Assembly (NCBI GenBank): GCA_017960605.1
Contig: JAGCYV010000049.1
Coordinates: 1 to 47,354, forward strand
Reading direction: 5' to 3'
Source of the DNA: Bacteroidales bacterium
Lineage (GTDB): Bacteria > Bacteroidota > Bacteroidia > Bacteroidales > P3
DNA length: 47,354 bases
The notes below the pieces were generated by a model. It searched no databases, had not been told where the DNA came from, and saw nothing but the letters and a program-made list of their open reading frames with translations. Position 1 is the stretch's first letter. Every line of letters begins with the position of its first letter. Below, in pieces: positions 1 through 47,354 of the stretch. The position numbers were made by a program, and so were the translations under genes.

Positions 1-855
1 ATGGAAGAGGTCAAGAAGGAGATGCTCCTCAACGTCGAGCTCCAGGGCAAGCACCGCAACCGTCGCACCGGTTCGGGCGGCATGCTCCTCGGCAAGGTGG
101 AGAAGATCGGCGACGCCCTGAAGGGCAAGATCGACCTCAAGGAGGGCGACCGCATCGCCACCCTCGTCAGCCTCAGCCTCACTCCTCTCCGCATCGACGA
201 GATCCTCGAAATCCGTCCCGATGTGGATCAGGTCGATATCAAAGGCAAGGCCATCCTCTTCGAGAGCGGCATCTACGCCAAGATCCCGACCGATATGCCC
301 GAGAAGCTCGCCCTCTCCGCCCTCGACGTGGCCGGCGCTCCCGCCCAGACAGCCAAACTCTGCCAGTATGGCCAGACCGTCGTCATCCTTGGCGCCGGCG
401 GCAAGAGCGGCATGCTCTGCGCCTATGAGGCCAAGAAGCGCGTCGGTGTCACCGGCAAGGTGATCGGCATCGCCAACAGCCCCAAGAGCACCCAGCGCAT
501 CAAGGACCTCGGCTTCTGCGACATCGTGGAGAGCGCTGCCGGCATGACCCCCGTCCAGGTCTATGAGCTCATCGAGCGCCTCACCAATGGCAAGATGGCC
601 GACGTCACCATCAACTGCGTCAATGTGCCCGACCAGGAGATGACCGCTGTGCTCTGCACCAAGGACGACGGTATCGTCTATTTCTTCTCCATGGCCACCA
701 GCTTCACCAAGGCTTCCCTCGGTGCCGAAGGCATCGGAGCCGACGTGAACATGATCATGGGTAACGGCTACACCAAAGGCCACGCCGAGTTCACCCTCCA
801 GGAGCTCCGCGAGTGCCCGAAACTCCGCAAGATCTTCGAGGAACTCTACGCCTAA
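1..855 (+). CDS. kdd: L-erythro-3,5-diaminohexanoate dehydrogenase, 5'-truncated by window edge
   Basis: This enzyme oxidatively deaminates 3,5-diaminohexanoate to 5-amino-3-oxohexanoate with NAD+, a cytoplasmic step of anaerobic lysine fermentation to acetate and butyrate. The visible 284 residues carry the family landmarks GKHRNRRTGSGGML near the start, LVSLSLTPLRID, GKAILFESGIYA, SALDVAGAPAQ and the nucleotide-binding stretch VVILGAGGKSGM. Known family members are roughly 345 residues and have about 60 residues before the GKH region, so the ATG at base 1 is probably an internal Met and the true start lies outside the window. The gene ends in TAA and is followed 23 bases later by a strong hairpin, so it is probably the last gene of a lysine-fermentation operon whose other members lie to the left. 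Confidence 0.9.
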   Translation: MEEVKKEMLLNVELQGKHRNRRTGSGGMLLGKVEKIGDALKGKIDLKEGDRIATLVSLSLTPLRIDEILEIRPDVDQVDIKGKAILFESGIYAKIPTDMPEKLALSALDVAGAPAQTAKLCQYGQTVVILGAGGKSGMLCAYEAKKRVGVTGKVIGIANSPKSTQRIKDLGFCDIVESAAGMTPVQVYELIERLTNGKMADVTINCVNVPDQEMTAVLCTKDDGIVYFFSMATSFTKASLGAEGIGADVNMIMGNGYTKGHAEFTLQELRECPKLRKIFEELYA

Positions 856-878
856 CCCCATAGAGTATCCCTCTAACC

Positions 879-913
879 AACAAGGGCCTGGAACATCGTT
901 CCCGGCCCTTGTT
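879..913 (+). terminator. intrinsic terminator of kdd
   Basis: A perfect 10-bp stem (AACAAGGGCC at 879-888 with GGCCCTTGTT at 904-913) continues, after one T/C mismatch, into a 5-bp stem GGAAC/GTTCC around an ATC loop. A T-rich tail follows. It sits 23 bases after the kdd stop, between convergent kdd and uvrC. Confidence 0.85.
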
Positions 914-933
914 TATTGTTTATTTGTTGATAG

Positions 934-975
934 CTTTAATTTTCAACTTTCAATTTTCAATTCTCAATTTTCAGG
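934..975. repeat. period-7 imperfect array over the uvrC 3' end
   Basis: Six consecutive 7-base units of consensus TTTCAAT (variants CTTTAAT, TTTCAAC, TCTCAAT, TTTCAGG). The uvrC stop codon (957-959) and its last few codons are made of array sequence. The same unit recurs at 11111 and 20585. Confidence 0.85.
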
Positions 976-2855
976 TGCCGATATACGAGGTCGGCTTTCG
1001 CCGGCCCGATGGCGGCACTGAGGTCTTCGAGGGTTTGAAGCTGTATCTGCTTGATGCTCCCGAAGCGCAGCAGCAGGTCGTGGGCGGTCTTCTCCCCGAT
1101 GCCCGGGATGTCGGTCAGCGCCGTACGGAAGGTACCCTTCGACCGCTTCTCTTTGTGGAAGGTGATGGCGTAGCGGTGCACCTCGTTTTGTATCTGCTCC
1201 ATCAGGTGGAACAGTGGGTCGTTGGGCTTGAGCTGCACAACGGCTATGCTGTTTTTCGATTCTCTGACTCTTCGACTTTTCGACTTTTCGACTTTTCGAC
1301 TCTCTGCGAAGCAGAGTAATTCGTTGGTTCTGTGGCGGTCGTCCTTGGCCAATCCGGCGATGGGAATCTCCAGTTGCAACTGGTTGTGTATGACTTCCCA
1401 AGCCACCTTCATCTGCCCTTCGCCGCCATCGACGATGAGCAGGTCGGGCAGCGGCTCTCCGGATTCGTGCAGTCGCTTGTAGCGTCGCAGGATGACTTCG
1501 GCCATCGAGGCATAGTCGTCCGGCCCTTCCACGCTTTTGATATTGAATTTGCGGTATTGCTTGCGGTTGGGTTTGCCGTTGGTGAACCGAACCATGCCGG
1601 CCACAGGATAGGCGCCTTGGATGTTCGAGTTGTCGAAGCATTCGATCTCCATCGGCGGTCGCGGAAGGTTGAGGGCTTTCTGCAATCGGGCCAGCAACTC
1701 CCCGTTTTCGGTTTTCCGCTCTCCGTTGAGCAGCGCCTGCTGGTGTAAAAACTGCTTGCGGTAGCTTTCCACATTGCGCAGCGACAACTCGAGCAGCTTG
1801 CGACGGTCGCCGCGCGGGTCGGTCGATTGTTTGAGATATTCTTCCGGCAGGTCGGGCACCGCCATCGGCAGCACCACCTCGGTGGCGCTACTCTGGGTCT
1901 GCTCGTGCAGGGTGGGGATGACGGCGGCCAGGATCTCGGCGTCGCTCTCGTCGAGCTGCTTGCGTATCTCTTGACTCAGGCTGTAGATGACGGCGCCGTG
2001 CTTCACCCGCATGAAATTGACGTAGGCCTGCTTCTCGTCGCTCACGATGGTGGCCACATCGACATCTTTCACGTTGGTATCCACCACCGTCGAGCGGCTC
2101 TGGTATTCTTCCAGCAGGTGGATCTTGTGTTTTATGGCTTCGGCTTCCTCGAACCGCATCTCGCCGGCGAGGGCGAACATGCGGGCTTTGAGGTCGTCGA
2201 GCAGGTCGCCGAAGTCTCCTTTCAGCAGTCGGCGGATGCTTTCGATGGTGGCCAGATAGTCTTCCTTGCTCTGCAATCCCGCACAAGGGGCGCCGCACAG
2301 CCCTATCTGGTACTTCATGCAGGGTCTCGATGTCTTGAAGTCTTGAATCTTCCTGTCGCAGGTGCGGTATTGGAACAGCTGGCGTATGATGTCCTGCAGT
2401 TCCCTCAGGATGCGTCCGTTGGGATAGGGACCGAAGTATTGCCCTTTCACGTCTCTTTTCTGCCCTCCGCTGTGGCGGCGGGTGTAGAGCAGACGCGGAT
2501 ATTCTTCGTCGGTGATGCAGAGGTAGGGATAGCTCTTGTCGTCTTTGAGCATCGAGTTGTACCGCGGCTGGTAGCGTTTGATGAGGCTGTTCTCCAGCAG
2601 CAGCGCATCGACCTCGGTGGACACCACCGTGACCCTGATGTCGCACACCGACCGCACCAGCATCTTGATCTTGGGACTCTTGTCTTCGTAGTGCGAGAAG
2701 TAGCTGCTCACCCTCTTTTGCAGGTTGCGGGCCTTGCCCACATAAATCACCTTCCCCTCGGCATCCAGGTGCTGATACACACCGGGGTTCTCGGGGATGG
2801 TCTTCAGCCGCAGGGCGATGCGGTCGATGTGGGGGTTGATTGAGGCGTCAATCAA
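957..2855 (-). CDS. uvrC: excinuclease ABC subunit C
   Basis: UvrC makes the 3' and 5' incisions of nucleotide excision repair with UvrA and UvrB. The 632-residue product shows an N-terminal GIY-YIG domain (PENPGVYQ, GKVIYVGKARNL), a four-cysteine segment near residues 155-190, a UVR motif (EMRFEEAEAIKHKI), the RNase H-like nuclease (ECFDNSNIQG, LLIVDGGEGQM) and helix-hairpin-helix repeats at the end (LTDIPGIGEKTA). The start is a TTG at 2853-2855, 8 bases inside gldH; no ATG fits upstream of the conserved N-terminus, so the two genes look translationally coupled. Two segments look foreign to the family: about residues 376-385 (GERKTENGE) and 516-534 (lysine, arginine and serine rich). Both coincide with short tandem DNA arrays and both lie in linkers outside the catalytic motifs, so the enzyme is probably active. 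Confidence 0.93.
   Translation of the reverse strand: MIDASINPHIDRIALRLKTIPENPGVYQHLDAEGKVIYVGKARNLQKRVSSYFSHYEDKSPKIKMLVRSVCDIRVTVVSTEVDALLLENSLIKRYQPRYNSMLKDDKSYPYLCITDEEYPRLLYTRRHSGGQKRDVKGQYFGPYPNGRILRELQDIIRQLFQYRTCDRKIQDFKTSRPCMKYQIGLCGAPCAGLQSKEDYLATIESIRRLLKGDFGDLLDDLKARMFALAGEMRFEEAEAIKHKIHLLEEYQSRSTVVDTNVKDVDVATIVSDEKQAYVNFMRVKHGAVIYSLSQEIRKQLDESDAEILAAVIPTLHEQTQSSATEVVLPMAVPDLPEEYLKQSTDPRGDRRKLLELSLRNVESYRKQFLHQQALLNGERKTENGELLARLQKALNLPRPPMEIECFDNSNIQGAYPVAGMVRFTNGKPNRKQYRKFNIKSVEGPDDYASMAEVILRRYKRLHESGEPLPDLLIVDGGEGQMKVAWEVIHNQLQLEIPIAGLAKDDRHRTNELLCFAESRKVEKSKSRRVRESKNSIAVVQLKPNDPLFHLMEQIQNEVHRYAITFHKEKRSKGTFRTALTDIPGIGEKTAHDLLLRFGSIKQIQLQTLEDLSAAIGPAKADLVYRHLKIEN
1253..1308. 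repeat. in-frame period-8 array inside uvrC
   Basis: Seven 8-base units of consensus TTTTCGAC (variants TCTTCGAC, TCTCTGAC, TTTTCGAT). It encodes the basic stretch RKVEKSKSRRVRESK, where UvrC homologues normally have a short loop before the PLF segment. Confidence 0.85.
1700..1727. repeat. in-frame period-7 array inside uvrC
   Basis: Four degenerate 7-base units (CCCCGTT, TTCGGTT, TTCCGCT, CTCCGTT). They encode NGERKTENGE in the linker before the RNase H-like domain. The units vary more than in the other arrays. Confidence 0.55.
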
Positions 2856-3330
2856 GGTGGCTGTAGTCTAACTTGGCTTTCTCGATTCTTACGGCTACGC
2901 TGTGGATGCCTTCCAGGTCGTATTGGCTGGTTTGCTGGCCCACCTCCATGCGGTACTGTCCTTTGCTGTTGAAGCTGAAATAGCTGCGCACACGTCCTTG
3001 GGCATAGCGGTAGCCCTCCTGCATCTCTCCGCGCCAGCGCTCTTTCTCTTTCAACGCCACGCTGGTCAGGATACGGCGTTTCTCGCCGTCGGGGCTGACG
3101 ATGTTCACCGCCAGCGGGACCGTGTTGTAGCGGTAGTGCAGGGTATCTACCGCCACCGTGATGTCGATATTGTAGTAGTTGTCGATATTCGGCACATGGA
3201 ACGAGAACTCTTCCATCGTGAAACGGTTCCAGATGTTGCGGTCAAACGTGTGGCTCTCGTCCAGTATATTTTTCTTTCCGCAGGAGCACAGCAAGCATAC
3301 TCCCATCAAAGCAATCAGTAACTTCCTCAT
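2848..3330 (-). CDS. gldH: GldH-family lipoprotein
   Basis: A 160-residue lipoprotein of the GldH family, known in Bacteroidota as a component linked to gliding and type IX secretion; its biochemical role is not established. A short signal peptide ends in LLCSC, so Cys17 is the predicted lipidation site. The body is beta-rich, with the family features SFHVPN and the ILTSVALKEKERWRGEM segment. The ATG at 3328-3330 is clear. The gene overlaps the uvrC start by 8 bases, and the spacer to asd is filled by a period-8 array. Two T9SS cargo genes lie further upstream on the same strand, which fits a secretion role, although shared regulation is inferred only from order. Confidence 0.8.
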   Translation of the reverse strand: MRKLLIALMGVCLLCSCGKKNILDESHTFDRNIWNRFTMEEFSFHVPNIDNYYNIDITVAVDTLHYRYNTVPLAVNIVSPDGEKRRILTSVALKEKERWRGEMQEGYRYAQGRVRSYFSFNSKGQYRMEVGQQTSQYDLEGIHSVAVRIEKAKLDYSHLD

Positions 3331-3335
3331 TTGTC

Positions 3336-3390
3336 TTGTCTCCTTCTCTCCTTATCTCCTTCTCTCCTTATCTCCTGTCTCCTTGCCTCC
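3336..3390. repeat. period-8 array at the asd/gldH junction
   Basis: Seven units, six of 8 bases and one of 7, alternating TTATCTCC and TTCTCTCC, with TTGTCTCC and TTGCCTCC at the ends. The asd terminal stop codon (3368-3370) and its last residues GRQGDRR lie inside the array. Confidence 0.85.
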
Positions 3391-4390
3391 CGATAAGTCT
3401 CTCCATAATCTGTATGGCATTGGTGGCGGCACCTTTCCTGATGTTGTCGGCCACCACCCACAGGTTGAGGCTGTTGGGTTGCGAGAAGTCGCGTCTCACG
3501 CGTCCCACCCACACCTCGTCTTTGTGGTGCGACAGGATGGGCATGGGGTATTGGTTCTAGGCGGGATTGTCGTAGAGGATGACGCCCGGGGTGGCGGCAA
3601 TCAGTCGGCGCACCTCCTCAAGGTCGAAGTCTTTCCTCAGTTCCACATTCACCGCCTCGCTGTGGCCGCCCACCACGGGCACCCTCACCACTGTGGCAGT
3701 GATTTGAATCGTCGGGTCGGCGAATATCTTGCGGGTCTCATCCACCAGCTTCTGCTCTTCGGTGGTGTAGCCGTCCTCCTGGAAATCGCCCCCGTGGGGG
3801 AAGAGGTTCCTGTGGATCTGATAGGGATACGCCATCTCTTCAGTGGGTAGCGGGAGGTTTCTTTCTTCCGCTTCCAACTGGCGTACGGCCTTGATACCGG
3901 TACCGGTGATGCTTTGATAAGTGGCTATCACCAGGCGTCGGATGCCGTATTCGCGTTGCAGGGCCGAGATGGCCAGCACCATCTGGATGGTGGAGCAGTT
4001 GGGGTTGGCTATGATTCTGCCACTGGTCGCTGACTGTTGGTTACGGGTCACGGAATCGATATTCACCTCCGGCACCACCAACGGTATCCGGGGGTCTTTC
4101 CTCCACGCCGAGCTGTTGTCTATCACCGTGGTGCCCGCTTCGGCGAAGAGGGGGGCATACTGCCGCGAGGCGGCCGCTCCAGCCGAGAAGATGGCGTATT
4201 GCGGACGGGCGGCGATGACATCTTCCACGCTTTGCACCGTCAGTTCCCTTCCGGCGAAGCCAATCTTCTTGCCTACCGACTTGGGCGAGGCGGCCACCAT
4301 CACCTCCTCTTGCCCGAAGCCGCGCTCTTCCAGCACGGTGAGCATCTCGCGTCCCACCAGCCCGGTGGCTCCCACTACTGCAATCTTCAT
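3368..4390 (-). pseudogene. asd: aspartate-semialdehyde dehydrogenase, interrupted by an in-frame TAG
   Basis: Asd reduces aspartyl phosphate to aspartate semialdehyde, the branch point to threonine, methionine, lysine and diaminopimelate. The first 277 residues are intact: NADP-binding VVGATGLVGREM at the start, the nucleophile in NPNCSTIQ, and the catalytic His in PVVGGHSEAVNVEL. A TAG at 3557-3559 then stops the frame. The same frame continues for 62 more residues with clear family sequence (NQYPMPI, KDEVWVGRVRRD, LNLWVVADNIRKGAATNAIQI) to TAA at 3368-3370. Restored length would be 340, normal for the family. A single substitution in AAG, CAG or GAG would give this TAG. TAG is used as an ordinary stop by topA, the M23 gene, the flavin reductase gene and a glycosyltransferase gene here, so it is not generally reassigned. 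A sequence error, a real null allele, or readthrough all remain possible. Confidence 0.85.
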
Positions 4391-4393
4391 AGT

Positions 4394-4433
4394 CTTGTCA
4401 ACCTATCAACCTATCAACTTATCAACCTATCAA
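4394..4433. repeat. period-8 array between T9SS cargo gene and asd
   Basis: Five 8-base units of consensus CCTATCAA (one CTTGTCAA, one CTTATCAA). It fills the 39-base spacer and includes the stop codon of the upstream gene (4430-4432). Confidence 0.9.
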
Positions 4434-6967
4434 CGTACCAGCGTCACCGTTCCTTTGGCCACCCTTGTGCGGTCGGGTTCAAACACATTGGTGTAGCGCA
4501 CGAAATAGACGTAGGCTCCCTGCTCGCAAGCGTTGCCGTTCATATCGCGGCCGTCCCACATGCACTCCACCTCCTCGCAGTGATACACCAGTTCGCCGCG
4601 ACGGTTGTAGATGTACATCTCCATCGTGAGGGCATGTTCGCCGATGGGGCCGAACAGGTTGTTGCCCGCGGTGTTGCCGGGAGTGAAGATATTGGGTATG
4701 TAGAGGGTCTCCTTGTTGAAGGGGATCACCACCGAGGTGTCGGCGCTGCACCCGTAGGGGCTGCCGGCCGTCAGGATGATGTGGGCCTCGTCGATGTCGA
4801 TCGGGGCGGTGTAATAGACCATTGTGCCCGTCTGCTCCGATCCGTCGGGGAACTTCCACAGGCTGCTGCTGCCGCCGTCCGACACATCGGTCAGCTCCAC
4901 TGTCGTCTGGTCGAACGTGAAGTGGTCGATGTTCGTGTGGATACGGGGCGTCAGGGGATACAGCGTGAAGTCGAGCTGCACGATATCATAGCAGCCGAAC
5001 TCATTGAGCACCATCGAGGTGTCCTCGGCCGCGGTGGCGGTGTTGCTCTGATAGTAGGTGCGGCCGTTGCCGTCGGTCCAGGTATAGGGCTTGCAGTCGG
5101 CCACGTGCTTCACCAGATGGCGCACGGTGTGGAACTTCAGATCCAGGAATACGATGCTGTCGCATTTCGGCTGCGACACCGTATCCACGCGGATGAATGA
5201 GGTCGTGCGGTAGGTCTCGTTGGTCAGCGGCCAGTAGTACTCCTCTCCGTCGCATTTATCCACCTTCACCGTGTCCATGAAGTTGGGGAACACCTTCACT
5301 AAGCAGTACGAGTTGCTGTCGCAGCCGTTGTTGTACGACAGGCTCACCTGGATGCGGATACTGTCTATCTTGTTCGGCGTCAGGCCGTCGGCGGGCAGGT
5401 TGTTCGAGTTCAGTTTGACGGAGATGTGCTTCAGCGAGTCGTCTGCCACAATCTGGCCAATATCCAGCAGGTTCAGCGGCAGGGCCACTTCCTGCCCGTT
5501 GTTGATGCGGGTCATCTGCCAGCTGACGCCCGTGGTGTCGTTCAGCGACGGGAATTCGAGCGTGAGGTCGGCCGTGGTGCCGGCGCAGATGTTCTTCTCA
5601 TGGACGAGGGGGGTGTTATCCACGGGGTGCAGCGACGTGAAGTTGTCGCCGTCCATGCCGATGACGATGGTGTCACGCAGGTTGTACCACATGTCGTCGG
5701 CGTTCTGGAAGCGCAGCACAAAGCAGTACCTGGAGGTACGGGTGGGCTTGACATAGGCCAGCGTAAGGCTCTCGCACGAGGGGAAGTCCTGCATGGAAGT
5801 CGGCAGGTCTTGCTGCATCTTGACATAGTAGCCGTTGGTGTCCTCCGGGTCGTTGATGCTCAAGCGGACGGTGTCGCCGTTCTCGAAGATACGAATCCAG
5901 TAGTATTCCAGTTCGGTGAATCCCTGGGGCGTGAAGCGCCAAGCTTGCTCGTCAATTTCTTGTGCGCTGGTCATGGTGTTGGTTCCGACAGGGAAGTAGG
6001 CAGCGTGGGCACCGGGATGTACATTCCATGTAGAGGATGAGGGAATACCCTGGGTCTGTGGCTTTCCGTCGGCATTTTGAATGCCGATCAAACCCCAGTT
6101 GCACCACCCACAGTTGGTGTTGCCACGGCGGCGGCGTTTGACATGCACTTCGATGATGTTCGAGCCTTCATAGCAGATGATTTGGTAACTCTGCCGGTTA
6201 TCGGTGTTGCTGCCGTTGGGATACCAAGGCAACTCGTTGTACGAGGCAATAATTTTGCGGCAGGGGTAGATGTCTTTGATGCCGTACCAGATGCCCTGAT
6301 ATCCGCTCATGTTTCCGCCAGGGTCAGTGTCTTGATACACACCGTAAATGGCATCACGGTAGTAACTGGCGACGTTGTAATAATGAGCCTGGTCGCTTGG
6401 GTCGCTTGACCAGGGAATGGGCGGCTTTACATCGTAGGAGCAACTTTGGTTGGCTCCAGAGGGGTCGAAGGTGATAAGTCCGTTACCGGCAGCCACGAAC
6501 GAGGTCTTTTTCTGGCCGAAGAAGAAGAACGGGAAGGGATGGGCTCCGTTGGCCGTGCTTTGTGGCAACTGCTGCAGGGCACAGAACTTGTCATCCGCGT
6601 TGTTGGGTAACTGGGACCCATAGTGGAAAGTGGTGTCGGCAGGCTCGTAGGGAATCTCATCCACTGTGTATTGTCCGTTGAAGTCTCTCACAGGGATGTA
6701 GGGCATGCACGACAGGACCAACTCGCGCTGGGTGCAGGTGACGGCGGTATCCCAGCCGCGCTCGAGGTATTTCTGCTGCGGCGTGTGGTCGTGCTTCTGC
6801 TTGATTTGCACCTCGGGGCAGGGAGCCAACACTTCGGGCCACTGATACTGTCCACAGTTCCAGGCTTCGGTGGTGTCGCTGGTTCCCCATTCGGTGAACT
6901 GCGCCTGTGCGCCGGCGGCGGTCAGCAGCAGCGTGGCGGCTAAAATAAGAACATGTTGTTTATGCAT
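4430..6967 (-). CDS. secreted protein with T9SS type B sorting domain (paralog 2)
   Basis: An 845-residue exported protein. A Sec signal peptide (LILAATLLLTAAGAQA) opens the ORF. The C-terminal ~90 residues (IPNIFTPGNTAGNN, MYIYNRRGELVYHCEE, WDGRDMNGNACEQGAYVYFV) are the gliding-motility-associated C-terminal domain that directs substrates through the type IX secretion system. The body is rich in cysteine and aromatic residues, with a PKD-like segment just before the sorting domain. It is a tandem paralog of the next gene upstream: both share LSCMPYIPV, FNGQYTVD, NGLITF and CYEGSNIIEVHVKRR in the same order at nearly the same length. Enzymatic or binding function is not recognisable. No separate promoter is visible in the 62-base gap, so it is probably co-transcribed with its paralog. 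Confidence 0.85.
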   Translation of the reverse strand: MHKQHVLILAATLLLTAAGAQAQFTEWGTSDTTEAWNCGQYQWPEVLAPCPEVQIKQKHDHTPQQKYLERGWDTAVTCTQRELVLSCMPYIPVRDFNGQYTVDEIPYEPADTTFHYGSQLPNNADDKFCALQQLPQSTANGAHPFPFFFFGQKKTSFVAAGNGLITFDPSGANQSCSYDVKPPIPWSSDPSDQAHYYNVASYYRDAIYGVYQDTDPGGNMSGYQGIWYGIKDIYPCRKIIASYNELPWYPNGSNTDNRQSYQIICYEGSNIIEVHVKRRRRGNTNCGWCNWGLIGIQNADGKPQTQGIPSSSTWNVHPGAHAAYFPVGTNTMTSAQEIDEQAWRFTPQGFTELEYYWIRIFENGDTVRLSINDPEDTNGYYVKMQQDLPTSMQDFPSCESLTLAYVKPTRTSRYCFVLRFQNADDMWYNLRDTIVIGMDGDNFTSLHPVDNTPLVHEKNICAGTTADLTLEFPSLNDTTGVSWQMTRINNGQEVALPLNLLDIGQIVADDSLKHISVKLNSNNLPADGLTPNKIDSIRIQVSLSYNNGCDSNSYCLVKVFPNFMDTVKVDKCDGEEYYWPLTNETYRTTSFIRVDTVSQPKCDSIVFLDLKFHTVRHLVKHVADCKPYTWTDGNGRTYYQSNTATAAEDTSMVLNEFGCYDIVQLDFTLYPLTPRIHTNIDHFTFDQTTVELTDVSDGGSSSLWKFPDGSEQTGTMVYYTAPIDIDEAHIILTAGSPYGCSADTSVVIPFNKETLYIPNIFTPGNTAGNNLFGPIGEHALTMEMYIYNRRGELVYHCEEVECMWDGRDMNGNACEQGAYVYFVRYTNVFEPDRTRVAKGTVTLVR

Positions 6968-6982
6968 AGTTGTATATTTTGT

Positions 6983-7031
6983 TTCTCAATTCACAATTCA
7001 CTATTCGCTATTCGCTTTTCACTTTTCACTT
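6983..7031. repeat. period-7 array between the two T9SS cargo genes
   Basis: Seven 7-base units drifting in order from TTCTCAA through TTCACTA and TTCGCTA to TTCACTT. It ends inside the stop codon of the upstream paralog (7030-7032). Confidence 0.9.
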
Positions 7032-9558
7032 ACCTCAACAACGTCACCGATCCCTTCAACGTCCGGGTCACTGTGGGTTCGTAGTCGGTGGTGTAGCGTA
7101 TGATATAGACGTAGGCTCCTGTCTGGCACGGGTCGCCCTTCAGGTCGCGTCCGTCCCACTGCCCATCCACCTCGTGGCTCCGGAACACCATCTCGCCGCG
7201 ACGGTTGTATATCAGCGTCTCTTGGGTCAGCAGGTGCCGGCTCACCGAGCCGAAGGTGCCGTTGCGGTCGCTGTTGCCCGGGTTCTCGGGAGTGAAGGTG
7301 TTGGGCACCCAGATGACGTCCTTGCGGAAGGGCAGCGTGATGTAGGCCGTATCCACGCATCCGTGCTCGCTGTATTCCACCATCTTGATGGTGGCTTCGT
7401 CGTCGCTCAGCGGGATGGTGTAGTAGGTGGTCGCCGTAGTGGCGGTCTCCCCGTTGGGGAAGATCCAGGTGCGGCGCGCTCCGTTCACCGACAGGTCGGT
7501 CAGCTCCACCTCGAAGTGGTCGAGGTCGAAGTATTCCAGGCTGGAGCCGATGCGGGTCGTCATCGGGAAGATGTCCAACCACAGCTGCACCGTCGAGTCG
7601 CAGTGGGCCGCATTCTCCAAGTGCACCACATCCTCGTCTCTCGTGGCATCGTTGCTCTCGGTATAGGTGCGTCCGTTCTGCCAGGTCACAGGTTTGCAGT
7701 CGTTGATACGGTCCACGGTGAAACTGGCCGGAGCCACTTTCAGGTGCAGGTGCACCACCGAGTCGCAGTCGGCCACGCTGGTGGGCAGCGTCACCCTCGG
7801 CGACGTGGTGCTCTGGCGGTAGTCGCGTCCATCAACATCCCAGTGGTAGGTCTCTCCTTCGCAGATGGTGTCGTACAGGATGGTGTCGTAGGCCGGGAAG
7901 GTGCGCAGCAGGAAGTATTTCGTCTGCTGGCATCCGCTCACGAAGAGGGCGGTGTATTGGATCAGTATCGAGTCGATGTGGCCCGGCTGCACGTGGAGCG
8001 CGGTGTTATCGGGATAGAACAGGGCGGGGATGCGTTTCAAGCCAGCCACCTCGTCTTCGTACATCTCGCCCAGCACCAGCAGGCTGTCGGGCAACTGGGT
8101 GTTGGCACCGCCGTTCAGACGGCGGATGAGTACCGTGGTGCTCACCGTGTCCTGCAACGGCGGGTATTCTATCATCAGCTTGGCTGTGGTGCCCGAGCAA
8201 ATCACCATCGAGGTGTCGGACGGAGTGCCTTCGGCGGGCCGCAGGGTCATGCGGTGGGCCGTATCCATTCCGATGGTGATGGTGTCGCCGATGGTGCGCT
8301 GCACGCCGCTGGCGTCAATATAGGTGATGCGGAAGGCGTAACGCGAGGTCTCGGTCGGCGTGACCCATGCCCTTGTGAGCCTCGGGCAGTTGGGGAAATC
8401 AGGATTTGCCAAGTCCTGTTGCATCTTCTCGCAGTAGCCGTTGGGGTCGTTGGGATCTTGTGTGAGTGGGTAGTCGGGGGTGCCGTCGTCGAAGATGCGG
8501 TACCAGTTGGTGGCGGGGTATGAGTAGCCTTGCGGCGTAAAGCGGAAGGCGATGGTGTCGAGCGTCGTGTTGAATTTGTTCAACCCTTCGGGATAGAAGG
8601 CGGCCGGCGAGTTGGGGGCGATATATACCAACGGCGATGTGGGGATGGTGTCGGGCTGCTGCAGGTTGCCCGTAGCGTTCTGGATGCCCAGGATGCCCAT
8701 GCCGTTCTGCCAGTTGGTGTTCACCCCGCGGCGCTTCACATGCACCTCGATGATGTTCGAGCCTTCATAGCAGACAATCTGGTAGGTGCAGCGGTTGTCG
8801 AGGTTGCGGGTGCCGGGGAAGGTGGGAATGCCGTTCCACGAGGCGATAATCTTGCGGCAGGGTTCCTCTCCCTGGATACCGTAATAGATGCCCTGGTCGC
8901 CGTGGAGGTACGCCGCCACGGGGTGGGTGTCTTCATAGATGCCATAAATGGCGTCGCGCATCTCGGCGGTGGTGCAACCCATGGCGCCGGGCACACCGGT
9001 CTTCGTGTTGGTCCACGGCAGGTTGGCCGAGAAACGCCACGGGCAGTATTTGCCCGCCGTGCTGGTGTTGAAGGTAATCAATCCGTTGGCACCCAGCACG
9101 AAGAAGTTCTTCTGTATGCCGAAGAAGTGGAAGGGAAAGGGAATCGCGGTGGCCGCTGCGGCAAAGTCGTCGTCGGTGTTCACGGGCATCTTGGTGCCGC
9201 CCGCGAAGGTGGGGTCTGGCGGGTCGAAGGGGATGGTATCCACCGTGTATTGCCCGTTGAAGTACTGCACAGGGATGTAAGGCATGCAGGAGAGTTCTAT
9301 CTGGTGCTCGATGCAGGTCACCACGGTGTCCCATCCGTTCACCCTGTACTGCTTCAGTGGCGTGTGGTTGTGCTTTTGCATGATCTGCACCTCGGGGCAG
9401 GGCGACTGTACCAACGGCCACTGATAGACGCCGCAATCCATCGGCTCGCTCGGGTCGCTCGGACCGCAGGGTGACTGAGCCTCTACGCGCGTGTGCCCGA
9501 TACCTATAAAAAGGAAGGTTAAACCTAGTATGCTGACTATGTGTCGGATAGTGGTCAT
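7030..9558 (-). CDS. secreted protein with T9SS type B sorting domain (paralog 1)
   Basis: An 842-residue exported protein, first of the tandem pair. I place the start at the ATG 9556-9558, because it gives a normal signal peptide (MTTIRHIVSILGLTFLFIGI) and lies 22 bases after a good -7 element; a start further upstream would put about 25 basic residues before it. The C-terminus (VPNTFTPENPGNSD, TLIYNRRGEMVFRSHEV, WDGRDLKGDPCQTGAYVYII) is the gliding-associated type B sorting domain. The body matches its downstream paralog along its length, including the PCPEVQIMQKHNHTP segment and CYEGSNIIEVHVKRR. It is probably exposed on or released from the cell surface. The pair looks like a gene duplication followed by divergence; the ligand or substrate is unknown. 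Confidence 0.85.
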   Translation of the reverse strand: MTTIRHIVSILGLTFLFIGIGHTRVEAQSPCGPSDPSEPMDCGVYQWPLVQSPCPEVQIMQKHNHTPLKQYRVNGWDTVVTCIEHQIELSCMPYIPVQYFNGQYTVDTIPFDPPDPTFAGGTKMPVNTDDDFAAAATAIPFPFHFFGIQKNFFVLGANGLITFNTSTAGKYCPWRFSANLPWTNTKTGVPGAMGCTTAEMRDAIYGIYEDTHPVAAYLHGDQGIYYGIQGEEPCRKIIASWNGIPTFPGTRNLDNRCTYQIVCYEGSNIIEVHVKRRGVNTNWQNGMGILGIQNATGNLQQPDTIPTSPLVYIAPNSPAAFYPEGLNKFNTTLDTIAFRFTPQGYSYPATNWYRIFDDGTPDYPLTQDPNDPNGYCEKMQQDLANPDFPNCPRLTRAWVTPTETSRYAFRITYIDASGVQRTIGDTITIGMDTAHRMTLRPAEGTPSDTSMVICSGTTAKLMIEYPPLQDTVSTTVLIRRLNGGANTQLPDSLLVLGEMYEDEVAGLKRIPALFYPDNTALHVQPGHIDSILIQYTALFVSGCQQTKYFLLRTFPAYDTILYDTICEGETYHWDVDGRDYRQSTTSPRVTLPTSVADCDSVVHLHLKVAPASFTVDRINDCKPVTWQNGRTYTESNDATRDEDVVHLENAAHCDSTVQLWLDIFPMTTRIGSSLEYFDLDHFEVELTDLSVNGARRTWIFPNGETATTATTYYTIPLSDDEATIKMVEYSEHGCVDTAYITLPFRKDVIWVPNTFTPENPGNSDRNGTFGSVSRHLLTQETLIYNRRGEMVFRSHEVDGQWDGRDLKGDPCQTGAYVYIIRYTTDYEPTVTRTLKGSVTLLR

Positions 9559-9579
9559 CTCGATGTAGGTTTTATCCTG

Positions 9580-9587
9580 CAAAGATA
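9580..9587 (-). promoter_or_regulatory. Bacteroidota -7 element for the T9SS cargo genes
   Basis: On the minus strand the octamer reads TATCTTTG, an exact TAnnTTTG match, 22 bases before the ATG at 9558. No convincing TTTG is seen at the expected -33 position. Confidence 0.6.
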
Positions 9588-9698
9588 CGATTTTTATCCT
9601 AATAGAGACCCTTTTGACTCTTTTTGTTGTCAAAAAAGCAATAATTAACTTTTTTTAACAACACACTACGTCTTGATATTCAGCTCAGAATCCCCTAT

Positions 9699-9764
9699 GA
9701 CCTAGTATTGACCTAGTATTGACCTAGTATTGACTATATAATGACTATATAGTGACTATATAGT
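9699..9764. repeat. period-11 array, six units in two blocks
   Basis: Six consecutive 11-base units in perfect phase: three identical GACCTAGTATT, then GACTATATAAT and two GACTATATAGT. A partial seventh (GACTCC) follows. It lies in the 245-base gap between the end of mltG and the promoter of the T9SS cargo genes. Confidence 0.95.
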
Positions 9765-9803
9765 GACTCCTTTTTTTGTATGGTGTCATAAGGGTGTGAA
9801 TGA

Positions 9804-10733
9804 TTAAAGACCACGGCGGTTGAGTGCAGTGTGGAAGGCGGCAGCGTTGCGGTTGTGCTCGGCGAGCGTGGCGGCGAAGCGGTGGGTGCCGTCCATCGCG
9901 GGCGAGGCACAGAAGTAGAGATACTGGGTCTCCGGTGCATTGATGACGGCCTCGATGGAGGCTTTGGATGGCAGGCAGATGGGTGCGGGCGGCAGGCCGG
10001 TGTGGAGATAGGTGTTGAAGGGACTTTCGACAGCCAGATGTTTGTTCAGTATGCGCCGCAGGGTGAAGTCGCCGACGGCGTATTTGACGGTGGGGTCGGC
10101 CTGGAGGGGCATCCCCCGTTTCAAACGGTTGAGATAGACGCTGGCTACCAGGGGTTTCTCCTGATTGTTATTGGTCTCCTCTTCGACGATAGAAGCTAAA
10201 ATAACGGTCTCTTTGTCAACGCCTGTTTTGTCGTATTCGCGCTTCATGCGCTGCATGAAGGCATCGGGGGTGACGGTCCAATAGAATTCGTAGGTGTTGG
10301 GGCGGATAAGGTAGAAACTGTCGAGGGTGACGCGGAAGTCGTTGTGCATCAGCTTCTGGTTGAGGAAGTCGTTGAGTTGTTCGGGGGTACGGAACTTGCC
10401 GATAATGAGGCGGATGGGGTCCTGCTGGCCGTTGCGGAGCTTGCGGACGAGGGCGAGGGTGCGCATGCGAGGCTCGATGAGGTAGGAGCCGGAGCGTACT
10501 TTTGATTTGAATGTTGAAAATAGAAAGTTGAAAATATGGGTGTTGAGTCCCGGGGTAATGATGTGTTGGGCGTGGAGGCTGTCGCAGAGGGCTTCGTAAG
10601 TTGTGTTTTCGGGCAGGTTGAGACGCACGGGCTCGCTGTTGACGGTACGTGTGCCGAAGAGGGAGAGGGCTCCTACAGTGACGATGATTCCTATGGCGGC
10701 TATGACAGCCAGGATGATGAGTCTCTTTTTCAT
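9804..10733 (-). CDS. mltG: endolytic murein transglycosylase MltG (YceG-like)
   Basis: MltG is an inner-membrane lytic transglycosylase that cuts nascent glycan strands and so sets their length. The ATG at 10731-10733 overlaps the GNAT stop (ATGA) and directly precedes a lysine-led membrane anchor (KKRLIILAVIAAIGIIVTVG); this beats an upstream start with 24 charged residues. The catalytic signature ILASIVEEETNNNQEKPLVA, then VYLNRLKRGMPLQADPTVKYA, and SPFNTYLHTGLPPAPICLPS are all present; the Glu in SIVEEE is the expected catalytic acid. At 309 residues it is a little short for the family. A period-7 array encodes about residues 66-76 (NFLFSTFKSKV) in the N-terminal LysM-like part. Confidence 0.92.
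   Translation of the reverse strand: MKKRLIILAVIAAIGIIVTVGALSLFGTRTVNSEPVRLNLPENTTYEALCDSLHAQHIITPGLNTHIFNFLFSTFKSKVRSGSYLIEPRMRTLALVRKLRNGQQDPIRLIIGKFRTPEQLNDFLNQKLMHNDFRVTLDSFYLIRPNTYEFYWTVTPDAFMQRMKREYDKTGVDKETVILASIVEEETNNNQEKPLVASVYLNRLKRGMPLQADPTVKYAVGDFTLRRILNKHLAVESPFNTYLHTGLPPAPICLPSKASIEAVINAPETQYLYFCASPAMDGTHRFAATLAEHNRNAAAFHTALNRRGL
10504..10538. repeat. in-frame period-7 array inside mltG
   Basis: Five 7-base units related to the complement of TTTCAAT (for example ATGTTGA, AAGTTGA, AAATAGA). They encode NFLFSTFKSKV in the periplasmic N-terminal part of MltG. Confidence 0.7.
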
Positions 10734-11122
10734 AGCAGTTTCTGCATACGGATGGTGTCGATGTAGCGGCCGTCGATGTTGAGCCACTCTTTGAATCGGC
10801 CGCACTCCTCGTATCCCGCTTTGCGGAAGAGGGCGACGGAGGCGGTGTTGGTGGCGGCGATATCGGCGAAAATCGTGTGAAGTGAGAAGTGTGAAGTGTC
10901 TAGGTTTTCAAGCTCTTTCAGCATCGCCAGCGCGTAGCCTTGCCGGCGGTATTCGGTGGCGACCATGATGCCGACGGCACAGCGGTGGTTGAGTGGGTCG
11001 TAGTTGTACAGATCCACACAGCCGTAGGGCAGCGCATAGAGCCGCAGGCTGCCGGAGGATAGCGATGCTCCTTCTTCGGCTTTTAATTCTACAATAGGTA
11101 TATCGGGAGTTTTAACTTTCAA
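10730..11122 (-). CDS. GNAT-family N-acetyltransferase, N-terminally shortened
   Basis: A GNAT acetyltransferase related to the SpeG/RimJ group. Acetyl-CoA binding (VATEYRRQGYALAML), the following IAATNTASVALFRKAGYEECGR and the C-terminal strand are intact. Homologues usually have about 50-60 more residues before CVDLYNYDP, including the first strand and helices that shape the substrate site; here a nondescript 30-residue leader replaces them. The only usable start is a TTG at 11120-11122, one codon after the recG stop and in the same frame, inside a period-7 array. A second array encodes about residues 72-83 (NLDTSHFSLHTI). The end overlaps the mltG start by 4 bases. It may be a decaying gene or a minimal functional form; the acyl acceptor is unknown. 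Confidence 0.65.
   Translation of the reverse strand: MKVKTPDIPIVELKAEEGASLSSGSLRLYALPYGCVDLYNYDPLNHRCAVGIMVATEYRRQGYALAMLKELENLDTSHFSLHTIFADIAATNTASVALFRKAGYEECGRFKEWLNIDGRYIDTIRMQKLL
10874..10908. repeat. in-frame period-7 array inside the GNAT gene
   Basis: Five 7-base units around AGTGTGA (CGTGTGA, AGTGAGA, AGTGTGA, AGTGTCT, and a degenerate last unit). They lie between the acetyl-CoA site and the IAATNTASVALFRK segment. Confidence 0.7.
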
Positions 11123-11131
11123 TTTTCAACT
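11111..11131. repeat. period-7 array at the recG/GNAT junction
   Basis: Three 7-base units (TTTAACT, TTCAATT, TTCAACT) of the TTTCAAY family. The array contains both the recG stop (11126-11128) and the probable TTG start of the GNAT gene. Confidence 0.75.
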
Positions 11132-13231
11132 GATTTTTCCCCATAGCATCTTGTTCTTTGAGCGTTCGATGTGTTGTTGCAGGAGGGGATAGGCGGATAG
11201 TGTCGGGTCCTTGGCGAGGAGGTCGTGGACATAGTTGCGGGTGGCGGCCACGAGGGGTTCGTCATCGACGATGGAGGCGAGCTTGAGGTCGAGCACGCCC
11301 GACTGCTGGAGGCCTTGCATGTCTCCCGGCCCGCGCAGACGGAGGTCGGCTTCGGCAATCTGGAATCCGTCGGTGGTGCTGCACATGGTGCGGATGCGTT
11401 CGGCGGAGGTGTGGCTCAGACGGTCGCGGGTCATGAGGATGCAGTAGGACTGGTCGGCTCCGCGTCCCACGCGTCCGCGCAACTGATGGAGCTGGGCGAG
11501 GCCGAAGCGTTCGGCGTTCTCGATGACCATCACGGTGGCGTTGGGCACATCGACGCCCACCTCGATGACGGTGGTGGCCACCATGATGTGGGTCTTTCCT
11601 TGCTTGAAGCGGTCCATCTCGAAGGCTTTCTCCTCGGGACGGAGCTGTCCGTGGACCATGGAGACCTGGTACTGGGGACGTGGGAAGTAGTTCTGCACCA
11701 TCTCCAGTCCGTCTTCGAGGTCGCGGAGGTCGAGCTTGGGGTTGTCGTGGATGAGGGGATAGACGAAGTAGGCCTGTCGTCCGGCATCGATTTGTTTCTT
11801 CAGGAAGCTGAAGACCAGCGGACGGCGGGGTTCGGTGCGGTGGTAGGTGAGGACGGGATGGCGTCCGGGGGGCAGTTCGTCGATGACGGAGCAGTCGAGG
11901 TCGCCATAGACGGTCATGGCCAGCGTGCGAGGGATGGGGGTGGCGGTCATCACGAGGATATGGGGCGGGATGGCCGACTTGCCCCAGAGACGGGCGCGCT
12001 GTTCGACGCCGAAGCGGTGCTGCTCGTCGATGACCACGAAGCCGAGGTCGCGGAACTGCACATCGTCTTCGATGAGGGCGTGGGTGCCGATGACAATCTG
12101 GGTCTCGCCGGCGGCGATGCATTCCTTGATGACTTTCTTGTCGGCGGGACGCACACTTCCGATGAGCAGTTCGACACGGATGTCCAATCCGTCGAGCATG
12201 CGGAGGAAGGTGTAGTAGTGCTGTGTGGCAAGGATTTCGGTGGGAGCCATGAGGCAAGCCTGGCATCCGTTGTCGAGAGCGAGGAGCATGCACATGAGTG
12301 CCACGAGGGTCTTGCCGCTGCCCACGTCGCCCTGCAGGAGTCGGTTCATTTGACGGCCGGAGCGCATGTCCTCGCGTATCTCTTTGATGACGCGTTTCTG
12401 GGCACCGGTGAGGGGGAAGGGTATCTTCTCGCGGTAGAAGAGGTTGAAGTGGTCTCCTACGGCGCTGAAGACGCGTCCGGCGGAATGCAGCTGACGCGAG
12501 GCGTGGGCGTATTGGTAGTCGAGCTGGAGGAAGAAGAGTTCCTCGAATTTGAGGCGTGTGCGGGCGGCCTCGAGTTGCTGCTGGCTTTCGGGGTAGTGGA
12601 TGGCGATGAGGGCTTCGCGTCGCCCCATGAGGTGGTATTGGGAGAGCAGTTCGTCGGGGAGCGTCTCGGGCACGTTTCCGAGGCATGAGCAGAGGGTTTC
12701 GGTGAGGCGGGCGAGCGCACGGGTACCGAGGCCGTGCTGCTTCATACGGTCGGTGGTGTTATATACGGGGAGGAATTTAGTGGGTGGCACTTGTTGTGGG
12801 CTATCTGCAGACCTCTCCCCACTACTCACTTCCAGTTCGGGATGGGACATCTGCCACTGCCCGTTGAAGAGGGTGGGTTTGCCCATGACGAGGTACTGCA
12901 CGTTGGGTTTCAATTTCTCGCGAACCCATTTGATGCCTTGGAACCAGACGAGTTGCAGGGTGCCTGTGGCGTCGCTGAAATCGACTGTCAGCCGCTCACG
13001 ACGAGGGCCGATGCTGGCGGTCTGCATGTTGCTCACTGTGCCGCGTAGCACCACATAGCCGCTTTCTTCAGTGAGGCTGGCGACGGTGGTCATCACCGAG
13101 CGGTCGATGTGGCGGAACGGGAAGTATTCCAGCAACTGGCCGCAGGTGTGGATATCCAGTTCGGTGGCCAGCACCTTGGCTTTGGAGGGACCAACGCCTT
13201 TGAGATAGACTATGTCGTCAGTGAGAATCAT
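11126..13231 (-). CDS. recG: ATP-dependent DNA helicase RecG
   Basis: RecG is a double-strand DNA translocase that remodels stalled forks and branched intermediates. The 701-residue product has the N-terminal wedge/OB region (VYLKGVGPSKAKVL at the start), then the superfamily 2 helicase motifs: Walker A LLQGDVGSGKTLVA, motif Ia CLMAPTEILA, a DEQH box (VVIDEQHRFGVEQR), motif III MTATPIPRTL, and motifs V/VI TTVIEVGVDVPNA and HQLRGRVGRG. Length is close to the usual ~690-700. The start ATG lies 14 bases inside the coaD 3' end, and the stop is within a period-7 array shared with the GNAT gene. Cytoplasmic. Confidence 0.96.
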   Translation of the reverse strand: MILTDDIVYLKGVGPSKAKVLATELDIHTCGQLLEYFPFRHIDRSVMTTVASLTEESGYVVLRGTVSNMQTASIGPRRERLTVDFSDATGTLQLVWFQGIKWVREKLKPNVQYLVMGKPTLFNGQWQMSHPELEVSSGERSADSPQQVPPTKFLPVYNTTDRMKQHGLGTRALARLTETLCSCLGNVPETLPDELLSQYHLMGRREALIAIHYPESQQQLEAARTRLKFEELFFLQLDYQYAHASRQLHSAGRVFSAVGDHFNLFYREKIPFPLTGAQKRVIKEIREDMRSGRQMNRLLQGDVGSGKTLVALMCMLLALDNGCQACLMAPTEILATQHYYTFLRMLDGLDIRVELLIGSVRPADKKVIKECIAAGETQIVIGTHALIEDDVQFRDLGFVVIDEQHRFGVEQRARLWGKSAIPPHILVMTATPIPRTLAMTVYGDLDCSVIDELPPGRHPVLTYHRTEPRRPLVFSFLKKQIDAGRQAYFVYPLIHDNPKLDLRDLEDGLEMVQNYFPRPQYQVSMVHGQLRPEEKAFEMDRFKQGKTHIMVATTVIEVGVDVPNATVMVIENAERFGLAQLHQLRGRVGRGADQSYCILMTRDRLSHTSAERIRTMCSTTDGFQIAEADLRLRGPGDMQGLQQSGVLDLKLASIVDDEPLVAATRNYVHDLLAKDPTLSAYPLLQQHIERSKNKMLWGKIS

Positions 13232-13640
13232 GTGCCATTCTTTCTCTCTCGAGGGTGCTGCTGATGTTGATGTGTTCGGGGTCGGCCATCACCAGGAGGG
13301 TTTCGATGGAGGGGTCCTGGAGGCGGTTGACGGCGGCCACGGTCTGTTCGTATTCGAGGTCGGCGGCGGTGCGGATGCCTCGGATGATGCACAGGGCTCC
13401 CGTCTGATGGCAGAGGTCGATGGTCATTCCGCGGTAGGCGGTCACCTCCACAGAGGGGCAGTCGCTCAAGGCCTCGCGGATGCGTTGCACCCGCTCCTCG
13501 GGACTGAACATGCAGTGCTTCTCCGAATTGACTCCCACGGCCACCACGATTCGGTCGAACAGGGGCAGCACACGGCGCAGGATGGCCTCGTGGCCGACGG
13601 TGAAGGGGTCGAACGACCCGGGGAACAGAGCGGTTGCCAT
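13218..13640 (-). CDS. coaD: phosphopantetheine adenylyltransferase
   Basis: CoaD transfers AMP from ATP to 4'-phosphopantetheine, giving dephospho-CoA in coenzyme A synthesis. The nucleotidyltransferase motif GSFDPFTVGH (the TxGH variant) is at residues 8-17, followed by the substrate-binding IIRGIRTAADLEYE and the ISSTLER motif near the end. At 140 residues it lacks roughly the last 10-15 residues after ISSxxxR found in most homologues; instead the frame ends 14 bases inside recG. The missing part forms a C-terminal helix and is not catalytic, so activity is plausible. Confidence 0.93.
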   Translation of the reverse strand: MATALFPGSFDPFTVGHEAILRRVLPLFDRIVVAVGVNSEKHCMFSPEERVQRIREALSDCPSVEVTAYRGMTIDLCHQTGALCIIRGIRTAADLEYEQTVAAVNRLQDPSIETLLVMADPEHINISSTLERERMAHDSH

Positions 13641-13652
13641 ATCAGTGTTCAG

Positions 13653-14324
13653 TTAGAATTGCCAGATAAGACGGAAGAGGAGGCTGTGGTTGTGGCAGTT
13701 GTTGGTCCAGCTGTACCAACGTCCCTGCCGGTATTCGGAGAAAGTCCATTCGCGTTTGACGGGAACGACGGAATACTGCCAGCGGATGTTGAACTGGAGC
13801 CCGCGCCAGACGGTGAAGCGGGCGTCGGCCACCACGGAGATGTCGTCGTAGAGGAAGGTGTAGTCGGTGGTGTCGGGGATGAAGTACAGCGGGTTGTATT
13901 CTCCAAGGAACCGGGGTTGCTGCACCAGTCGGCCGTAATCCATGCCCACGCCCACCAGCATGCCTCCGTAGGGGTCCTGATAGTGGAAGAGGAGGGGAAT
14001 GTCGATGTAGTTCAGCTGGATATCGGCTCTGTAGGGATTGACGGAACGGTTGTAGGCACCGCGTTGGGTGAAGAGCACCTCGGTGCTGACTCCCCAACGA
14101 TTGCTCTCGCTGATGGAGGCCAGTGCACCTATGCCGCCTGTGAAGCCGGCCTTTCGGAAGCCTTTCAGTTCGTCGCCCTCAATCTGCGACAACGCCACAC
14201 CCGAGGTGACATAGGCGTGGATGCGCTGTGCCTGAACCGAATGGAAAATGGAAGAGTGAAAAATGAAAAACAGGCTGGCGCAGACTAGCACAAGAACTTT
14301 CGTATGTTTATTGCTGACCATCAT
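13653..14324 (-). CDS. PorT-like outer-membrane beta-barrel protein
   Basis: A 223-residue predicted outer-membrane beta-barrel of the type annotated PorT-like or outer membrane beta-barrel in Bacteroidota. A signal peptide ends at VQAQ, followed by alternating hydrophobic strands (for example YVTSGVALSQIEG, YIDIPLLFHYQ) and a terminal aromatic strand ending in LIWQF. I chose the ATG at 14322-14324; an earlier TTG at 14337 lies in a short array. The signal-peptide core LFFIFHSSIFHS (residues 18-29) is encoded by a period-7 DNA array. No ligand or enzyme activity can be inferred. It sits 12 bases upstream of coaD and directly after a glycosyltransferase gene. Confidence 0.7.
   Translation of the reverse strand: MMVSNKHTKVLVLVCASLFFIFHSSIFHSVQAQRIHAYVTSGVALSQIEGDELKGFRKAGFTGGIGALASISESNRWGVSTEVLFTQRGAYNRSVNPYRADIQLNYIDIPLLFHYQDPYGGMLVGVGMDYGRLVQQPRFLGEYNPLYFIPDTTDYTFLYDDISVVADARFTVWRGLQFNIRWQYSVVPVKREWTFSEYRQGRWYSWTNNCHNHSLLFRLIWQF
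14238..14272. repeat. in-frame period-7 array forming a signal-peptide core
   Basis: Five 7-base units (CGAATGG, AAAATGG, AAGAGTG, AAAAATG, AAAAACA). Read on the minus strand they give the hydrophobic segment of the barrel protein signal peptide. Confidence 0.75.
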
Positions 14325-14335
14325 ATTTTCAACTT

Positions 14336-16228
14336 TCAAAGTCTCTTCAGGTTGCGAATCAGGATGGCGAAGTCGGTGGCGGTACTATAATGGCGCATGT
14401 ATCGCAGCATGAGGCGCTCCTGCAGGTCGCTGGCGGCATTAGGTAGCAGGGCCGAGGGGGAGAAAACCCCGCATCGGCCAGTGTAGCCCACCCAGGTCAG
14501 ACGTCCTGAGAGCACCTTGAGGCAGTCGGCGAAGTAACGTCCTTTGTTTTCCTGAAACCAGAGCAGGACAGGGAAGAACAGCAACAGCAACAGGGCGCTG
14601 CCGAGGTCGAACATGCGTTTGGTGCGGCGGCAGGTGTCGGTGCTGATGGTGTCCAGGTCGGTGAGGTAGAGTTCGTCGGGCGAGAGGATGTTCTCGCTGC
14701 CGATGACGTAGTCGCCGGCAGCAGGGGCAATCTTGTAATCTACGCCGGTAGTGCGCAGCTGGGCCATAAGTTCAATGGTGTGACGGATGTCCTGTCCGCA
14801 GAACACCACCTCCTCGGCGTGTTCGATGCGGATGAGGTCCTGCAGGTGGCGTGAACTGCTGTCGCCAGTGGTGACGAGGTTCTCCGTGGGGATCCCCATT
14901 GAGGTGTAGAGGGTCCGCAGGCGTTCGGTCTGTTCGGGCGAGCCGACAGCGATAACGCTCCCGCGCTTGCGTGCATGTAGTGCGTATCCTTTGACATGGC
15001 ATAGGCTCAGCACCACACGAATGATCAGTGTGCTTGCCAGCGTCCAGGCCGACCCTATCAGCAGCAGCATGCGGGAATAGCGCTGGCTTTCGTCGAGCAA
15101 TGAGTAGAACGCCAGCAGGAGCAGCAATCCGATGGCCATGCCGCGCACGATGCGTCCCGTACGCACCGGTCGGTCGTAGCCGCCGTGCAGCCAACTGCTG
15201 CACATCAGAATCAATATATACAGGGGAATGACCAGTGCTGTGTATTCGGTGGGGTAGTAGTCGGGTCCTACACCTTTGAAGTGCTCCCAGACGTGTTTGA
15301 GCAGCAAGAATCCTCCATAGGCAAAAAGAAAGTCGGTCACCGGCACCGCCACACGCTGAGCGGCGCGTTTGGCCCACGCCATCGCGGCACGCAGCCAGAT
15401 GGCCACATGCAGCAGGAGGGAAAACATACGGGCTCCGTGACCGGTGAAATAGCGCTTCACGAAGATGGACATCGCGTTGTAGAAGGTATAGACGTAGTTC
15501 ATCGACCCCTTCTTGGTGCTCTCGCCCTTATAGTGGATGATATGGGTGGTGGGCAGGTAGTAGTTCTTCCAGCCTGCCAACTTAATGCGCCACGAGTAGT
15601 CGATGTCCTCGCCGTACATGAAGTAACTCTCGTCCAGTCCACCGTTCTTTTCATAGACTTGTCGGGAGAACATCAGGAAGGCACCGGGCAGGATTTCTAT
15701 CTCGTTCACCTCGTCCTCGGGCAGGTGGCCCATATAGTAGGCCGCGATGCGCCGGTGATGGGGGAAAAGGTGGATTAGGCCGCTGATTTTATAGAATGAG
15801 GTCTCCGGGGTGGGAAATCCGCGTTTGCTCTCCGGCAGGTAGCGGCCGCTGCCATCGACCATCTTCACCGTCAGGCCTCCGCAGTCGGGATGCTGCTTCA
15901 TGAAGTCGGTGCACCGCACCAGGGTGTCGCGCTCTACCACCGTGTCGGGGTTGAGCAGCAGCAGGCGCTCGCCCGTGCAACGGGCGAGCGCCTGGTTGTT
16001 GGCCCGAGCGAAGCCTATGTTCTCCTTGTTGGCGATGACGTGCACCTCGGGGAAGTCCTGCTGCACCATATCCACACTTCCATCCACCGAGTCGTTATCC
16101 ACCACCCACACGTCAAGTTCCAATTCTTTCCCGTCGGTCAGCCTGCGGTCCGATTCATAGACCGACGACAGGCACTGCTTCAGGAAATACTTGACGTTGT
16201 AGTTTACTATGACTATGCTCAGAACCAT
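14336..16228 (-). CDS. GT2 glycosyltransferase fused to a degenerate sugar-phosphate transferase region
   Basis: A 630-residue fusion. Residues 1-~250 are a family 2 (GT-A) glycosyltransferase of the rhamnosyltransferase/WbbL type: SIVIVNYNVKYFL, VVDNDSVDGS, NIGFARANNQ, LLLNPDTVV, and FMYGEDIDYSWR as acceptor-site motif. The middle has several hydrophobic helices. Residues ~400-520 resemble the nucleotide-binding part of polyprenyl glycosylphosphotransferases, followed by CRRTKRMFDLGSALLLLLFFPVLLW, which matches the membrane entry of that family. The expected catalytic segment after it is replaced by KVLSGRLTWVGYTG and a short tail, so that half may be structural. It probably acts at the inner membrane in surface polysaccharide synthesis. 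The start ATG lies inside the period-8 array shared with the topA stop. Confidence 0.8.
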   Translation of the reverse strand: MVLSIVIVNYNVKYFLKQCLSSVYESDRRLTDGKELELDVWVVDNDSVDGSVDMVQQDFPEVHVIANKENIGFARANNQALARCTGERLLLLNPDTVVERDTLVRCTDFMKQHPDCGGLTVKMVDGSGRYLPESKRGFPTPETSFYKISGLIHLFPHHRRIAAYYMGHLPEDEVNEIEILPGAFLMFSRQVYEKNGGLDESYFMYGEDIDYSWRIKLAGWKNYYLPTTHIIHYKGESTKKGSMNYVYTFYNAMSIFVKRYFTGHGARMFSLLLHVAIWLRAAMAWAKRAAQRVAVPVTDFLFAYGGFLLLKHVWEHFKGVGPDYYPTEYTALVIPLYILILMCSSWLHGGYDRPVRTGRIVRGMAIGLLLLLAFYSLLDESQRYSRMLLLIGSAWTLASTLIIRVVLSLCHVKGYALHARKRGSVIAVGSPEQTERLRTLYTSMGIPTENLVTTGDSSSRHLQDLIRIEHAEEVVFCGQDIRHTIELMAQLRTTGVDYKIAPAAGDYVIGSENILSPDELYLTDLDTISTDTCRRTKRMFDLGSALLLLLFFPVLLWFQENKGRYFADCLKVLSGRLTWVGYTGRCGVFSPSALLPNAASDLQERLMLRYMRHYSTATDFAILIRNLKRL

Positions 16229-16265
16229 TAACGCATTAACACTTTATCGCATTAACACATTAACT
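16226..16265. repeat. period-8 array at the topA/glycosyltransferase junction
   Basis: Five 8-base units of consensus CATTAACA (one CTTTATCG). The first unit supplies the glycosyltransferase ATG (16226-16228), and the last overlaps the topA TAG stop (16264-16266). Confidence 0.9.
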
Positions 16266-18585
16266 ATTTCTTCTTCTTGGCTTTCTTCTTGCCGTTTTTG
16301 TCGATAATCTCCATCGCTTGTGCGAGGGTGAGTTTCAGCGGATCAACGCCTTTGGCCAGCCGGAAGTTCTCTCCGCGGTAGGTCAGGTAGGGTCCGAAGC
16401 GGCCGATGTTGCTCACCACGGCCTCACCGTCCTGCACACCGATTTCGTGCGGATAGACCTTCTTCAGTTCTTCCTTCTGCAACTCGGCTTCGCGCTTGCT
16501 CTTGATGATTTCGATGGCGCGTTCCAGGCTCACCTCATACGGGTCGTCGTTTTTGCCCAGCGAGTAGAACTTGCTGTTATGACGCACGTAGGGACCGAAT
16601 TTGCCGATGCTCACCGTCACGTCCTTGTCCTCGAACTGGCCCAGCGAACGCGGTAGCGAGAAGAGGCTCAGGGCCTCCTCGAGGGTGATGGTCTCGATAC
16701 TCTGTCCCTTCTTCATGCTGGCGAAGCGGGGCTTCTCGTCGGCGTTGGTCTCTCCAATCTGCACGAGGGTGCCGTAGCGGCCGATCTTGGCATAGACGTT
16801 CTTGCCGCTTTCGGGATCGACGCCCAGCAGGCGGCTGCCGGTGTTGCGCTGGCTGGTCTGCTGCGTCTGGCGAATGTTCTTGTGGAACGGTACGTAGAAA
16901 CTGCCTATCACCTTGCGCCATTCCTTCTTGCCGGCGGCAATTTCGTCGAAGTCTTTCTCCACAGTGGCGGTGAAGTTGTAGTCCATGATGTTGTTGAAGT
17001 GCTCCATCAGGAAAGTGTTCACCACGCATCCGATGTCAGTCGGGAAGAGCTTGCCTTTCTCGCTGTAGCCCTTCTCCGTGCGTTCGGCACGTTTGATGTG
17101 GCCGTTCTTAAGGGTGAGCACCGTGCACTGGTGCGGCTCGGCCTCGCGGTCTTCCTTGATGATGTATTCACGTTTGAGGATGGTGCTGATGGTGGGAGCA
17201 TAGGTGGAAGGACGGCCGATGCCGAGGTCTTCGAGCTTCTTCACGAGGCTGGCCTCGGTGTATCGCGGCGGATGCTGCGTGTAGTGCTGGGCGGCCTCGC
17301 AGACCTCCATGTTCAGCCGTGTGCCTTCGGGCAGGCGAGGCAGCAGGGTGCTGCTTTCTTTCTGTTCGTCATCGTCGGTGCTTTCCATATAGACTTTCAG
17401 GAAGCCGTCGAACTTCACCTGCTCGCCCGAGCACTGGAAGACGATGTCGCCCGAGGTGATGTCGATTTCCGTCTTCTCCAGTTCGGCGTCGGCCATCTGG
17501 CTGGCCACAGTGCGCTTCCAGATGAGTTCGTACAGCTTGCGCTGGGCGTTCTCCACATTGATGCTCTGCACTTCCATGTTGGTTGGGCGGATGGCCTCGT
17601 GGGCCTCCTGGGCGCCTTTGGTCTTGGTTTGGTAGCGACGGGTCTTCACGTAGTCGGCACCGTATTCTTTCTCGATTTCCTTCTTCGCCATGCTCAGCGC
17701 CAGCTCGCTCAGGTTCACGCTGTCGGTACGCATGTAGGTGATGTATCCGCTTTCGTACAGCTGCTGGGCCACCTGCATGGTGCGGGCTACGCTGAATCCC
17801 AACTTGCGGCTGGCCTCCTGTTGCAGGGTGCTGGTGGTGAAGGGCGGCGCGGGCGTGCGGCGCGAGGGCTTGGTTTCAATCTTGCTGATTTTGAAGTTCG
17901 CTCCGGCGAGGCTCTTCAGGAAGGCTTCGGCCTCCTTGGCGGTGGCGAAGTGCTTGTCCAGCTCGGCGTTGAGGCTCTTGTTGCCATCCACGGGACGGAA
18001 CTGTGCCGTCACACGGAAATAGGGCTTGCTCTCGAAGGCCTTGATTTCCTCCTCGCGTTCCACGATGAGGCGCACCGCCACGCTCTGCACGCGGCCGGCG
18101 CTCAGGGCGGGTTTGATCTTGCTCCACAGGATGGGGCTGATTTCATAGCCCACCAGTCGGTCGAGCACGCGGCGGGCCTGCTGGGCATCGACGAGGTTCA
18201 TGTCGATCTGGCGCGGGTTCTCGATGGCGTGGAGGATGGCCGTCTTGGTGATTTCGTTGAACACGATGCGCTGCGTGGTCTTGGGGTCCAGCTTCAGGGT
18301 CTCCTGCAGGTGCCATGCGATGGCTTCTCCCTCGCGGTCCTCATCGGATGCCAGCCACACCTTGTCGGCGTCCTTCACGGCTTTCTTCAGTTCGGTGACC
18401 AGCGCCTTTTTGTCGTCGCTGATCTGGTACTGAGGCTCGTAGTCCTCCTCCACGTCGATGCTCATCTCTTTCTTGGCCAGGTCGCGGATGTGGCCGTAGC
18501 TCGACTTCACGGTGTAGTCCTTGCCGAGGAATTTCTCGATCGTCTTGGCTTTGGCCGGCGACTCGACTATTACAAGATTTTTCAT
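16264..18585 (-). CDS. topA: DNA topoisomerase I (type IA)
   Basis: Topoisomerase I relaxes negative supercoils by passing DNA through a transient single-strand break. Starting at the ATG 18583-18585 gives the standard MKNLVIVESPAKAKTIEKFLG; an upstream ATG would add 15 unconserved residues. The TOPRIM acidic motif DEDREGEAIAWHL is at residues 81-93 and the active tyrosine is Tyr284 in YITYMRTDSVNLS. Domain order is TOPRIM, core with HEAIRPTN, then C-terminal repeats of the Bacteroidota type (GVDPESGKNVYAKIGRYG, SIGKFGPYVRHN, SNIGRFGPYLTYRGENF) without cysteine zinc fingers, ending in a lysine-rich tail. Length is 773 residues. It heads the long minus-strand run down to mltG. Confidence 0.96.
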   Translation of the reverse strand: MKNLVIVESPAKAKTIEKFLGKDYTVKSSYGHIRDLAKKEMSIDVEEDYEPQYQISDDKKALVTELKKAVKDADKVWLASDEDREGEAIAWHLQETLKLDPKTTQRIVFNEITKTAILHAIENPRQIDMNLVDAQQARRVLDRLVGYEISPILWSKIKPALSAGRVQSVAVRLIVEREEEIKAFESKPYFRVTAQFRPVDGNKSLNAELDKHFATAKEAEAFLKSLAGANFKISKIETKPSRRTPAPPFTTSTLQQEASRKLGFSVARTMQVAQQLYESGYITYMRTDSVNLSELALSMAKKEIEKEYGADYVKTRRYQTKTKGAQEAHEAIRPTNMEVQSINVENAQRKLYELIWKRTVASQMADAELEKTEIDITSGDIVFQCSGEQVKFDGFLKVYMESTDDDEQKESSTLLPRLPEGTRLNMEVCEAAQHYTQHPPRYTEASLVKKLEDLGIGRPSTYAPTISTILKREYIIKEDREAEPHQCTVLTLKNGHIKRAERTEKGYSEKGKLFPTDIGCVVNTFLMEHFNNIMDYNFTATVEKDFDEIAAGKKEWRKVIGSFYVPFHKNIRQTQQTSQRNTGSRLLGVDPESGKNVYAKIGRYGTLVQIGETNADEKPRFASMKKGQSIETITLEEALSLFSLPRSLGQFEDKDVTVSIGKFGPYVRHNSKFYSLGKNDDPYEVSLERAIEIIKSKREAELQKEELKKVYPHEIGVQDGEAVVSNIGRFGPYLTYRGENFRLAKGVDPLKLTLAQAMEIIDKNGKKKAKKKK

Positions 18586-18688
18586 GGTATGATGTTTATT
18601 TGTTCTATTCGTTTTTCGACAATTTGTCACCCTGCATAACGTATATATATTTTATTTATTGTATATGTATGAAAAAATATTTTCATAT

Positions 18689-18776
18689 CTCCTCAAGTTC
18701 TCCTCCCGTTCTCTTCCCGTTCTCCTCCCGTTTACCTCAAGTATGACTCAAGTATGCCTCAAGTATGGTTTAAGGA
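18689..18776. repeat. period-11 array, eight units
   Basis: Eight in-phase 11-base units over 88 bases. The first four are of CTCCTCCCGTT type, the next three of TGCCTCAAGTA type, and the last is decayed. It lies centrally between topA and nadE. Confidence 0.95.
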
Positions 18777-18894
18777 TTCTTTTTCCGGCAACCTCTCCCC
18801 GAAACTGCAAAGCAAAGATGTTTTTCTCCAAATCTCTGTAATTGATGTAAATGCGTGAAAGTATCTTTTTTTCGTCGCGTGCGTACAATTTTTT

Positions 18895-18925
18895 TTTGCG
18901 TGTGACGTTATCAATAATAATTTTG
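18895..18925 (+). promoter_or_regulatory. nadE promoter (-33 TTTG, -7 TAATTTTG)
   Basis: TTTG at 18895-18898 and TAATTTTG at 18918-18925 are separated by 19 bases, which is the Bacteroidota sigma-ABfr arrangement. The -7 lies 19 bases before the nadE ATG, so the leader would be very short. Confidence 0.7.
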
Positions 18926-18944
18926 ACTTTATAACCCCACAGAG

Positions 18945-20501
18945 ATGAAGATACATATCGTCCAGCATGATGTCCGCACGCTGCGTGCGGAGGAGAACCT
19001 TGAATGGATTGTGAAGGAACTGGAGACGGAGCAGTCGCGCGAGGCGCTGCTGACGGTGTTCCCGGCCGGCACGGTGTGCGGGTCGCCGCTGTTCGCCGCC
19101 GCGGGCTACACCGATGTGCAGAAGCAGGCCCAGGCGGTGTTGCAGGAACTGGTGGCCCGTTCGGAGCATCGCGCCTTCCTCGTGGGGCTGCCGTTGCAGC
19201 TGCAGGACAAAGGCCTCTGCAACGCCATCGTGTTTGTGCAGAACTGCGCCATCCGCGGGGTGGTGACGAAGAAATACCTGAGCACCGACGAGCAGAAGTA
19301 TTTCGTGCGGGGCGAGGGTGTGCAGGTGATTGACTTCCACGACCAAAGGCTGGCCATCGGATTCTATGAGGACCTGAAGGAGCTGTCGAAGGGCTATGTG
19401 GAGCAGCCGGATTTGATTGTCTGCTGCGGGAGCCAGGTGTTTGACTACCGCCGTCCCTACCGCATCCGCTACCGTATGACGAAGATTGTGGAGAACCTGA
19501 ACGCTGGGTTGGTATATGTGAACCGCACGGGCTGCGAGGGAAGCTTCCTCTTCGGCGGCGGCTCGCTGGCGATGAATGCCGCCGGCGGTGTGCTGTGCCA
19601 GCTGCCCTACTTCGAGGAGGCCTGCCAGACGGTCGATATGCAGCAGATTGAGACCGTGGAGGACGAGAAGCCCGAGGCGGTGGAACTGGTGTATCGCGGT
19701 TTGGTGTGCGGCTTGCACGACTACTTCCGCAAGAACGGCCTGCACGACGCAGTGCTGGGCCTGAGTGGCGGCATCGACTCGGCGCTGGTGGCCACCTTGG
19801 CGGTGGATGCCCTCGGCGCGGAGCACGTGCACGGCATCCTGATGCCGAGCCAGTACTCGACCGACCACTCGGTGGGCGACGCGGTGGAGCTGGCCAACAA
19901 TCTCGGCATGTCGTATCACATCGTGCCCATCAAGCCGGTGTTCGACAGCTTGAGGGAGGCCATGAAACCTGTGTTCGACGGCCGCGAGGAGGATGTGACG
20001 GAGGAGAATATGCAGGCGCGTATCCGCGGCACCATCCTGATGAGCTACGCCAACAAGTTCGGCGCCTTGGTGCTGAACACGACCAACCGCAGCGAGGCGG
20101 CCATGGGTTACGGCACGCTGTACGGCGACTCGTGCGGCGCGCTGGCGGTGATCGGCGACCTCTACAAGACGGAAGTCTATCAGCTGAGCGAGTGGATTAA
20201 CCGCGACGGGGTGCGCATACCGGTGAACAGCATCACCAAGGCTCCCAGCGCCGAACTGCGTCCGGGCCAGAAGGACACCGACTCGCTGCCCGACTACAAC
20301 GTGCTCGACGCGGTGCTGAATCTCTACCTCGACGAGGGTATGTGTGAGGACGAGATTGTGGATGAGGGCTACGACCGCGAGTTGGTGCAGCGTGCCATCA
20401 AGGGAGTGAAGCGCAACGAGTGGAAGCGCCTCCAGTTCGCCCCGCAGCTGAAGGTGAGCCCGATGAGCTTCGGCCTCGACCGCCGCTGGCCGGTCAGTTG
20501 A
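18945..20501 (+). CDS. nadE: NAD+ synthetase with a degenerate glutaminase (nitrilase) domain
   Basis: NadE amidates nicotinic acid adenine dinucleotide to NAD+ in the cytoplasm. The 518-residue product has an N-terminal nitrilase-fold domain (1-~240) and a C-terminal synthetase domain with the ATP loop LGLSGGIDSALVATL (SGGIDS at 274-279), STDHSVGDAVELA and NTTNRSEAAMGYGTLYGD. In glutamine-dependent family members the nitrilase domain uses a Glu-Lys-Cys triad. Here Lys is kept (KKYLSTDEQKYF, about residue 110), but the Glu of the usual FPEL motif is Ala41 (VFPAGTV) and the Cys of the usual CED motif is Tyr141 (GFYEDL). The domain therefore should not release ammonia from glutamine, and the enzyme is predicted to depend on free ammonia or another donor. 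The rest of the domain is well conserved (VYVNRTGCEGSFLFGGGS), so it probably keeps a structural role. Confidence 0.9.
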   Translation: MKIHIVQHDVRTLRAEENLEWIVKELETEQSREALLTVFPAGTVCGSPLFAAAGYTDVQKQAQAVLQELVARSEHRAFLVGLPLQLQDKGLCNAIVFVQNCAIRGVVTKKYLSTDEQKYFVRGEGVQVIDFHDQRLAIGFYEDLKELSKGYVEQPDLIVCCGSQVFDYRRPYRIRYRMTKIVENLNAGLVYVNRTGCEGSFLFGGGSLAMNAAGGVLCQLPYFEEACQTVDMQQIETVEDEKPEAVELVYRGLVCGLHDYFRKNGLHDAVLGLSGGIDSALVATLAVDALGAEHVHGILMPSQYSTDHSVGDAVELANNLGMSYHIVPIKPVFDSLREAMKPVFDGREEDVTEENMQARIRGTILMSYANKFGALVLNTTNRSEAAMGYGTLYGDSCGALAVIGDLYKTEVYQLSEWINRDGVRIPVNSITKAPSAELRPGQKDTDSLPDYNVLDAVLNLYLDEGMCEDEIVDEGYDRELVQRAIKGVKRNEWKRLQFAPQLKVSPMSFGLDRRWPVS

Positions 20502-20512
20502 TATGAACGGTG

Positions 20513-20552
20513 ATTAGTAGTTAAGGAGATAAGTAGTTAAGTAGATAAGGCA
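20513..20552. repeat. period-8 array between nadE and the GWxTD gene
   Basis: Five 8-base units alternating TTAAGTAG and ATAAGTAG types (ATTAGTAG, TTAAGGAG, ATAAGTAG, TTAAGTAG, ATAAGGCA). It ends two bases before the next ATG, so it fills the position of the ribosome-binding region. Confidence 0.88.
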
Positions 20553-20553
20553 A

Positions 20554-22299
20554 ATGAAAAAGATACTGTATATAGCGGCAATAATTTCAACTTTCAATTT
20601 TCAATTTTCAACTTGCCGCGCACAGATGCAGGCGGTGTTCGGCTACTCCACCTTTTATCTGGCGGAGCAGCAGCAGCCGTATATCGAGACCTACCTCCAG
20701 TTTGACGCATGGACGATGCAGTTCAAGGAGGTGGCGGGCGGTTACCGGGCCTCTGCCGAGGTGACCATCGTGCTGAGCCAGCAGGACTCGGTGTGTTACG
20801 CCAAGAAATACGAACTCTCGAGCCCTATGGTGGAAAGTCTGGACAAGCTGGATTTCAGCTTCATGGATGTGCAGCGTTTCACGGCGAAGAACGGCATTTA
20901 TGACCTGACGCTCTCGCTGAAGGACAAAGGGAGCGAGGCCAATCCCTCGGTGGTCACGGAGAAGATGGTCATCAACTACGACTCCCGCAAGCCTTCGATG
21001 TCGAGCCTGCAACTGATGGCGTCGGCCAAACCGACGGTGAGTCAGAATATCCTCTCGCGCGGCGGATACGACATGGAGCCCTATGTGAGCGACTTCCTTC
21101 CCGAGCAGGTGAAGCAACTCAACTACTACTACGAGATTTACAATATCGACGTCGAGGTGGGGAAGAAGGCGTTCCTGACGATGGCCTATATAGAGGACCG
21201 CGAGACGGGTCACCGCCATGAGGATATGCAGCAGGTGAACCGTCGGAACGGTGCGGCCAGCATCCCCGTGTATGGCAGTATCGACATCAGCGAGCTGCCG
21301 TCGGGCAACTACAATTTGGTGGCCGAGCTGCGCAACCGCGACGGGCAGACGATGCTCTACAAGAAGGTGCCGTTCTATCGTTCCAATCCCGGAGTGAAAG
21401 GCAAGGAGTTGAGTGAGTTTTCCACCACCTTCGCCGCACGTTATACCAACGAGAAGGACCTCGACACCTACCTCGAGGCCCTCTATCCTGTGGCCTCGCC
21501 GATGGAGAACTCGGTGATTGCGGAACTTGTGAAGCGTCCGGGCCTGGAGGAAAAGCAGGCTTTTCTCTACCGCTTCTGGCAGCGTCGCAGTGCGATGAAT
21601 CCCGAAGGTGAGTGGCTCAAGTATAAGGAACGCATCGATTATGTCCAGGAACACTTCAGCTACCCGATTACAAACAAAGAACAATTTGAGAGGTCTTTGG
21701 AGCAGGCCATGCGTAGTAGCAAACGTTACCAAAGGCTCAAAGACAGTTTGAGTTATAATCAAATCAGGGCTATTTTTGACGAGAAGGTGAAGATGCGTGT
21801 GCTGAGCAAGAGAGGAAAGGTTGATACGGTGATGTCGCCGTGGGATTCAATCGTTTACCACAAGCTTCTCGTCAGCACTCCGGGAATACAAACCGACCGA
21901 GGCCGTGTGTATTTGCAATATGGTCCGCCGGACTTCATCCGCGACGAGAAGAACTATGTGTCGGCCAACCGCATAGGCAGCAACAACGAGCAGGCGCCGA
22001 ACCTGTTGCAGATGGGCAATGCGAACGAGAACGAAATCAAGGGCGTCTATACCGGCACCTCGCAGGGGCACGTCTTTTACCTGCCCTATCAGTTGTGGCG
22101 GTACAACAAACTGGACACCGACGACCCCAACCGTGTGTTCCTCTTCTGGGACGAGCACCGGTCGGGCTATTACACCCTCCTCAACAGCAACGCGCGTGGC
22201 GAGGTGCAGGACCCGGGCTGGGAACGTCGCCTCTGCCGTCAGCAGCTCGCCGAAGGGGTGGTGGGTGAAGTGGGTGAACAATTCAACCGCGGATACTAA
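20554..22299 (+). CDS. GWxTD domain-containing exported protein
   Basis: A 581-residue exported protein with the C-terminal GWxTD-domain architecture common in Bacteroidota (AFLYRFWQRRSAMNP, QTDRGRVYLQYGPPD, LPYQLWRYNK). The role of the family is unknown. The signal peptide is unusual: its hydrophobic core (residues 11-20, STFNFQFST) is encoded by a TTTCAAY array, and it ends near CRAQ. Between YVQEHF (about residue 368) and TDRGRVYLQYG (about 449), where homologues have only a short linker, there are about 70 extra basic and polar residues in DNA of visibly lower GC (about 21660-21890). The ATG at 20554 is the only good start. It is followed after 3 bases by an acyltransferase gene in the same operon. 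Confidence 0.75.
   Translation: MKKILYIAAIISTFNFQFSTCRAQMQAVFGYSTFYLAEQQQPYIETYLQFDAWTMQFKEVAGGYRASAEVTIVLSQQDSVCYAKKYELSSPMVESLDKLDFSFMDVQRFTAKNGIYDLTLSLKDKGSEANPSVVTEKMVINYDSRKPSMSSLQLMASAKPTVSQNILSRGGYDMEPYVSDFLPEQVKQLNYYYEIYNIDVEVGKKAFLTMAYIEDRETGHRHEDMQQVNRRNGAASIPVYGSIDISELPSGNYNLVAELRNRDGQTMLYKKVPFYRSNPGVKGKELSEFSTTFAARYTNEKDLDTYLEALYPVASPMENSVIAELVKRPGLEEKQAFLYRFWQRRSAMNPEGEWLKYKERIDYVQEHFSYPITNKEQFERSLEQAMRSSKRYQRLKDSLSYNQIRAIFDEKVKMRVLSKRGKVDTVMSPWDSIVYHKLLVSTPGIQTDRGRVYLQYGPPDFIRDEKNYVSANRIGSNNEQAPNLLQMGNANENEIKGVYTGTSQGHVFYLPYQLWRYNKLDTDDPNRVFLFWDEHRSGYYTLLNSNARGEVQDPGWERRLCRQQLAEGVVGEVGEQFNRGY
20585..20612. repeat. in-frame period-7 array forming a signal-peptide core
   Basis: Four 7-base units, TTTCAAC or TTTCAAT. 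The motif matches the arrays at 934 and 11111, but here it lies inside the GWxTD gene and encodes the signal-peptide hydrophobic segment. Confidence 0.85.
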
Positions 22300-22302
22300 C
22301 CG

Positions 22303-23139
22303 ATGTACATACTGTCCGACATCTTCTACCTGATTGCCTACTACCTGCTCGGTTACCGTCGCAAGGTGGTGAGGACGAACTTGGAGACCTCGTTCCCCGA
22401 TTGGGACAGGAAGCGTCTCCGTAAGGTGGAACGGCAGTACTACCGCTATCTCAGCGACCTGATCATCGAAGGTGCCTACAACCTCTTCGCCTCGCCGGCA
22501 TCCATCAAGCGCCGCTACCGTATCACCAACCGCGAGGTGGTGGATCGTTACTATGAACAGGGGCAGACGGTCATCTTGATGTCGGCCCACTACGGCAACT
22601 GGGAATATATGGTATCCTCGCTCAACATGCAGTTCCTACATCACGGCATCGGGGTGGGGAAGCCCTTGCAGGACAAGCTGACAGCTGACTTTATCACCCG
22701 ACGCCGCACCCGCTACGGTACCCAGGTGGTGGATCAGACCGATGTACGCGAGCATGTGGCTTTCTTCGAGCGTTACCATGTACCCTGTGTGCTGATGATG
22801 CTCAGCGACCAGTCGCCCTCCAATACGCACAAGAGCTACTGGTCCCGCTTCCTGAATCACGAGACGGCCTTCCTCTACGGTGCCGAGCATTTCGCACGAC
22901 AATACAACTACCCTGTGCTCTATTATGCCGTCCACCGTGTCCGTCGCGGTTACTATGAAGTGACCTTCAGCCCCCTCTGCGACCATCCGCAGGAGGTGCC
23001 GCAATACACCATTGTTGAACGTTATGTCCGTCGTCTGGAGCAGGAGATACAAGCCGAGCCGCGTTATTGGCTTTGGAGCCACCGTCGCTGGAAACACAGC
23101 CGTCCGGCGGACATGCCCATCCATATCCCCAACCCATGA
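22303..23139 (+). CDS. LpxL/HtrB-type lipid A acyltransferase family protein
   Basis: An inner-membrane acyltransferase of the LpxL/HtrB/MsbB superfamily, which transfers secondary acyl chains to lipid A precursors. The HX4E catalytic motif is HYGNWE (His96-Glu101), followed by MLSDQSPSN and the C-terminal WLWSHRRWKH typical of the family. At 278 residues it starts directly at LSDIFYLIAYYLLGYRRKVVRTNL; homologues usually have about 25 more residues, including the first membrane helix. The frame is closed by the TAA of the preceding gene one codon earlier, so no longer start exists. The gene overlaps the next one by 4 bases (ATGA). The actual acyl donor and acceptor are not deducible. Confidence 0.83.
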   Translation: MYILSDIFYLIAYYLLGYRRKVVRTNLETSFPDWDRKRLRKVERQYYRYLSDLIIEGAYNLFASPASIKRRYRITNREVVDRYYEQGQTVILMSAHYGNWEYMVSSLNMQFLHHGIGVGKPLQDKLTADFITRRRTRYGTQVVDQTDVREHVAFFERYHVPCVLMMLSDQSPSNTHKSYWSRFLNHETAFLYGAEHFARQYNYPVLYYAVHRVRRGYYEVTFSPLCDHPQEVPQYTIVERYVRRLEQEIQAEPRYWLWSHRRWKHSRPADMPIHIPNP

Positions 23140-24152
23140 AAAGCATCGCCATCGTCATACTCAACTGGAACGGACGCACTATGTTGGAGCGTTTCCTCCC
23201 ATCTGTGGTTGCCTGTAGCGAAGGGGCGCAGGTGATAGTGGCCGACAACGGCTCCACCGACGATTCGGTGGCGTTCCTCCAGCAGTACTATCCACAGTTG
23301 AGGCTCATCCTCCTGGACAAGAACTACGGCTTTGCCGATGGCTACAACCGGGCATTGCGACAGGTGGAGGCCGACTATTACGTGCTGCTTAACAGCGATG
23401 TGGAGTGTACGCCCCATTGGGTGGAGCCGGTGGTGGAGATGATGGAACGGGAGCCTCAGGTGGCGATTGCACAGCCCAAGTTGCTGATGTACGACCAGAA
23501 GGACACCTTCGAGTATGCCGGCGGTGCCGGGGGCTTTATTGACAAGTACGGCTATCCTTTCTGCCGTGGACGACTCTTCAATACGTTGGAGAAGGACCAC
23601 GGACAGTATGATGACGAAAGCGATGTCTTTTGGGCCACGGGTGCCGCAATGTTTGTCCGTGCCTCGGTTTGGAAGGAGCTGGGCGGGCTCGATGGCGATT
23701 TCTTCGCTCACATGGAGGAGATTGATTTCTGCTGGCGTACGCAGTTGGGGGGCTATCGTGTTCGTTATTGCCCGCGGTCGGTGCTCTATCATGTCGGTGG
23801 CGGCACATTGCCCAAGTCGTCGCCATTCAAGACCGAACTCAATTTCCGCAACAACCTCTCGATGCTATACAAGAACCTGCCCGACGGACGTCGCGGATGG
23901 GTGTTGGCGATGCGCGTGTGGCTCGACCGTGTGGCAGCCGTCAAGTTCCTGATGGAGGGTCATGTGGGGGAATACAAGGCTGTGCGTAAGGCACATAAGC
24001 AATACCGAGCCTGGAAGCCAGCCTTGCGGCAGAAGCGCATGAAAAACGGCACCCATGAGGTGCCGCAGGTCTATCAAGGTTTGTTGTTGCCCGAGTATTA
24101 CCTCCTCGGCCGCAAACTGTTTACCTCCCTAAAAGGTTCTTTTAGCAAGTAG
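23136..24152 (+). CDS. GT2 family glycosyltransferase
   Basis: A 338-residue GT-A glycosyltransferase of family 2, likely rhamnosyltransferase-like, acting at the cytoplasmic membrane face on polysaccharide or lipid-linked acceptors. Motifs: SIAIVILNWNGRTML at the start, VADNGSTDDS, NYGFADGYNRAL, VLLNSDVECTP, FWATGAAMFVR, and FFAHMEEIDFCWR with the acceptor-side acidic residues. The ATG at 23136 (ATGA overlap with the acyltransferase stop) is preferred over upstream in-frame positions that add 23 unconserved residues. The TAG stop overlaps the 3' end of the convergent dehydrogenase gene by 11 bases. Confidence 0.88.
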   Translation: MKSIAIVILNWNGRTMLERFLPSVVACSEGAQVIVADNGSTDDSVAFLQQYYPQLRLILLDKNYGFADGYNRALRQVEADYYVLLNSDVECTPHWVEPVVEMMEREPQVAIAQPKLLMYDQKDTFEYAGGAGGFIDKYGYPFCRGRLFNTLEKDHGQYDDESDVFWATGAAMFVRASVWKELGGLDGDFFAHMEEIDFCWRTQLGGYRVRYCPRSVLYHVGGGTLPKSSPFKTELNFRNNLSMLYKNLPDGRRGWVLAMRVWLDRVAAVKFLMEGHVGEYKAVRKAHKQYRAWKPALRQKRMKNGTHEVPQVYQGLLLPEYYLLGRKLFTSLKGSFSK

Positions 24153-25077
24153 CCAGCCAGTCATCTACGTGGCTGAAGACAATGTCGGCACGAGCGGCGA
24201 AGCTCTCCTCGGTGGCAAAGGCCACGTGGGGGGTCGTCAGGCACCGGTTGGTGGAGAGCAGCAGGTGGTCGATGGGCAGGGGCGGTTCCTTCTCGAAGAC
24301 ATCGAAGGCGGCACCGGCGATGCGGCCCTCAACCAACGCTTTCCCAACGGCGGCGATGTCGCACACCGGACCGCGGGCGGTATTGACCAGCAGGGCGGTG
24401 GGCTTCATCAGGGCCAGTTCTTTCTCTCCAATCAGACCCCGTGTTTCGTCGTTCAGCGGCACATGCAGGCTGACGATGTCGCTCCGTTTCAGCAATTCTT
24501 TGAATTCCACATATTCGACACCCATCTTTTGCACTTCGGAGCGTGCGGTACGGCTCCAGGCAATCACCTTGCAGCCGAAAGCCAGCAACAGGCGGGCGGT
24601 CTCGGTGCCGATGGCGCCGGTGCCGACGACACCGACCGTCTTGCCGCGCAGCTCACGTCCGAGAAATGTTCCGCGACTGCCACCCTGGCGGATCTTTTCG
24701 TTCAGGGTGACGATGTTGCGCAGCAGGTCGAGCATCATGCCGACGGCCAGCTCGCTGACGGCCGTAGTGCTGTATCCGGCGGCGTTCTGCACCTTGATAG
24801 CGTGCTCCTTGCAGTAGTTCAGGTCTATGTGATCCAATCCGGTGAAGGCCACGCTGAGGTATTTGAGTTTGGGGCACTGGCTGAGGACGTGGGCAGATAG
24901 CTTTATGTTGCTGACCACCACCACGTCGGCCTCGTGCATGCGTTCCACGAGCGAAGCTTCCTCCTCGTTGCGGTCCATGTAGTAGGTGAAGCTATGTCCC
25001 ATTGAGACATAGTGTTTCTTTAAATCCTCAAAGCGAGCCTGACTGATACCGAGGCTTTCAACACAAACGATATTCAT
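24142..25077 (-). CDS. NAD-dependent D-2-hydroxyacid dehydrogenase
   Basis: A 311-residue member of the D-isomer-specific 2-hydroxyacid dehydrogenase family. The NAD-binding motif TVGVVGTGAIGTETARLL sits near residue 145; the catalytic residues are visible as Arg in NTARGPV, Glu in FEKEPPLP and His in TPHVAFAT. The N-terminal catalytic domain (LKYLSVAFTGLDHIDL) is complete. Substrate (lactate, glycerate, phosphoglycerate or other) cannot be told from sequence alone; there is no C-terminal ACT domain, so it is not a typical regulated SerA. It is the third gene of a dnaA-headed run and overlaps the convergent glycosyltransferase gene tail to tail. Confidence 0.87.
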   Translation of the reverse strand: MNIVCVESLGISQARFEDLKKHYVSMGHSFTYYMDRNEEEASLVERMHEADVVVVSNIKLSAHVLSQCPKLKYLSVAFTGLDHIDLNYCKEHAIKVQNAAGYSTTAVSELAVGMMLDLLRNIVTLNEKIRQGGSRGTFLGRELRGKTVGVVGTGAIGTETARLLLAFGCKVIAWSRTARSEVQKMGVEYVEFKELLKRSDIVSLHVPLNDETRGLIGEKELALMKPTALLVNTARGPVCDIAAVGKALVEGRIAGAAFDVFEKEPPLPIDHLLLSTNRCLTTPHVAFATEESFAARADIVFSHVDDWLATC

Positions 25078-25080
25078 AAG

Positions 25081-25647
25081 CTATTTCTTTTTCTTTACCG
25101 AGAATCCGAAGCCGCCCAGCTTCTCTCCCAGCGAATAGTACTTGCCGTGCGAGTAGGCCAGGGGCCCGGCGTGGTTCAGCTGGAATTGGCCGGTGCTCTT
25201 GTCAATCAACTCCTCTTCGGCGTCGATGGCCACCACGTCGGCGATGAACATATCGTGGCTGCCCAGGGGCTTCACCTCCTTCACGCGGCATTCGATGCTC
25301 AGGGGGCTCTCCTTCAGCAGGGGCGCTTTGACCAGTTGGGCGGGTTCGGTGTGCAATCCCATCTCGCGGAACTTATTGTAGTCCTTCCCACTACGCACAC
25401 CGCACCAGTCCGTCTGACGGGCCAGTGCGGTAGTGGTCAGGTTGATGACAAACTCGCCTGTGCGGCTGATGAGGGCGTGGCTGTGGCGTTCGGGACGGAT
25501 GGAGACGTAGCACATTGGAGGGTCGCTGCACAGGGTGCCCGTCCAGGCCACCGTCAGCAGGTTCCAGTTCTCGGGTGTGTCGCCGCAGGTGACCAGCACC
25601 GCCGGCAGCGGATAGATTAGGGTGCCAGGCTTGAACGCGACCTTCAT
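25081..25647 (-). CDS. flavin reductase family protein (FMN-binding split barrel)
   Basis: A 188-residue protein of the flavin reductase-like split-barrel family, which binds FMN and often reduces it with NAD(P)H or serves as a small flavoprotein. Typical features are the PLPAVLVTCGD start, NLLTVAWTGTLCSDPPMCYVSIRPERHSH, and SGEFVINLT-like strand FVINLTTTALARQTDWCG. It ends in a lysine tail and TAG. The ATG overlaps the dnaA stop by 4 bases (ATGA), so translation is probably coupled to dnaA. The physiological partner is unknown. Confidence 0.85.
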   Translation of the reverse strand: MKVAFKPGTLIYPLPAVLVTCGDTPENWNLLTVAWTGTLCSDPPMCYVSIRPERHSHALISRTGEFVINLTTTALARQTDWCGVRSGKDYNKFREMGLHTEPAQLVKAPLLKESPLSIECRVKEVKPLGSHDMFIADVVAIDAEEELIDKSTGQFQLNHAGPLAYSHGKYYSLGEKLGGFGFSVKKKK

Positions 25648-27092
25648 TCCGCAAACTTCTTCTCCAGTTCCTCCACCATCGCCCGCATGTAACGGTCGGT
25701 CTGGCGCAGGTTCTCAATCTGTTTGCAGGCGTGCAGCACGGTGGCATGGTCCTTGTTGCCGCATTGGGCGCCGATAACGGCGAGGCTCGATTTGGTGATT
25801 TTCTTGGCGAAGTACATGCTCAGTTGGCGTGCCTGCACAATCTCGCGTTTGCGCGAGGTCTGCTGGATGGCATCGACCGGCAGCTCCAGGTAGTCACACA
25901 CCACCTTCTGGATGTAGTCGATGGTCACCTCGCGGCTCGAGCTCTGTACGTACTTGTCGATCATCTGCTTGGTCAGCTCGAGGGTAATCTGCTTGCGGTT
26001 CAGCGAGCTCTGGGCGATGAGCGAGATGAGAGCACCTTCCAGTTCGCGCACGTTCGTATTGATATTGTAGGCGATGTACTCTATCACGTCGTCTGTCATC
26101 TCGATGCCGTCGTTCTGCAGCTTTTGCTGGAGAATCCGTTTGCGGGTCTCCACGTCGGGAGCCTGCAAGTCGGCGTTGAGACCCCATTTCAGTCGGCTCA
26201 GCAGGCGCGGTTCCAGACCTTGGAGTTCGCCTGGAGCCTTGTCGCTGGTGATGATAATCTGGCAGTTGCGCTGGTGCAGACGGTTGAAGATGTGGAAGAA
26301 GGCCTCCTGGGTCTTGGGGGCTTTGCCCGCCCAGAACTGGATGTCATCGACAATCAGCACGTCGATCATCTCGTAGAAGTGCAGGAAGTCGTTGGTGGTG
26401 CCGGCGCGGCCCGCTTCGGCATACTGCTGCATGAACTGTTCGCTGGTCACGTAGAGCACCGTCTTGTCGGGATGCAGCTCCTTGGTCTTCAGACCGATGG
26501 CATTGGCCAAGTGGGTCTTGCCGAGGCCTACGTTGCTGTGCAGCAGCAGGGGGTTGAACGAGGTCTGACCGGGTTTCTCCGCCACCGCGTATCCGGCGCT
26601 GCGGGCCAGGCGGTTGCAGTCACCCTCCACGAAGTTCTCCAGCGTGTAGTTGGGACTCAGCTGCGAGTTGATGCGGGTCTTCTGGATGCCGGGGATGACG
26701 AACGGGTCAGGTATCTCGCGCACGCCTTCCTTATTAATATTAACCGGCAGGTCCGTCAGTGGGTTGCGCGTGTTGCGGCGGGTGGCCGACGGCAGGGTGG
26801 TGCGCAGCGGCTCCGTGGGGATGGTCTGGTCCATCACGATGCTGTATTTCAGCATTCCGTTGGGGCCCAGCTGCATCCGTATCACTCGTTTCAGCAGGTC
26901 GATATAATGTTCCTCAATCCATTCATAGAAGAATGGACTGGGTACCTGTACAATCAACGTCGAGCCCTCGAGTTGCAGGGGCACGATAGGGGTGAACCAG
27001 GTCTCATAGGCCTTGCGGTTCTCGGGTCCCAGGGTGTCCTTGATCACTTCCAGGCATTCCGCCCACACTCTCTTGTAGTCTTCCTCTTTCAT
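25644..27092 (-). CDS. dnaA: chromosomal replication initiator DnaA
   Basis: DnaA binds boxes at oriC, oligomerises with ATP and melts the origin. The 482-residue product has domain I (VWAECLEVIKDTLG, YETWFTPI), a variable linker, an AAA+ core with Walker A LHSNVGLGKTH (about residues 185-194), Walker B VLIVDDIQFWAGK, and domain IV with the DNA-binding signature GNKDHATVLHACKQI. It lies divergent from lpd across an 850-base AT-rich gap, the classic position of oriC. dnaN is not adjacent; recF and a dciA-like gene lie 5 kb to the right. No exact TAnnTTTG promoter is seen immediately upstream. Confidence 0.97.
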   Translation of the reverse strand: MKEEDYKRVWAECLEVIKDTLGPENRKAYETWFTPIVPLQLEGSTLIVQVPSPFFYEWIEEHYIDLLKRVIRMQLGPNGMLKYSIVMDQTIPTEPLRTTLPSATRRNTRNPLTDLPVNINKEGVREIPDPFVIPGIQKTRINSQLSPNYTLENFVEGDCNRLARSAGYAVAEKPGQTSFNPLLLHSNVGLGKTHLANAIGLKTKELHPDKTVLYVTSEQFMQQYAEAGRAGTTNDFLHFYEMIDVLIVDDIQFWAGKAPKTQEAFFHIFNRLHQRNCQIIITSDKAPGELQGLEPRLLSRLKWGLNADLQAPDVETRKRILQQKLQNDGIEMTDDVIEYIAYNINTNVRELEGALISLIAQSSLNRKQITLELTKQMIDKYVQSSSREVTIDYIQKVVCDYLELPVDAIQQTSRKREIVQARQLSMYFAKKITKSSLAVIGAQCGNKDHATVLHACKQIENLRQTDRYMRAMVEELEKKFAE

Positions 27093-27124
27093 TTTCTCTT
27101 AATGCTTTGCTTTTTCAACCACTT

Positions 27125-27139
27125 GCACGATTGTCGTGC
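27125..27139. promoter_or_regulatory. perfect palindrome upstream of dnaA
   Basis: GCACGA and TCGTGC form a perfect 6-bp inverted repeat around TTG, 33 bases upstream of the dnaA ATG. It could be an operator in the dnaA leader or promoter; no regulator is identified. Confidence 0.4.
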
Positions 27140-27142
27140 GAT

Positions 27143-27150
27143 TATCTTTG
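27143..27150 (+). promoter_or_regulatory. orphan plus-strand -7 element
   Basis: TATCTTTG matches the Bacteroidota -7 consensus on the strand opposite to dnaA. No gene follows for 800 bases, but a hairpin with a run of eight T lies 160 bases downstream. The -33 position is weak (CTTG with a 17-base spacer). Confidence 0.3.
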
Positions 27151-27312
27151 CTTGCAAAATTCACTCTTTTTTTGTGCATAGAATGTGAAAATAAAATTTG
27201 CATCTTTCTATTTTTTTATGTAAAGCCGTCGCCCTCTCCTGCGCCCCCTGAAAAAGTCCTTTTTCGTAACTCATTAAAAACGAAAACCCAGCCCCGATTT
27301 TAACATTTCGGA

Positions 27313-27339
27313 CGGCGTATTTAATATACCGTTTTTTTT
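27313..27339 (+). terminator. possible intrinsic terminator in the dnaA/lpd gap
   Basis: A stem at 27313-27331 (CGG..GTATT pairing with AATAT.CCG, one mismatch and one G-T pair) is followed by eight T. It would end a short plus-strand transcript begun at the -7 element at 27143. The stem is AT-rich and weak. Confidence 0.35.
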
Positions 27340-27636
27340 CGACACTTTGAAATTTTTTTTCAAAAAAAACACTCTTCAGCGCCGATTTGTTGATAACCTC
27401 GATAGGCCTTTGAAGATTAGTCTATTGTGTGTTGATTGTTTTTGTATCATGTTGAATCTATAATATTTGTGGCAATTGTTTGATAATCAAACCCCGTTTT
27501 TCGGGTGTGTATTTCTAAGTGATTGTAAGTGTGTCGGGTCGTCGGGTTATCCACCTAACTTGGTTGAAAACACACCCTCTTCGGAGCAATTTTTTTCTTT
27601 TGAAAAAAACACATTTCTTTCGTCGTGCCACCCCAT

Positions 27637-27691
27637 CAACTCCATTTCAACTCCGTTTCAACTCCGTTGCCCCTCCGTCTCACCTCCGTTG
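27637..27691. repeat. period-11 array, five units
   Basis: Five in-phase 11-base units: CAACTCCATTT, CAACTCCGTTT, CAACTCCGTTG, then two diverged units (CCCCTCCGTCT, CACCTCCGTTG). It lies in the dnaA/lpd gap. Confidence 0.92.
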
Positions 27692-27704
27692 AAAGACGGA
27701 GGGG
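27670..27704. repeat. 11-bp inverted repeat overlapping the period-11 array
   Basis: CCCCTCCGTCT (27670-27680) is perfectly complementary to AGACGGAGGGG (27694-27704) across a 13-base loop. The left arm is exactly one array unit; a further partial copy of the right arm follows near 27716. No T-run follows, so it is not a typical terminator. Confidence 0.75.
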
Positions 27705-27871
27705 AAGTGGACCTGAGACGGAGAGGGTATGGTGGCATGAACAACCATCCGAGTGCCTCTGCAAGGTTCATTGGCGAGGTCGGAGGGGATGTGAGGAGAA
27801 GAATCGGTTTTGTGTGAGATGTTGTAATACATGTGTTTACGTTGGAGTTGGCTGGCTTTTTGGTAATTTTT

Positions 27872-27903
27872 TTTGGCCGTTTCGGCAAAAAAGTGTAATT
27901 TTG
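27872..27903 (+). promoter_or_regulatory. lpd promoter (-33 TTTG, -7 TAATTTTG)
   Basis: TTTG at 27872-27875 and TAATTTTG at 27896-27903 are 20 bases apart, matching the Bacteroidota consensus. The lpd ATG follows 42 bases after the -7. Confidence 0.72.
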
Positions 27904-27945
27904 CAATTCTTAAATATATAAAGAAACAAAATTAATATACGCATA

Positions 27946-29325
27946 ATGAAGTACGATTTGATTGTCATCGGCAGCGGCCCGGGAGGCTATGTGGCTGCCG
28001 TCAAGGGCGCCCAGCTGGGCCTGAAGACCGCCGTGGTCGAACGTGAGAACCTGGGAGGCATCTGCCTCAACTGGGGTTGTATCCCCACCAAGGCGCTGAT
28101 GAAGAGTGCGCAGGCGTTCACCTATGCCAAGCATGCCGCCGCCTATGGTGTGAAGGCCGAGGGTGTGGAGGCCGACCTCAACGCGATGGTCGATCGCAGT
28201 CGCGGGGTGGCCGCCACGATGAACAAGGGTGTTGAGTTTCTGCTGAAGAAAAACGGCGTCGATGTCATCAACGGCACTGCCAAGGTGTGTCCGAACCATG
28301 TGGTCAGTGTCGATGGCACCGACTATGAGGCCGACCATATCGTCATTGCCACGGGAGCCCGCTCGAAGGTGATGCCCGCCATGCCGCAGGACGGCAAGCA
28401 CATCATCGGATACCGCGAGGCCATGACCCTCCGCGAGCAGCCCCAGCGCATGCTGGTGTGCGGCAGCGGTGCCATAGGCAGCGAGTTCGCCTACTTCTAT
28501 CAGAGCATCGGCACGCAGGTGACGCTGGTGGAGTTCATGCCACAGATATTGCCCAACGAGGACGAAGAGGTGGCCGCCCAGATGAGCCGCTCCTTCCGCA
28601 AACTCGGCATGAAGGTGATGCCCTCCTGCTCGGTGGAGAAGGTGGATATCGAGGGCGGCTTGTGCCATGTGACGGTCAAGGACCTGAAGAAGAACACCGA
28701 GACGGTGATTGACGTCGATGTGGTGCTGAGCGCCGTCGGCGTGGTGACCAACCTCGAGAACCTCGGCCTCGACGAGACCGGCATCAAATACGAGCGTGGC
28801 AAGATTGAGGTCGATGACTGGTACCGCACCAATGTCCCGGGTTACTACGCCATCGGCGACGTGGTGCATGGCCCCGCACTGGCGCATGTGGCATCGAAGG
28901 AGGCCATCTGCTGCGTGGAGCATATCGTCAAAGGCGAGACCAACAAGGTGAATTACAGCAATGTGCCCGGCTGCACCTACACGGTGCCCGAGGTGGCCAG
29001 CGTGGGTCTCACGGAGAAGAAGGCCGTCGATGCCGGCTACGAGGTGAAGGTTGGCAAGTTCTTCTTCAAGGCCAGCGGAAAGGCCACTGCCGCGGGCAAC
29101 ACCGACGGCTTCGTGAAAATTGTGGCCGACGCCAAGACCGACCTCATCCTGGGCTGCCACATGTGCGGCGACAATGTGACTGAGATGATAGCCGAGGCCG
29201 TGGTGGCCCGCGAGAAAGGCATCACCGCCCGTGAGTTGGCACAGGCCATCCATCCGCACCCCACCATGAGCGAAGGAGTGATGGAAGCCCTCGAGGCCGT
29301 ACATGGCGAGGCCATCCACGGATAA
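27946..29325 (+). CDS. lpd: dihydrolipoyl dehydrogenase
   Basis: The E3 flavoprotein reoxidises dihydrolipoyl groups of 2-oxoacid dehydrogenase or glycine-cleavage complexes with NAD+. The 459-residue product shows the FAD-binding IVIGSGPGGYVAAVKGAQLG at the start, the redox-active disulfide in GGICLNWGCIPTKAL, the NAD-binding MLVCGSGAIGSEFAYFY, the second FAD motif YYAIGDVVHGPALAHVASKE and the His-Glu pair in HPHPTMSE. It has its own promoter and no partner E1 or E2 gene in the window, so which complex it serves is not shown. Confidence 0.93.
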   Translation: MKYDLIVIGSGPGGYVAAVKGAQLGLKTAVVERENLGGICLNWGCIPTKALMKSAQAFTYAKHAAAYGVKAEGVEADLNAMVDRSRGVAATMNKGVEFLLKKNGVDVINGTAKVCPNHVVSVDGTDYEADHIVIATGARSKVMPAMPQDGKHIIGYREAMTLREQPQRMLVCGSGAIGSEFAYFYQSIGTQVTLVEFMPQILPNEDEEVAAQMSRSFRKLGMKVMPSCSVEKVDIEGGLCHVTVKDLKKNTETVIDVDVVLSAVGVVTNLENLGLDETGIKYERGKIEVDDWYRTNVPGYYAIGDVVHGPALAHVASKEAICCVEHIVKGETNKVNYSNVPGCTYTVPEVASVGLTEKKAVDAGYEVKVGKFFFKASGKATAAGNTDGFVKIVADAKTDLILGCHMCGDNVTEMIAEAVVAREKGITARELAQAIHPHPTMSEGVMEALEAVHGEAIHG

Positions 29326-29372
29326 GAATTCAAAAGTCCAAGCGTCAAGGTGCTTTTAAAATCTACAGTCCA

Positions 29373-30347
29373 ATGAGTATTTTTCCATTCAAATACAAGC
29401 GACTCAGCCGTGACCTTTTTGTCAAGGTGAGCAACCATTTCCACTACTCCGACTTTGGGGTTCGATTCGGTACCGACGAGACTGGTGCTAGCCGCCGCTT
29501 CATCTGCACCGGCACCCCGGGCACCGGATTCTTCGAACGCGAGAGCGAGAGTCACAGCTACCACATGTTTGTCCGCGGACACATGGCGGCGCAGAAGCCC
29601 CGGTATCTCAATCTGCTGCTCAACCGCGAGCCCAACTACGACCGCGAGCTGGCAAAGGTCCATGAGGTGACGAAAACCATCGACGACCCGCGCAAGAGCG
29701 AGATTCTGGAGTGCTATGCCAGCGCCCTCACCATCGGACGCATGGAGGAGGAACTGCAACGCCTTATCCGTGCCGTCAAGGACAAGATGGGGCATCACCA
29801 CAAGAAGCACCTGGTCAGCATCATCAGCCACTATAAACGCAAGATTTCGCTGCTGGAACGCGATATGGCTTCGGTGGAGTACAAACTGAAGGAGCATTAC
29901 AGCGAGGAAACCTGGCAGGCCTACGAGGAAGCCGTTGAAGCGTTCGGCAAGATGGTCAACCGCTGCCGTCGCGTGTGGCACCACAACGACAATGTCAGCG
30001 GCAAGTTCGCCCAGGTGTTCTTCGACCTCGGCGTGTTCGATTTCATCCGCGCCGACTGCTATCTGCCGATGATGCGCGACTCGCTGGGCACGACCTACTA
30101 CCTCTTGCCCGATGCCTTGTTGGTGGCCCGTGGTTCGCTCGACTTCGATCTGGTGCCTCTCAAGACGCTCACCATGGTGGTGCAGGACACCTCCATCGAA
30201 GAGACTACCGAATTGCTCTCCAGCTATATAGGCGATGCCGCCAGCATGATACTGATTCCCGGCATGAATCTGACGTTCTACTTCAACCACGTGCAGGTGG
30301 TGGTCGATTTCATCCAGGCTGTCGATAAACTGAAAGCAACACTTTGA
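29373..30347 (+). CDS. conserved hypothetical protein with a central helical region
   Basis: A 324-residue protein that I do not recognise. There is no signal peptide or membrane segment, so it should be cytoplasmic. The middle (about residues 105-215) is rich in charged heptads (IGRMEEELQRLIRAVKDKMG, YKRKISLLERDMASVEYKLKE) and is probably helical or coiled coil; the ends are mixed alpha/beta. It starts at ATG 29373, 47 bases after lpd, and its TGA overlaps the TTG start of the M23 peptidase gene, so the two are probably coupled. That linkage hints at a cell-wall or division role, but this is only context. Confidence 0.6.
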   Translation: MSIFPFKYKRLSRDLFVKVSNHFHYSDFGVRFGTDETGASRRFICTGTPGTGFFERESESHSYHMFVRGHMAAQKPRYLNLLLNREPNYDRELAKVHEVTKTIDDPRKSEILECYASALTIGRMEEELQRLIRAVKDKMGHHHKKHLVSIISHYKRKISLLERDMASVEYKLKEHYSEETWQAYEEAVEAFGKMVNRCRRVWHHNDNVSGKFAQVFFDLGVFDFIRADCYLPMMRDSLGTTYYLLPDALLVARGSLDFDLVPLKTLTMVVQDTSIEETTELLSSYIGDAASMILIPGMNLTFYFNHVQVVVDFIQAVDKLKATL

Positions 30348-31330
30348 GCAAGCACGAGAAACATACCTACCGCTTCAACCCTCATACGCTGAAATATGAG
30401 AAGGTGTTTGTGTCGCTGCGCGACCAGGTGCGCCGCATCAGCTTCAGCGTGCTCTTCGGTGTGGTGCTGGGTGTGGTGCTTGTGTTTGTGGGCTTGCAGT
30501 TCATGGAAAGCCCCAAGGAACGGGCGATGGAACGCGAGCTGGCGCAATATCGCCGGCAGACACGTCTGTTGGGCGACCGTGTGGAACGTGCCGAGAAGGT
30601 GCTGGAAAATATCGAGGAACGCGACAATGTGCTCTATCGCACCATCTTCGAGAGTGCACCCATCAGCGATGCTGAGCGTCACAGCGGTATCGGTGGTGTG
30701 GAACGCTATGCCGCATTCGACCAGATGGAGAGCGGAAAGTTGCTGAAGAACACAACCAAGCGTGTCGATGACCTCACGAAGCGGCTCTATGTTGAGTCGA
30801 AGTCGCTCGACGAGATTTACGAGATGGCCCGCACCAAGAACGAGCGTATGGCGGCTATGCCGGCCATCATGCCCATCGCCAAGAACCAGTGCAAGGTGGT
30901 GAGCGGATTCGGTTACCGATTCCATCCGCTGCTCCACTACCGCCGTCTGCATACGGGCATCGACATGACTGCCCGGCAGGGTACACCCGTCTATGCCACC
31001 GGCGACGGGGTGGTGCGTGTGGCAGGCCGCAACCCGCAGGGGTTGAGTGGCTATGGTGTGGTGGCGGTGGTCGATCACGGCTTTGGATTCCAGACCCTCT
31101 ATGCCCATTTACAGGGCGTCAAAGTCAGGGTGGGGCAGAAGGTGAAACGTGGCGAGCAGATAGGCACTGTGGGTAGTTCTGGCATTTCCACTGGTGTCCA
31201 TCTGCACTACGAAGTCATCCAGAACGGCAAGAAGGTCGATCCGGTCTATTATTTCTTCAACGACCTCACTCCCGAGGAATACGAGGAGGTGCTCGATCTG
31301 GCCCGCCAGGAGAACCAGTCGATGAGTTAG
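30344..31330 (+). CDS. M23 family peptidase (membrane-anchored murein endopeptidase)
   Basis: A 328-residue inner-membrane protein with a periplasmic LytM/M23 zinc peptidase domain, likely cutting peptidoglycan cross-links or acting as an activator. A short basic cytoplasmic tail is followed by one membrane helix (SVLFGVVLGVVLVFVGLQF), a coiled coil (about 60-95), and the catalytic domain with FGYRFHPLLHYRRLHTGIDM (the His and Asp ligands) and GVHLHYEV (HxH). All four expected metal-site residues are visible. The start is TTG at 30344, overlapping the preceding stop (TTGA). The TAG stop lies at the edge of a period-7 array. Confidence 0.9.
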   Translation: MSKHEKHTYRFNPHTLKYEKVFVSLRDQVRRISFSVLFGVVLGVVLVFVGLQFMESPKERAMERELAQYRRQTRLLGDRVERAEKVLENIEERDNVLYRTIFESAPISDAERHSGIGGVERYAAFDQMESGKLLKNTTKRVDDLTKRLYVESKSLDEIYEMARTKNERMAAMPAIMPIAKNQCKVVSGFGYRFHPLLHYRRLHTGIDMTARQGTPVYATGDGVVRVAGRNPQGLSGYGVVAVVDHGFGFQTLYAHLQGVKVRVGQKVKRGEQIGTVGSSGISTGVHLHYEVIQNGKKVDPVYYFFNDLTPEEYEEVLDLARQENQSMS

Positions 31331-31352
31331 TGTTTAGCGTTCAGCGTTTAGT
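31325..31352. repeat. period-7 array between the M23 gene and ispH
   Basis: Four 7-base units (AGTTAGT, GTTTAGC, GTTCAGC, GTTTAGT). The first unit contains the TAG stop of the M23 gene, and the array ends directly before the ispH ATG. Confidence 0.85.
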
Positions 31353-31353
31353 T

Positions 31354-32217
31354 ATGGAGGTTAGGATTGACGAGCATGCAGGCTACTGCTTCGGGGTGGT
31401 GAAGGCTATCGGTGCCGCTGAGGAACAGTTGGCACAGTCGGGCAGCCTCTACTGTCTGGGAGACATCGTGCACAACAGTGCTGAGGTGGAACGCCTGAAA
31501 CATAAAGGAATGCGGGTGATTGACCACTCCGACCTGCTGCGTTTGCCGCAGGGGAGCCGCGTGCTGATACGTGCCCATGGCGAGCCTCCCGCCACCTACC
31601 ATATGGCCCGCGAACGCGGCATCGAACTGATAGATGCCACCTGTCCCATTGTGCTGGCCCTGCAGGAGCGTATCCGTCTAGGATACAATGAGATGCAGGC
31701 CGTCGGAGGGCAGATAATCCTCTTTGGGAAACCCGGACACGCAGAGGTGATAGGCCTCAATGGGCAGTGTGACAGTTCTGCCATCATCGTCAGCCATCCC
31801 GACGAGTTGGATCATATCGACTTCAGCCGTCCCATTCGGCTCTACTCCCAAACCACCAAGAGCCGTGACGAGTACCGCCGACTCACAGCCAATATCGAAG
31901 CCCGATTGCCCCAAGGGGCTGACTTTGTGGCTTTCGATACCGTCTGCAACCGAGTGGCCAATCGCGCCAAAGAGTTGGAGACTTTCGCATGCAGCGTCGA
32001 TGTGTTGCTCTTCGTGGCGGGTGCCAACAGCAGCAACGGACGCTACCTCTACGAATACTGCTGTCACGTGCAACCCCGCACCCACCTCATCGCCACTGCC
32101 GACGAGCTGCAACCCGCATGGTTCGACGGCGCCTCCCGTGTGGGTATCAGCGGTGCCACTTCCACTCCCCGATGGCTCATGGAAGAGGTGGCGGAAAAGT
32201 TAAGAGTTAAGAGTTAA
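31354..32217 (+). CDS. ispH: 4-hydroxy-3-methylbut-2-enyl diphosphate reductase
   Basis: IspH (LytB) is the last enzyme of the non-mevalonate isoprenoid pathway and makes IPP and DMAPP through an iron-sulfur cluster. The three cluster cysteines are Cys12 (AGYCFGV), the Cys in DATCPIV and the Cys in DTVCNRV; catalytic and substrate motifs IRAHGEPP, GKPGHAEVIG and GISGATSTP are present. The 287-residue length is normal. I take the ATG at 31354; the frame is open upstream to a GTG at 31330, but that adds array-derived residues only. Its last codons (LRVKS) and TAA are formed by a period-7 array shared with the recF leader. Confidence 0.95.
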   Translation: MEVRIDEHAGYCFGVVKAIGAAEEQLAQSGSLYCLGDIVHNSAEVERLKHKGMRVIDHSDLLRLPQGSRVLIRAHGEPPATYHMARERGIELIDATCPIVLALQERIRLGYNEMQAVGGQIILFGKPGHAEVIGLNGQCDSSAIIVSHPDELDHIDFSRPIRLYSQTTKSRDEYRRLTANIEARLPQGADFVAFDTVCNRVANRAKELETFACSVDVLLFVAGANSSNGRYLYEYCCHVQPRTHLIATADELQPAWFDGASRVGISGATSTPRWLMEEVAEKLRVKS

Positions 32218-32222
32218 GAGTT
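32199..32222. repeat. period-7 array at the ispH/recF junction
   Basis: Three identical 7-base units GTTAAGA plus a partial fourth. It encodes the ispH C-terminus, contains its TAA and runs up to the recF ATG. Confidence 0.9.
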
Positions 32223-33326
32223 ATGGTACTGGACAGGCTGACATTGACCAACTTCAAGAATTACGGCGAGGCCGACATCGCCCTCTGCGGCAACGTGAAC
32301 TGCTTTGTGGGCAACAATGGTGCCGGCAAGACCAACCTTCTCGATGCCGTCTATTACCTCTCTTTCTGCAAGAGTTACTTCAATCCTGTCGATATACAGA
32401 ATATCCGCTTCGGACAGGACTTCTTCGCTATTCACGGCCATTACGGCGACAGTAGCGCCTCCTGCATTCTCAAACGCGGGCAGCCCAAGCAGATGCGATG
32501 GAACAAGAAGACCTGCAAGACCTTGATGGAGCACATCGGGCGCATCCCGCTCGTCATTGTGTCGCCCTCCGACCAGACTCTTATCACCGGCGGGAGCGAC
32601 GTGCGCCGCAAGTTCGTCGATGGCGTTATCTCGCAGACCGACCGCACCTACCTCGACCATCTGGTGCAATACACCAAAGCCCTTGACCAACGTAACCGTC
32701 TGCTTAAGCAGATGTGGGAGGACCGCCTGTGGGAGGATGGAATGGTCGAAGTGTGGGACGAACAGCTTGTGCGTCATGGGGAATACCTCTACGAGCGTCG
32801 CCGGCGATTTGTGGAGGACTTCCGTCCGCTGTTCCGTGAGTACTATGGCAGTATCGCTGGTGCCGACGAGCCCGGCGAGATTACCTACAATTGCATCGAC
32901 AAGCCGCTCGACCTCCAGCTTCGCGACAGCCGTCAGGCCGACAAATACTCGCAATACACCAATGTGGGACCTCACAAGGACGACTTCCTCTTCTCCTTCG
33001 ACCCGCAGTCGGAGGTCACCCTCAAGCGATTTGGCTCGCAGGGACAGCAGAAAAGTTTCGCCCTCGCCCTCAAGCTCGCCCAGTTCCAGTACATGAACGA
33101 CTGCCTCGGGGAGAAGCCCATCCTGCTCCTCGACGACATCTTCGACAAACTCGACCTGCTGCGAGTGAAACAACTCATCTCCTTGGTCGGCAGCGAGCGT
33201 TTCGGGCAGGTGCTTCTCACCGACACCCAACCCGGCCGCGTGCAGGCCATCTTCGACGAACTCCCGCAGCTCGAACACCGCGTGTTCGACGTACAGAAAG
33301 GAGAAATCCATGAACTGGGAAGATAG
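32223..33326 (+). CDS. recF: DNA replication and repair protein RecF
   Basis: RecF is an SMC-like ATPase that, with RecO and RecR, loads RecA at single-strand gaps. The 367-residue product has the expected LDRLTLTNFKNY start, Walker A VGNNGAGKTNLLDA, the signature region SQGQQKSFALALKLAQ (here GSQGQQKSF) and Walker B PILLLDDIFDKLD. Its 3' end overlaps the DciA-like gene by 17 bases. The position a few kilobases from dnaA keeps the ancestral origin-proximal linkage. Confidence 0.96.
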   Translation: MVLDRLTLTNFKNYGEADIALCGNVNCFVGNNGAGKTNLLDAVYYLSFCKSYFNPVDIQNIRFGQDFFAIHGHYGDSSASCILKRGQPKQMRWNKKTCKTLMEHIGRIPLVIVSPSDQTLITGGSDVRRKFVDGVISQTDRTYLDHLVQYTKALDQRNRLLKQMWEDRLWEDGMVEVWDEQLVRHGEYLYERRRRFVEDFRPLFREYYGSIAGADEPGEITYNCIDKPLDLQLRDSRQADKYSQYTNVGPHKDDFLFSFDPQSEVTLKRFGSQGQQKSFALALKLAQFQYMNDCLGEKPILLLDDIFDKLDLLRVKQLISLVGSERFGQVLLTDTQPGRVQAIFDELPQLEHRVFDVQKGEIHELGR

Positions 33327-33597
33327 GACCGCCGACTACTACATCCAGCGCATGCTGCGCCAGTGGAATTTCGGCGACCTGGCCACCGAGATGCAGGTGG
33401 AGCGCGCCTACCGCAAGCTCGCCGGCGACCTCATCGTCCGCTTCACCCAGAGCGTCAAATTCAAAAAAGGTACCCTGCGGCTGAAATACCTCACGGCTGC
33501 TCTGCGCCACGAGATGACCCTCCGCCGCGAAAGTTTCCGTCAGAAGATGAACGAGGAACTCGGCGCCGATGTGGTGAAGAAGATCGTCATCCTTTGA
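33310..33597 (+). CDS. DUF721 / DciA-like protein
   Basis: A 95-residue protein of the DUF721 family, whose best studied member, DciA, loads the replicative helicase in bacteria lacking DnaC. It has the short KH-like core with a helix (QVERAYRKLAGDLIVRFTQSV) and the strand-strand-helix LRLKYLTAALRHEMTLRRESF. It overlaps recF by 17 bases; recF-DUF721 adjacency is common in Bacteroidota. The family assignment rests on pattern and context; helicase loading here is inference. Confidence 0.75.
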   Translation: MNWEDRTADYYIQRMLRQWNFGDLATEMQVERAYRKLAGDLIVRFTQSVKFKKGTLRLKYLTAALRHEMTLRRESFRQKMNEELGADVVKKIVIL

Positions 33598-33622
33598 CCG
33601 ATTTGAGAAAGGGAGAGAGGAC

Positions 33623-33677
33623 CTCCCTTGTTACTCCTTTGTTACCCCTTTGTTAAGCCGTTGTTAAGCGCTTGTAA
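33623..33677. repeat. period-11 array between the DciA-like gene and an ABC exporter
   Basis: Five in-phase 11-base units (CTCCCTTGTTA, CTCCTTTGTTA, CCCCTTTGTTA, AGCCGTTGTTA, AGCGCTTGTAA). Its edges also form an 8-bp inverted repeat, CCTCCCTT (33622-33629) with AAGGGAGG (33676-33683). It occupies the 139-base gap, where I see no other element. Confidence 0.93.
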
Positions 33678-33736
33678 GGGAGGAATGGATATATTTTTAC
33701 AGCGGAACACAATATTATTATGCGTGGTGACGTTAT

Positions 33737-35380
33737 ATGCAAAATATCCGTTACCCGATGAAGAACCTATGGCAAGCTTTGATGATGGTGCGGCGCTGTG
33801 ATGTGGCGTCGTTCTGGCGTCGTGTGGTTTATGTGATGCTGCAGAGCCTGATTCCGGTGGCGGGGTTGTATGTGTTGAAACTGCTTGTGGATAGCATCAC
33901 CCAGGCGGTAGGTGGTGGCGGCGCGGAGCGCGTGCTTCCGTATCTGCTGGCGCTGGTGGCGTTGTTCCTTGCAGGACGAGTGGTGTCGGCGTTGAGCGGA
34001 GTGAACAACGACGTGCTGAGCCAGAGGCTGATAGATTATATGAGCGACCTGATGCAGCGTCAGGCGGCGCGGCTGGATTTGTCATACTACGACACACCGG
34101 AGTACCACGATACGCTGCATCGTGCGCAACAAGAGGTATCCACCCGTCCGGTGGCCGTATTGAACAACTTTATGGCGCTGCTGAGTGCCGTAGTTACTTT
34201 GTTGGGCATTGCGGCCCTGTTGGTGACGGCCTCGTGGTGGGTGTTGGTGATTATGGTGGTGGCGATGGTGCCCACGTTGGCGGTGCGTCTCTACAAAGCC
34301 CGGAGCATCTATCAGTTCCGTCGCGGCAACACGCAGCTCTACCGTCGCACGTCCTATTACGGCCAGTTGCTGACTTCGCGTCAGACGGCGGCCGAGATGC
34401 GTGCGTTCGGGTTGGCCGGGTGGTTCCGGAGGCTTTTCGTGGAATCGCGCCGGCTGCTGGTAGGACGGTTGCTCTCCATCTCGCGCCGACTGGGTGCGGC
34501 CGACATCTGCTGCGCCGTGATTGAAGCGGCGGCGATGCTGGTGGTGATATGGCTCCTCATACGTCAGACGTTGGCCGCCGCCATCACGCTGGGTGCCTTT
34601 GTGATGCTGTTGGAGGCTTTCCGCCGCGGACAGTCGCAGCTGAGCACGCTGGCGTCGTCTATCGCGGGGCTGTATGACAACCGTCTGTTTGTAGGCAATG
34701 TGTTTGAGTTTCTGGGTTTGGAGCCGGTGGTGCTGAACCCCGAGGAGCCGCTGCCGATGCCCGGGAGGGTGGAGAGCGTGGAGTTCAAGGAAGTGACGTT
34801 CCGCTATCCTCAAGGGAATCGCGATGTGCTGAGTCACTTTAACTTCCGCGCAGAGATGGGGGAGATAGCCCTCATCGAGGGTCGCAACGGTTTTGGAAAA
34901 TCTACGATGGTGAAACTCCTGCTGCGTCTGTACGACCCCTGCGAAGGGGCGGTGCTGATGAACGGCATAGACATAAGGCGATTCAACCTCGATGAACTGA
35001 GGAGCAGGGTGGGGGTGCTGTTTCAGGATTTTGTGCGATACAATTGCACCGCTGCCGAGAATATCGCCTTCGGATGCAGGGACAAGCAGCCGGCAGACGG
35101 CTGTCGGCAGGCGGCGGAGTTGGCCGGTGCCGCAGAGGTGGTGGAACAGCTGCCGCAGGGTGAGAACACGATGCTGGGACGCTTGTTCGACGGCGGCTGT
35201 GAGTTGAGTATGGGGCAATGGCAGCGGGTGGCGCTGGCGCGAGCTTTCCAATCGGACGCACCGCTGGTGATACTCGATGAGCCGTATGCCTGGCTCGATA
35301 CCAATGCTCGCCGCCATCTGACTGAAAGTCTCGAGGAGTTGAAGAAGGACAAGGTGGTGATTGTGATAAGTCATTCGTGA
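33737..35380 (+). CDS. ABC exporter (fused TMD-NBD), C-terminally truncated
   Basis: A 547-residue half-transporter with an N-terminal six-helix type 1 exporter domain (about 20-310) and a C-terminal ATPase domain. Walker A is EGRNGFGKSTM, the Q-loop GVLFQDF, the signature is ELSMGQWQRVALARA in place of LSGGQ, Walker B is PLVILDEPYAWLDT and the H-switch is in VIVISHS. The protein ends right after that switch histidine; homologues carry about 40-50 further residues including the last strand and helix. The stop TGA sits at the edge of a period-8 array leading to pepA. The substrate is unknown; the signature resembles peptide or bacteriocin exporters only loosely. Confidence 0.82.
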   Translation: MQNIRYPMKNLWQALMMVRRCDVASFWRRVVYVMLQSLIPVAGLYVLKLLVDSITQAVGGGGAERVLPYLLALVALFLAGRVVSALSGVNNDVLSQRLIDYMSDLMQRQAARLDLSYYDTPEYHDTLHRAQQEVSTRPVAVLNNFMALLSAVVTLLGIAALLVTASWWVLVIMVVAMVPTLAVRLYKARSIYQFRRGNTQLYRRTSYYGQLLTSRQTAAEMRAFGLAGWFRRLFVESRRLLVGRLLSISRRLGAADICCAVIEAAAMLVVIWLLIRQTLAAAITLGAFVMLLEAFRRGQSQLSTLASSIAGLYDNRLFVGNVFEFLGLEPVVLNPEEPLPMPGRVESVEFKEVTFRYPQGNRDVLSHFNFRAEMGEIALIEGRNGFGKSTMVKLLLRLYDPCEGAVLMNGIDIRRFNLDELRSRVGVLFQDFVRYNCTAAENIAFGCRDKQPADGCRQAAELAGAAEVVEQLPQGENTMLGRLFDGGCELSMGQWQRVALARAFQSDAPLVILDEPYAWLDTNARRHLTESLEELKKDKVVIVISHS

Positions 35381-35382
35381 AT

Positions 35383-35406
35383 AGTTATAAAGTTATAGAG
35401 ATTATG
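35383..35406. repeat. short period-8 array between the ABC exporter gene and pepA
   Basis: Three 8-base units (AGTTATAA, AGTTATAG, AGATTATG). The last unit contains the pepA ATG (35404-35406). Confidence 0.6.
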
Positions 35407-36849
35407 ATATACAATCTGAAATCGATAGATGCAAAGGACTTGAAGTCCGATATGCTTTTTCTTTACGGTGACGATGTGGCCGAGCGGGCGTTGCCGCTGA
35501 GTCGGAAGGAAATGGAACTGGTGAGGGAGCGCCGTGAGGAGAAGAAAGATTTTATGATGGCATTCGACCGTCTGCCGTATCATCTGTACCTGCTGTCGTT
35601 CGACAGCGAACGTCCGGCTCCCGAGTGTCAGGAGAAGTTGCGCCGCCAGATGACGGAGGTGCTCCGCAAGGCCGAGAATGACCGCGTGAAGGAGTTGGCC
35701 GTCACCGGTGAGGGTATCCTGCCCGAGGAGATGGTGGCTGCGGTAGAAGGCCTCACGCTGGCCGACTACAGCTTCGACCGCTACCGTAACAAAGAGGCCT
35801 ACCACTTGGGTACGCTGACGATCGACGGCCGCTACTTGAAGGCCGAGGAGCTGGAATCGGCACAGCGGCTGTGGAACCGCATCTATTGGTGCCGCGAGTG
35901 GGTGAACCTGCCGGTGCAGGACCTGAACGCGACGGCTTTTGCCGACGAGTTGGCCAGTATCGCCGCCGATTTCGACAACGTGAGCTGCACGGTGATGGAC
36001 AAGAAGAAGATTGAGTCGCTCAGGATGGGCGGCTTGCTGGCGGTGAACCGAGGAAGTGTGGATGAACCCCGCTTCGTGGTGCTGGAATATAAAGGAAGAA
36101 ACTCGAATGCTCCCATCTGTCTGGTGGGCAAGGGCATCATGTACGATACCGGCGGATTGAACATCAAGCCGGAGGATTATATGCAGGAGATGAAGAGCGA
36201 TATGGCCGGTGCCGCCACGATGGCGTCGGTGCTTTTCGCCGCCGCCGACAACCGTCTTCCGGTGCATCTGGTGGCCTTGCTGCCGCTGACCGACAACCGT
36301 CCGGGTTTCAACGCCTACGCCGCCGACGACATCCTGACCATGTATGACGGCACTACGGTGGAGGTCATCAACACCGATGCCGAAGGACGTCTGATTCTGG
36401 CCGACGCCATCGCCTATGCGGCCAAGAACTACAACCCCAGCCTCATCATCGATGCCGCCACGCTAACGGGAGCCGCCGTGCGGGCCATCTCTACCTTCGG
36501 TATCGCCGCCATGCAGCAGAATGCCGAGAATCCGCTGACGCTGATGAAACTGGTGGGAAACCAGGTCTATGAGCGGCTGGTGGAGTTCCCGATGTGGAGC
36601 GAATATGACGACCTGATCAAGAGTGAGATGGCCGACTTGCGCAACTGCGGCAACACTCCGCAGGCAGGCACCATCACGGCGGGCAAGTTCCTGGCTCACT
36701 TTGCCGGCAAAGTGCCCTTTATCCATCTCGACATCGCGGGTGTGGCCTATTTCACCAAACCCCAGCACTATTACCGCGTGGGCGCTTCGGGCTACGGTAT
36801 GCGCCTGCTCTACGCTTTCCTTCAAATGCAAGATATGTTTGACAAATAA
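35404..36849 (+). CDS. pepA: leucyl aminopeptidase (M17 family)
   Basis: A cytoplasmic two-metal aminopeptidase that removes N-terminal residues from peptides. The M17 signature NTDAEGRLILADA, the metal-site segment GKGIMYDTGGLNIKP and EMKSDMAGAATM are intact, giving the expected Lys, Asp and Glu ligands. The N-terminal domain (1-~170) is shorter and more divergent than in Escherichia coli PepA. I start at ATG 35404; a GTG upstream at 35377 would overlap the ABC gene and add nine array-derived residues. pdxA follows after 10 bases. Confidence 0.9.
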   Translation: MIYNLKSIDAKDLKSDMLFLYGDDVAERALPLSRKEMELVRERREEKKDFMMAFDRLPYHLYLLSFDSERPAPECQEKLRRQMTEVLRKAENDRVKELAVTGEGILPEEMVAAVEGLTLADYSFDRYRNKEAYHLGTLTIDGRYLKAEELESAQRLWNRIYWCREWVNLPVQDLNATAFADELASIAADFDNVSCTVMDKKKIESLRMGGLLAVNRGSVDEPRFVVLEYKGRNSNAPICLVGKGIMYDTGGLNIKPEDYMQEMKSDMAGAATMASVLFAAADNRLPVHLVALLPLTDNRPGFNAYAADDILTMYDGTTVEVINTDAEGRLILADAIAYAAKNYNPSLIIDAATLTGAAVRAISTFGIAAMQQNAENPLTLMKLVGNQVYERLVEFPMWSEYDDLIKSEMADLRNCGNTPQAGTITAGKFLAHFAGKVPFIHLDIAGVAYFTKPQHYYRVGASGYGMRLLYAFLQMQDMFDK

Positions 36850-36859
36850 TTGATACGAT

Positions 36860-37903
36860 ATGAGTAACAAAACCGATAGAAAAATACGAGTGGCCATCAC
36901 GCACGGCGATATCAACGGCGTGGGCTACGAAGTCATCCTGAAAACCTTTGGCGACAGCCGCATGTTCGACTTCTGCACCCCGGTGGTCTATGGTTCCACC
37001 AAGGTGGCTTCCTACCACAAGAAACTCCTCGCCTCGATGCCGCAGGAGATGACCTTCACTTCGGTGCGTGACGCCGCAGAGGCGCAGGACAGCAAGTTCA
37101 ACTTCATCAACCTCACGCAGGAGGAAATCAAGATAGACCTCGGGAAGAGTACCGAAGTGGCCGGCAAGTTGAGCCGCGAGAGCCTCAACCGGGCCTGTAA
37201 CGACCTCAAGGCGGGCAAGGTGGATGTGCTGGTGACCGCCCCCATCAACAAACGCAATATCCAAGCCAGCGACTTTGATTTCCCTGGCCATACCGAGTAC
37301 CTCTCGCACCAGTTCGGCAGCTCGAGCCTGATGTTCATGATTTGCGACCGCATCCGCATCGGTATCGTCACCAACCACTTGGCGCTGAAGGATGTGCCCA
37401 GTGCCCTTACGCATAATCTGCTCTTCGACAAGATGATGCTGATGAACGAGAGCCTGAAACGCGACTTTGGCATCACGCGACCCAAGATCGCTGTTCTCGC
37501 CCTCGACCCCCATGCCGGCGACGGTGGCGTCATCGGCGACTTCGACAAGCGGGTCATCCGCCCCGTCATCGACGAGGTGCAGGGTAAAGGGGTGCTGGCT
37601 TATGGCCCGTTCCCCAGCGACGGCTTCTTCGGCAACTCGGAGTTCAACAACTTTGACGGCGTGCTGGCCCTCTATCACGACCAGGGACTCATCCCCTTCA
37701 AGCTGATGTCCTTCACCGAAGGCGTCAACTACACCGCAGGGCTGCCGTATGTGCGTACCAGCCCCGCCCACGGCACCGCTTATGATATCGCCGGAAAGGA
37801 CAAAGCCAGCGAGCAGTCGTTCCGCTCGGCCGTCTATCTGGCTTGCAACATACTGAGGAACCGTCAGGAATACGACGAACTGAACGCCGACCCGCTGCAA
37901 TGA
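36860..37903 (+). CDS. pdxA: 4-hydroxythreonine-4-phosphate dehydrogenase
   Basis: PdxA oxidises 4-phosphohydroxy-L-threonine with NAD in DXP-dependent pyridoxal phosphate synthesis. The 347-residue product contains ITHGDINGVGYEVILK, DVLVTAPINKRNI, FPGHTEYLSHQF, and the three metal histidines in NHLALKDV, LDPHAGDGG and SPAHGTAYDIAGK. The TGA overlaps the polA start (ATGA). Length and motif order are normal for the Bacteroidota form. Confidence 0.94.
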   Translation: MSNKTDRKIRVAITHGDINGVGYEVILKTFGDSRMFDFCTPVVYGSTKVASYHKKLLASMPQEMTFTSVRDAAEAQDSKFNFINLTQEEIKIDLGKSTEVAGKLSRESLNRACNDLKAGKVDVLVTAPINKRNIQASDFDFPGHTEYLSHQFGSSSLMFMICDRIRIGIVTNHLALKDVPSALTHNLLFDKMMLMNESLKRDFGITRPKIAVLALDPHAGDGGVIGDFDKRVIRPVIDEVQGKGVLAYGPFPSDGFFGNSEFNNFDGVLALYHDQGLIPFKLMSFTEGVNYTAGLPYVRTSPAHGTAYDIAGKDKASEQSFRSAVYLACNILRNRQEYDELNADPLQ

Positions 37904-40566
37904 AGAAACTCCTGCTGATTGACGGAATGGCGGCGGTGTATCGCGGCTATTATGCCATGAGTGCCAATCCGCGAGTCAATTCCAAGGGATTCAACACTTC
38001 CGCCACCTTGGGTTTCACGATGTCGCTCTACGACATCCTGCGTTCGCAGCGCCCCACGCATATCGCGGTGGCGTTCGACCTGCCCAAGCCCACGTTCCGT
38101 CATGAGATGTATCCCGAATACAAGGCGCACCGCGACCCGATGCCCGAGGAGATTGAGAGCAACATGCCGTGGATTTGCCGCGTGATCGAGGCGTTCCGCA
38201 TTCCTCAGCTCGTCTGTGAGGGGTATGAGGCCGACGATGTAATCGGCACCGTCAGTCACGCCGCCGAGCAGGCGGGATTCGACGAGGTGGTGATGGTCAC
38301 TCCCGACAAGGACTTCGCCCAGCTGGTCACTCCCCATGTGCATCTCTACCGTTTCGGTCACGGACGCAATCCCGACAGCATCATGGGTGTTGCTGAGGTG
38401 TGCGAGCGATTCGGAGTCTCCTCTCCAGCGCAAGTCATCGACCTGCTCGGCCTCTGGGGCGACGCAGTCGATAACATCCCCGGCATCCGCGGAGTGGGGG
38501 AGAAGACCGCCAAGAAACTCATCGAGCAGTTTGGCTCCATCGAGGAGATGGTGGCCTGTGTGGATGAAATCAAAAACGAGAAACTCCGCGAGAATGTCCG
38601 CGAACATGCCGACGACGCCATCTTCTCCAAGCAGCTGGCCACCATCCGGCTCGATGCCCCTGTGCCCTTCGACGAGCAGGCGCTGGTGTTGCAGACGCCC
38701 AACTACAAACTCCTGCAGGATGTCTGTACGGAGCTGGAGTTCCGCCAGTTTGCCCGTCGGGTGTTCACCGACCTCAGCGTCAGCGACCCCGAGTCGGCCA
38801 TGCGGTGGAAGAACGGCGGTGAAGCGCCTGTTCCTGTGGCGGCAAGGGTGGAGAAGAACGTGGAGGCGGCTCCGACGCTTTTCGACATGACGCCCGCTTC
38901 TCAGCCGGCTCCGTCGGTCCAACGTGAGGAACTCACCCCTGAGGTGTTGGCTTCGTTGCAGGGGCAGGATGTGGGCCTCTTTGTCGATGGGCCGGAGATC
39001 TATCTCAGCACCGGTGCCGACTCTGTCTGGTCGGTCAATGTGGCCAAGCTCGACTTGCCCCTTTTCGCCTCCGTCTTGCAGGACACGAAGTCCCTCAAGC
39101 TCTGTTACGACCTGAAGAACCTCAAATATATCCTGGCCGAGCTCGACGTGAATATCGCCGGCGCCGTCTTCGATGTGCAGCTGGTGCATTATCTGCTCGA
39201 TGCCGAGATGCGTCACACCTTCGACTTCATCTGCTCCTCCTTCGTGGGATTCGAGCCTGCCGACAGCACCGCACGATGTGCCGCCCTCTGGCAGCTCTAT
39301 CCCTTGATGGAAGCCCGTCTGCGCGACAGCGACCTGCAGCGCCTCTATCAGGAGGTGGAGCTTCCGCTGGTCGATGTGCTTGTCAGCATGGAGCAGGAAG
39401 GGGTGCGTATCGATGTGGGCGCGCTGCGCGAATATGCTGACCAGCTCAATGCTGAGCGGCAGAAGATGGAGGAAGAGATCTATCAGCTGGCTGGAGTGCA
39501 GTTCAACATCGGGTCGCCCAAGCAGTTGGGCGAGGTGCTCTATGAGCGGCTGAAAGTCACCGACAAACCGCCCCGTACGGCCACCAAGCAATACAGCACC
39601 GCCGAGGATGTGCTGCTCAAGCTGGCCGACCGTCATCCCATCATCCCCCTGATTCTGGAATACCGCTCCATCACCAAGCTGGTGGGCACCTACCTCGACT
39701 CCTTCCCCAATCTCATCAATCCGGCCACCGGACGCCTGCATACGGTTTATAACCAGACGGTGACGGCCACCGGACGCCTCTCGTCATCCAACCCCAACCT
39801 GCAGAATATCCCTATCCGCACCGAGCGCGGCCGTGAGATTCGCAGGGCTTTCGTCCCGCGCGACGCCGACCATCTGCTCCTGGCGGCCGACTACTCCCAG
39901 ATCGAGCTCCGCATCATCGCCTCGCTGGCTCGCGACCGTCACATGCTGGAGGCCTTCGCCCACGGGTTCGATATTCACGCCGCCACCGCCGCCAAGATTT
40001 ACCACCTGCCGATGGAGCAGGTCTCCAAAGACCAGCGCCGCAACGCCAAGAGCGTCAATTTCGGCATCGTCTATGGCATCTCGCCCTTCGGCCTGAGCGA
40101 GCAGCTGGGCATCCCCCGCAAGGAGGCCGCCACCCTCATCGACGAGTACTTCGCCCAGTATCCCGACATCGCGGCCTTCATCGAGCAATGCAAGGCCTTC
40201 GCCCGTTCCCACGGCTACGCCCGCACCCTTCTCGGACGCCGCCGCTACCTGCCCGACATCAACAGCCGCAACGCCAACGCCCGCTCGTTCGCCGAGCGCA
40301 ACGCCGTCAATATGCCCATCCAGGGAACGTCGGCCGACATGATCAAGCTGGCGATGGTGCGCATCTATAACGAACTCCGCCGGCGTCACCTCCGCACCCG
40401 CATGATTCTCCAGGTCCACGACGAACTGGTCTTCGACCTCTACCGCCCCGAGGAACAGGAGGTGCGCGAGCTGGTGGTGCGCGAGATGCAGCAGGCGCTG
40501 CCCCTCGAGGGCATCACCGTCGATGTGGGCGTCGATGTGGGCGACAACTGGCTGGAGGCACACTAA
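37900..40566 (+). CDS. polA: DNA polymerase I, proofreading motifs absent
   Basis: Pol I fills gaps and removes RNA primers during lagging-strand synthesis and repair. The 888-residue protein has a 5' nuclease domain (LLLIDGMAAVYRGYYA, EGYEADDVIGTV, VTPDKDFAQLV, GIRGVGEKTAKKLI), a central exonuclease-like domain and the polymerase domain with motif A DYSQIELRIIAS, motif B RRNAKSVNFGIVYGISPFG and motif C LQVHDELVFD. In the central domain the DxE of exo motif I is missing (VGLFVDGPEIYLS), the Asp of the NLKYD motif is not kept (CYDLKNLKYIL), and no YxxxD third motif is visible, so 3'-5' proofreading is predicted lost, as in Thermus Pol I. The ATG at 37900 overlaps pdxA by 4 bases. Confidence 0.96.
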   Translation: MKKLLLIDGMAAVYRGYYAMSANPRVNSKGFNTSATLGFTMSLYDILRSQRPTHIAVAFDLPKPTFRHEMYPEYKAHRDPMPEEIESNMPWICRVIEAFRIPQLVCEGYEADDVIGTVSHAAEQAGFDEVVMVTPDKDFAQLVTPHVHLYRFGHGRNPDSIMGVAEVCERFGVSSPAQVIDLLGLWGDAVDNIPGIRGVGEKTAKKLIEQFGSIEEMVACVDEIKNEKLRENVREHADDAIFSKQLATIRLDAPVPFDEQALVLQTPNYKLLQDVCTELEFRQFARRVFTDLSVSDPESAMRWKNGGEAPVPVAARVEKNVEAAPTLFDMTPASQPAPSVQREELTPEVLASLQGQDVGLFVDGPEIYLSTGADSVWSVNVAKLDLPLFASVLQDTKSLKLCYDLKNLKYILAELDVNIAGAVFDVQLVHYLLDAEMRHTFDFICSSFVGFEPADSTARCAALWQLYPLMEARLRDSDLQRLYQEVELPLVDVLVSMEQEGVRIDVGALREYADQLNAERQKMEEEIYQLAGVQFNIGSPKQLGEVLYERLKVTDKPPRTATKQYSTAEDVLLKLADRHPIIPLILEYRSITKLVGTYLDSFPNLINPATGRLHTVYNQTVTATGRLSSSNPNLQNIPIRTERGREIRRAFVPRDADHLLLAADYSQIELRIIASLARDRHMLEAFAHGFDIHAATAAKIYHLPMEQVSKDQRRNAKSVNFGIVYGISPFGLSEQLGIPRKEAATLIDEYFAQYPDIAAFIEQCKAFARSHGYARTLLGRRRYLPDINSRNANARSFAERNAVNMPIQGTSADMIKLAMVRIYNELRRRHLRTRMILQVHDELVFDLYRPEEQEVRELVVREMQQALPLEGITVDVGVDVGDNWLEAH

Positions 40567-40579
40567 AAAGGTGTTGAAA

Positions 40580-41782
40580 ATGGCTCATTCGCGAAAAACG
40601 GCAAGGTTGTTGTTATGCGTCAGCATAACGCTCGCCTTGCACTTCTCGTCTTTCCCCTTGGCGGCGCAGCAGCCGTGGAATTTCCAAACCCTTGAGGAAG
40701 CCTGCCTGTCCGACGCCTATCTGGTCACCCCTCCCGCCGACCTGCGGGCCGAGATGGAACGCAGCCTCTCTACGATGCCGCCCTTCAACGTCTCCTACCA
40801 CATCTCCGGCCCTTATGTCCAGCACGGGAAGGAGTATATCCGCTTTCAGCAGCTCCCTTCTCCCGACGACCTGCATCCCCGGCTCGCCGATTTCCGCCTC
40901 CCTGCGGCCGTTGCCACGCAGCTGCTGCCTTATATGGTGTCGCACTCCTACTGGCAGCGGCGCTACAACACCCTCTCCCGATGGGCTTTCATCGACCTGC
41001 GCCAGGTGACGGGATTCCTCGAGCTCGACACCGCCGGCCGCGCCGCCGGCCGCTATGCCAACCTCGTCTGGATGGGCTATCGCTTCCAACCCTCCGAGGA
41101 CGACCCCGTTAGTTTCACCGTCTCGCTCGACGGCGGTGCTCCCCAGCAGCTCACCCTCCGTGCGCTGGAACGTCTGGCGGAGTGGGGGGCGTTCATCTCC
41201 TTTGCCGACTGGCAGCTCTATCAACGCAGCCACGAGGCCGAAGTCAGCCGCCAGACGCGCTCGCAGCAGGACCTCCAGCAGCAGATCGACTCGCTCTCCT
41301 CCATCGTGAGCCTCTTCGACCGCCAGGCCGACAGTATGACGGTCGCCATGCAGGCCGACTCGATGGATTGGATTCGGCAGCAGAACCGCGCCGAAGTCGA
41401 GCGCACCAAAGCCCACATGGACCGCAACGCCATCTTCCTCATCTCCGTCCTCCCGGCCCGCGCCAACCACATGTTCGGCCTCGAACTCAATTTCTACAAC
41501 TGCTTCGCCAAACCCATCAACAAGATAGAAATCGAGGTGACCCCCTACAACGAACGCTCGCGTGTGCAGCAGGACCGCTTCGGCCGCTCCGTACGCACCG
41601 TCCGTTGCATGGGCCCCATCCAGCCGCATGCGCCGGCCCGCTACACCTTCGACGAGCTCTTCTGGGACGGCGGCCACATCAAGTTCATGCGGGTCACCTC
41701 GCTCGTCTTCCACTTCTCCGATGGCAGCGTGCGCACCTACAGCGGCTACGACCAGATTATGAAGCACAGCTTGAGGCAATGA
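40580..41782 (+). CDS. exported hypothetical protein
   Basis: A 400-residue protein I do not recognise. A signal peptide (ARLLLCVSITLALHFSSFPLAAQ) predicts export to the periplasm or outer membrane. The N-terminal half is rich in aromatic and proline residues (MVSHSYWQRRYNTLSRWAF); a coiled-coil stretch covers about residues 215-275 (QQQIDSLSSIVSLFDRQADS); the C-terminal ~110 residues look like a beta-sandwich (GLELNFYNCFAKPINKIEIE, VTSLVFHFSDGSVRTYSG). I chose the ATG at 40580, 13 bases after polA, because it begins the signal peptide. The 3' end runs into a terminator of the opposite strand. Confidence 0.6.
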   Translation: MAHSRKTARLLLCVSITLALHFSSFPLAAQQPWNFQTLEEACLSDAYLVTPPADLRAEMERSLSTMPPFNVSYHISGPYVQHGKEYIRFQQLPSPDDLHPRLADFRLPAAVATQLLPYMVSHSYWQRRYNTLSRWAFIDLRQVTGFLELDTAGRAAGRYANLVWMGYRFQPSEDDPVSFTVSLDGGAPQQLTLRALERLAEWGAFISFADWQLYQRSHEAEVSRQTRSQQDLQQQIDSLSSIVSLFDRQADSMTVAMQADSMDWIRQQNRAEVERTKAHMDRNAIFLISVLPARANHMFGLELNFYNCFAKPINKIEIEVTPYNERSRVQQDRFGRSVRTVRCMGPIQPHAPARYTFDELFWDGGHIKFMRVTSLVFHFSDGSVRTYSGYDQIMKHSLRQ

Positions 41783-41811
41783 AAAAAAGAAGACCGGAAA
41801 AACTTCCGGCC
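41782..41811 (-). terminator. intrinsic terminator of the hutH operon
   Basis: On the minus strand GGCCGGAA (41804-41811) pairs with TTCCGGTC (41792-41799), eight pairs with one G-T, around a 4-base loop. A run of seven T follows (A-run at 41782-41788). It ends 32 bases after hutH and abuts the stop of the convergent gene. Confidence 0.8.
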
Positions 41812-41843
41812 TTCGCCCAATTAAAACCTAATAATTCTTTTTC

Positions 41844-43340
41844 TTACAAGGCCATCTCGCGCAGGAACTTCACGCTGCTGTGGATGTGTTTGTACATGAT
41901 CTCGTCGATATCGACGAAGTTCACGTTCTTGCGGTAGTCGCCCACCATCTGCTCCACCTTGGGGCTGCTCTTTAGACCTTCCTGGTGACGGAAGTCGAGC
42001 GCCTGAGCGGCGTTGAAGAGCTCGATGGCCAGCACGCGCTCGGTGTTCTCGCACACGCGGTAGCACTTGGTGGCGGCGTTGCCTCCCATGCTCACCAGGT
42101 CCTCCTGGTTCTGGCTGCTGGGGATGCTATCGACACTGGCCGGCGTGCAGAGCTGCTTGCTCTGGCTCACGATGGCGGCGGCGGTATATTGCGGAATCAT
42201 GAAGCCGCTGTTCAAACCCGGCTTGGCCACGAGGAACGAGGGCAGGCCGCGTTTGGCGTCGATGAGCTGGTAGGTGCGGCGCTCGCTGATGGCGCCCAGT
42301 TCGGCCACCGCGATGGCCAGGAAGTCGAGCACCATCGCCAGAGGCTCGCCGTGGAAGTGGCCGCCGCTGATGACCATGTCTTCGTCGGGCAGCACGATGG
42401 GGTTGTCGGTGGTGGAGTTGATCTCGGTCTCCACCACGCTGGCCACGTAGCGGATGGTGTCCTTGGCGGCACCGTGCACCTGCGGGGCGCAGCGGAAGCT
42501 GTAGGGGTCTTGCACGTGCTCCTTGTGGCGCTTGATGATCTCGCTGCCGTCCAGCATCTCGCGTACGGCGGCGGCGGTCTCCAGCTGGCCTTTGTGCGGA
42601 CGCACCATGTGGAGGCACTCGTAGAAGGGCTCGATGCGGCCGTCGAAGGCATCCAGCGACAGGCTCAGCACCATGTCGGCCTGACGGCTCAGACGCATGG
42701 CCTTCAGCAGGCTCCACACGGCGTAGCTGCTCATGAACTGGGTGCCGTTCAGGAGGGCCAGGCCTTCCTTGCTCTGCAGCTCGATGGGCTGCCAGCCTTT
42801 GGCCTGATAGACCTCCTTGACGTCGCAACGGCGGCCTTTCCAATACACTTCGCCCATGCCGAGGATGGCGGGCAGCATCAGGTTGGCCAACGGGCAGAGG
42901 TCGCCGCTGGCGCCGAGCGAACCCTGCTGATACACCACGGGCAGCACGTCGTCGTTGTAGCAGTCGATGAGGCGCTGCACGGTTTGCAGCTGGGCGCCGC
43001 TGTATCCGAAGCAGAAGTTCAGGGCCTTGAGCAGCAGCATCAGGCGCACCACCTCGGCGGGCACCTCGTCACCCACGCCGCAGGCGTGGCTCATCACCAG
43101 GTTTTTCTGCAGCTGGCTCAGCTGCTCCTTGCTGATGCTGATGTTGCACAGGCTTCCGAAGCCGGTGGTCACACCGTAGATGGGCACCTTCTGGTTCTCC
43201 ATCTTTCGGTTCAGGTAGGCGCGGCATTTCTCGATGCGGCGTTTGGCCTCCTCGCTCAACGCGAGGGTCATCTTCTTATCGACAATCTCCTGTATCTTGG
43301 CAAGAGTCAGTCTCTCTTCAGGATTGAACTGATATTCCAT
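41844..43340 (-). CDS. hutH: histidine ammonia-lyase
   Basis: HutH deaminates histidine to trans-urocanate, the first step of histidine breakdown. The autocatalytic MIO cofactor triad Ala-Ser-Gly is at residues 144-146 in GSLGASGDLCPLA. Other family motifs are YGVTTGFGS (catalytic Tyr loop), LVMSHACGVGDEVP, LLNGTQFMSSYA and DNPIVLPDEDMVISGGHFHGEP. Length 498 is normal. No hutU, hutI or ftcD gene is in the window, so the pathway partner genes are elsewhere. It is the last gene of its run, followed by a strong terminator. Confidence 0.92.
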   Translation of the reverse strand: MEYQFNPEERLTLAKIQEIVDKKMTLALSEEAKRRIEKCRAYLNRKMENQKVPIYGVTTGFGSLCNISISKEQLSQLQKNLVMSHACGVGDEVPAEVVRLMLLLKALNFCFGYSGAQLQTVQRLIDCYNDDVLPVVYQQGSLGASGDLCPLANLMLPAILGMGEVYWKGRRCDVKEVYQAKGWQPIELQSKEGLALLNGTQFMSSYAVWSLLKAMRLSRQADMVLSLSLDAFDGRIEPFYECLHMVRPHKGQLETAAAVREMLDGSEIIKRHKEHVQDPYSFRCAPQVHGAAKDTIRYVASVVETEINSTTDNPIVLPDEDMVISGGHFHGEPLAMVLDFLAIAVAELGAISERRTYQLIDAKRGLPSFLVAKPGLNSGFMIPQYTAAAIVSQSKQLCTPASVDSIPSSQNQEDLVSMGGNAATKCYRVCENTERVLAIELFNAAQALDFRHQEGLKSSPKVEQMVGDYRKNVNFVDIDEIMYKHIHSSVKFLREMAL

Positions 43341-43357
43341 AAGTGTTGGGTGCTGGA

Positions 43358-44179
43358 TTATTTCTCCAAGTTGGCCAGTGCTTTGGCGGCGATGTCGTCA
43401 TCCACCAGGATACGTCCGCAGTTCTCGCAGACGATGACCTTCTTGTGCATCTTGATTTCCATCTGGCGCTGGGGCGGGATGGCGCTGAAGCAGCCGCCGC
43501 ACGAGTCGCGGTCGATCTGCACCACGGCCAGCCCGTTGCGGGCGGCGTTGCGGATGCGCTTGTAAGCCGTCAGGTAGCGCTCGTCGATATACTGCTCCTG
43601 CTCTTTCGACATCTGGAGCAGACGCTGCTCGTCCTTCTCAGTCTCGGCGATGATGGAAGTCAGCTCCTCGCGTTTGGCCACCAGGTCTTTCTCGCGGTTC
43701 TCCTTCAGCAGCTTGGCGGCGTCGATGTGCTGTTTCAGTTCCTTGACGCGGGCGTTGCCCTCTTTCGTCTTGCGTTCGCAGAGCTGTATCTCCAGGTCCT
43801 GGAACTCGATCTCCTTGTTCAGCGATTCAAACTCACGGTTGTTGCGCACGTTGTCCTGCTGCTTCTGGTATTTCTTGATCTGCTCCTGATGCTCGCCGAT
43901 CTCCACGCTGCACTGCTTGTTGGCGCTCTCGATCTCCTTGATTTCGTTGGTGAAGTTCTCGATACGGGTGTTCAAACCGGCAATCTCGTCCTCCAGGTCC
44001 TGGACGGCTTGGGGCAGCTCGCCGCGGATAATCTGGATTTTGTCGATCTCGCTATCCACGCTCTGCAGGGTGTAGAGGGCCACAAGGCGTTTCTCGATGG
44101 CCTGGTCCACATCCGGACGCATGATCACAGGGGCTTCAACGGTCTCTTTCTCTTTTTTGGTGCTGACTTTCTTTGCCAT
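43358..44179 (-). CDS. coiled-coil protein with C-terminal C4 zinc ribbon
   Basis: A 273-residue cytoplasmic protein of the zf-RING_7/DUF164 type. A long coiled coil (about 25-200) is followed by a zinc ribbon with CGGC and CENCG pairs (IDRDSCGGCFSAIPPQRQME and KVIVCENCGRIL). The family is widespread and often neighbours Nif3-like genes, as here; its role is not firmly known, with proposed links to nucleic acid or translation-related functions. The start ATG follows an alanine/lysine-rich head (MAKKVSTKKEKE). Confidence 0.82.
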   Translation of the reverse strand: MAKKVSTKKEKETVEAPVIMRPDVDQAIEKRLVALYTLQSVDSEIDKIQIIRGELPQAVQDLEDEIAGLNTRIENFTNEIKEIESANKQCSVEIGEHQEQIKKYQKQQDNVRNNREFESLNKEIEFQDLEIQLCERKTKEGNARVKELKQHIDAAKLLKENREKDLVAKREELTSIIAETEKDEQRLLQMSKEQEQYIDERYLTAYKRIRNAARNGLAVVQIDRDSCGGCFSAIPPQRQMEIKMHKKVIVCENCGRILVDDDIAAKALANLEK

Positions 44180-44207
44180 GATTGTTGTATATGTTTTTGT
44201 ATTTTAA

Positions 44208-45092
44208 TCAAATATAGCTCACGATGCTCTTCTGGGCATCGGAAATTCGGCATGCAAATGTACTAAATTTTTCCAAAATGGCGTGAAAAATTATCTCTTT
44301 CGCAAATTGTTCGCTTTCATAGTGTCCGATGTCGGCCAGCGCCATTTTGGGGGTGGCCTCCTGGAAGTCGTGGTATTTCAGGTCGGCCGTGAGGTAGAGG
44401 TCGGCGCCCGCCTCCTTGGCGGCGTCGATGAAGTCGGCCCCGCTTCCGCCGCACAACGCCATGCGCCTGACCTTCGCCGTCAGGCTGGCGCATGGGGCGA
44501 AGCGGATGCAGGGGATGCCCGTCAGCGTCTTCACCTTCAGCAGGAACTCCTTCAGGGGCACGGGCTCCTCCAGCTCGCCCACCATCCCGAGGCCCACCTG
44601 ATCTGTTGATAGGTTGTCGGCTGAGCCGACGGCACACCAGATATGTTGATACGTTGTCGGCCCACCGGATGGACAAGAACTGATGAACTTATCAACGTTA
44701 ATCTTATCAACAGAAGATTGTTGCAGGATGCGACACTCTTTCAGCCCCAGTTTCCCGGCCAGCACGCCGCTCACGCCCCACGCCAGGCTGTCGAGGTTCG
44801 TGTGGGCCGCATAGACGGCCGTGCCGCTGCGCAGCAGGCGGTAGAGCAATCCGTTCCGCTCGTCGGTGATGCGCTTCACCCCGTGGAAGATCACCGGGTG
44901 GTGGGTCACGATGAGGTTCATGCCGAGGGCCTTCGCCTCGTCGAGCACCGCCTCCGTCAGGTCCAGGGCCACCAGCGCCCCGCGGCATTCCTCCCCGCCG
45001 TCGCCCAGCAGGAATCCGCTGTTGTCATAGTCCTCCTGCAGCTCGGGATGGAACACGCTGTCCAGATAATCCGTAATCTCCTTGATTTTCAT
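44208..45092 (-). CDS. Nif3-like dinuclear metal centre protein (DUF34)
   Basis: A 294-residue member of the Nif3/YbgI (DUF34) family, cytoplasmic metalloproteins of uncertain function. Metal ligands are visible in VTHHPVIFHG, AAHTNLDSLAWG and IGHYESEQFAKE. The usual middle insertion of long Bacteroidota homologues is absent; instead about residues 124-164 hold an unconserved segment (KINVDKFISSCPSGGP, HIWCAVGSADNLSTDQ) whose DNA contains two 18-base near-identical repeats and further TTATCAAC-like words. The segment lies between the two halves of the fold and leaves the ligands intact. Confidence 0.85.
   Translation of the reverse strand: MKIKEITDYLDSVFHPELQEDYDNSGFLLGDGGEECRGALVALDLTEAVLDEAKALGMNLIVTHHPVIFHGVKRITDERNGLLYRLLRSGTAVYAAHTNLDSLAWGVSGVLAGKLGLKECRILQQSSVDKINVDKFISSCPSGGPTTYQHIWCAVGSADNLSTDQVGLGMVGELEEPVPLKEFLLKVKTLTGIPCIRFAPCASLTAKVRRMALCGGSGADFIDAAKEAGADLYLTADLKYHDFQEATPKMALADIGHYESEQFAKEIIFHAILEKFSTFACRISDAQKSIVSYI
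44209..44216 (-). promoter_or_regulatory. possible -7 element for the zinc-ribbon/hutH genes
   Basis: On the minus strand TATATTTG matches TAnnTTTG, 29 bases before the ATG at 44179 and at the end of the Nif3 gene. No good TTTG is found at the -33 position. Confidence 0.35.
44603..44660. repeat. direct repeat inside the Nif3-like gene
   Basis: Two near-identical 18-base copies (core TGTTGATA-GTTGTCGG) start at 44603 and 44643, 40 bases apart. More words of the TTATCAAC type follow at 44688-44711. All lie in the unconserved inserted segment. Confidence 0.7.
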
Positions 45093-45134
45093 ATATCGAG
45101 TATCGAGTTTAACTTTTCACTTTTCACTTTCAAA
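45093..45134. repeat. period-7 array between the barrel gene and the Nif3-like gene
   Basis: Six 7-base units drifting from ATATCGA and GTATCGA through GTTTAAC to TTTTCAC. It touches the Nif3 ATG on one side and contains the stop of the upstream gene (45130-45132) on the other. Confidence 0.85.
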
Positions 45135-46308
45135 AGATCAGTCTCGCCGTCACCATCAGCGTCAGGTTGTCCTGCGTCCCGGTCAGCCGGTAGGGTGCCT
45201 CTGGCGGCACCATGCGCCACGCCACCGCCGCGCCCCAATCCACCGCGCCCCAGCGCAGCAGGCCTTCCACGCCCGCCATCGGCTCGGCGATGCCGTAGAG
45301 TGGCGCCTGCAGGTTGAGTCCCTCCCATGTCATCCCTCCTTCGGGGTCTTGTCCGTAGAGGTGGCCCCAGGCGGCGTTCAGCCCTATGAAGGGGCGGGGA
45401 GAGGTGCCTATCTGGAACAGGCGGCTCCATCCCTCGAACAGCGGCCGGCCGAAGCCGAAGCGCAGCGAGAGGAAGGCGAAGACGTTGGCCGTAAACTCGT
45501 TCGGACGGGCCGTCAGCAGGCTTTGGCGGAAGCAGAACGGCGCCCCGAAGGTGCCGCCCAGGTCGAACATGCGCACGTAGGGCGTCGCGCGTCCTGTGGC
45601 GCCGCCTTGCAGGAAGAGCTGCAGCTCGAAGGGGTTCAGCTCCCATTGTCGGTCGTACTGCACCAGCAGCCGCGTCACCGCCCGTCGGCCCGGGTTGTTC
45701 ACCCCCGCCTGCAGCTGTGCCGTCAGGCCCCACGGCGACTGAGCCACCAGGCGCGCCTCCAGCAAGGTCTCCGGCTCGATGGTGTCGCCCGCCACGCGGT
45801 AGAGCAGCCCTTCGTTGCAGAACAGGCGGCCGCCGTACAGCACGTTGCCCTCGGCCAGCCACAGGTATCCGTGGTGCTGGCGTCGCAGGCCTGCCGTCAG
45901 CATCATGCGGTCGCTCATGCGGCGGCTCATGAAGGAGCCCAGCGACGCAGGATCTCTCAGGCTCGGCACCGACAGACGGCGCGAACCCGCCGCCTGGTAG
46001 TCGCGCGCCGCACCCGCATAGAGGGTGCTGCCGCCCAGATGCAACGCCCCGCTCACGCCGCCCTTCAGCTGGCGGTCCAGCATCCCGTAGCCGGCATAGC
46101 CCTCCACGTCCCACAGCAAGGTGCCGTAGCGCAGGCCCGCGCCCCAGCGCGACTGCTCGTAGAGGTTGTAGCTCCATATCCGGTCGAGGTTCAGGTACAG
46201 CGTGCCGCTTGTGCCGCGATACAGCGGCACATACTGCCCCGCCGCCGTCGCGCCCAGACACAGCCACAACGCAGCCATACAACCTGTTATCGTCCTCCGT
46301 GCTTTCAT
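45130..46308 (-). CDS. predicted outer-membrane beta-barrel protein
   Basis: A 392-residue exported protein. The signal peptide (TITGCMAALWLCLGATAAGQ) follows the ATG at 46306-46308; this start is preferred because a complete promoter lies just upstream and would fall inside a longer ORF. The body alternates polar and hydrophobic residues with many glycines and aromatics (GTLLWDVEGYAGYGML, FEGWSRLFQIGTSPRPFIGL) and ends in a typical last strand (LTLMVTARLIF), all consistent with an outer-membrane barrel. I do not recognise a specific family. It heads the operon with the Nif3-like gene, the zinc-ribbon gene and hutH. Confidence 0.65.
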   Translation of the reverse strand: MKARRTITGCMAALWLCLGATAAGQYVPLYRGTSGTLYLNLDRIWSYNLYEQSRWGAGLRYGTLLWDVEGYAGYGMLDRQLKGGVSGALHLGGSTLYAGAARDYQAAGSRRLSVPSLRDPASLGSFMSRRMSDRMMLTAGLRRQHHGYLWLAEGNVLYGGRLFCNEGLLYRVAGDTIEPETLLEARLVAQSPWGLTAQLQAGVNNPGRRAVTRLLVQYDRQWELNPFELQLFLQGGATGRATPYVRMFDLGGTFGAPFCFRQSLLTARPNEFTANVFAFLSLRFGFGRPLFEGWSRLFQIGTSPRPFIGLNAAWGHLYGQDPEGGMTWEGLNLQAPLYGIAEPMAGVEGLLRWGAVDWGAAVAWRMVPPEAPYRLTGTQDNLTLMVTARLIF

Positions 46309-46321
46309 CTTTTTCAAACTG

Positions 46322-46352
46322 CAAAGATACACATTTTTTCTCACTCGGCAAA
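46322..46352 (-). promoter_or_regulatory. promoter of the barrel-Nif3-hutH operon
   Basis: On the minus strand TTTG (plus coordinates 46349-46352) and TATCTTTG (46322-46329) are 19 bases apart, a full Bacteroidota promoter match. The ATG follows 13 bases after the -7, so the leader is extremely short. Confidence 0.75.
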
Positions 46353-46359
46353 ATCAAAA

Positions 46360-46517
46360 TGGGACAAGGGACAGTGGGACAGTTCGATTTTTGTTTTCCA
46401 CTATCTCCCAAATTATACCTCTATATCTATATATTTATATAAATATATAGATATAGAATTTTCTTTTGAGTTTTTTGGATACCCTTATTTTTAACTGTCC
46501 CACTGTCCCGTGTCCCA
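46360..46517. repeat. nested inverted repeat
   Basis: Outer arms 46360-46384 and 46493-46517 are complementary at 24 of 25 positions and consist of GGGACA-type 7-8 base units. Inside, 46421-46437 and 46440-46456 form a perfect 17-bp AT-only-rich palindrome (CTATATCTATATATTTA and its complement) around two bases. No ORF of substance lies within. Confidence 0.9.
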
Positions 46518-46578
46518 CCTCTCAAAAAAAAGTTTGATTTTTTTTCGCAACCATTCGTAAACCGCAATGTCGTGGTCG

Positions 46579-46586
46579 TATCTTTG
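46579..46586 (+). promoter_or_regulatory. possible -7 element for the DUF6266-like gene
   Basis: TATCTTTG, an exact -7 match on the plus strand, 324 bases before the ATG at 46911. The -33 position is not clear. A second region with TTCTTTGACAT at 46643-46653 may also be relevant. Confidence 0.4.
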
Positions 46587-46697
46587 CATCGTTGAAAGGG
46601 ACGCAACCGGCCACTGCAAACCGACACAACAAACACAAAAAGAGTTCTTTGACATGCTGAGAAACCAATCACCTATGAGACCACCACCCTCCACCCG

Positions 46698-46741
46698 CCT
46701 ACCTACGGCCTAACTACGGCTTACCTACGGCTTAACACGCT
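46698..46741. repeat. period-11 array, four units
   Basis: Four in-phase 11-base units (CCTACCTACGG, CCTAACTACGG, CTTACCTACGG, CTTAACACGCT) in the leader of the DUF6266-like gene. Confidence 0.9.
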
Positions 46742-46751
46742 CCCCCAAAAA

Positions 46752-46793
46752 TTTCACCTCTCACCTTTCAGCTTTCACCTTTCACCTTTCACC
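46752..46793. repeat. period-7 array, six units
   Basis: Six 7-base units of consensus TTTCACC (one TCTCACC, one TTTCAGC), directly downstream of the period-11 array. Confidence 0.9.
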
Positions 46794-46833
46794 TCACACT
46801 CAACTACCCCAAAACTACCCTAACTACCACTCA

Positions 46834-46854
46834 ATTCACAATTCACCATTCACA
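46834..46854. repeat. period-7 array, three units
   Basis: Three 7-base units, ATTCACA and ATTCACC, about 55 bases before the ATG at 46911. Similar units occur at 6983. Confidence 0.75.
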
Positions 46855-46910
46855 GGTCACAGAGCTCTCAAACCAAATCAACTAACAACAACTAAAAAAA
46901 CTAAACAACT

Positions 46911-47354
46911 ATGGCAAAAAACATCTACAACAACGAAACTTTCCTGCGTGGAAGAGTGGGCAAGAACGTCTATAAGGTCGTTCGCGGCAAACAGGTCGTC
47001 TCGGCCTTTGCGATGCCCCGCAACCCCAACACCACCAAACAAATCGCTGCCCGTCTCAAACTCAGCCTGCTGGGTGAAATCATGGGCTATCTGTATCCCA
47101 TCCTCAAGTACGGCCTCCATGCCTCCGCCATGAGCCACCGTACCACCGAGGGCGGCCGCTTCGGCAAACTGAACTACGACCACATCACCGGTACTGCCCC
47201 CGATTTCCAGATGGACTGGGACGAGCTGCAGATCTCGGAGGGCAACGTGCGCAACATCTCGCTCGACAGCGACCACATCGACCAGACCTCGGTGCCGGGC
47301 ACCGTCAGCGTGGCCGTGCAGGAGCGCGGCATCGAGTTCGACAACTCGAACGAG
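46911..47354 (+). CDS. DUF6266-like protein, 3'-truncated by window edge
   Basis: An open frame of 148 codons that starts at ATG 46911 and has no stop before the window ends. The N-terminus (FLRGRVGKNVYKVVRGKQVV) followed by MPRNPNTTKQIAARLKLSLLG resembles the DUF6266 family, small Bacteroidota proteins of unknown function with a glycine-rich head and a conserved NPxTxxQ segment. No signal peptide is visible. Codon use (high third-position C and G) matches the neighbouring genes, which supports it being real. Family assignment is by motif pattern only. Confidence 0.65.
   Translation, partial: MAKNIYNNETFLRGRVGKNVYKVVRGKQVVSAFAMPRNPNTTKQIAARLKLSLLGEIMGYLYPILKYGLHASAMSHRTTEGGRFGKLNYDHITGTAPDFQMDWDELQISEGNVRNISLDSDHIDQTSVPGTVSVAVQERGIEFDNSNE

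Follow-up and report, generated by a model that had tools for sequence, protein, structure and literature searches.

Fixed-Period Tandem Arrays in an Uncultured Gut Bacteroidales Bacterium: Probable Parts of Small Insertion Elements

Introduction

The usual explanation for short tandem repeats in bacteria is local slippage. The described systems that come closest to the arrays analyzed here are the heptamer repeats of Beggiatoaceae and Nostoc, the REP elements, and the Rickettsia palindromic elements. The latter are palindromic inserts that are kept in frame inside protein genes and are not known to be built of short tandem units.

Direct repeats of the heptamer TAACTGA occur in marine Beggiatoaceae, Cyanobacteria, and some Bacteroidetes; as in the genome described below, these arrays lie near start or stop codons, carry stops in one orientation and are translatable in the other, and are in some cases absent from the matching spacer of near relatives (PMC4679880). 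By eye, rotating the reverse complement of AGTTATC gives TAACTGA, and AGTTATC is close to the units AGTTAAG and AGTTATG found here. That report follows one heptamer (PMC4679880), whereas here several heptamer and octamer families occur, some arrays lie within conserved genes or have inverted arms, and the 11-bp arrays form a class of their own. In Nostoc, the P6b stem of the tRNA-Leu intron carries seven-nucleotide repeats on both stem sides, with the class motifs TDNGATT and NNTGAGT (PMC4476775). The unit ATGATTT of the present genome fits the first motif and the unit ACTCATA of the congener G008 the second (by eye), but the Nostoc repeats, in the part of the source used, concern one intron locus, whereas those described here are found genome-wide and in genes. 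REPs are 20–40 bp long, in most cases carry a tag (GTAG or CGTC), and are predominantly found downstream of genes (PMC3733652). The tandem repeats of Borgs are located in spacers and genes and differ between close relatives, as do the arrays here, but the source passage gives units divisible by three within reading frames (PMC9879509), whereas frame-breaking lengths of 7 and 8 prevail in the genes of our own sample. Among the best-ranked matches in the open-access literature, no account of 11-bp intergenic array families was found.

Materials and Methods

The DNA is derived from an uncultured gut Bacteroidales bacterium (assembly GCA_017960605.1), and the window, i.e., the whole stretch that was analyzed, comprises 47,354 nt of contig JAGCYV010000049.1. 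Window arrays were identified with Tandem Repeats Finder (score 30) and in a separate stricter scan. From the assembly (1,913,474 bp, 78% complete), one all-N contig was dropped and 956,926 bp, i.e., half, were scanned, with dinucleotide-shuffled spacers as a control. The congener scan covered 1,194 kb from 28 congeners, with multiples folded into periods 7, 8, and 11. For the class assignment, 233 of the 265 own-genome arrays fell into classes 7, 8, and 11 including multiples, and the other 32 were left out.

Results and Discussion

Tandem Arrays in the Window

An initial annotation, made from the sequence of the window, had described imperfect tandem arrays of fixed period at most gene junctions. 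Tandem Repeats Finder recovered 13 of its 16 arrays with the period given there, and the same 13 passed the stricter scan; taken as a whole, the observation proved to be real and, in the window and genome scans, stronger than claimed. The junctions at 11111, 31325, and 35383 were below score 30; in our own scan 31325 scored 9, and the other two gave nothing of at least 9. Beyond the listed arrays, the stricter scan yielded an 8-bp array in uvrC (1266–1301), the arrays at 20585–20611 and 46414–46455, and a period-40 array in a Nif3-like gene. No Rfam model matched the window at the gathering threshold.

On the minus strand, a 7-bp array (AATTGAA on the coding strand; 938–973) overlaps the 3′ end of uvrC and supplies its TGA stop at 957–959, and the 8-bp array GTCGAAAA (1253–1301) inside the same gene, missing from the initial annotation, is an insertion relative to congeners. 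An 8/16-bp array at the gldH-like/asd junction (3335–3390) reaches into the downstream asd fragment at its 3′ end, the spacer between this fragment and a gene for a large T9SS-type protein contains an 8-bp array of the GTTGATAG family (4398–4444), and a 7-bp array of AGTGAAA/GTGAATA (6983–7031) is flanked by two paralogous genes. A copy of the element termed F1, with ends set by eye, is located at 9673–9771 and consists of an 11-bp array at 9698–9768 (GTCAATACTAG) and a diverged right end, whereby TGACTATATAG units take the place of the left arm present in other copies. Also on this strand are a weak TTTCAAC-like 7-bp repeat (11111–11131), recognized by sequence reading and sub-threshold in the scans, and two arrays found in the scans, for which orthologous sites were compared. 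The first is an 8/16-bp array between a glycosyltransferase gene and topA (16226–16264), where G010 has a 7/14-bp array and seven other congeners have none above threshold; the second is a mosaic 11-bp array, termed F3, in the divergent topA/nadE spacer (18688–18767), where some relatives have other 11-bp motifs at the orthologous site.

On the plus strand, nadE is followed by the 8/16-bp array GATAAGTA (20512–20549), found in both scans, and by the 7-bp array TTTCAAT (20585–20611), which had been missed. The F2 element (27636–27725) is composed of a left arm, formed by an 11-bp array at 27636–27689 (TCAACTCCGTT), a GTTGAAAGAC loop, and the start of an inverted right arm. A weak 7-bp repeat of TTAGTGT (31325–31353) lies at the junction of an M23-like peptidase gene and ispH, and the 7-bp array AGTTAAG (32198–32223) spans from the ispH stop to the recF start and provides TAA in all three frames. 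The 11-bp array CTCCTTTGTTA (33623–33675) precedes an msbA-like gene, where G010 has a 12-bp spacer without an array. Again on the minus strand, the period-40 array within the Nif3-like gene (44591–44661) consists of GTTGATAN units with an intervening GTCGGCTGAGCCGAC hairpin and is extra sequence relative to G010, the sole congener aligned, and a 7-bp array of the AGTGAAA family (45094–45130) was found in both scans. An 8-bp A/T array at 46414–46455 is again new. A divergent spacer near the end of the window holds, on the plus strand, the 11-bp array GCCTACCTACG (46697–46736), the 7-bp array TTTCACC (46752–46794), and a second 7/14-bp array, CAATTCA (46832–46860; Tandem Repeats Finder).

Three Unit Lengths Prevail and Follow the Gene Context

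In the 956,926 bp scanned, intergenic arrays numbered 52 at period 7, 22 at period 8, 3 at period 9, 1 at period 10, 71 at period 11, 1 at period 12, none at period 13, 10 at period 16, and 9 at period 22. Nearly all arrays thus have periods of 7, 8(16), or 11(22), and their frequency is far above that in the shuffled spacers, which yielded 0.2 (period 7), 0 (8), 0 (11), and 0.2 (16). The congeners gave a similar picture, with 52, 20, 9, 6, 82, and 2 arrays at periods 7 to 12, respectively. Since 7-bp units exceed chance in spacers, the 7-bp class can be filed under heptamer repeats (LSSR/STRR type); the 8-bp and 11-bp classes fall outside this type by their unit length.

The suggestion that period class tracks the context was borne out by the own-genome counts. 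According to a simple gene caller written for this analysis, some of whose in-gene array calls may be wrong, 64 of the 151 class-7/8 arrays lie inside called genes, compared to 1 of the 82 class-11 arrays. This single class-11 case is a coding repeat of 33 bp. Of the class-7/8 arrays in co-directional spacers, 33 of 68 lie at most 7 nt from, or over, the upstream stop, an adjacency also seen with heptamer repeats, vs. 0 of 32 class-11 arrays. Almost all arrays at an upstream stop (30/33) contain a stop in one frame or more, and 24 do so in all three; inside genes, 45 of the 58 arrays are stop-free, and the other 13 have stops in some frame. The further statement that only 46698–46854 mixes both classes was incorrect, as both are present in 9 of 115 array-bearing spacers.

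Arrays Form Dispersed Families and Differ Between Species

Contrary to the earlier impression that each locus has its own motif, motifs are common to many loci and form dispersed families. Four 11-bp motifs were private to one genome: the F1 motif has 89 matches in G000 and none in the 30 congeners, motifs of G012 and G010 have 179 and 127 matches, respectively, and none in the 30 other genomes, and a UBA3834 motif has 26 matches and none in four others. Dimers resembling F2 are present in four congeners, and therefore not all 11-bp families are private. The heptamer ATTGAAA in three copies is present in 21 of 31 genomes. In F1, the 11-bp array is part of a longer conserved sequence, which was found at 23 places by regular expression (L021 counted twice) and at 17 by its conserved right end. 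The sequence of the 11-bp elements is thus often species-private, and the 11-bp spacing is constant across the genus.

The comparison of orthologous junctions with congeners revealed that array presence differs between species at 16 of 31 comparable junctions. Array carriers had the longer median spacer at 13 of these 16, and at the other 3 the longer spacer was the one without the array. Insertions were also found in coding regions. In G010, an 11-bp element lies in the end of a leucyl aminopeptidase gene, and the same site is empty in the window. Among 43 insertion rows of at least 8 amino acids, 9 contain an array whose period is a multiple of 7 or 8. One loop of uvrC carries different inserts in three species, and two of these inserts consist of 7- or 8-bp units. 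In-frame insertions built from such units are present in uvrC and in further genes, and some of the insertions are hairpin-like, namely in uvrC (G012, G001) and in a glycosyltransferase gene (G010, G001). These palindromic in-frame inserts in conserved genes resemble the Rickettsia palindromic elements, in the mode of working only. A caveat for work on these genomes is that inserted repeats shape the length of spacers, the C-termini, and the loops of proteins.

Considering the observed periods, families, presence/absence differences, coding insertions, and the privacy of four motifs, we regard it as probable (roughly 60%) that the arrays belong to small non-autonomous insertion elements, which would spread and turn over within this genus of Bacteroidales. 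Among the three ideas of the initial annotation, i.e., phased protein binding, slippage, and an unknown insertion process, the last fits best, given the polymorphism and the coding inserts, and slippage alone does not agree with the in-gene excess of frame-breaking units and with the shared units. One class of elements would consist of runs of 7- or 8-bp units of about 20–60 bp from a small vocabulary shared in the genus, some with an inverted second arm. It would insert at many sites and survive where harm is least. Such places would be positions over a stop codon or directly behind it, with the array oriented so as to supply stops; spacers, irrespective of orientation; and permissive protein loops, with the array in its stop-free orientation. 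The second class would be dispersed palindromes in which each arm is a series of 11-bp units (arm length about 55 bp in the clearest cases), surviving in spacers only, away from gene ends and starts. The match between period and context would then represent a survival filter on two element classes, and the constant period with changing motif might arise because each species re-amplifies its own 11-bp sequence. Copying may proceed via a hairpin, and either the copying machinery or the geometry of the helix may determine the unit length; a turn of A-form RNA, like one of plectonemic DNA, comprises about 11 bp.

A more far-reaching possibility, which we put forward tentatively, is that the 11-bp palindromes of about ten units constitute a new self-renewing chromosomal element, often located in the longer promoter spacers. 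Its sequence would be exchanged entirely from one species to the next, with unit length and anatomy preserved. If this were true, the unit length would be fixed by a copying or reading machine, such as an enzyme that copies from a hairpin template or a co-evolving reader (protein or RNA), and not by the sequence. The change of the 11-bp motif with the period kept presents a natural experiment, in which many related species have different sequences in the same spacers.

Placement of the 11-bp Arrays Relative to Promoters

Class-11 arrays had been linked to divergent spacers. Among spacers of at least 150 bp, they occupy 29 of the 59 divergent ones, 24 of the 91 co-directional ones, and 3 of the 9 convergent ones, and the raw contrast of 36 divergent vs. 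4 convergent arrays is overstated, because convergent spacers are short. The rates are similar in spacers of 150–300 bp (divergent 3/21, co-directional 8/50) but differ at 300–600 bp (20/28 vs. 11/25). The association is in good part one of spacer length.

An unlikely alternative for this class is that the 11-bp arrays are phased protein-binding sites upstream of promoters, whereby site and protein co-evolve so that the motif changes and the spacing stays. It would agree with a period near one helical turn and with the different 11-bp motifs at the orthologous topA/nadE, T9SS/mltG, and dnaA/lpd spacers in several species. It would also agree with the position of the array at least 25 bp upstream of the start-nearest TAnnTTTG box in 69 of 69 array–gene pairs (box 15–160 bp before the start, spacers of at least 100 bp, a divergent spacer possibly counting twice), but this figure is partly forced by the distance of the arrays from starts. 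Moreover, the orientation of the arrays relative to the genes is mixed, several orthologous spacers have no array in some species, and divergent spacers are not favored at 150–300 bp, although they are at 300–600 bp.

Slippage Alone Does Not Account for the Arrays

Local replication slippage, acting independently at each site in a slippage-prone lineage with selection clearing the genes, is disfavored, and we consider it quite improbable. Unit number does vary among F1 copies (about 2.4 to 5.4), and heptamers dominate long repeats in many prokaryotes, for which polymerase contacts have been suggested as an explanation (Mrazek 2007, as cited in PMC4679880). However, the same units occur at dozens of loci, and periods 9, 10, 12, and 13 are rare in spacers. 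Inside the genes of our own sample, 33 arrays of period 7 and 21 of period 8 stand against 2 each of periods 9 and 12 (20 of any period divisible by three), the reverse of what slippage plus a reading-frame filter would leave; in the congeners this contrast is weaker (55 and 11 vs. 10 and 8). The recurring units and the in-gene excess of frame-breaking lengths therefore do not fit slippage alone, and together with the three prevailing unit lengths they point, for our own sample, to an origin that goes beyond slippage plus selection.

Many 11-bp Arrays Are Arms of Palindromes

Many 11-bp arrays are arms of dispersed palindromes, which measure about 110 bp where best seen. The F2 copies (17 readings of 13 palindromes) present arrays followed by an inverted arm, with an arm pairing of 54–72% within 44 bp of the center that is hardly better within than between copies. 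In G012, a palindrome was present in 20 of 20 places fetched from pattern matches; in the 18 places whose arms are of equal length, pairing was seen for 98.3% of the cells, and both sides had changed at two positions, at one in 8 copies and at the other in 2. The number of such pairs shows no excess (2 vs. 1.6 in shuffles), but the number of both-side-changed cells and the covariation score are above nearly all shuffles.

An inverted partner within 150 bp (score 10) was detected for 27 of 82 class-11, 16 of 90 class-7, and 13 of 61 class-8 arrays, compared to 0, 2, and 0 with shuffled flanks and 2, 1, and 3 with flanks of other arrays. As these are a minority of the arrays, hairpins are not universal, and the local folding energies (mean z of −1.46 for class 11, −0.10 for class 7, and −0.91 for class 8) hardly exceed the control (−0.99). 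A universal hairpin is thus not borne out.

That the arrays serve as transcription terminators or mRNA-stabilizing hairpins seems very improbable to us, and we disfavor it less firmly than plain slippage: some arrays do make up long inverted repeats, several of which follow genes, but class-7 regions fold no better than shuffles and class 11 is not favored in convergent spacers. Its presence in three of the nine convergent spacers of at least 150 bp means that it is not avoided there, and, with so few of these spacers, the preference expected of intrinsic terminator hairpins was not seen.

Candidate Mobilizing Functions and SbcD

The reading as REP/REPIN elements mobilized by a RAYT-type Y1 transposase is very improbable in our view. 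The families are high-copy, palindromic, dispersed, in part species-specific, and have some copies in genes, as REPs do (PMC3733652), and Y1_Tnp was matched in 22 of 31 genus genomes including our own. However, the arms are tandem 11-bp units in place of a short hairpin with a single GTAG or CGTC tag at its foot, and the elements are common in divergent spacers. The reading is also weakened because 9 of 31 genomes gave no Y1_Tnp match and because, by eye, other repeats stand beside the one Y1_Tnp gene of our own genome. The G012 palindrome exceeds 100 bp and has GTAG inside every paired unit; the F2 and G010 units have no GTAG. Among the genomes without a Y1_Tnp match, G008, G009 (95% complete), and G016 (100%) have 11-bp arrays. 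No reverse transcriptase (PF00078) was matched in our own assembly (78% complete), and no mobilizing enzyme was found in these searches.

A candidate element end, TATCAGnnnGTTA, has more matches than its reversed control in G000 (18 vs. 1), G009 and G016 (16 vs. 4 each), G002 (12 vs. 3), G003 (13 vs. 0), and G034 (10 vs. 4), and is near or below the control in most others. Within the stretch examined, a scored 11-bp array lay nearby in 3 of 30 fetched places (L190, L203, L205). Compared to MITEs, the arms are palindromic, and no target duplication was recognized by eye in the occupied/empty pairs. A plasmid search with the F1 copy of the window and a phage search with the L110 copy gave no match.

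The palindrome nuclease SbcD passed the family cut-off in 11 of 31 genomes and in 8 of 14 control genomes; G000, G010, and G012 gave no match, and G001, G004, G007, and G009 weak matches only. Genomes with SbcD had a median of 2.5 11-bp arrays per 100 kb vs. 7.7 in those without (11 and 18 genomes; p 0.04) and of 1.2 vs. 7.1 for 7-bp arrays (p 0.03), statistics that are uncorrected for relatedness and based on 15 to 957 kb per genome. A link between SbcD loss and array abundance is thus only suggestive, and G037 possesses SbcD together with many 11-bp arrays.

Distribution of the Arrays by Period

The arrays listed in the initial annotation are real: Tandem Repeats Finder detected 13 of the 16, those at 11111, 31325, and 35383 being too weak. 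A match-run scan of 956,926 bp of DNA from the same genome (G000) yielded 52, 22, and 71 intergenic arrays of periods 7, 8, and 11, respectively, as well as 3 of period 9, one each of periods 10 and 12, and none of period 13. Dinucleotide-shuffled spacers yielded almost no arrays, compared to these 52, 22, and 71. In 28 congeners (1,194 kb), the intergenic counts were 52, 20, and 82 for periods 7, 8, and 11, with multiples folded into these three, versus 9 arrays of period 9, 6 of period 10, and 2 of period 12; at least one intergenic 11-bp array was present in 24 of the 29 genomes sampled, G000 included. The window is contig 17 of an assembly of 1.91 Mb that is 78% complete, and congener searches covered 30 same-genus genomes taken from a larger group. 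By TopA, the nearest named genomes were Bacteroidales UBA3834, at 92% identity, one from sheep colon (86%), and RUG197 (85%), in a search that may omit records of G000 itself.

Among Bacteroidia beyond this close group (13 loci, 33.5 kb of spacer), 12 intergenic arrays of period 7, two of period 8, and none of period 11 were found. Same-order loci gave an 11-bp array in 1 of 11 (4.3 kb of spacer), a second counted row being a 33-bp repeat. Eighteen loci from Firmicutes and other groups, with 35.8 kb of spacer, had no intergenic array, and 11 arrays lay within genes, one of them having period 11.

According to the accessible parts of the respective articles, the 7-bp class belongs among the heptamer repeats described from Beggiatoaceae, Cyanobacteria, and Bacteroidetes (PMC4679880); it is also similar to the repeats of the Nostoc intron (PMC4476775). 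The 11-bp class is palindromic and dispersed like REPs but, as far as the available text defines these, fails the REP size and tag (PMC3733652); no published report of it was found in the open-access literature among the best matches listed. The sole Y1_Tnp (RAYT-like) gene found in the G000 assembly (fetched locus L096, 3300-4500) has next to it some four direct repeats, longer and imperfect (CATGAGGTGCGTCCCATCACAATGCTG...), which by eye are unlike the 7-, 8-, and 11-bp arrays.

Gene Context of the Array Classes

Context was analyzed for the 233 of 265 G000 arrays that belong to classes 7, 8, and 11, the 32 of other periods being excluded. As the initial annotation had proposed, period class tracks context: 64 of 151 class-7/8 arrays lay within called genes versus 1 of 82 class-11 arrays (p 9e-14), the latter being a 33-bp coding repeat; in congeners, 4 of 86 class-11 arrays were in genes. 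Within co-directional spacers, the upstream stop codon was overlapped or at most 7 nt away for 33 of 68 class-7/8 and 0 of 32 class-11 arrays. These 33 carried a coding-strand stop in at least one frame in 30 cases and in all three frames in 24, and 16 of the 35 class-7/8 arrays farther downstream were without a stop codon. Within genes and clear of the 3' end, 45 of 58 class-7/8 arrays were stop-free and 13 had some stops. Stop-bearing arrays at gene ends and mostly stop-free ones in genes are as expected from orientation-blind insertion followed by selection.

In all 69 array-gene pairs having a TAnnTTTG box, which we take to be the Bacteroidetes -7 motif, the class-11 array lay upstream of the nearest box by 25 bp or more, a spacing partly forced by distance. 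Class 11 was present in 3 of 21 divergent spacers of 150-300 bp, in 8 of 50 co-directional ones, and in 1 of 6 convergent ones; at 300-600 bp the respective figures were 20 of 28, 11 of 25, and 1 of 2. The divergent preference is therefore in good part one of spacer length.

Motif Families and Element Anatomy

That each locus has its own motif did not hold, since the motifs form families recurring across loci. Grouped by eye, class 7 comprises AATTGAA/GTTGAAA, AGTGAAA/GTGAAAG, AGTGGTC, AAACACT, and GATTTAT, and class 8 GTTGATAN, GCTTGATT, and GACTGAGT; class 11 of G000 comprises F1 (GTCAATACTAG), F2 (TCAACTCCGTC), and F3, a mosaic group whose 11-bp units vary along the array. F1 arrays are often embedded in a longer element. 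By eye, the last ~25 bases of the left flank are common to 12 of 23 places (fetched locus L021 counted twice) and the whole 60-base flank as displayed to 9 of the 23, all among the 12; 17 places have the right end ...GTCATAACGGATTCA in common, with ...TTAGTATCAGnnnGTTAC coming next in most of them. The window copy is without the usual left arm. The motif TATCAGnnnGTTA adjoins 11-bp arrays at F1 copies of G000 and in three congener loci (L205 of G009, L203 of G031, L190 of G041), and may mark one element end in some species.

F2 arrays constitute one arm of a short-looped palindrome (17 readings of 13 palindromes). The congener G012 carries a palindrome, (ACGGTAGTATT)3-loop-inverted arm, in 20 places fetched as motif carriers, two of them with unequal arms. 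In the 18 equal-armed copies 98.3% of cells pair, and F2 arms pair at 54-72% even nearer than ~55 bp to the center; past ~55 bp pairing drops toward background in both. Among the 18 G012 copies, which are related, positions 18/100 were altered on both sides in 8 copies and positions 22/96 in 2. Both-side-changed pairs were not above shuffles (2 versus 1.6); both-side-changed cells (10 versus 5.2) and the covariation score were, again among related copies. Such joint changes of the arms fit hairpin-templated copying and selection for pairing alike. Inverted partners were found for a minority of arrays only. A GTCGGCTGAGCCGAC hairpin recurs with period 40 inside 8-bp GTTGATAN arrays (window 44591-44661; fetched loci L105:10505, L105:19387, and L011:3823), and other palindromic repeats, in spacers or in frame, are CCCCTCTCCAATCGGAGAGGGG in G012 (L064:18977-19055) and CCCCCTTTCCAAGGG-like ones in G007 and G004 (gene beside recG).

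Species Privacy and Turnover

Searches with two-unit patterns, allowing one mismatch and counting places (several per array), gave 89 F1 matches in G000 and none in 30 congeners; the G012 motif (179 matches) and that of the congener G010 (127 matches) likewise had 0 in the 30 others, and the UBA3834 motif 26 there and 0 in four other genomes. A heptamer pattern occurred in 21 of 31 genomes; its frequency in G014 did not exceed that of the reversed control. F2-like dimers (two mismatches allowed) occurred in fetched DNA of G000 (34), G009 (16), G002 (5), G034 (3), and G012 (3), and were absent from that of seven others; F2 is therefore not private.

Between topA and nadE, differing 11-bp arrays occupy the window, G010, G008, and G015, with another in the fetched locus L120, and in UBA3834 still other units flank a run of N on both sides; G002, G004, and G001 have none above threshold. 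The T9SS/mltG junction has differing 11-bp arrays in the window, G008, G012, and G009, and none above threshold in G010, G002, and G015.

Insertion Versus Slippage

Thirty-one junctions could be compared with one or more congeners; array presence differed among species at 16 of them, 14 having an array in no species and one in all. At the 16 polymorphic junctions the extra length had a median of 41 bp and was positive in 13. An 11-bp element that the window is without lies in the terminal part of the leucyl aminopeptidase gene of G010. Coding insertions of at least 8 aa gave 43 rows, some being one insertion under two window genes, and in 9 of the 43 the insertion had an array whose period is divisible by 7 or 8. 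At one uvrC loop the window has an 8-bp array, G001 a 7-bp hairpin-like insert, and G002 an insert of 10-bp period, with no insert in the five others aligned; at a different place in uvrC, G012 carries a hairpin-like insert of 7-bp units. In the window, the Nif3-like gene contains extra sequence of GTTGATAN pieces relative to the one comparable congener.

We suggest, with a probability of roughly 0.6, that the arrays are small inserted elements under a survival filter: elements would insert, and the filter would then leave the tolerated copies. Plain slippage as the maker of the arrays is disfavored. Filtered by reading frame it predicts the opposite of what is seen, namely that in-gene periods divisible by three are favored, as in Borgs according to the accessible part of that report (PMC9879509); G000 genes held 33 and 21 arrays of periods 7 and 8 versus two each of periods 9 and 12, and 20 of any period divisible by three. 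Congener genes speak less strongly against it, the contrast there being weaker (55 and 11 versus 10 and 8). Under the insertion reading, slippage still adjusts unit number, because F1 copies range from ~2.4 to 5.4 units.

Further Observations

Of 31 genus genomes, no more than 11 had an SbcD match above the family cut-off, with no match in the array-rich G000, G010, and G012, and absence of SbcD is weakly linked with higher 11-bp and 7-bp array density. In the window, asd (3368-4390) appears as two open frames that correspond to a single gene in seven congeners, which reflects either gene breakage or faulty assembly. Positions 4430-9633 hold two adjoining paralogous genes, whose proteins are 46% identical and give weak, below-cut-off matches to a T9SS type B sorting domain.
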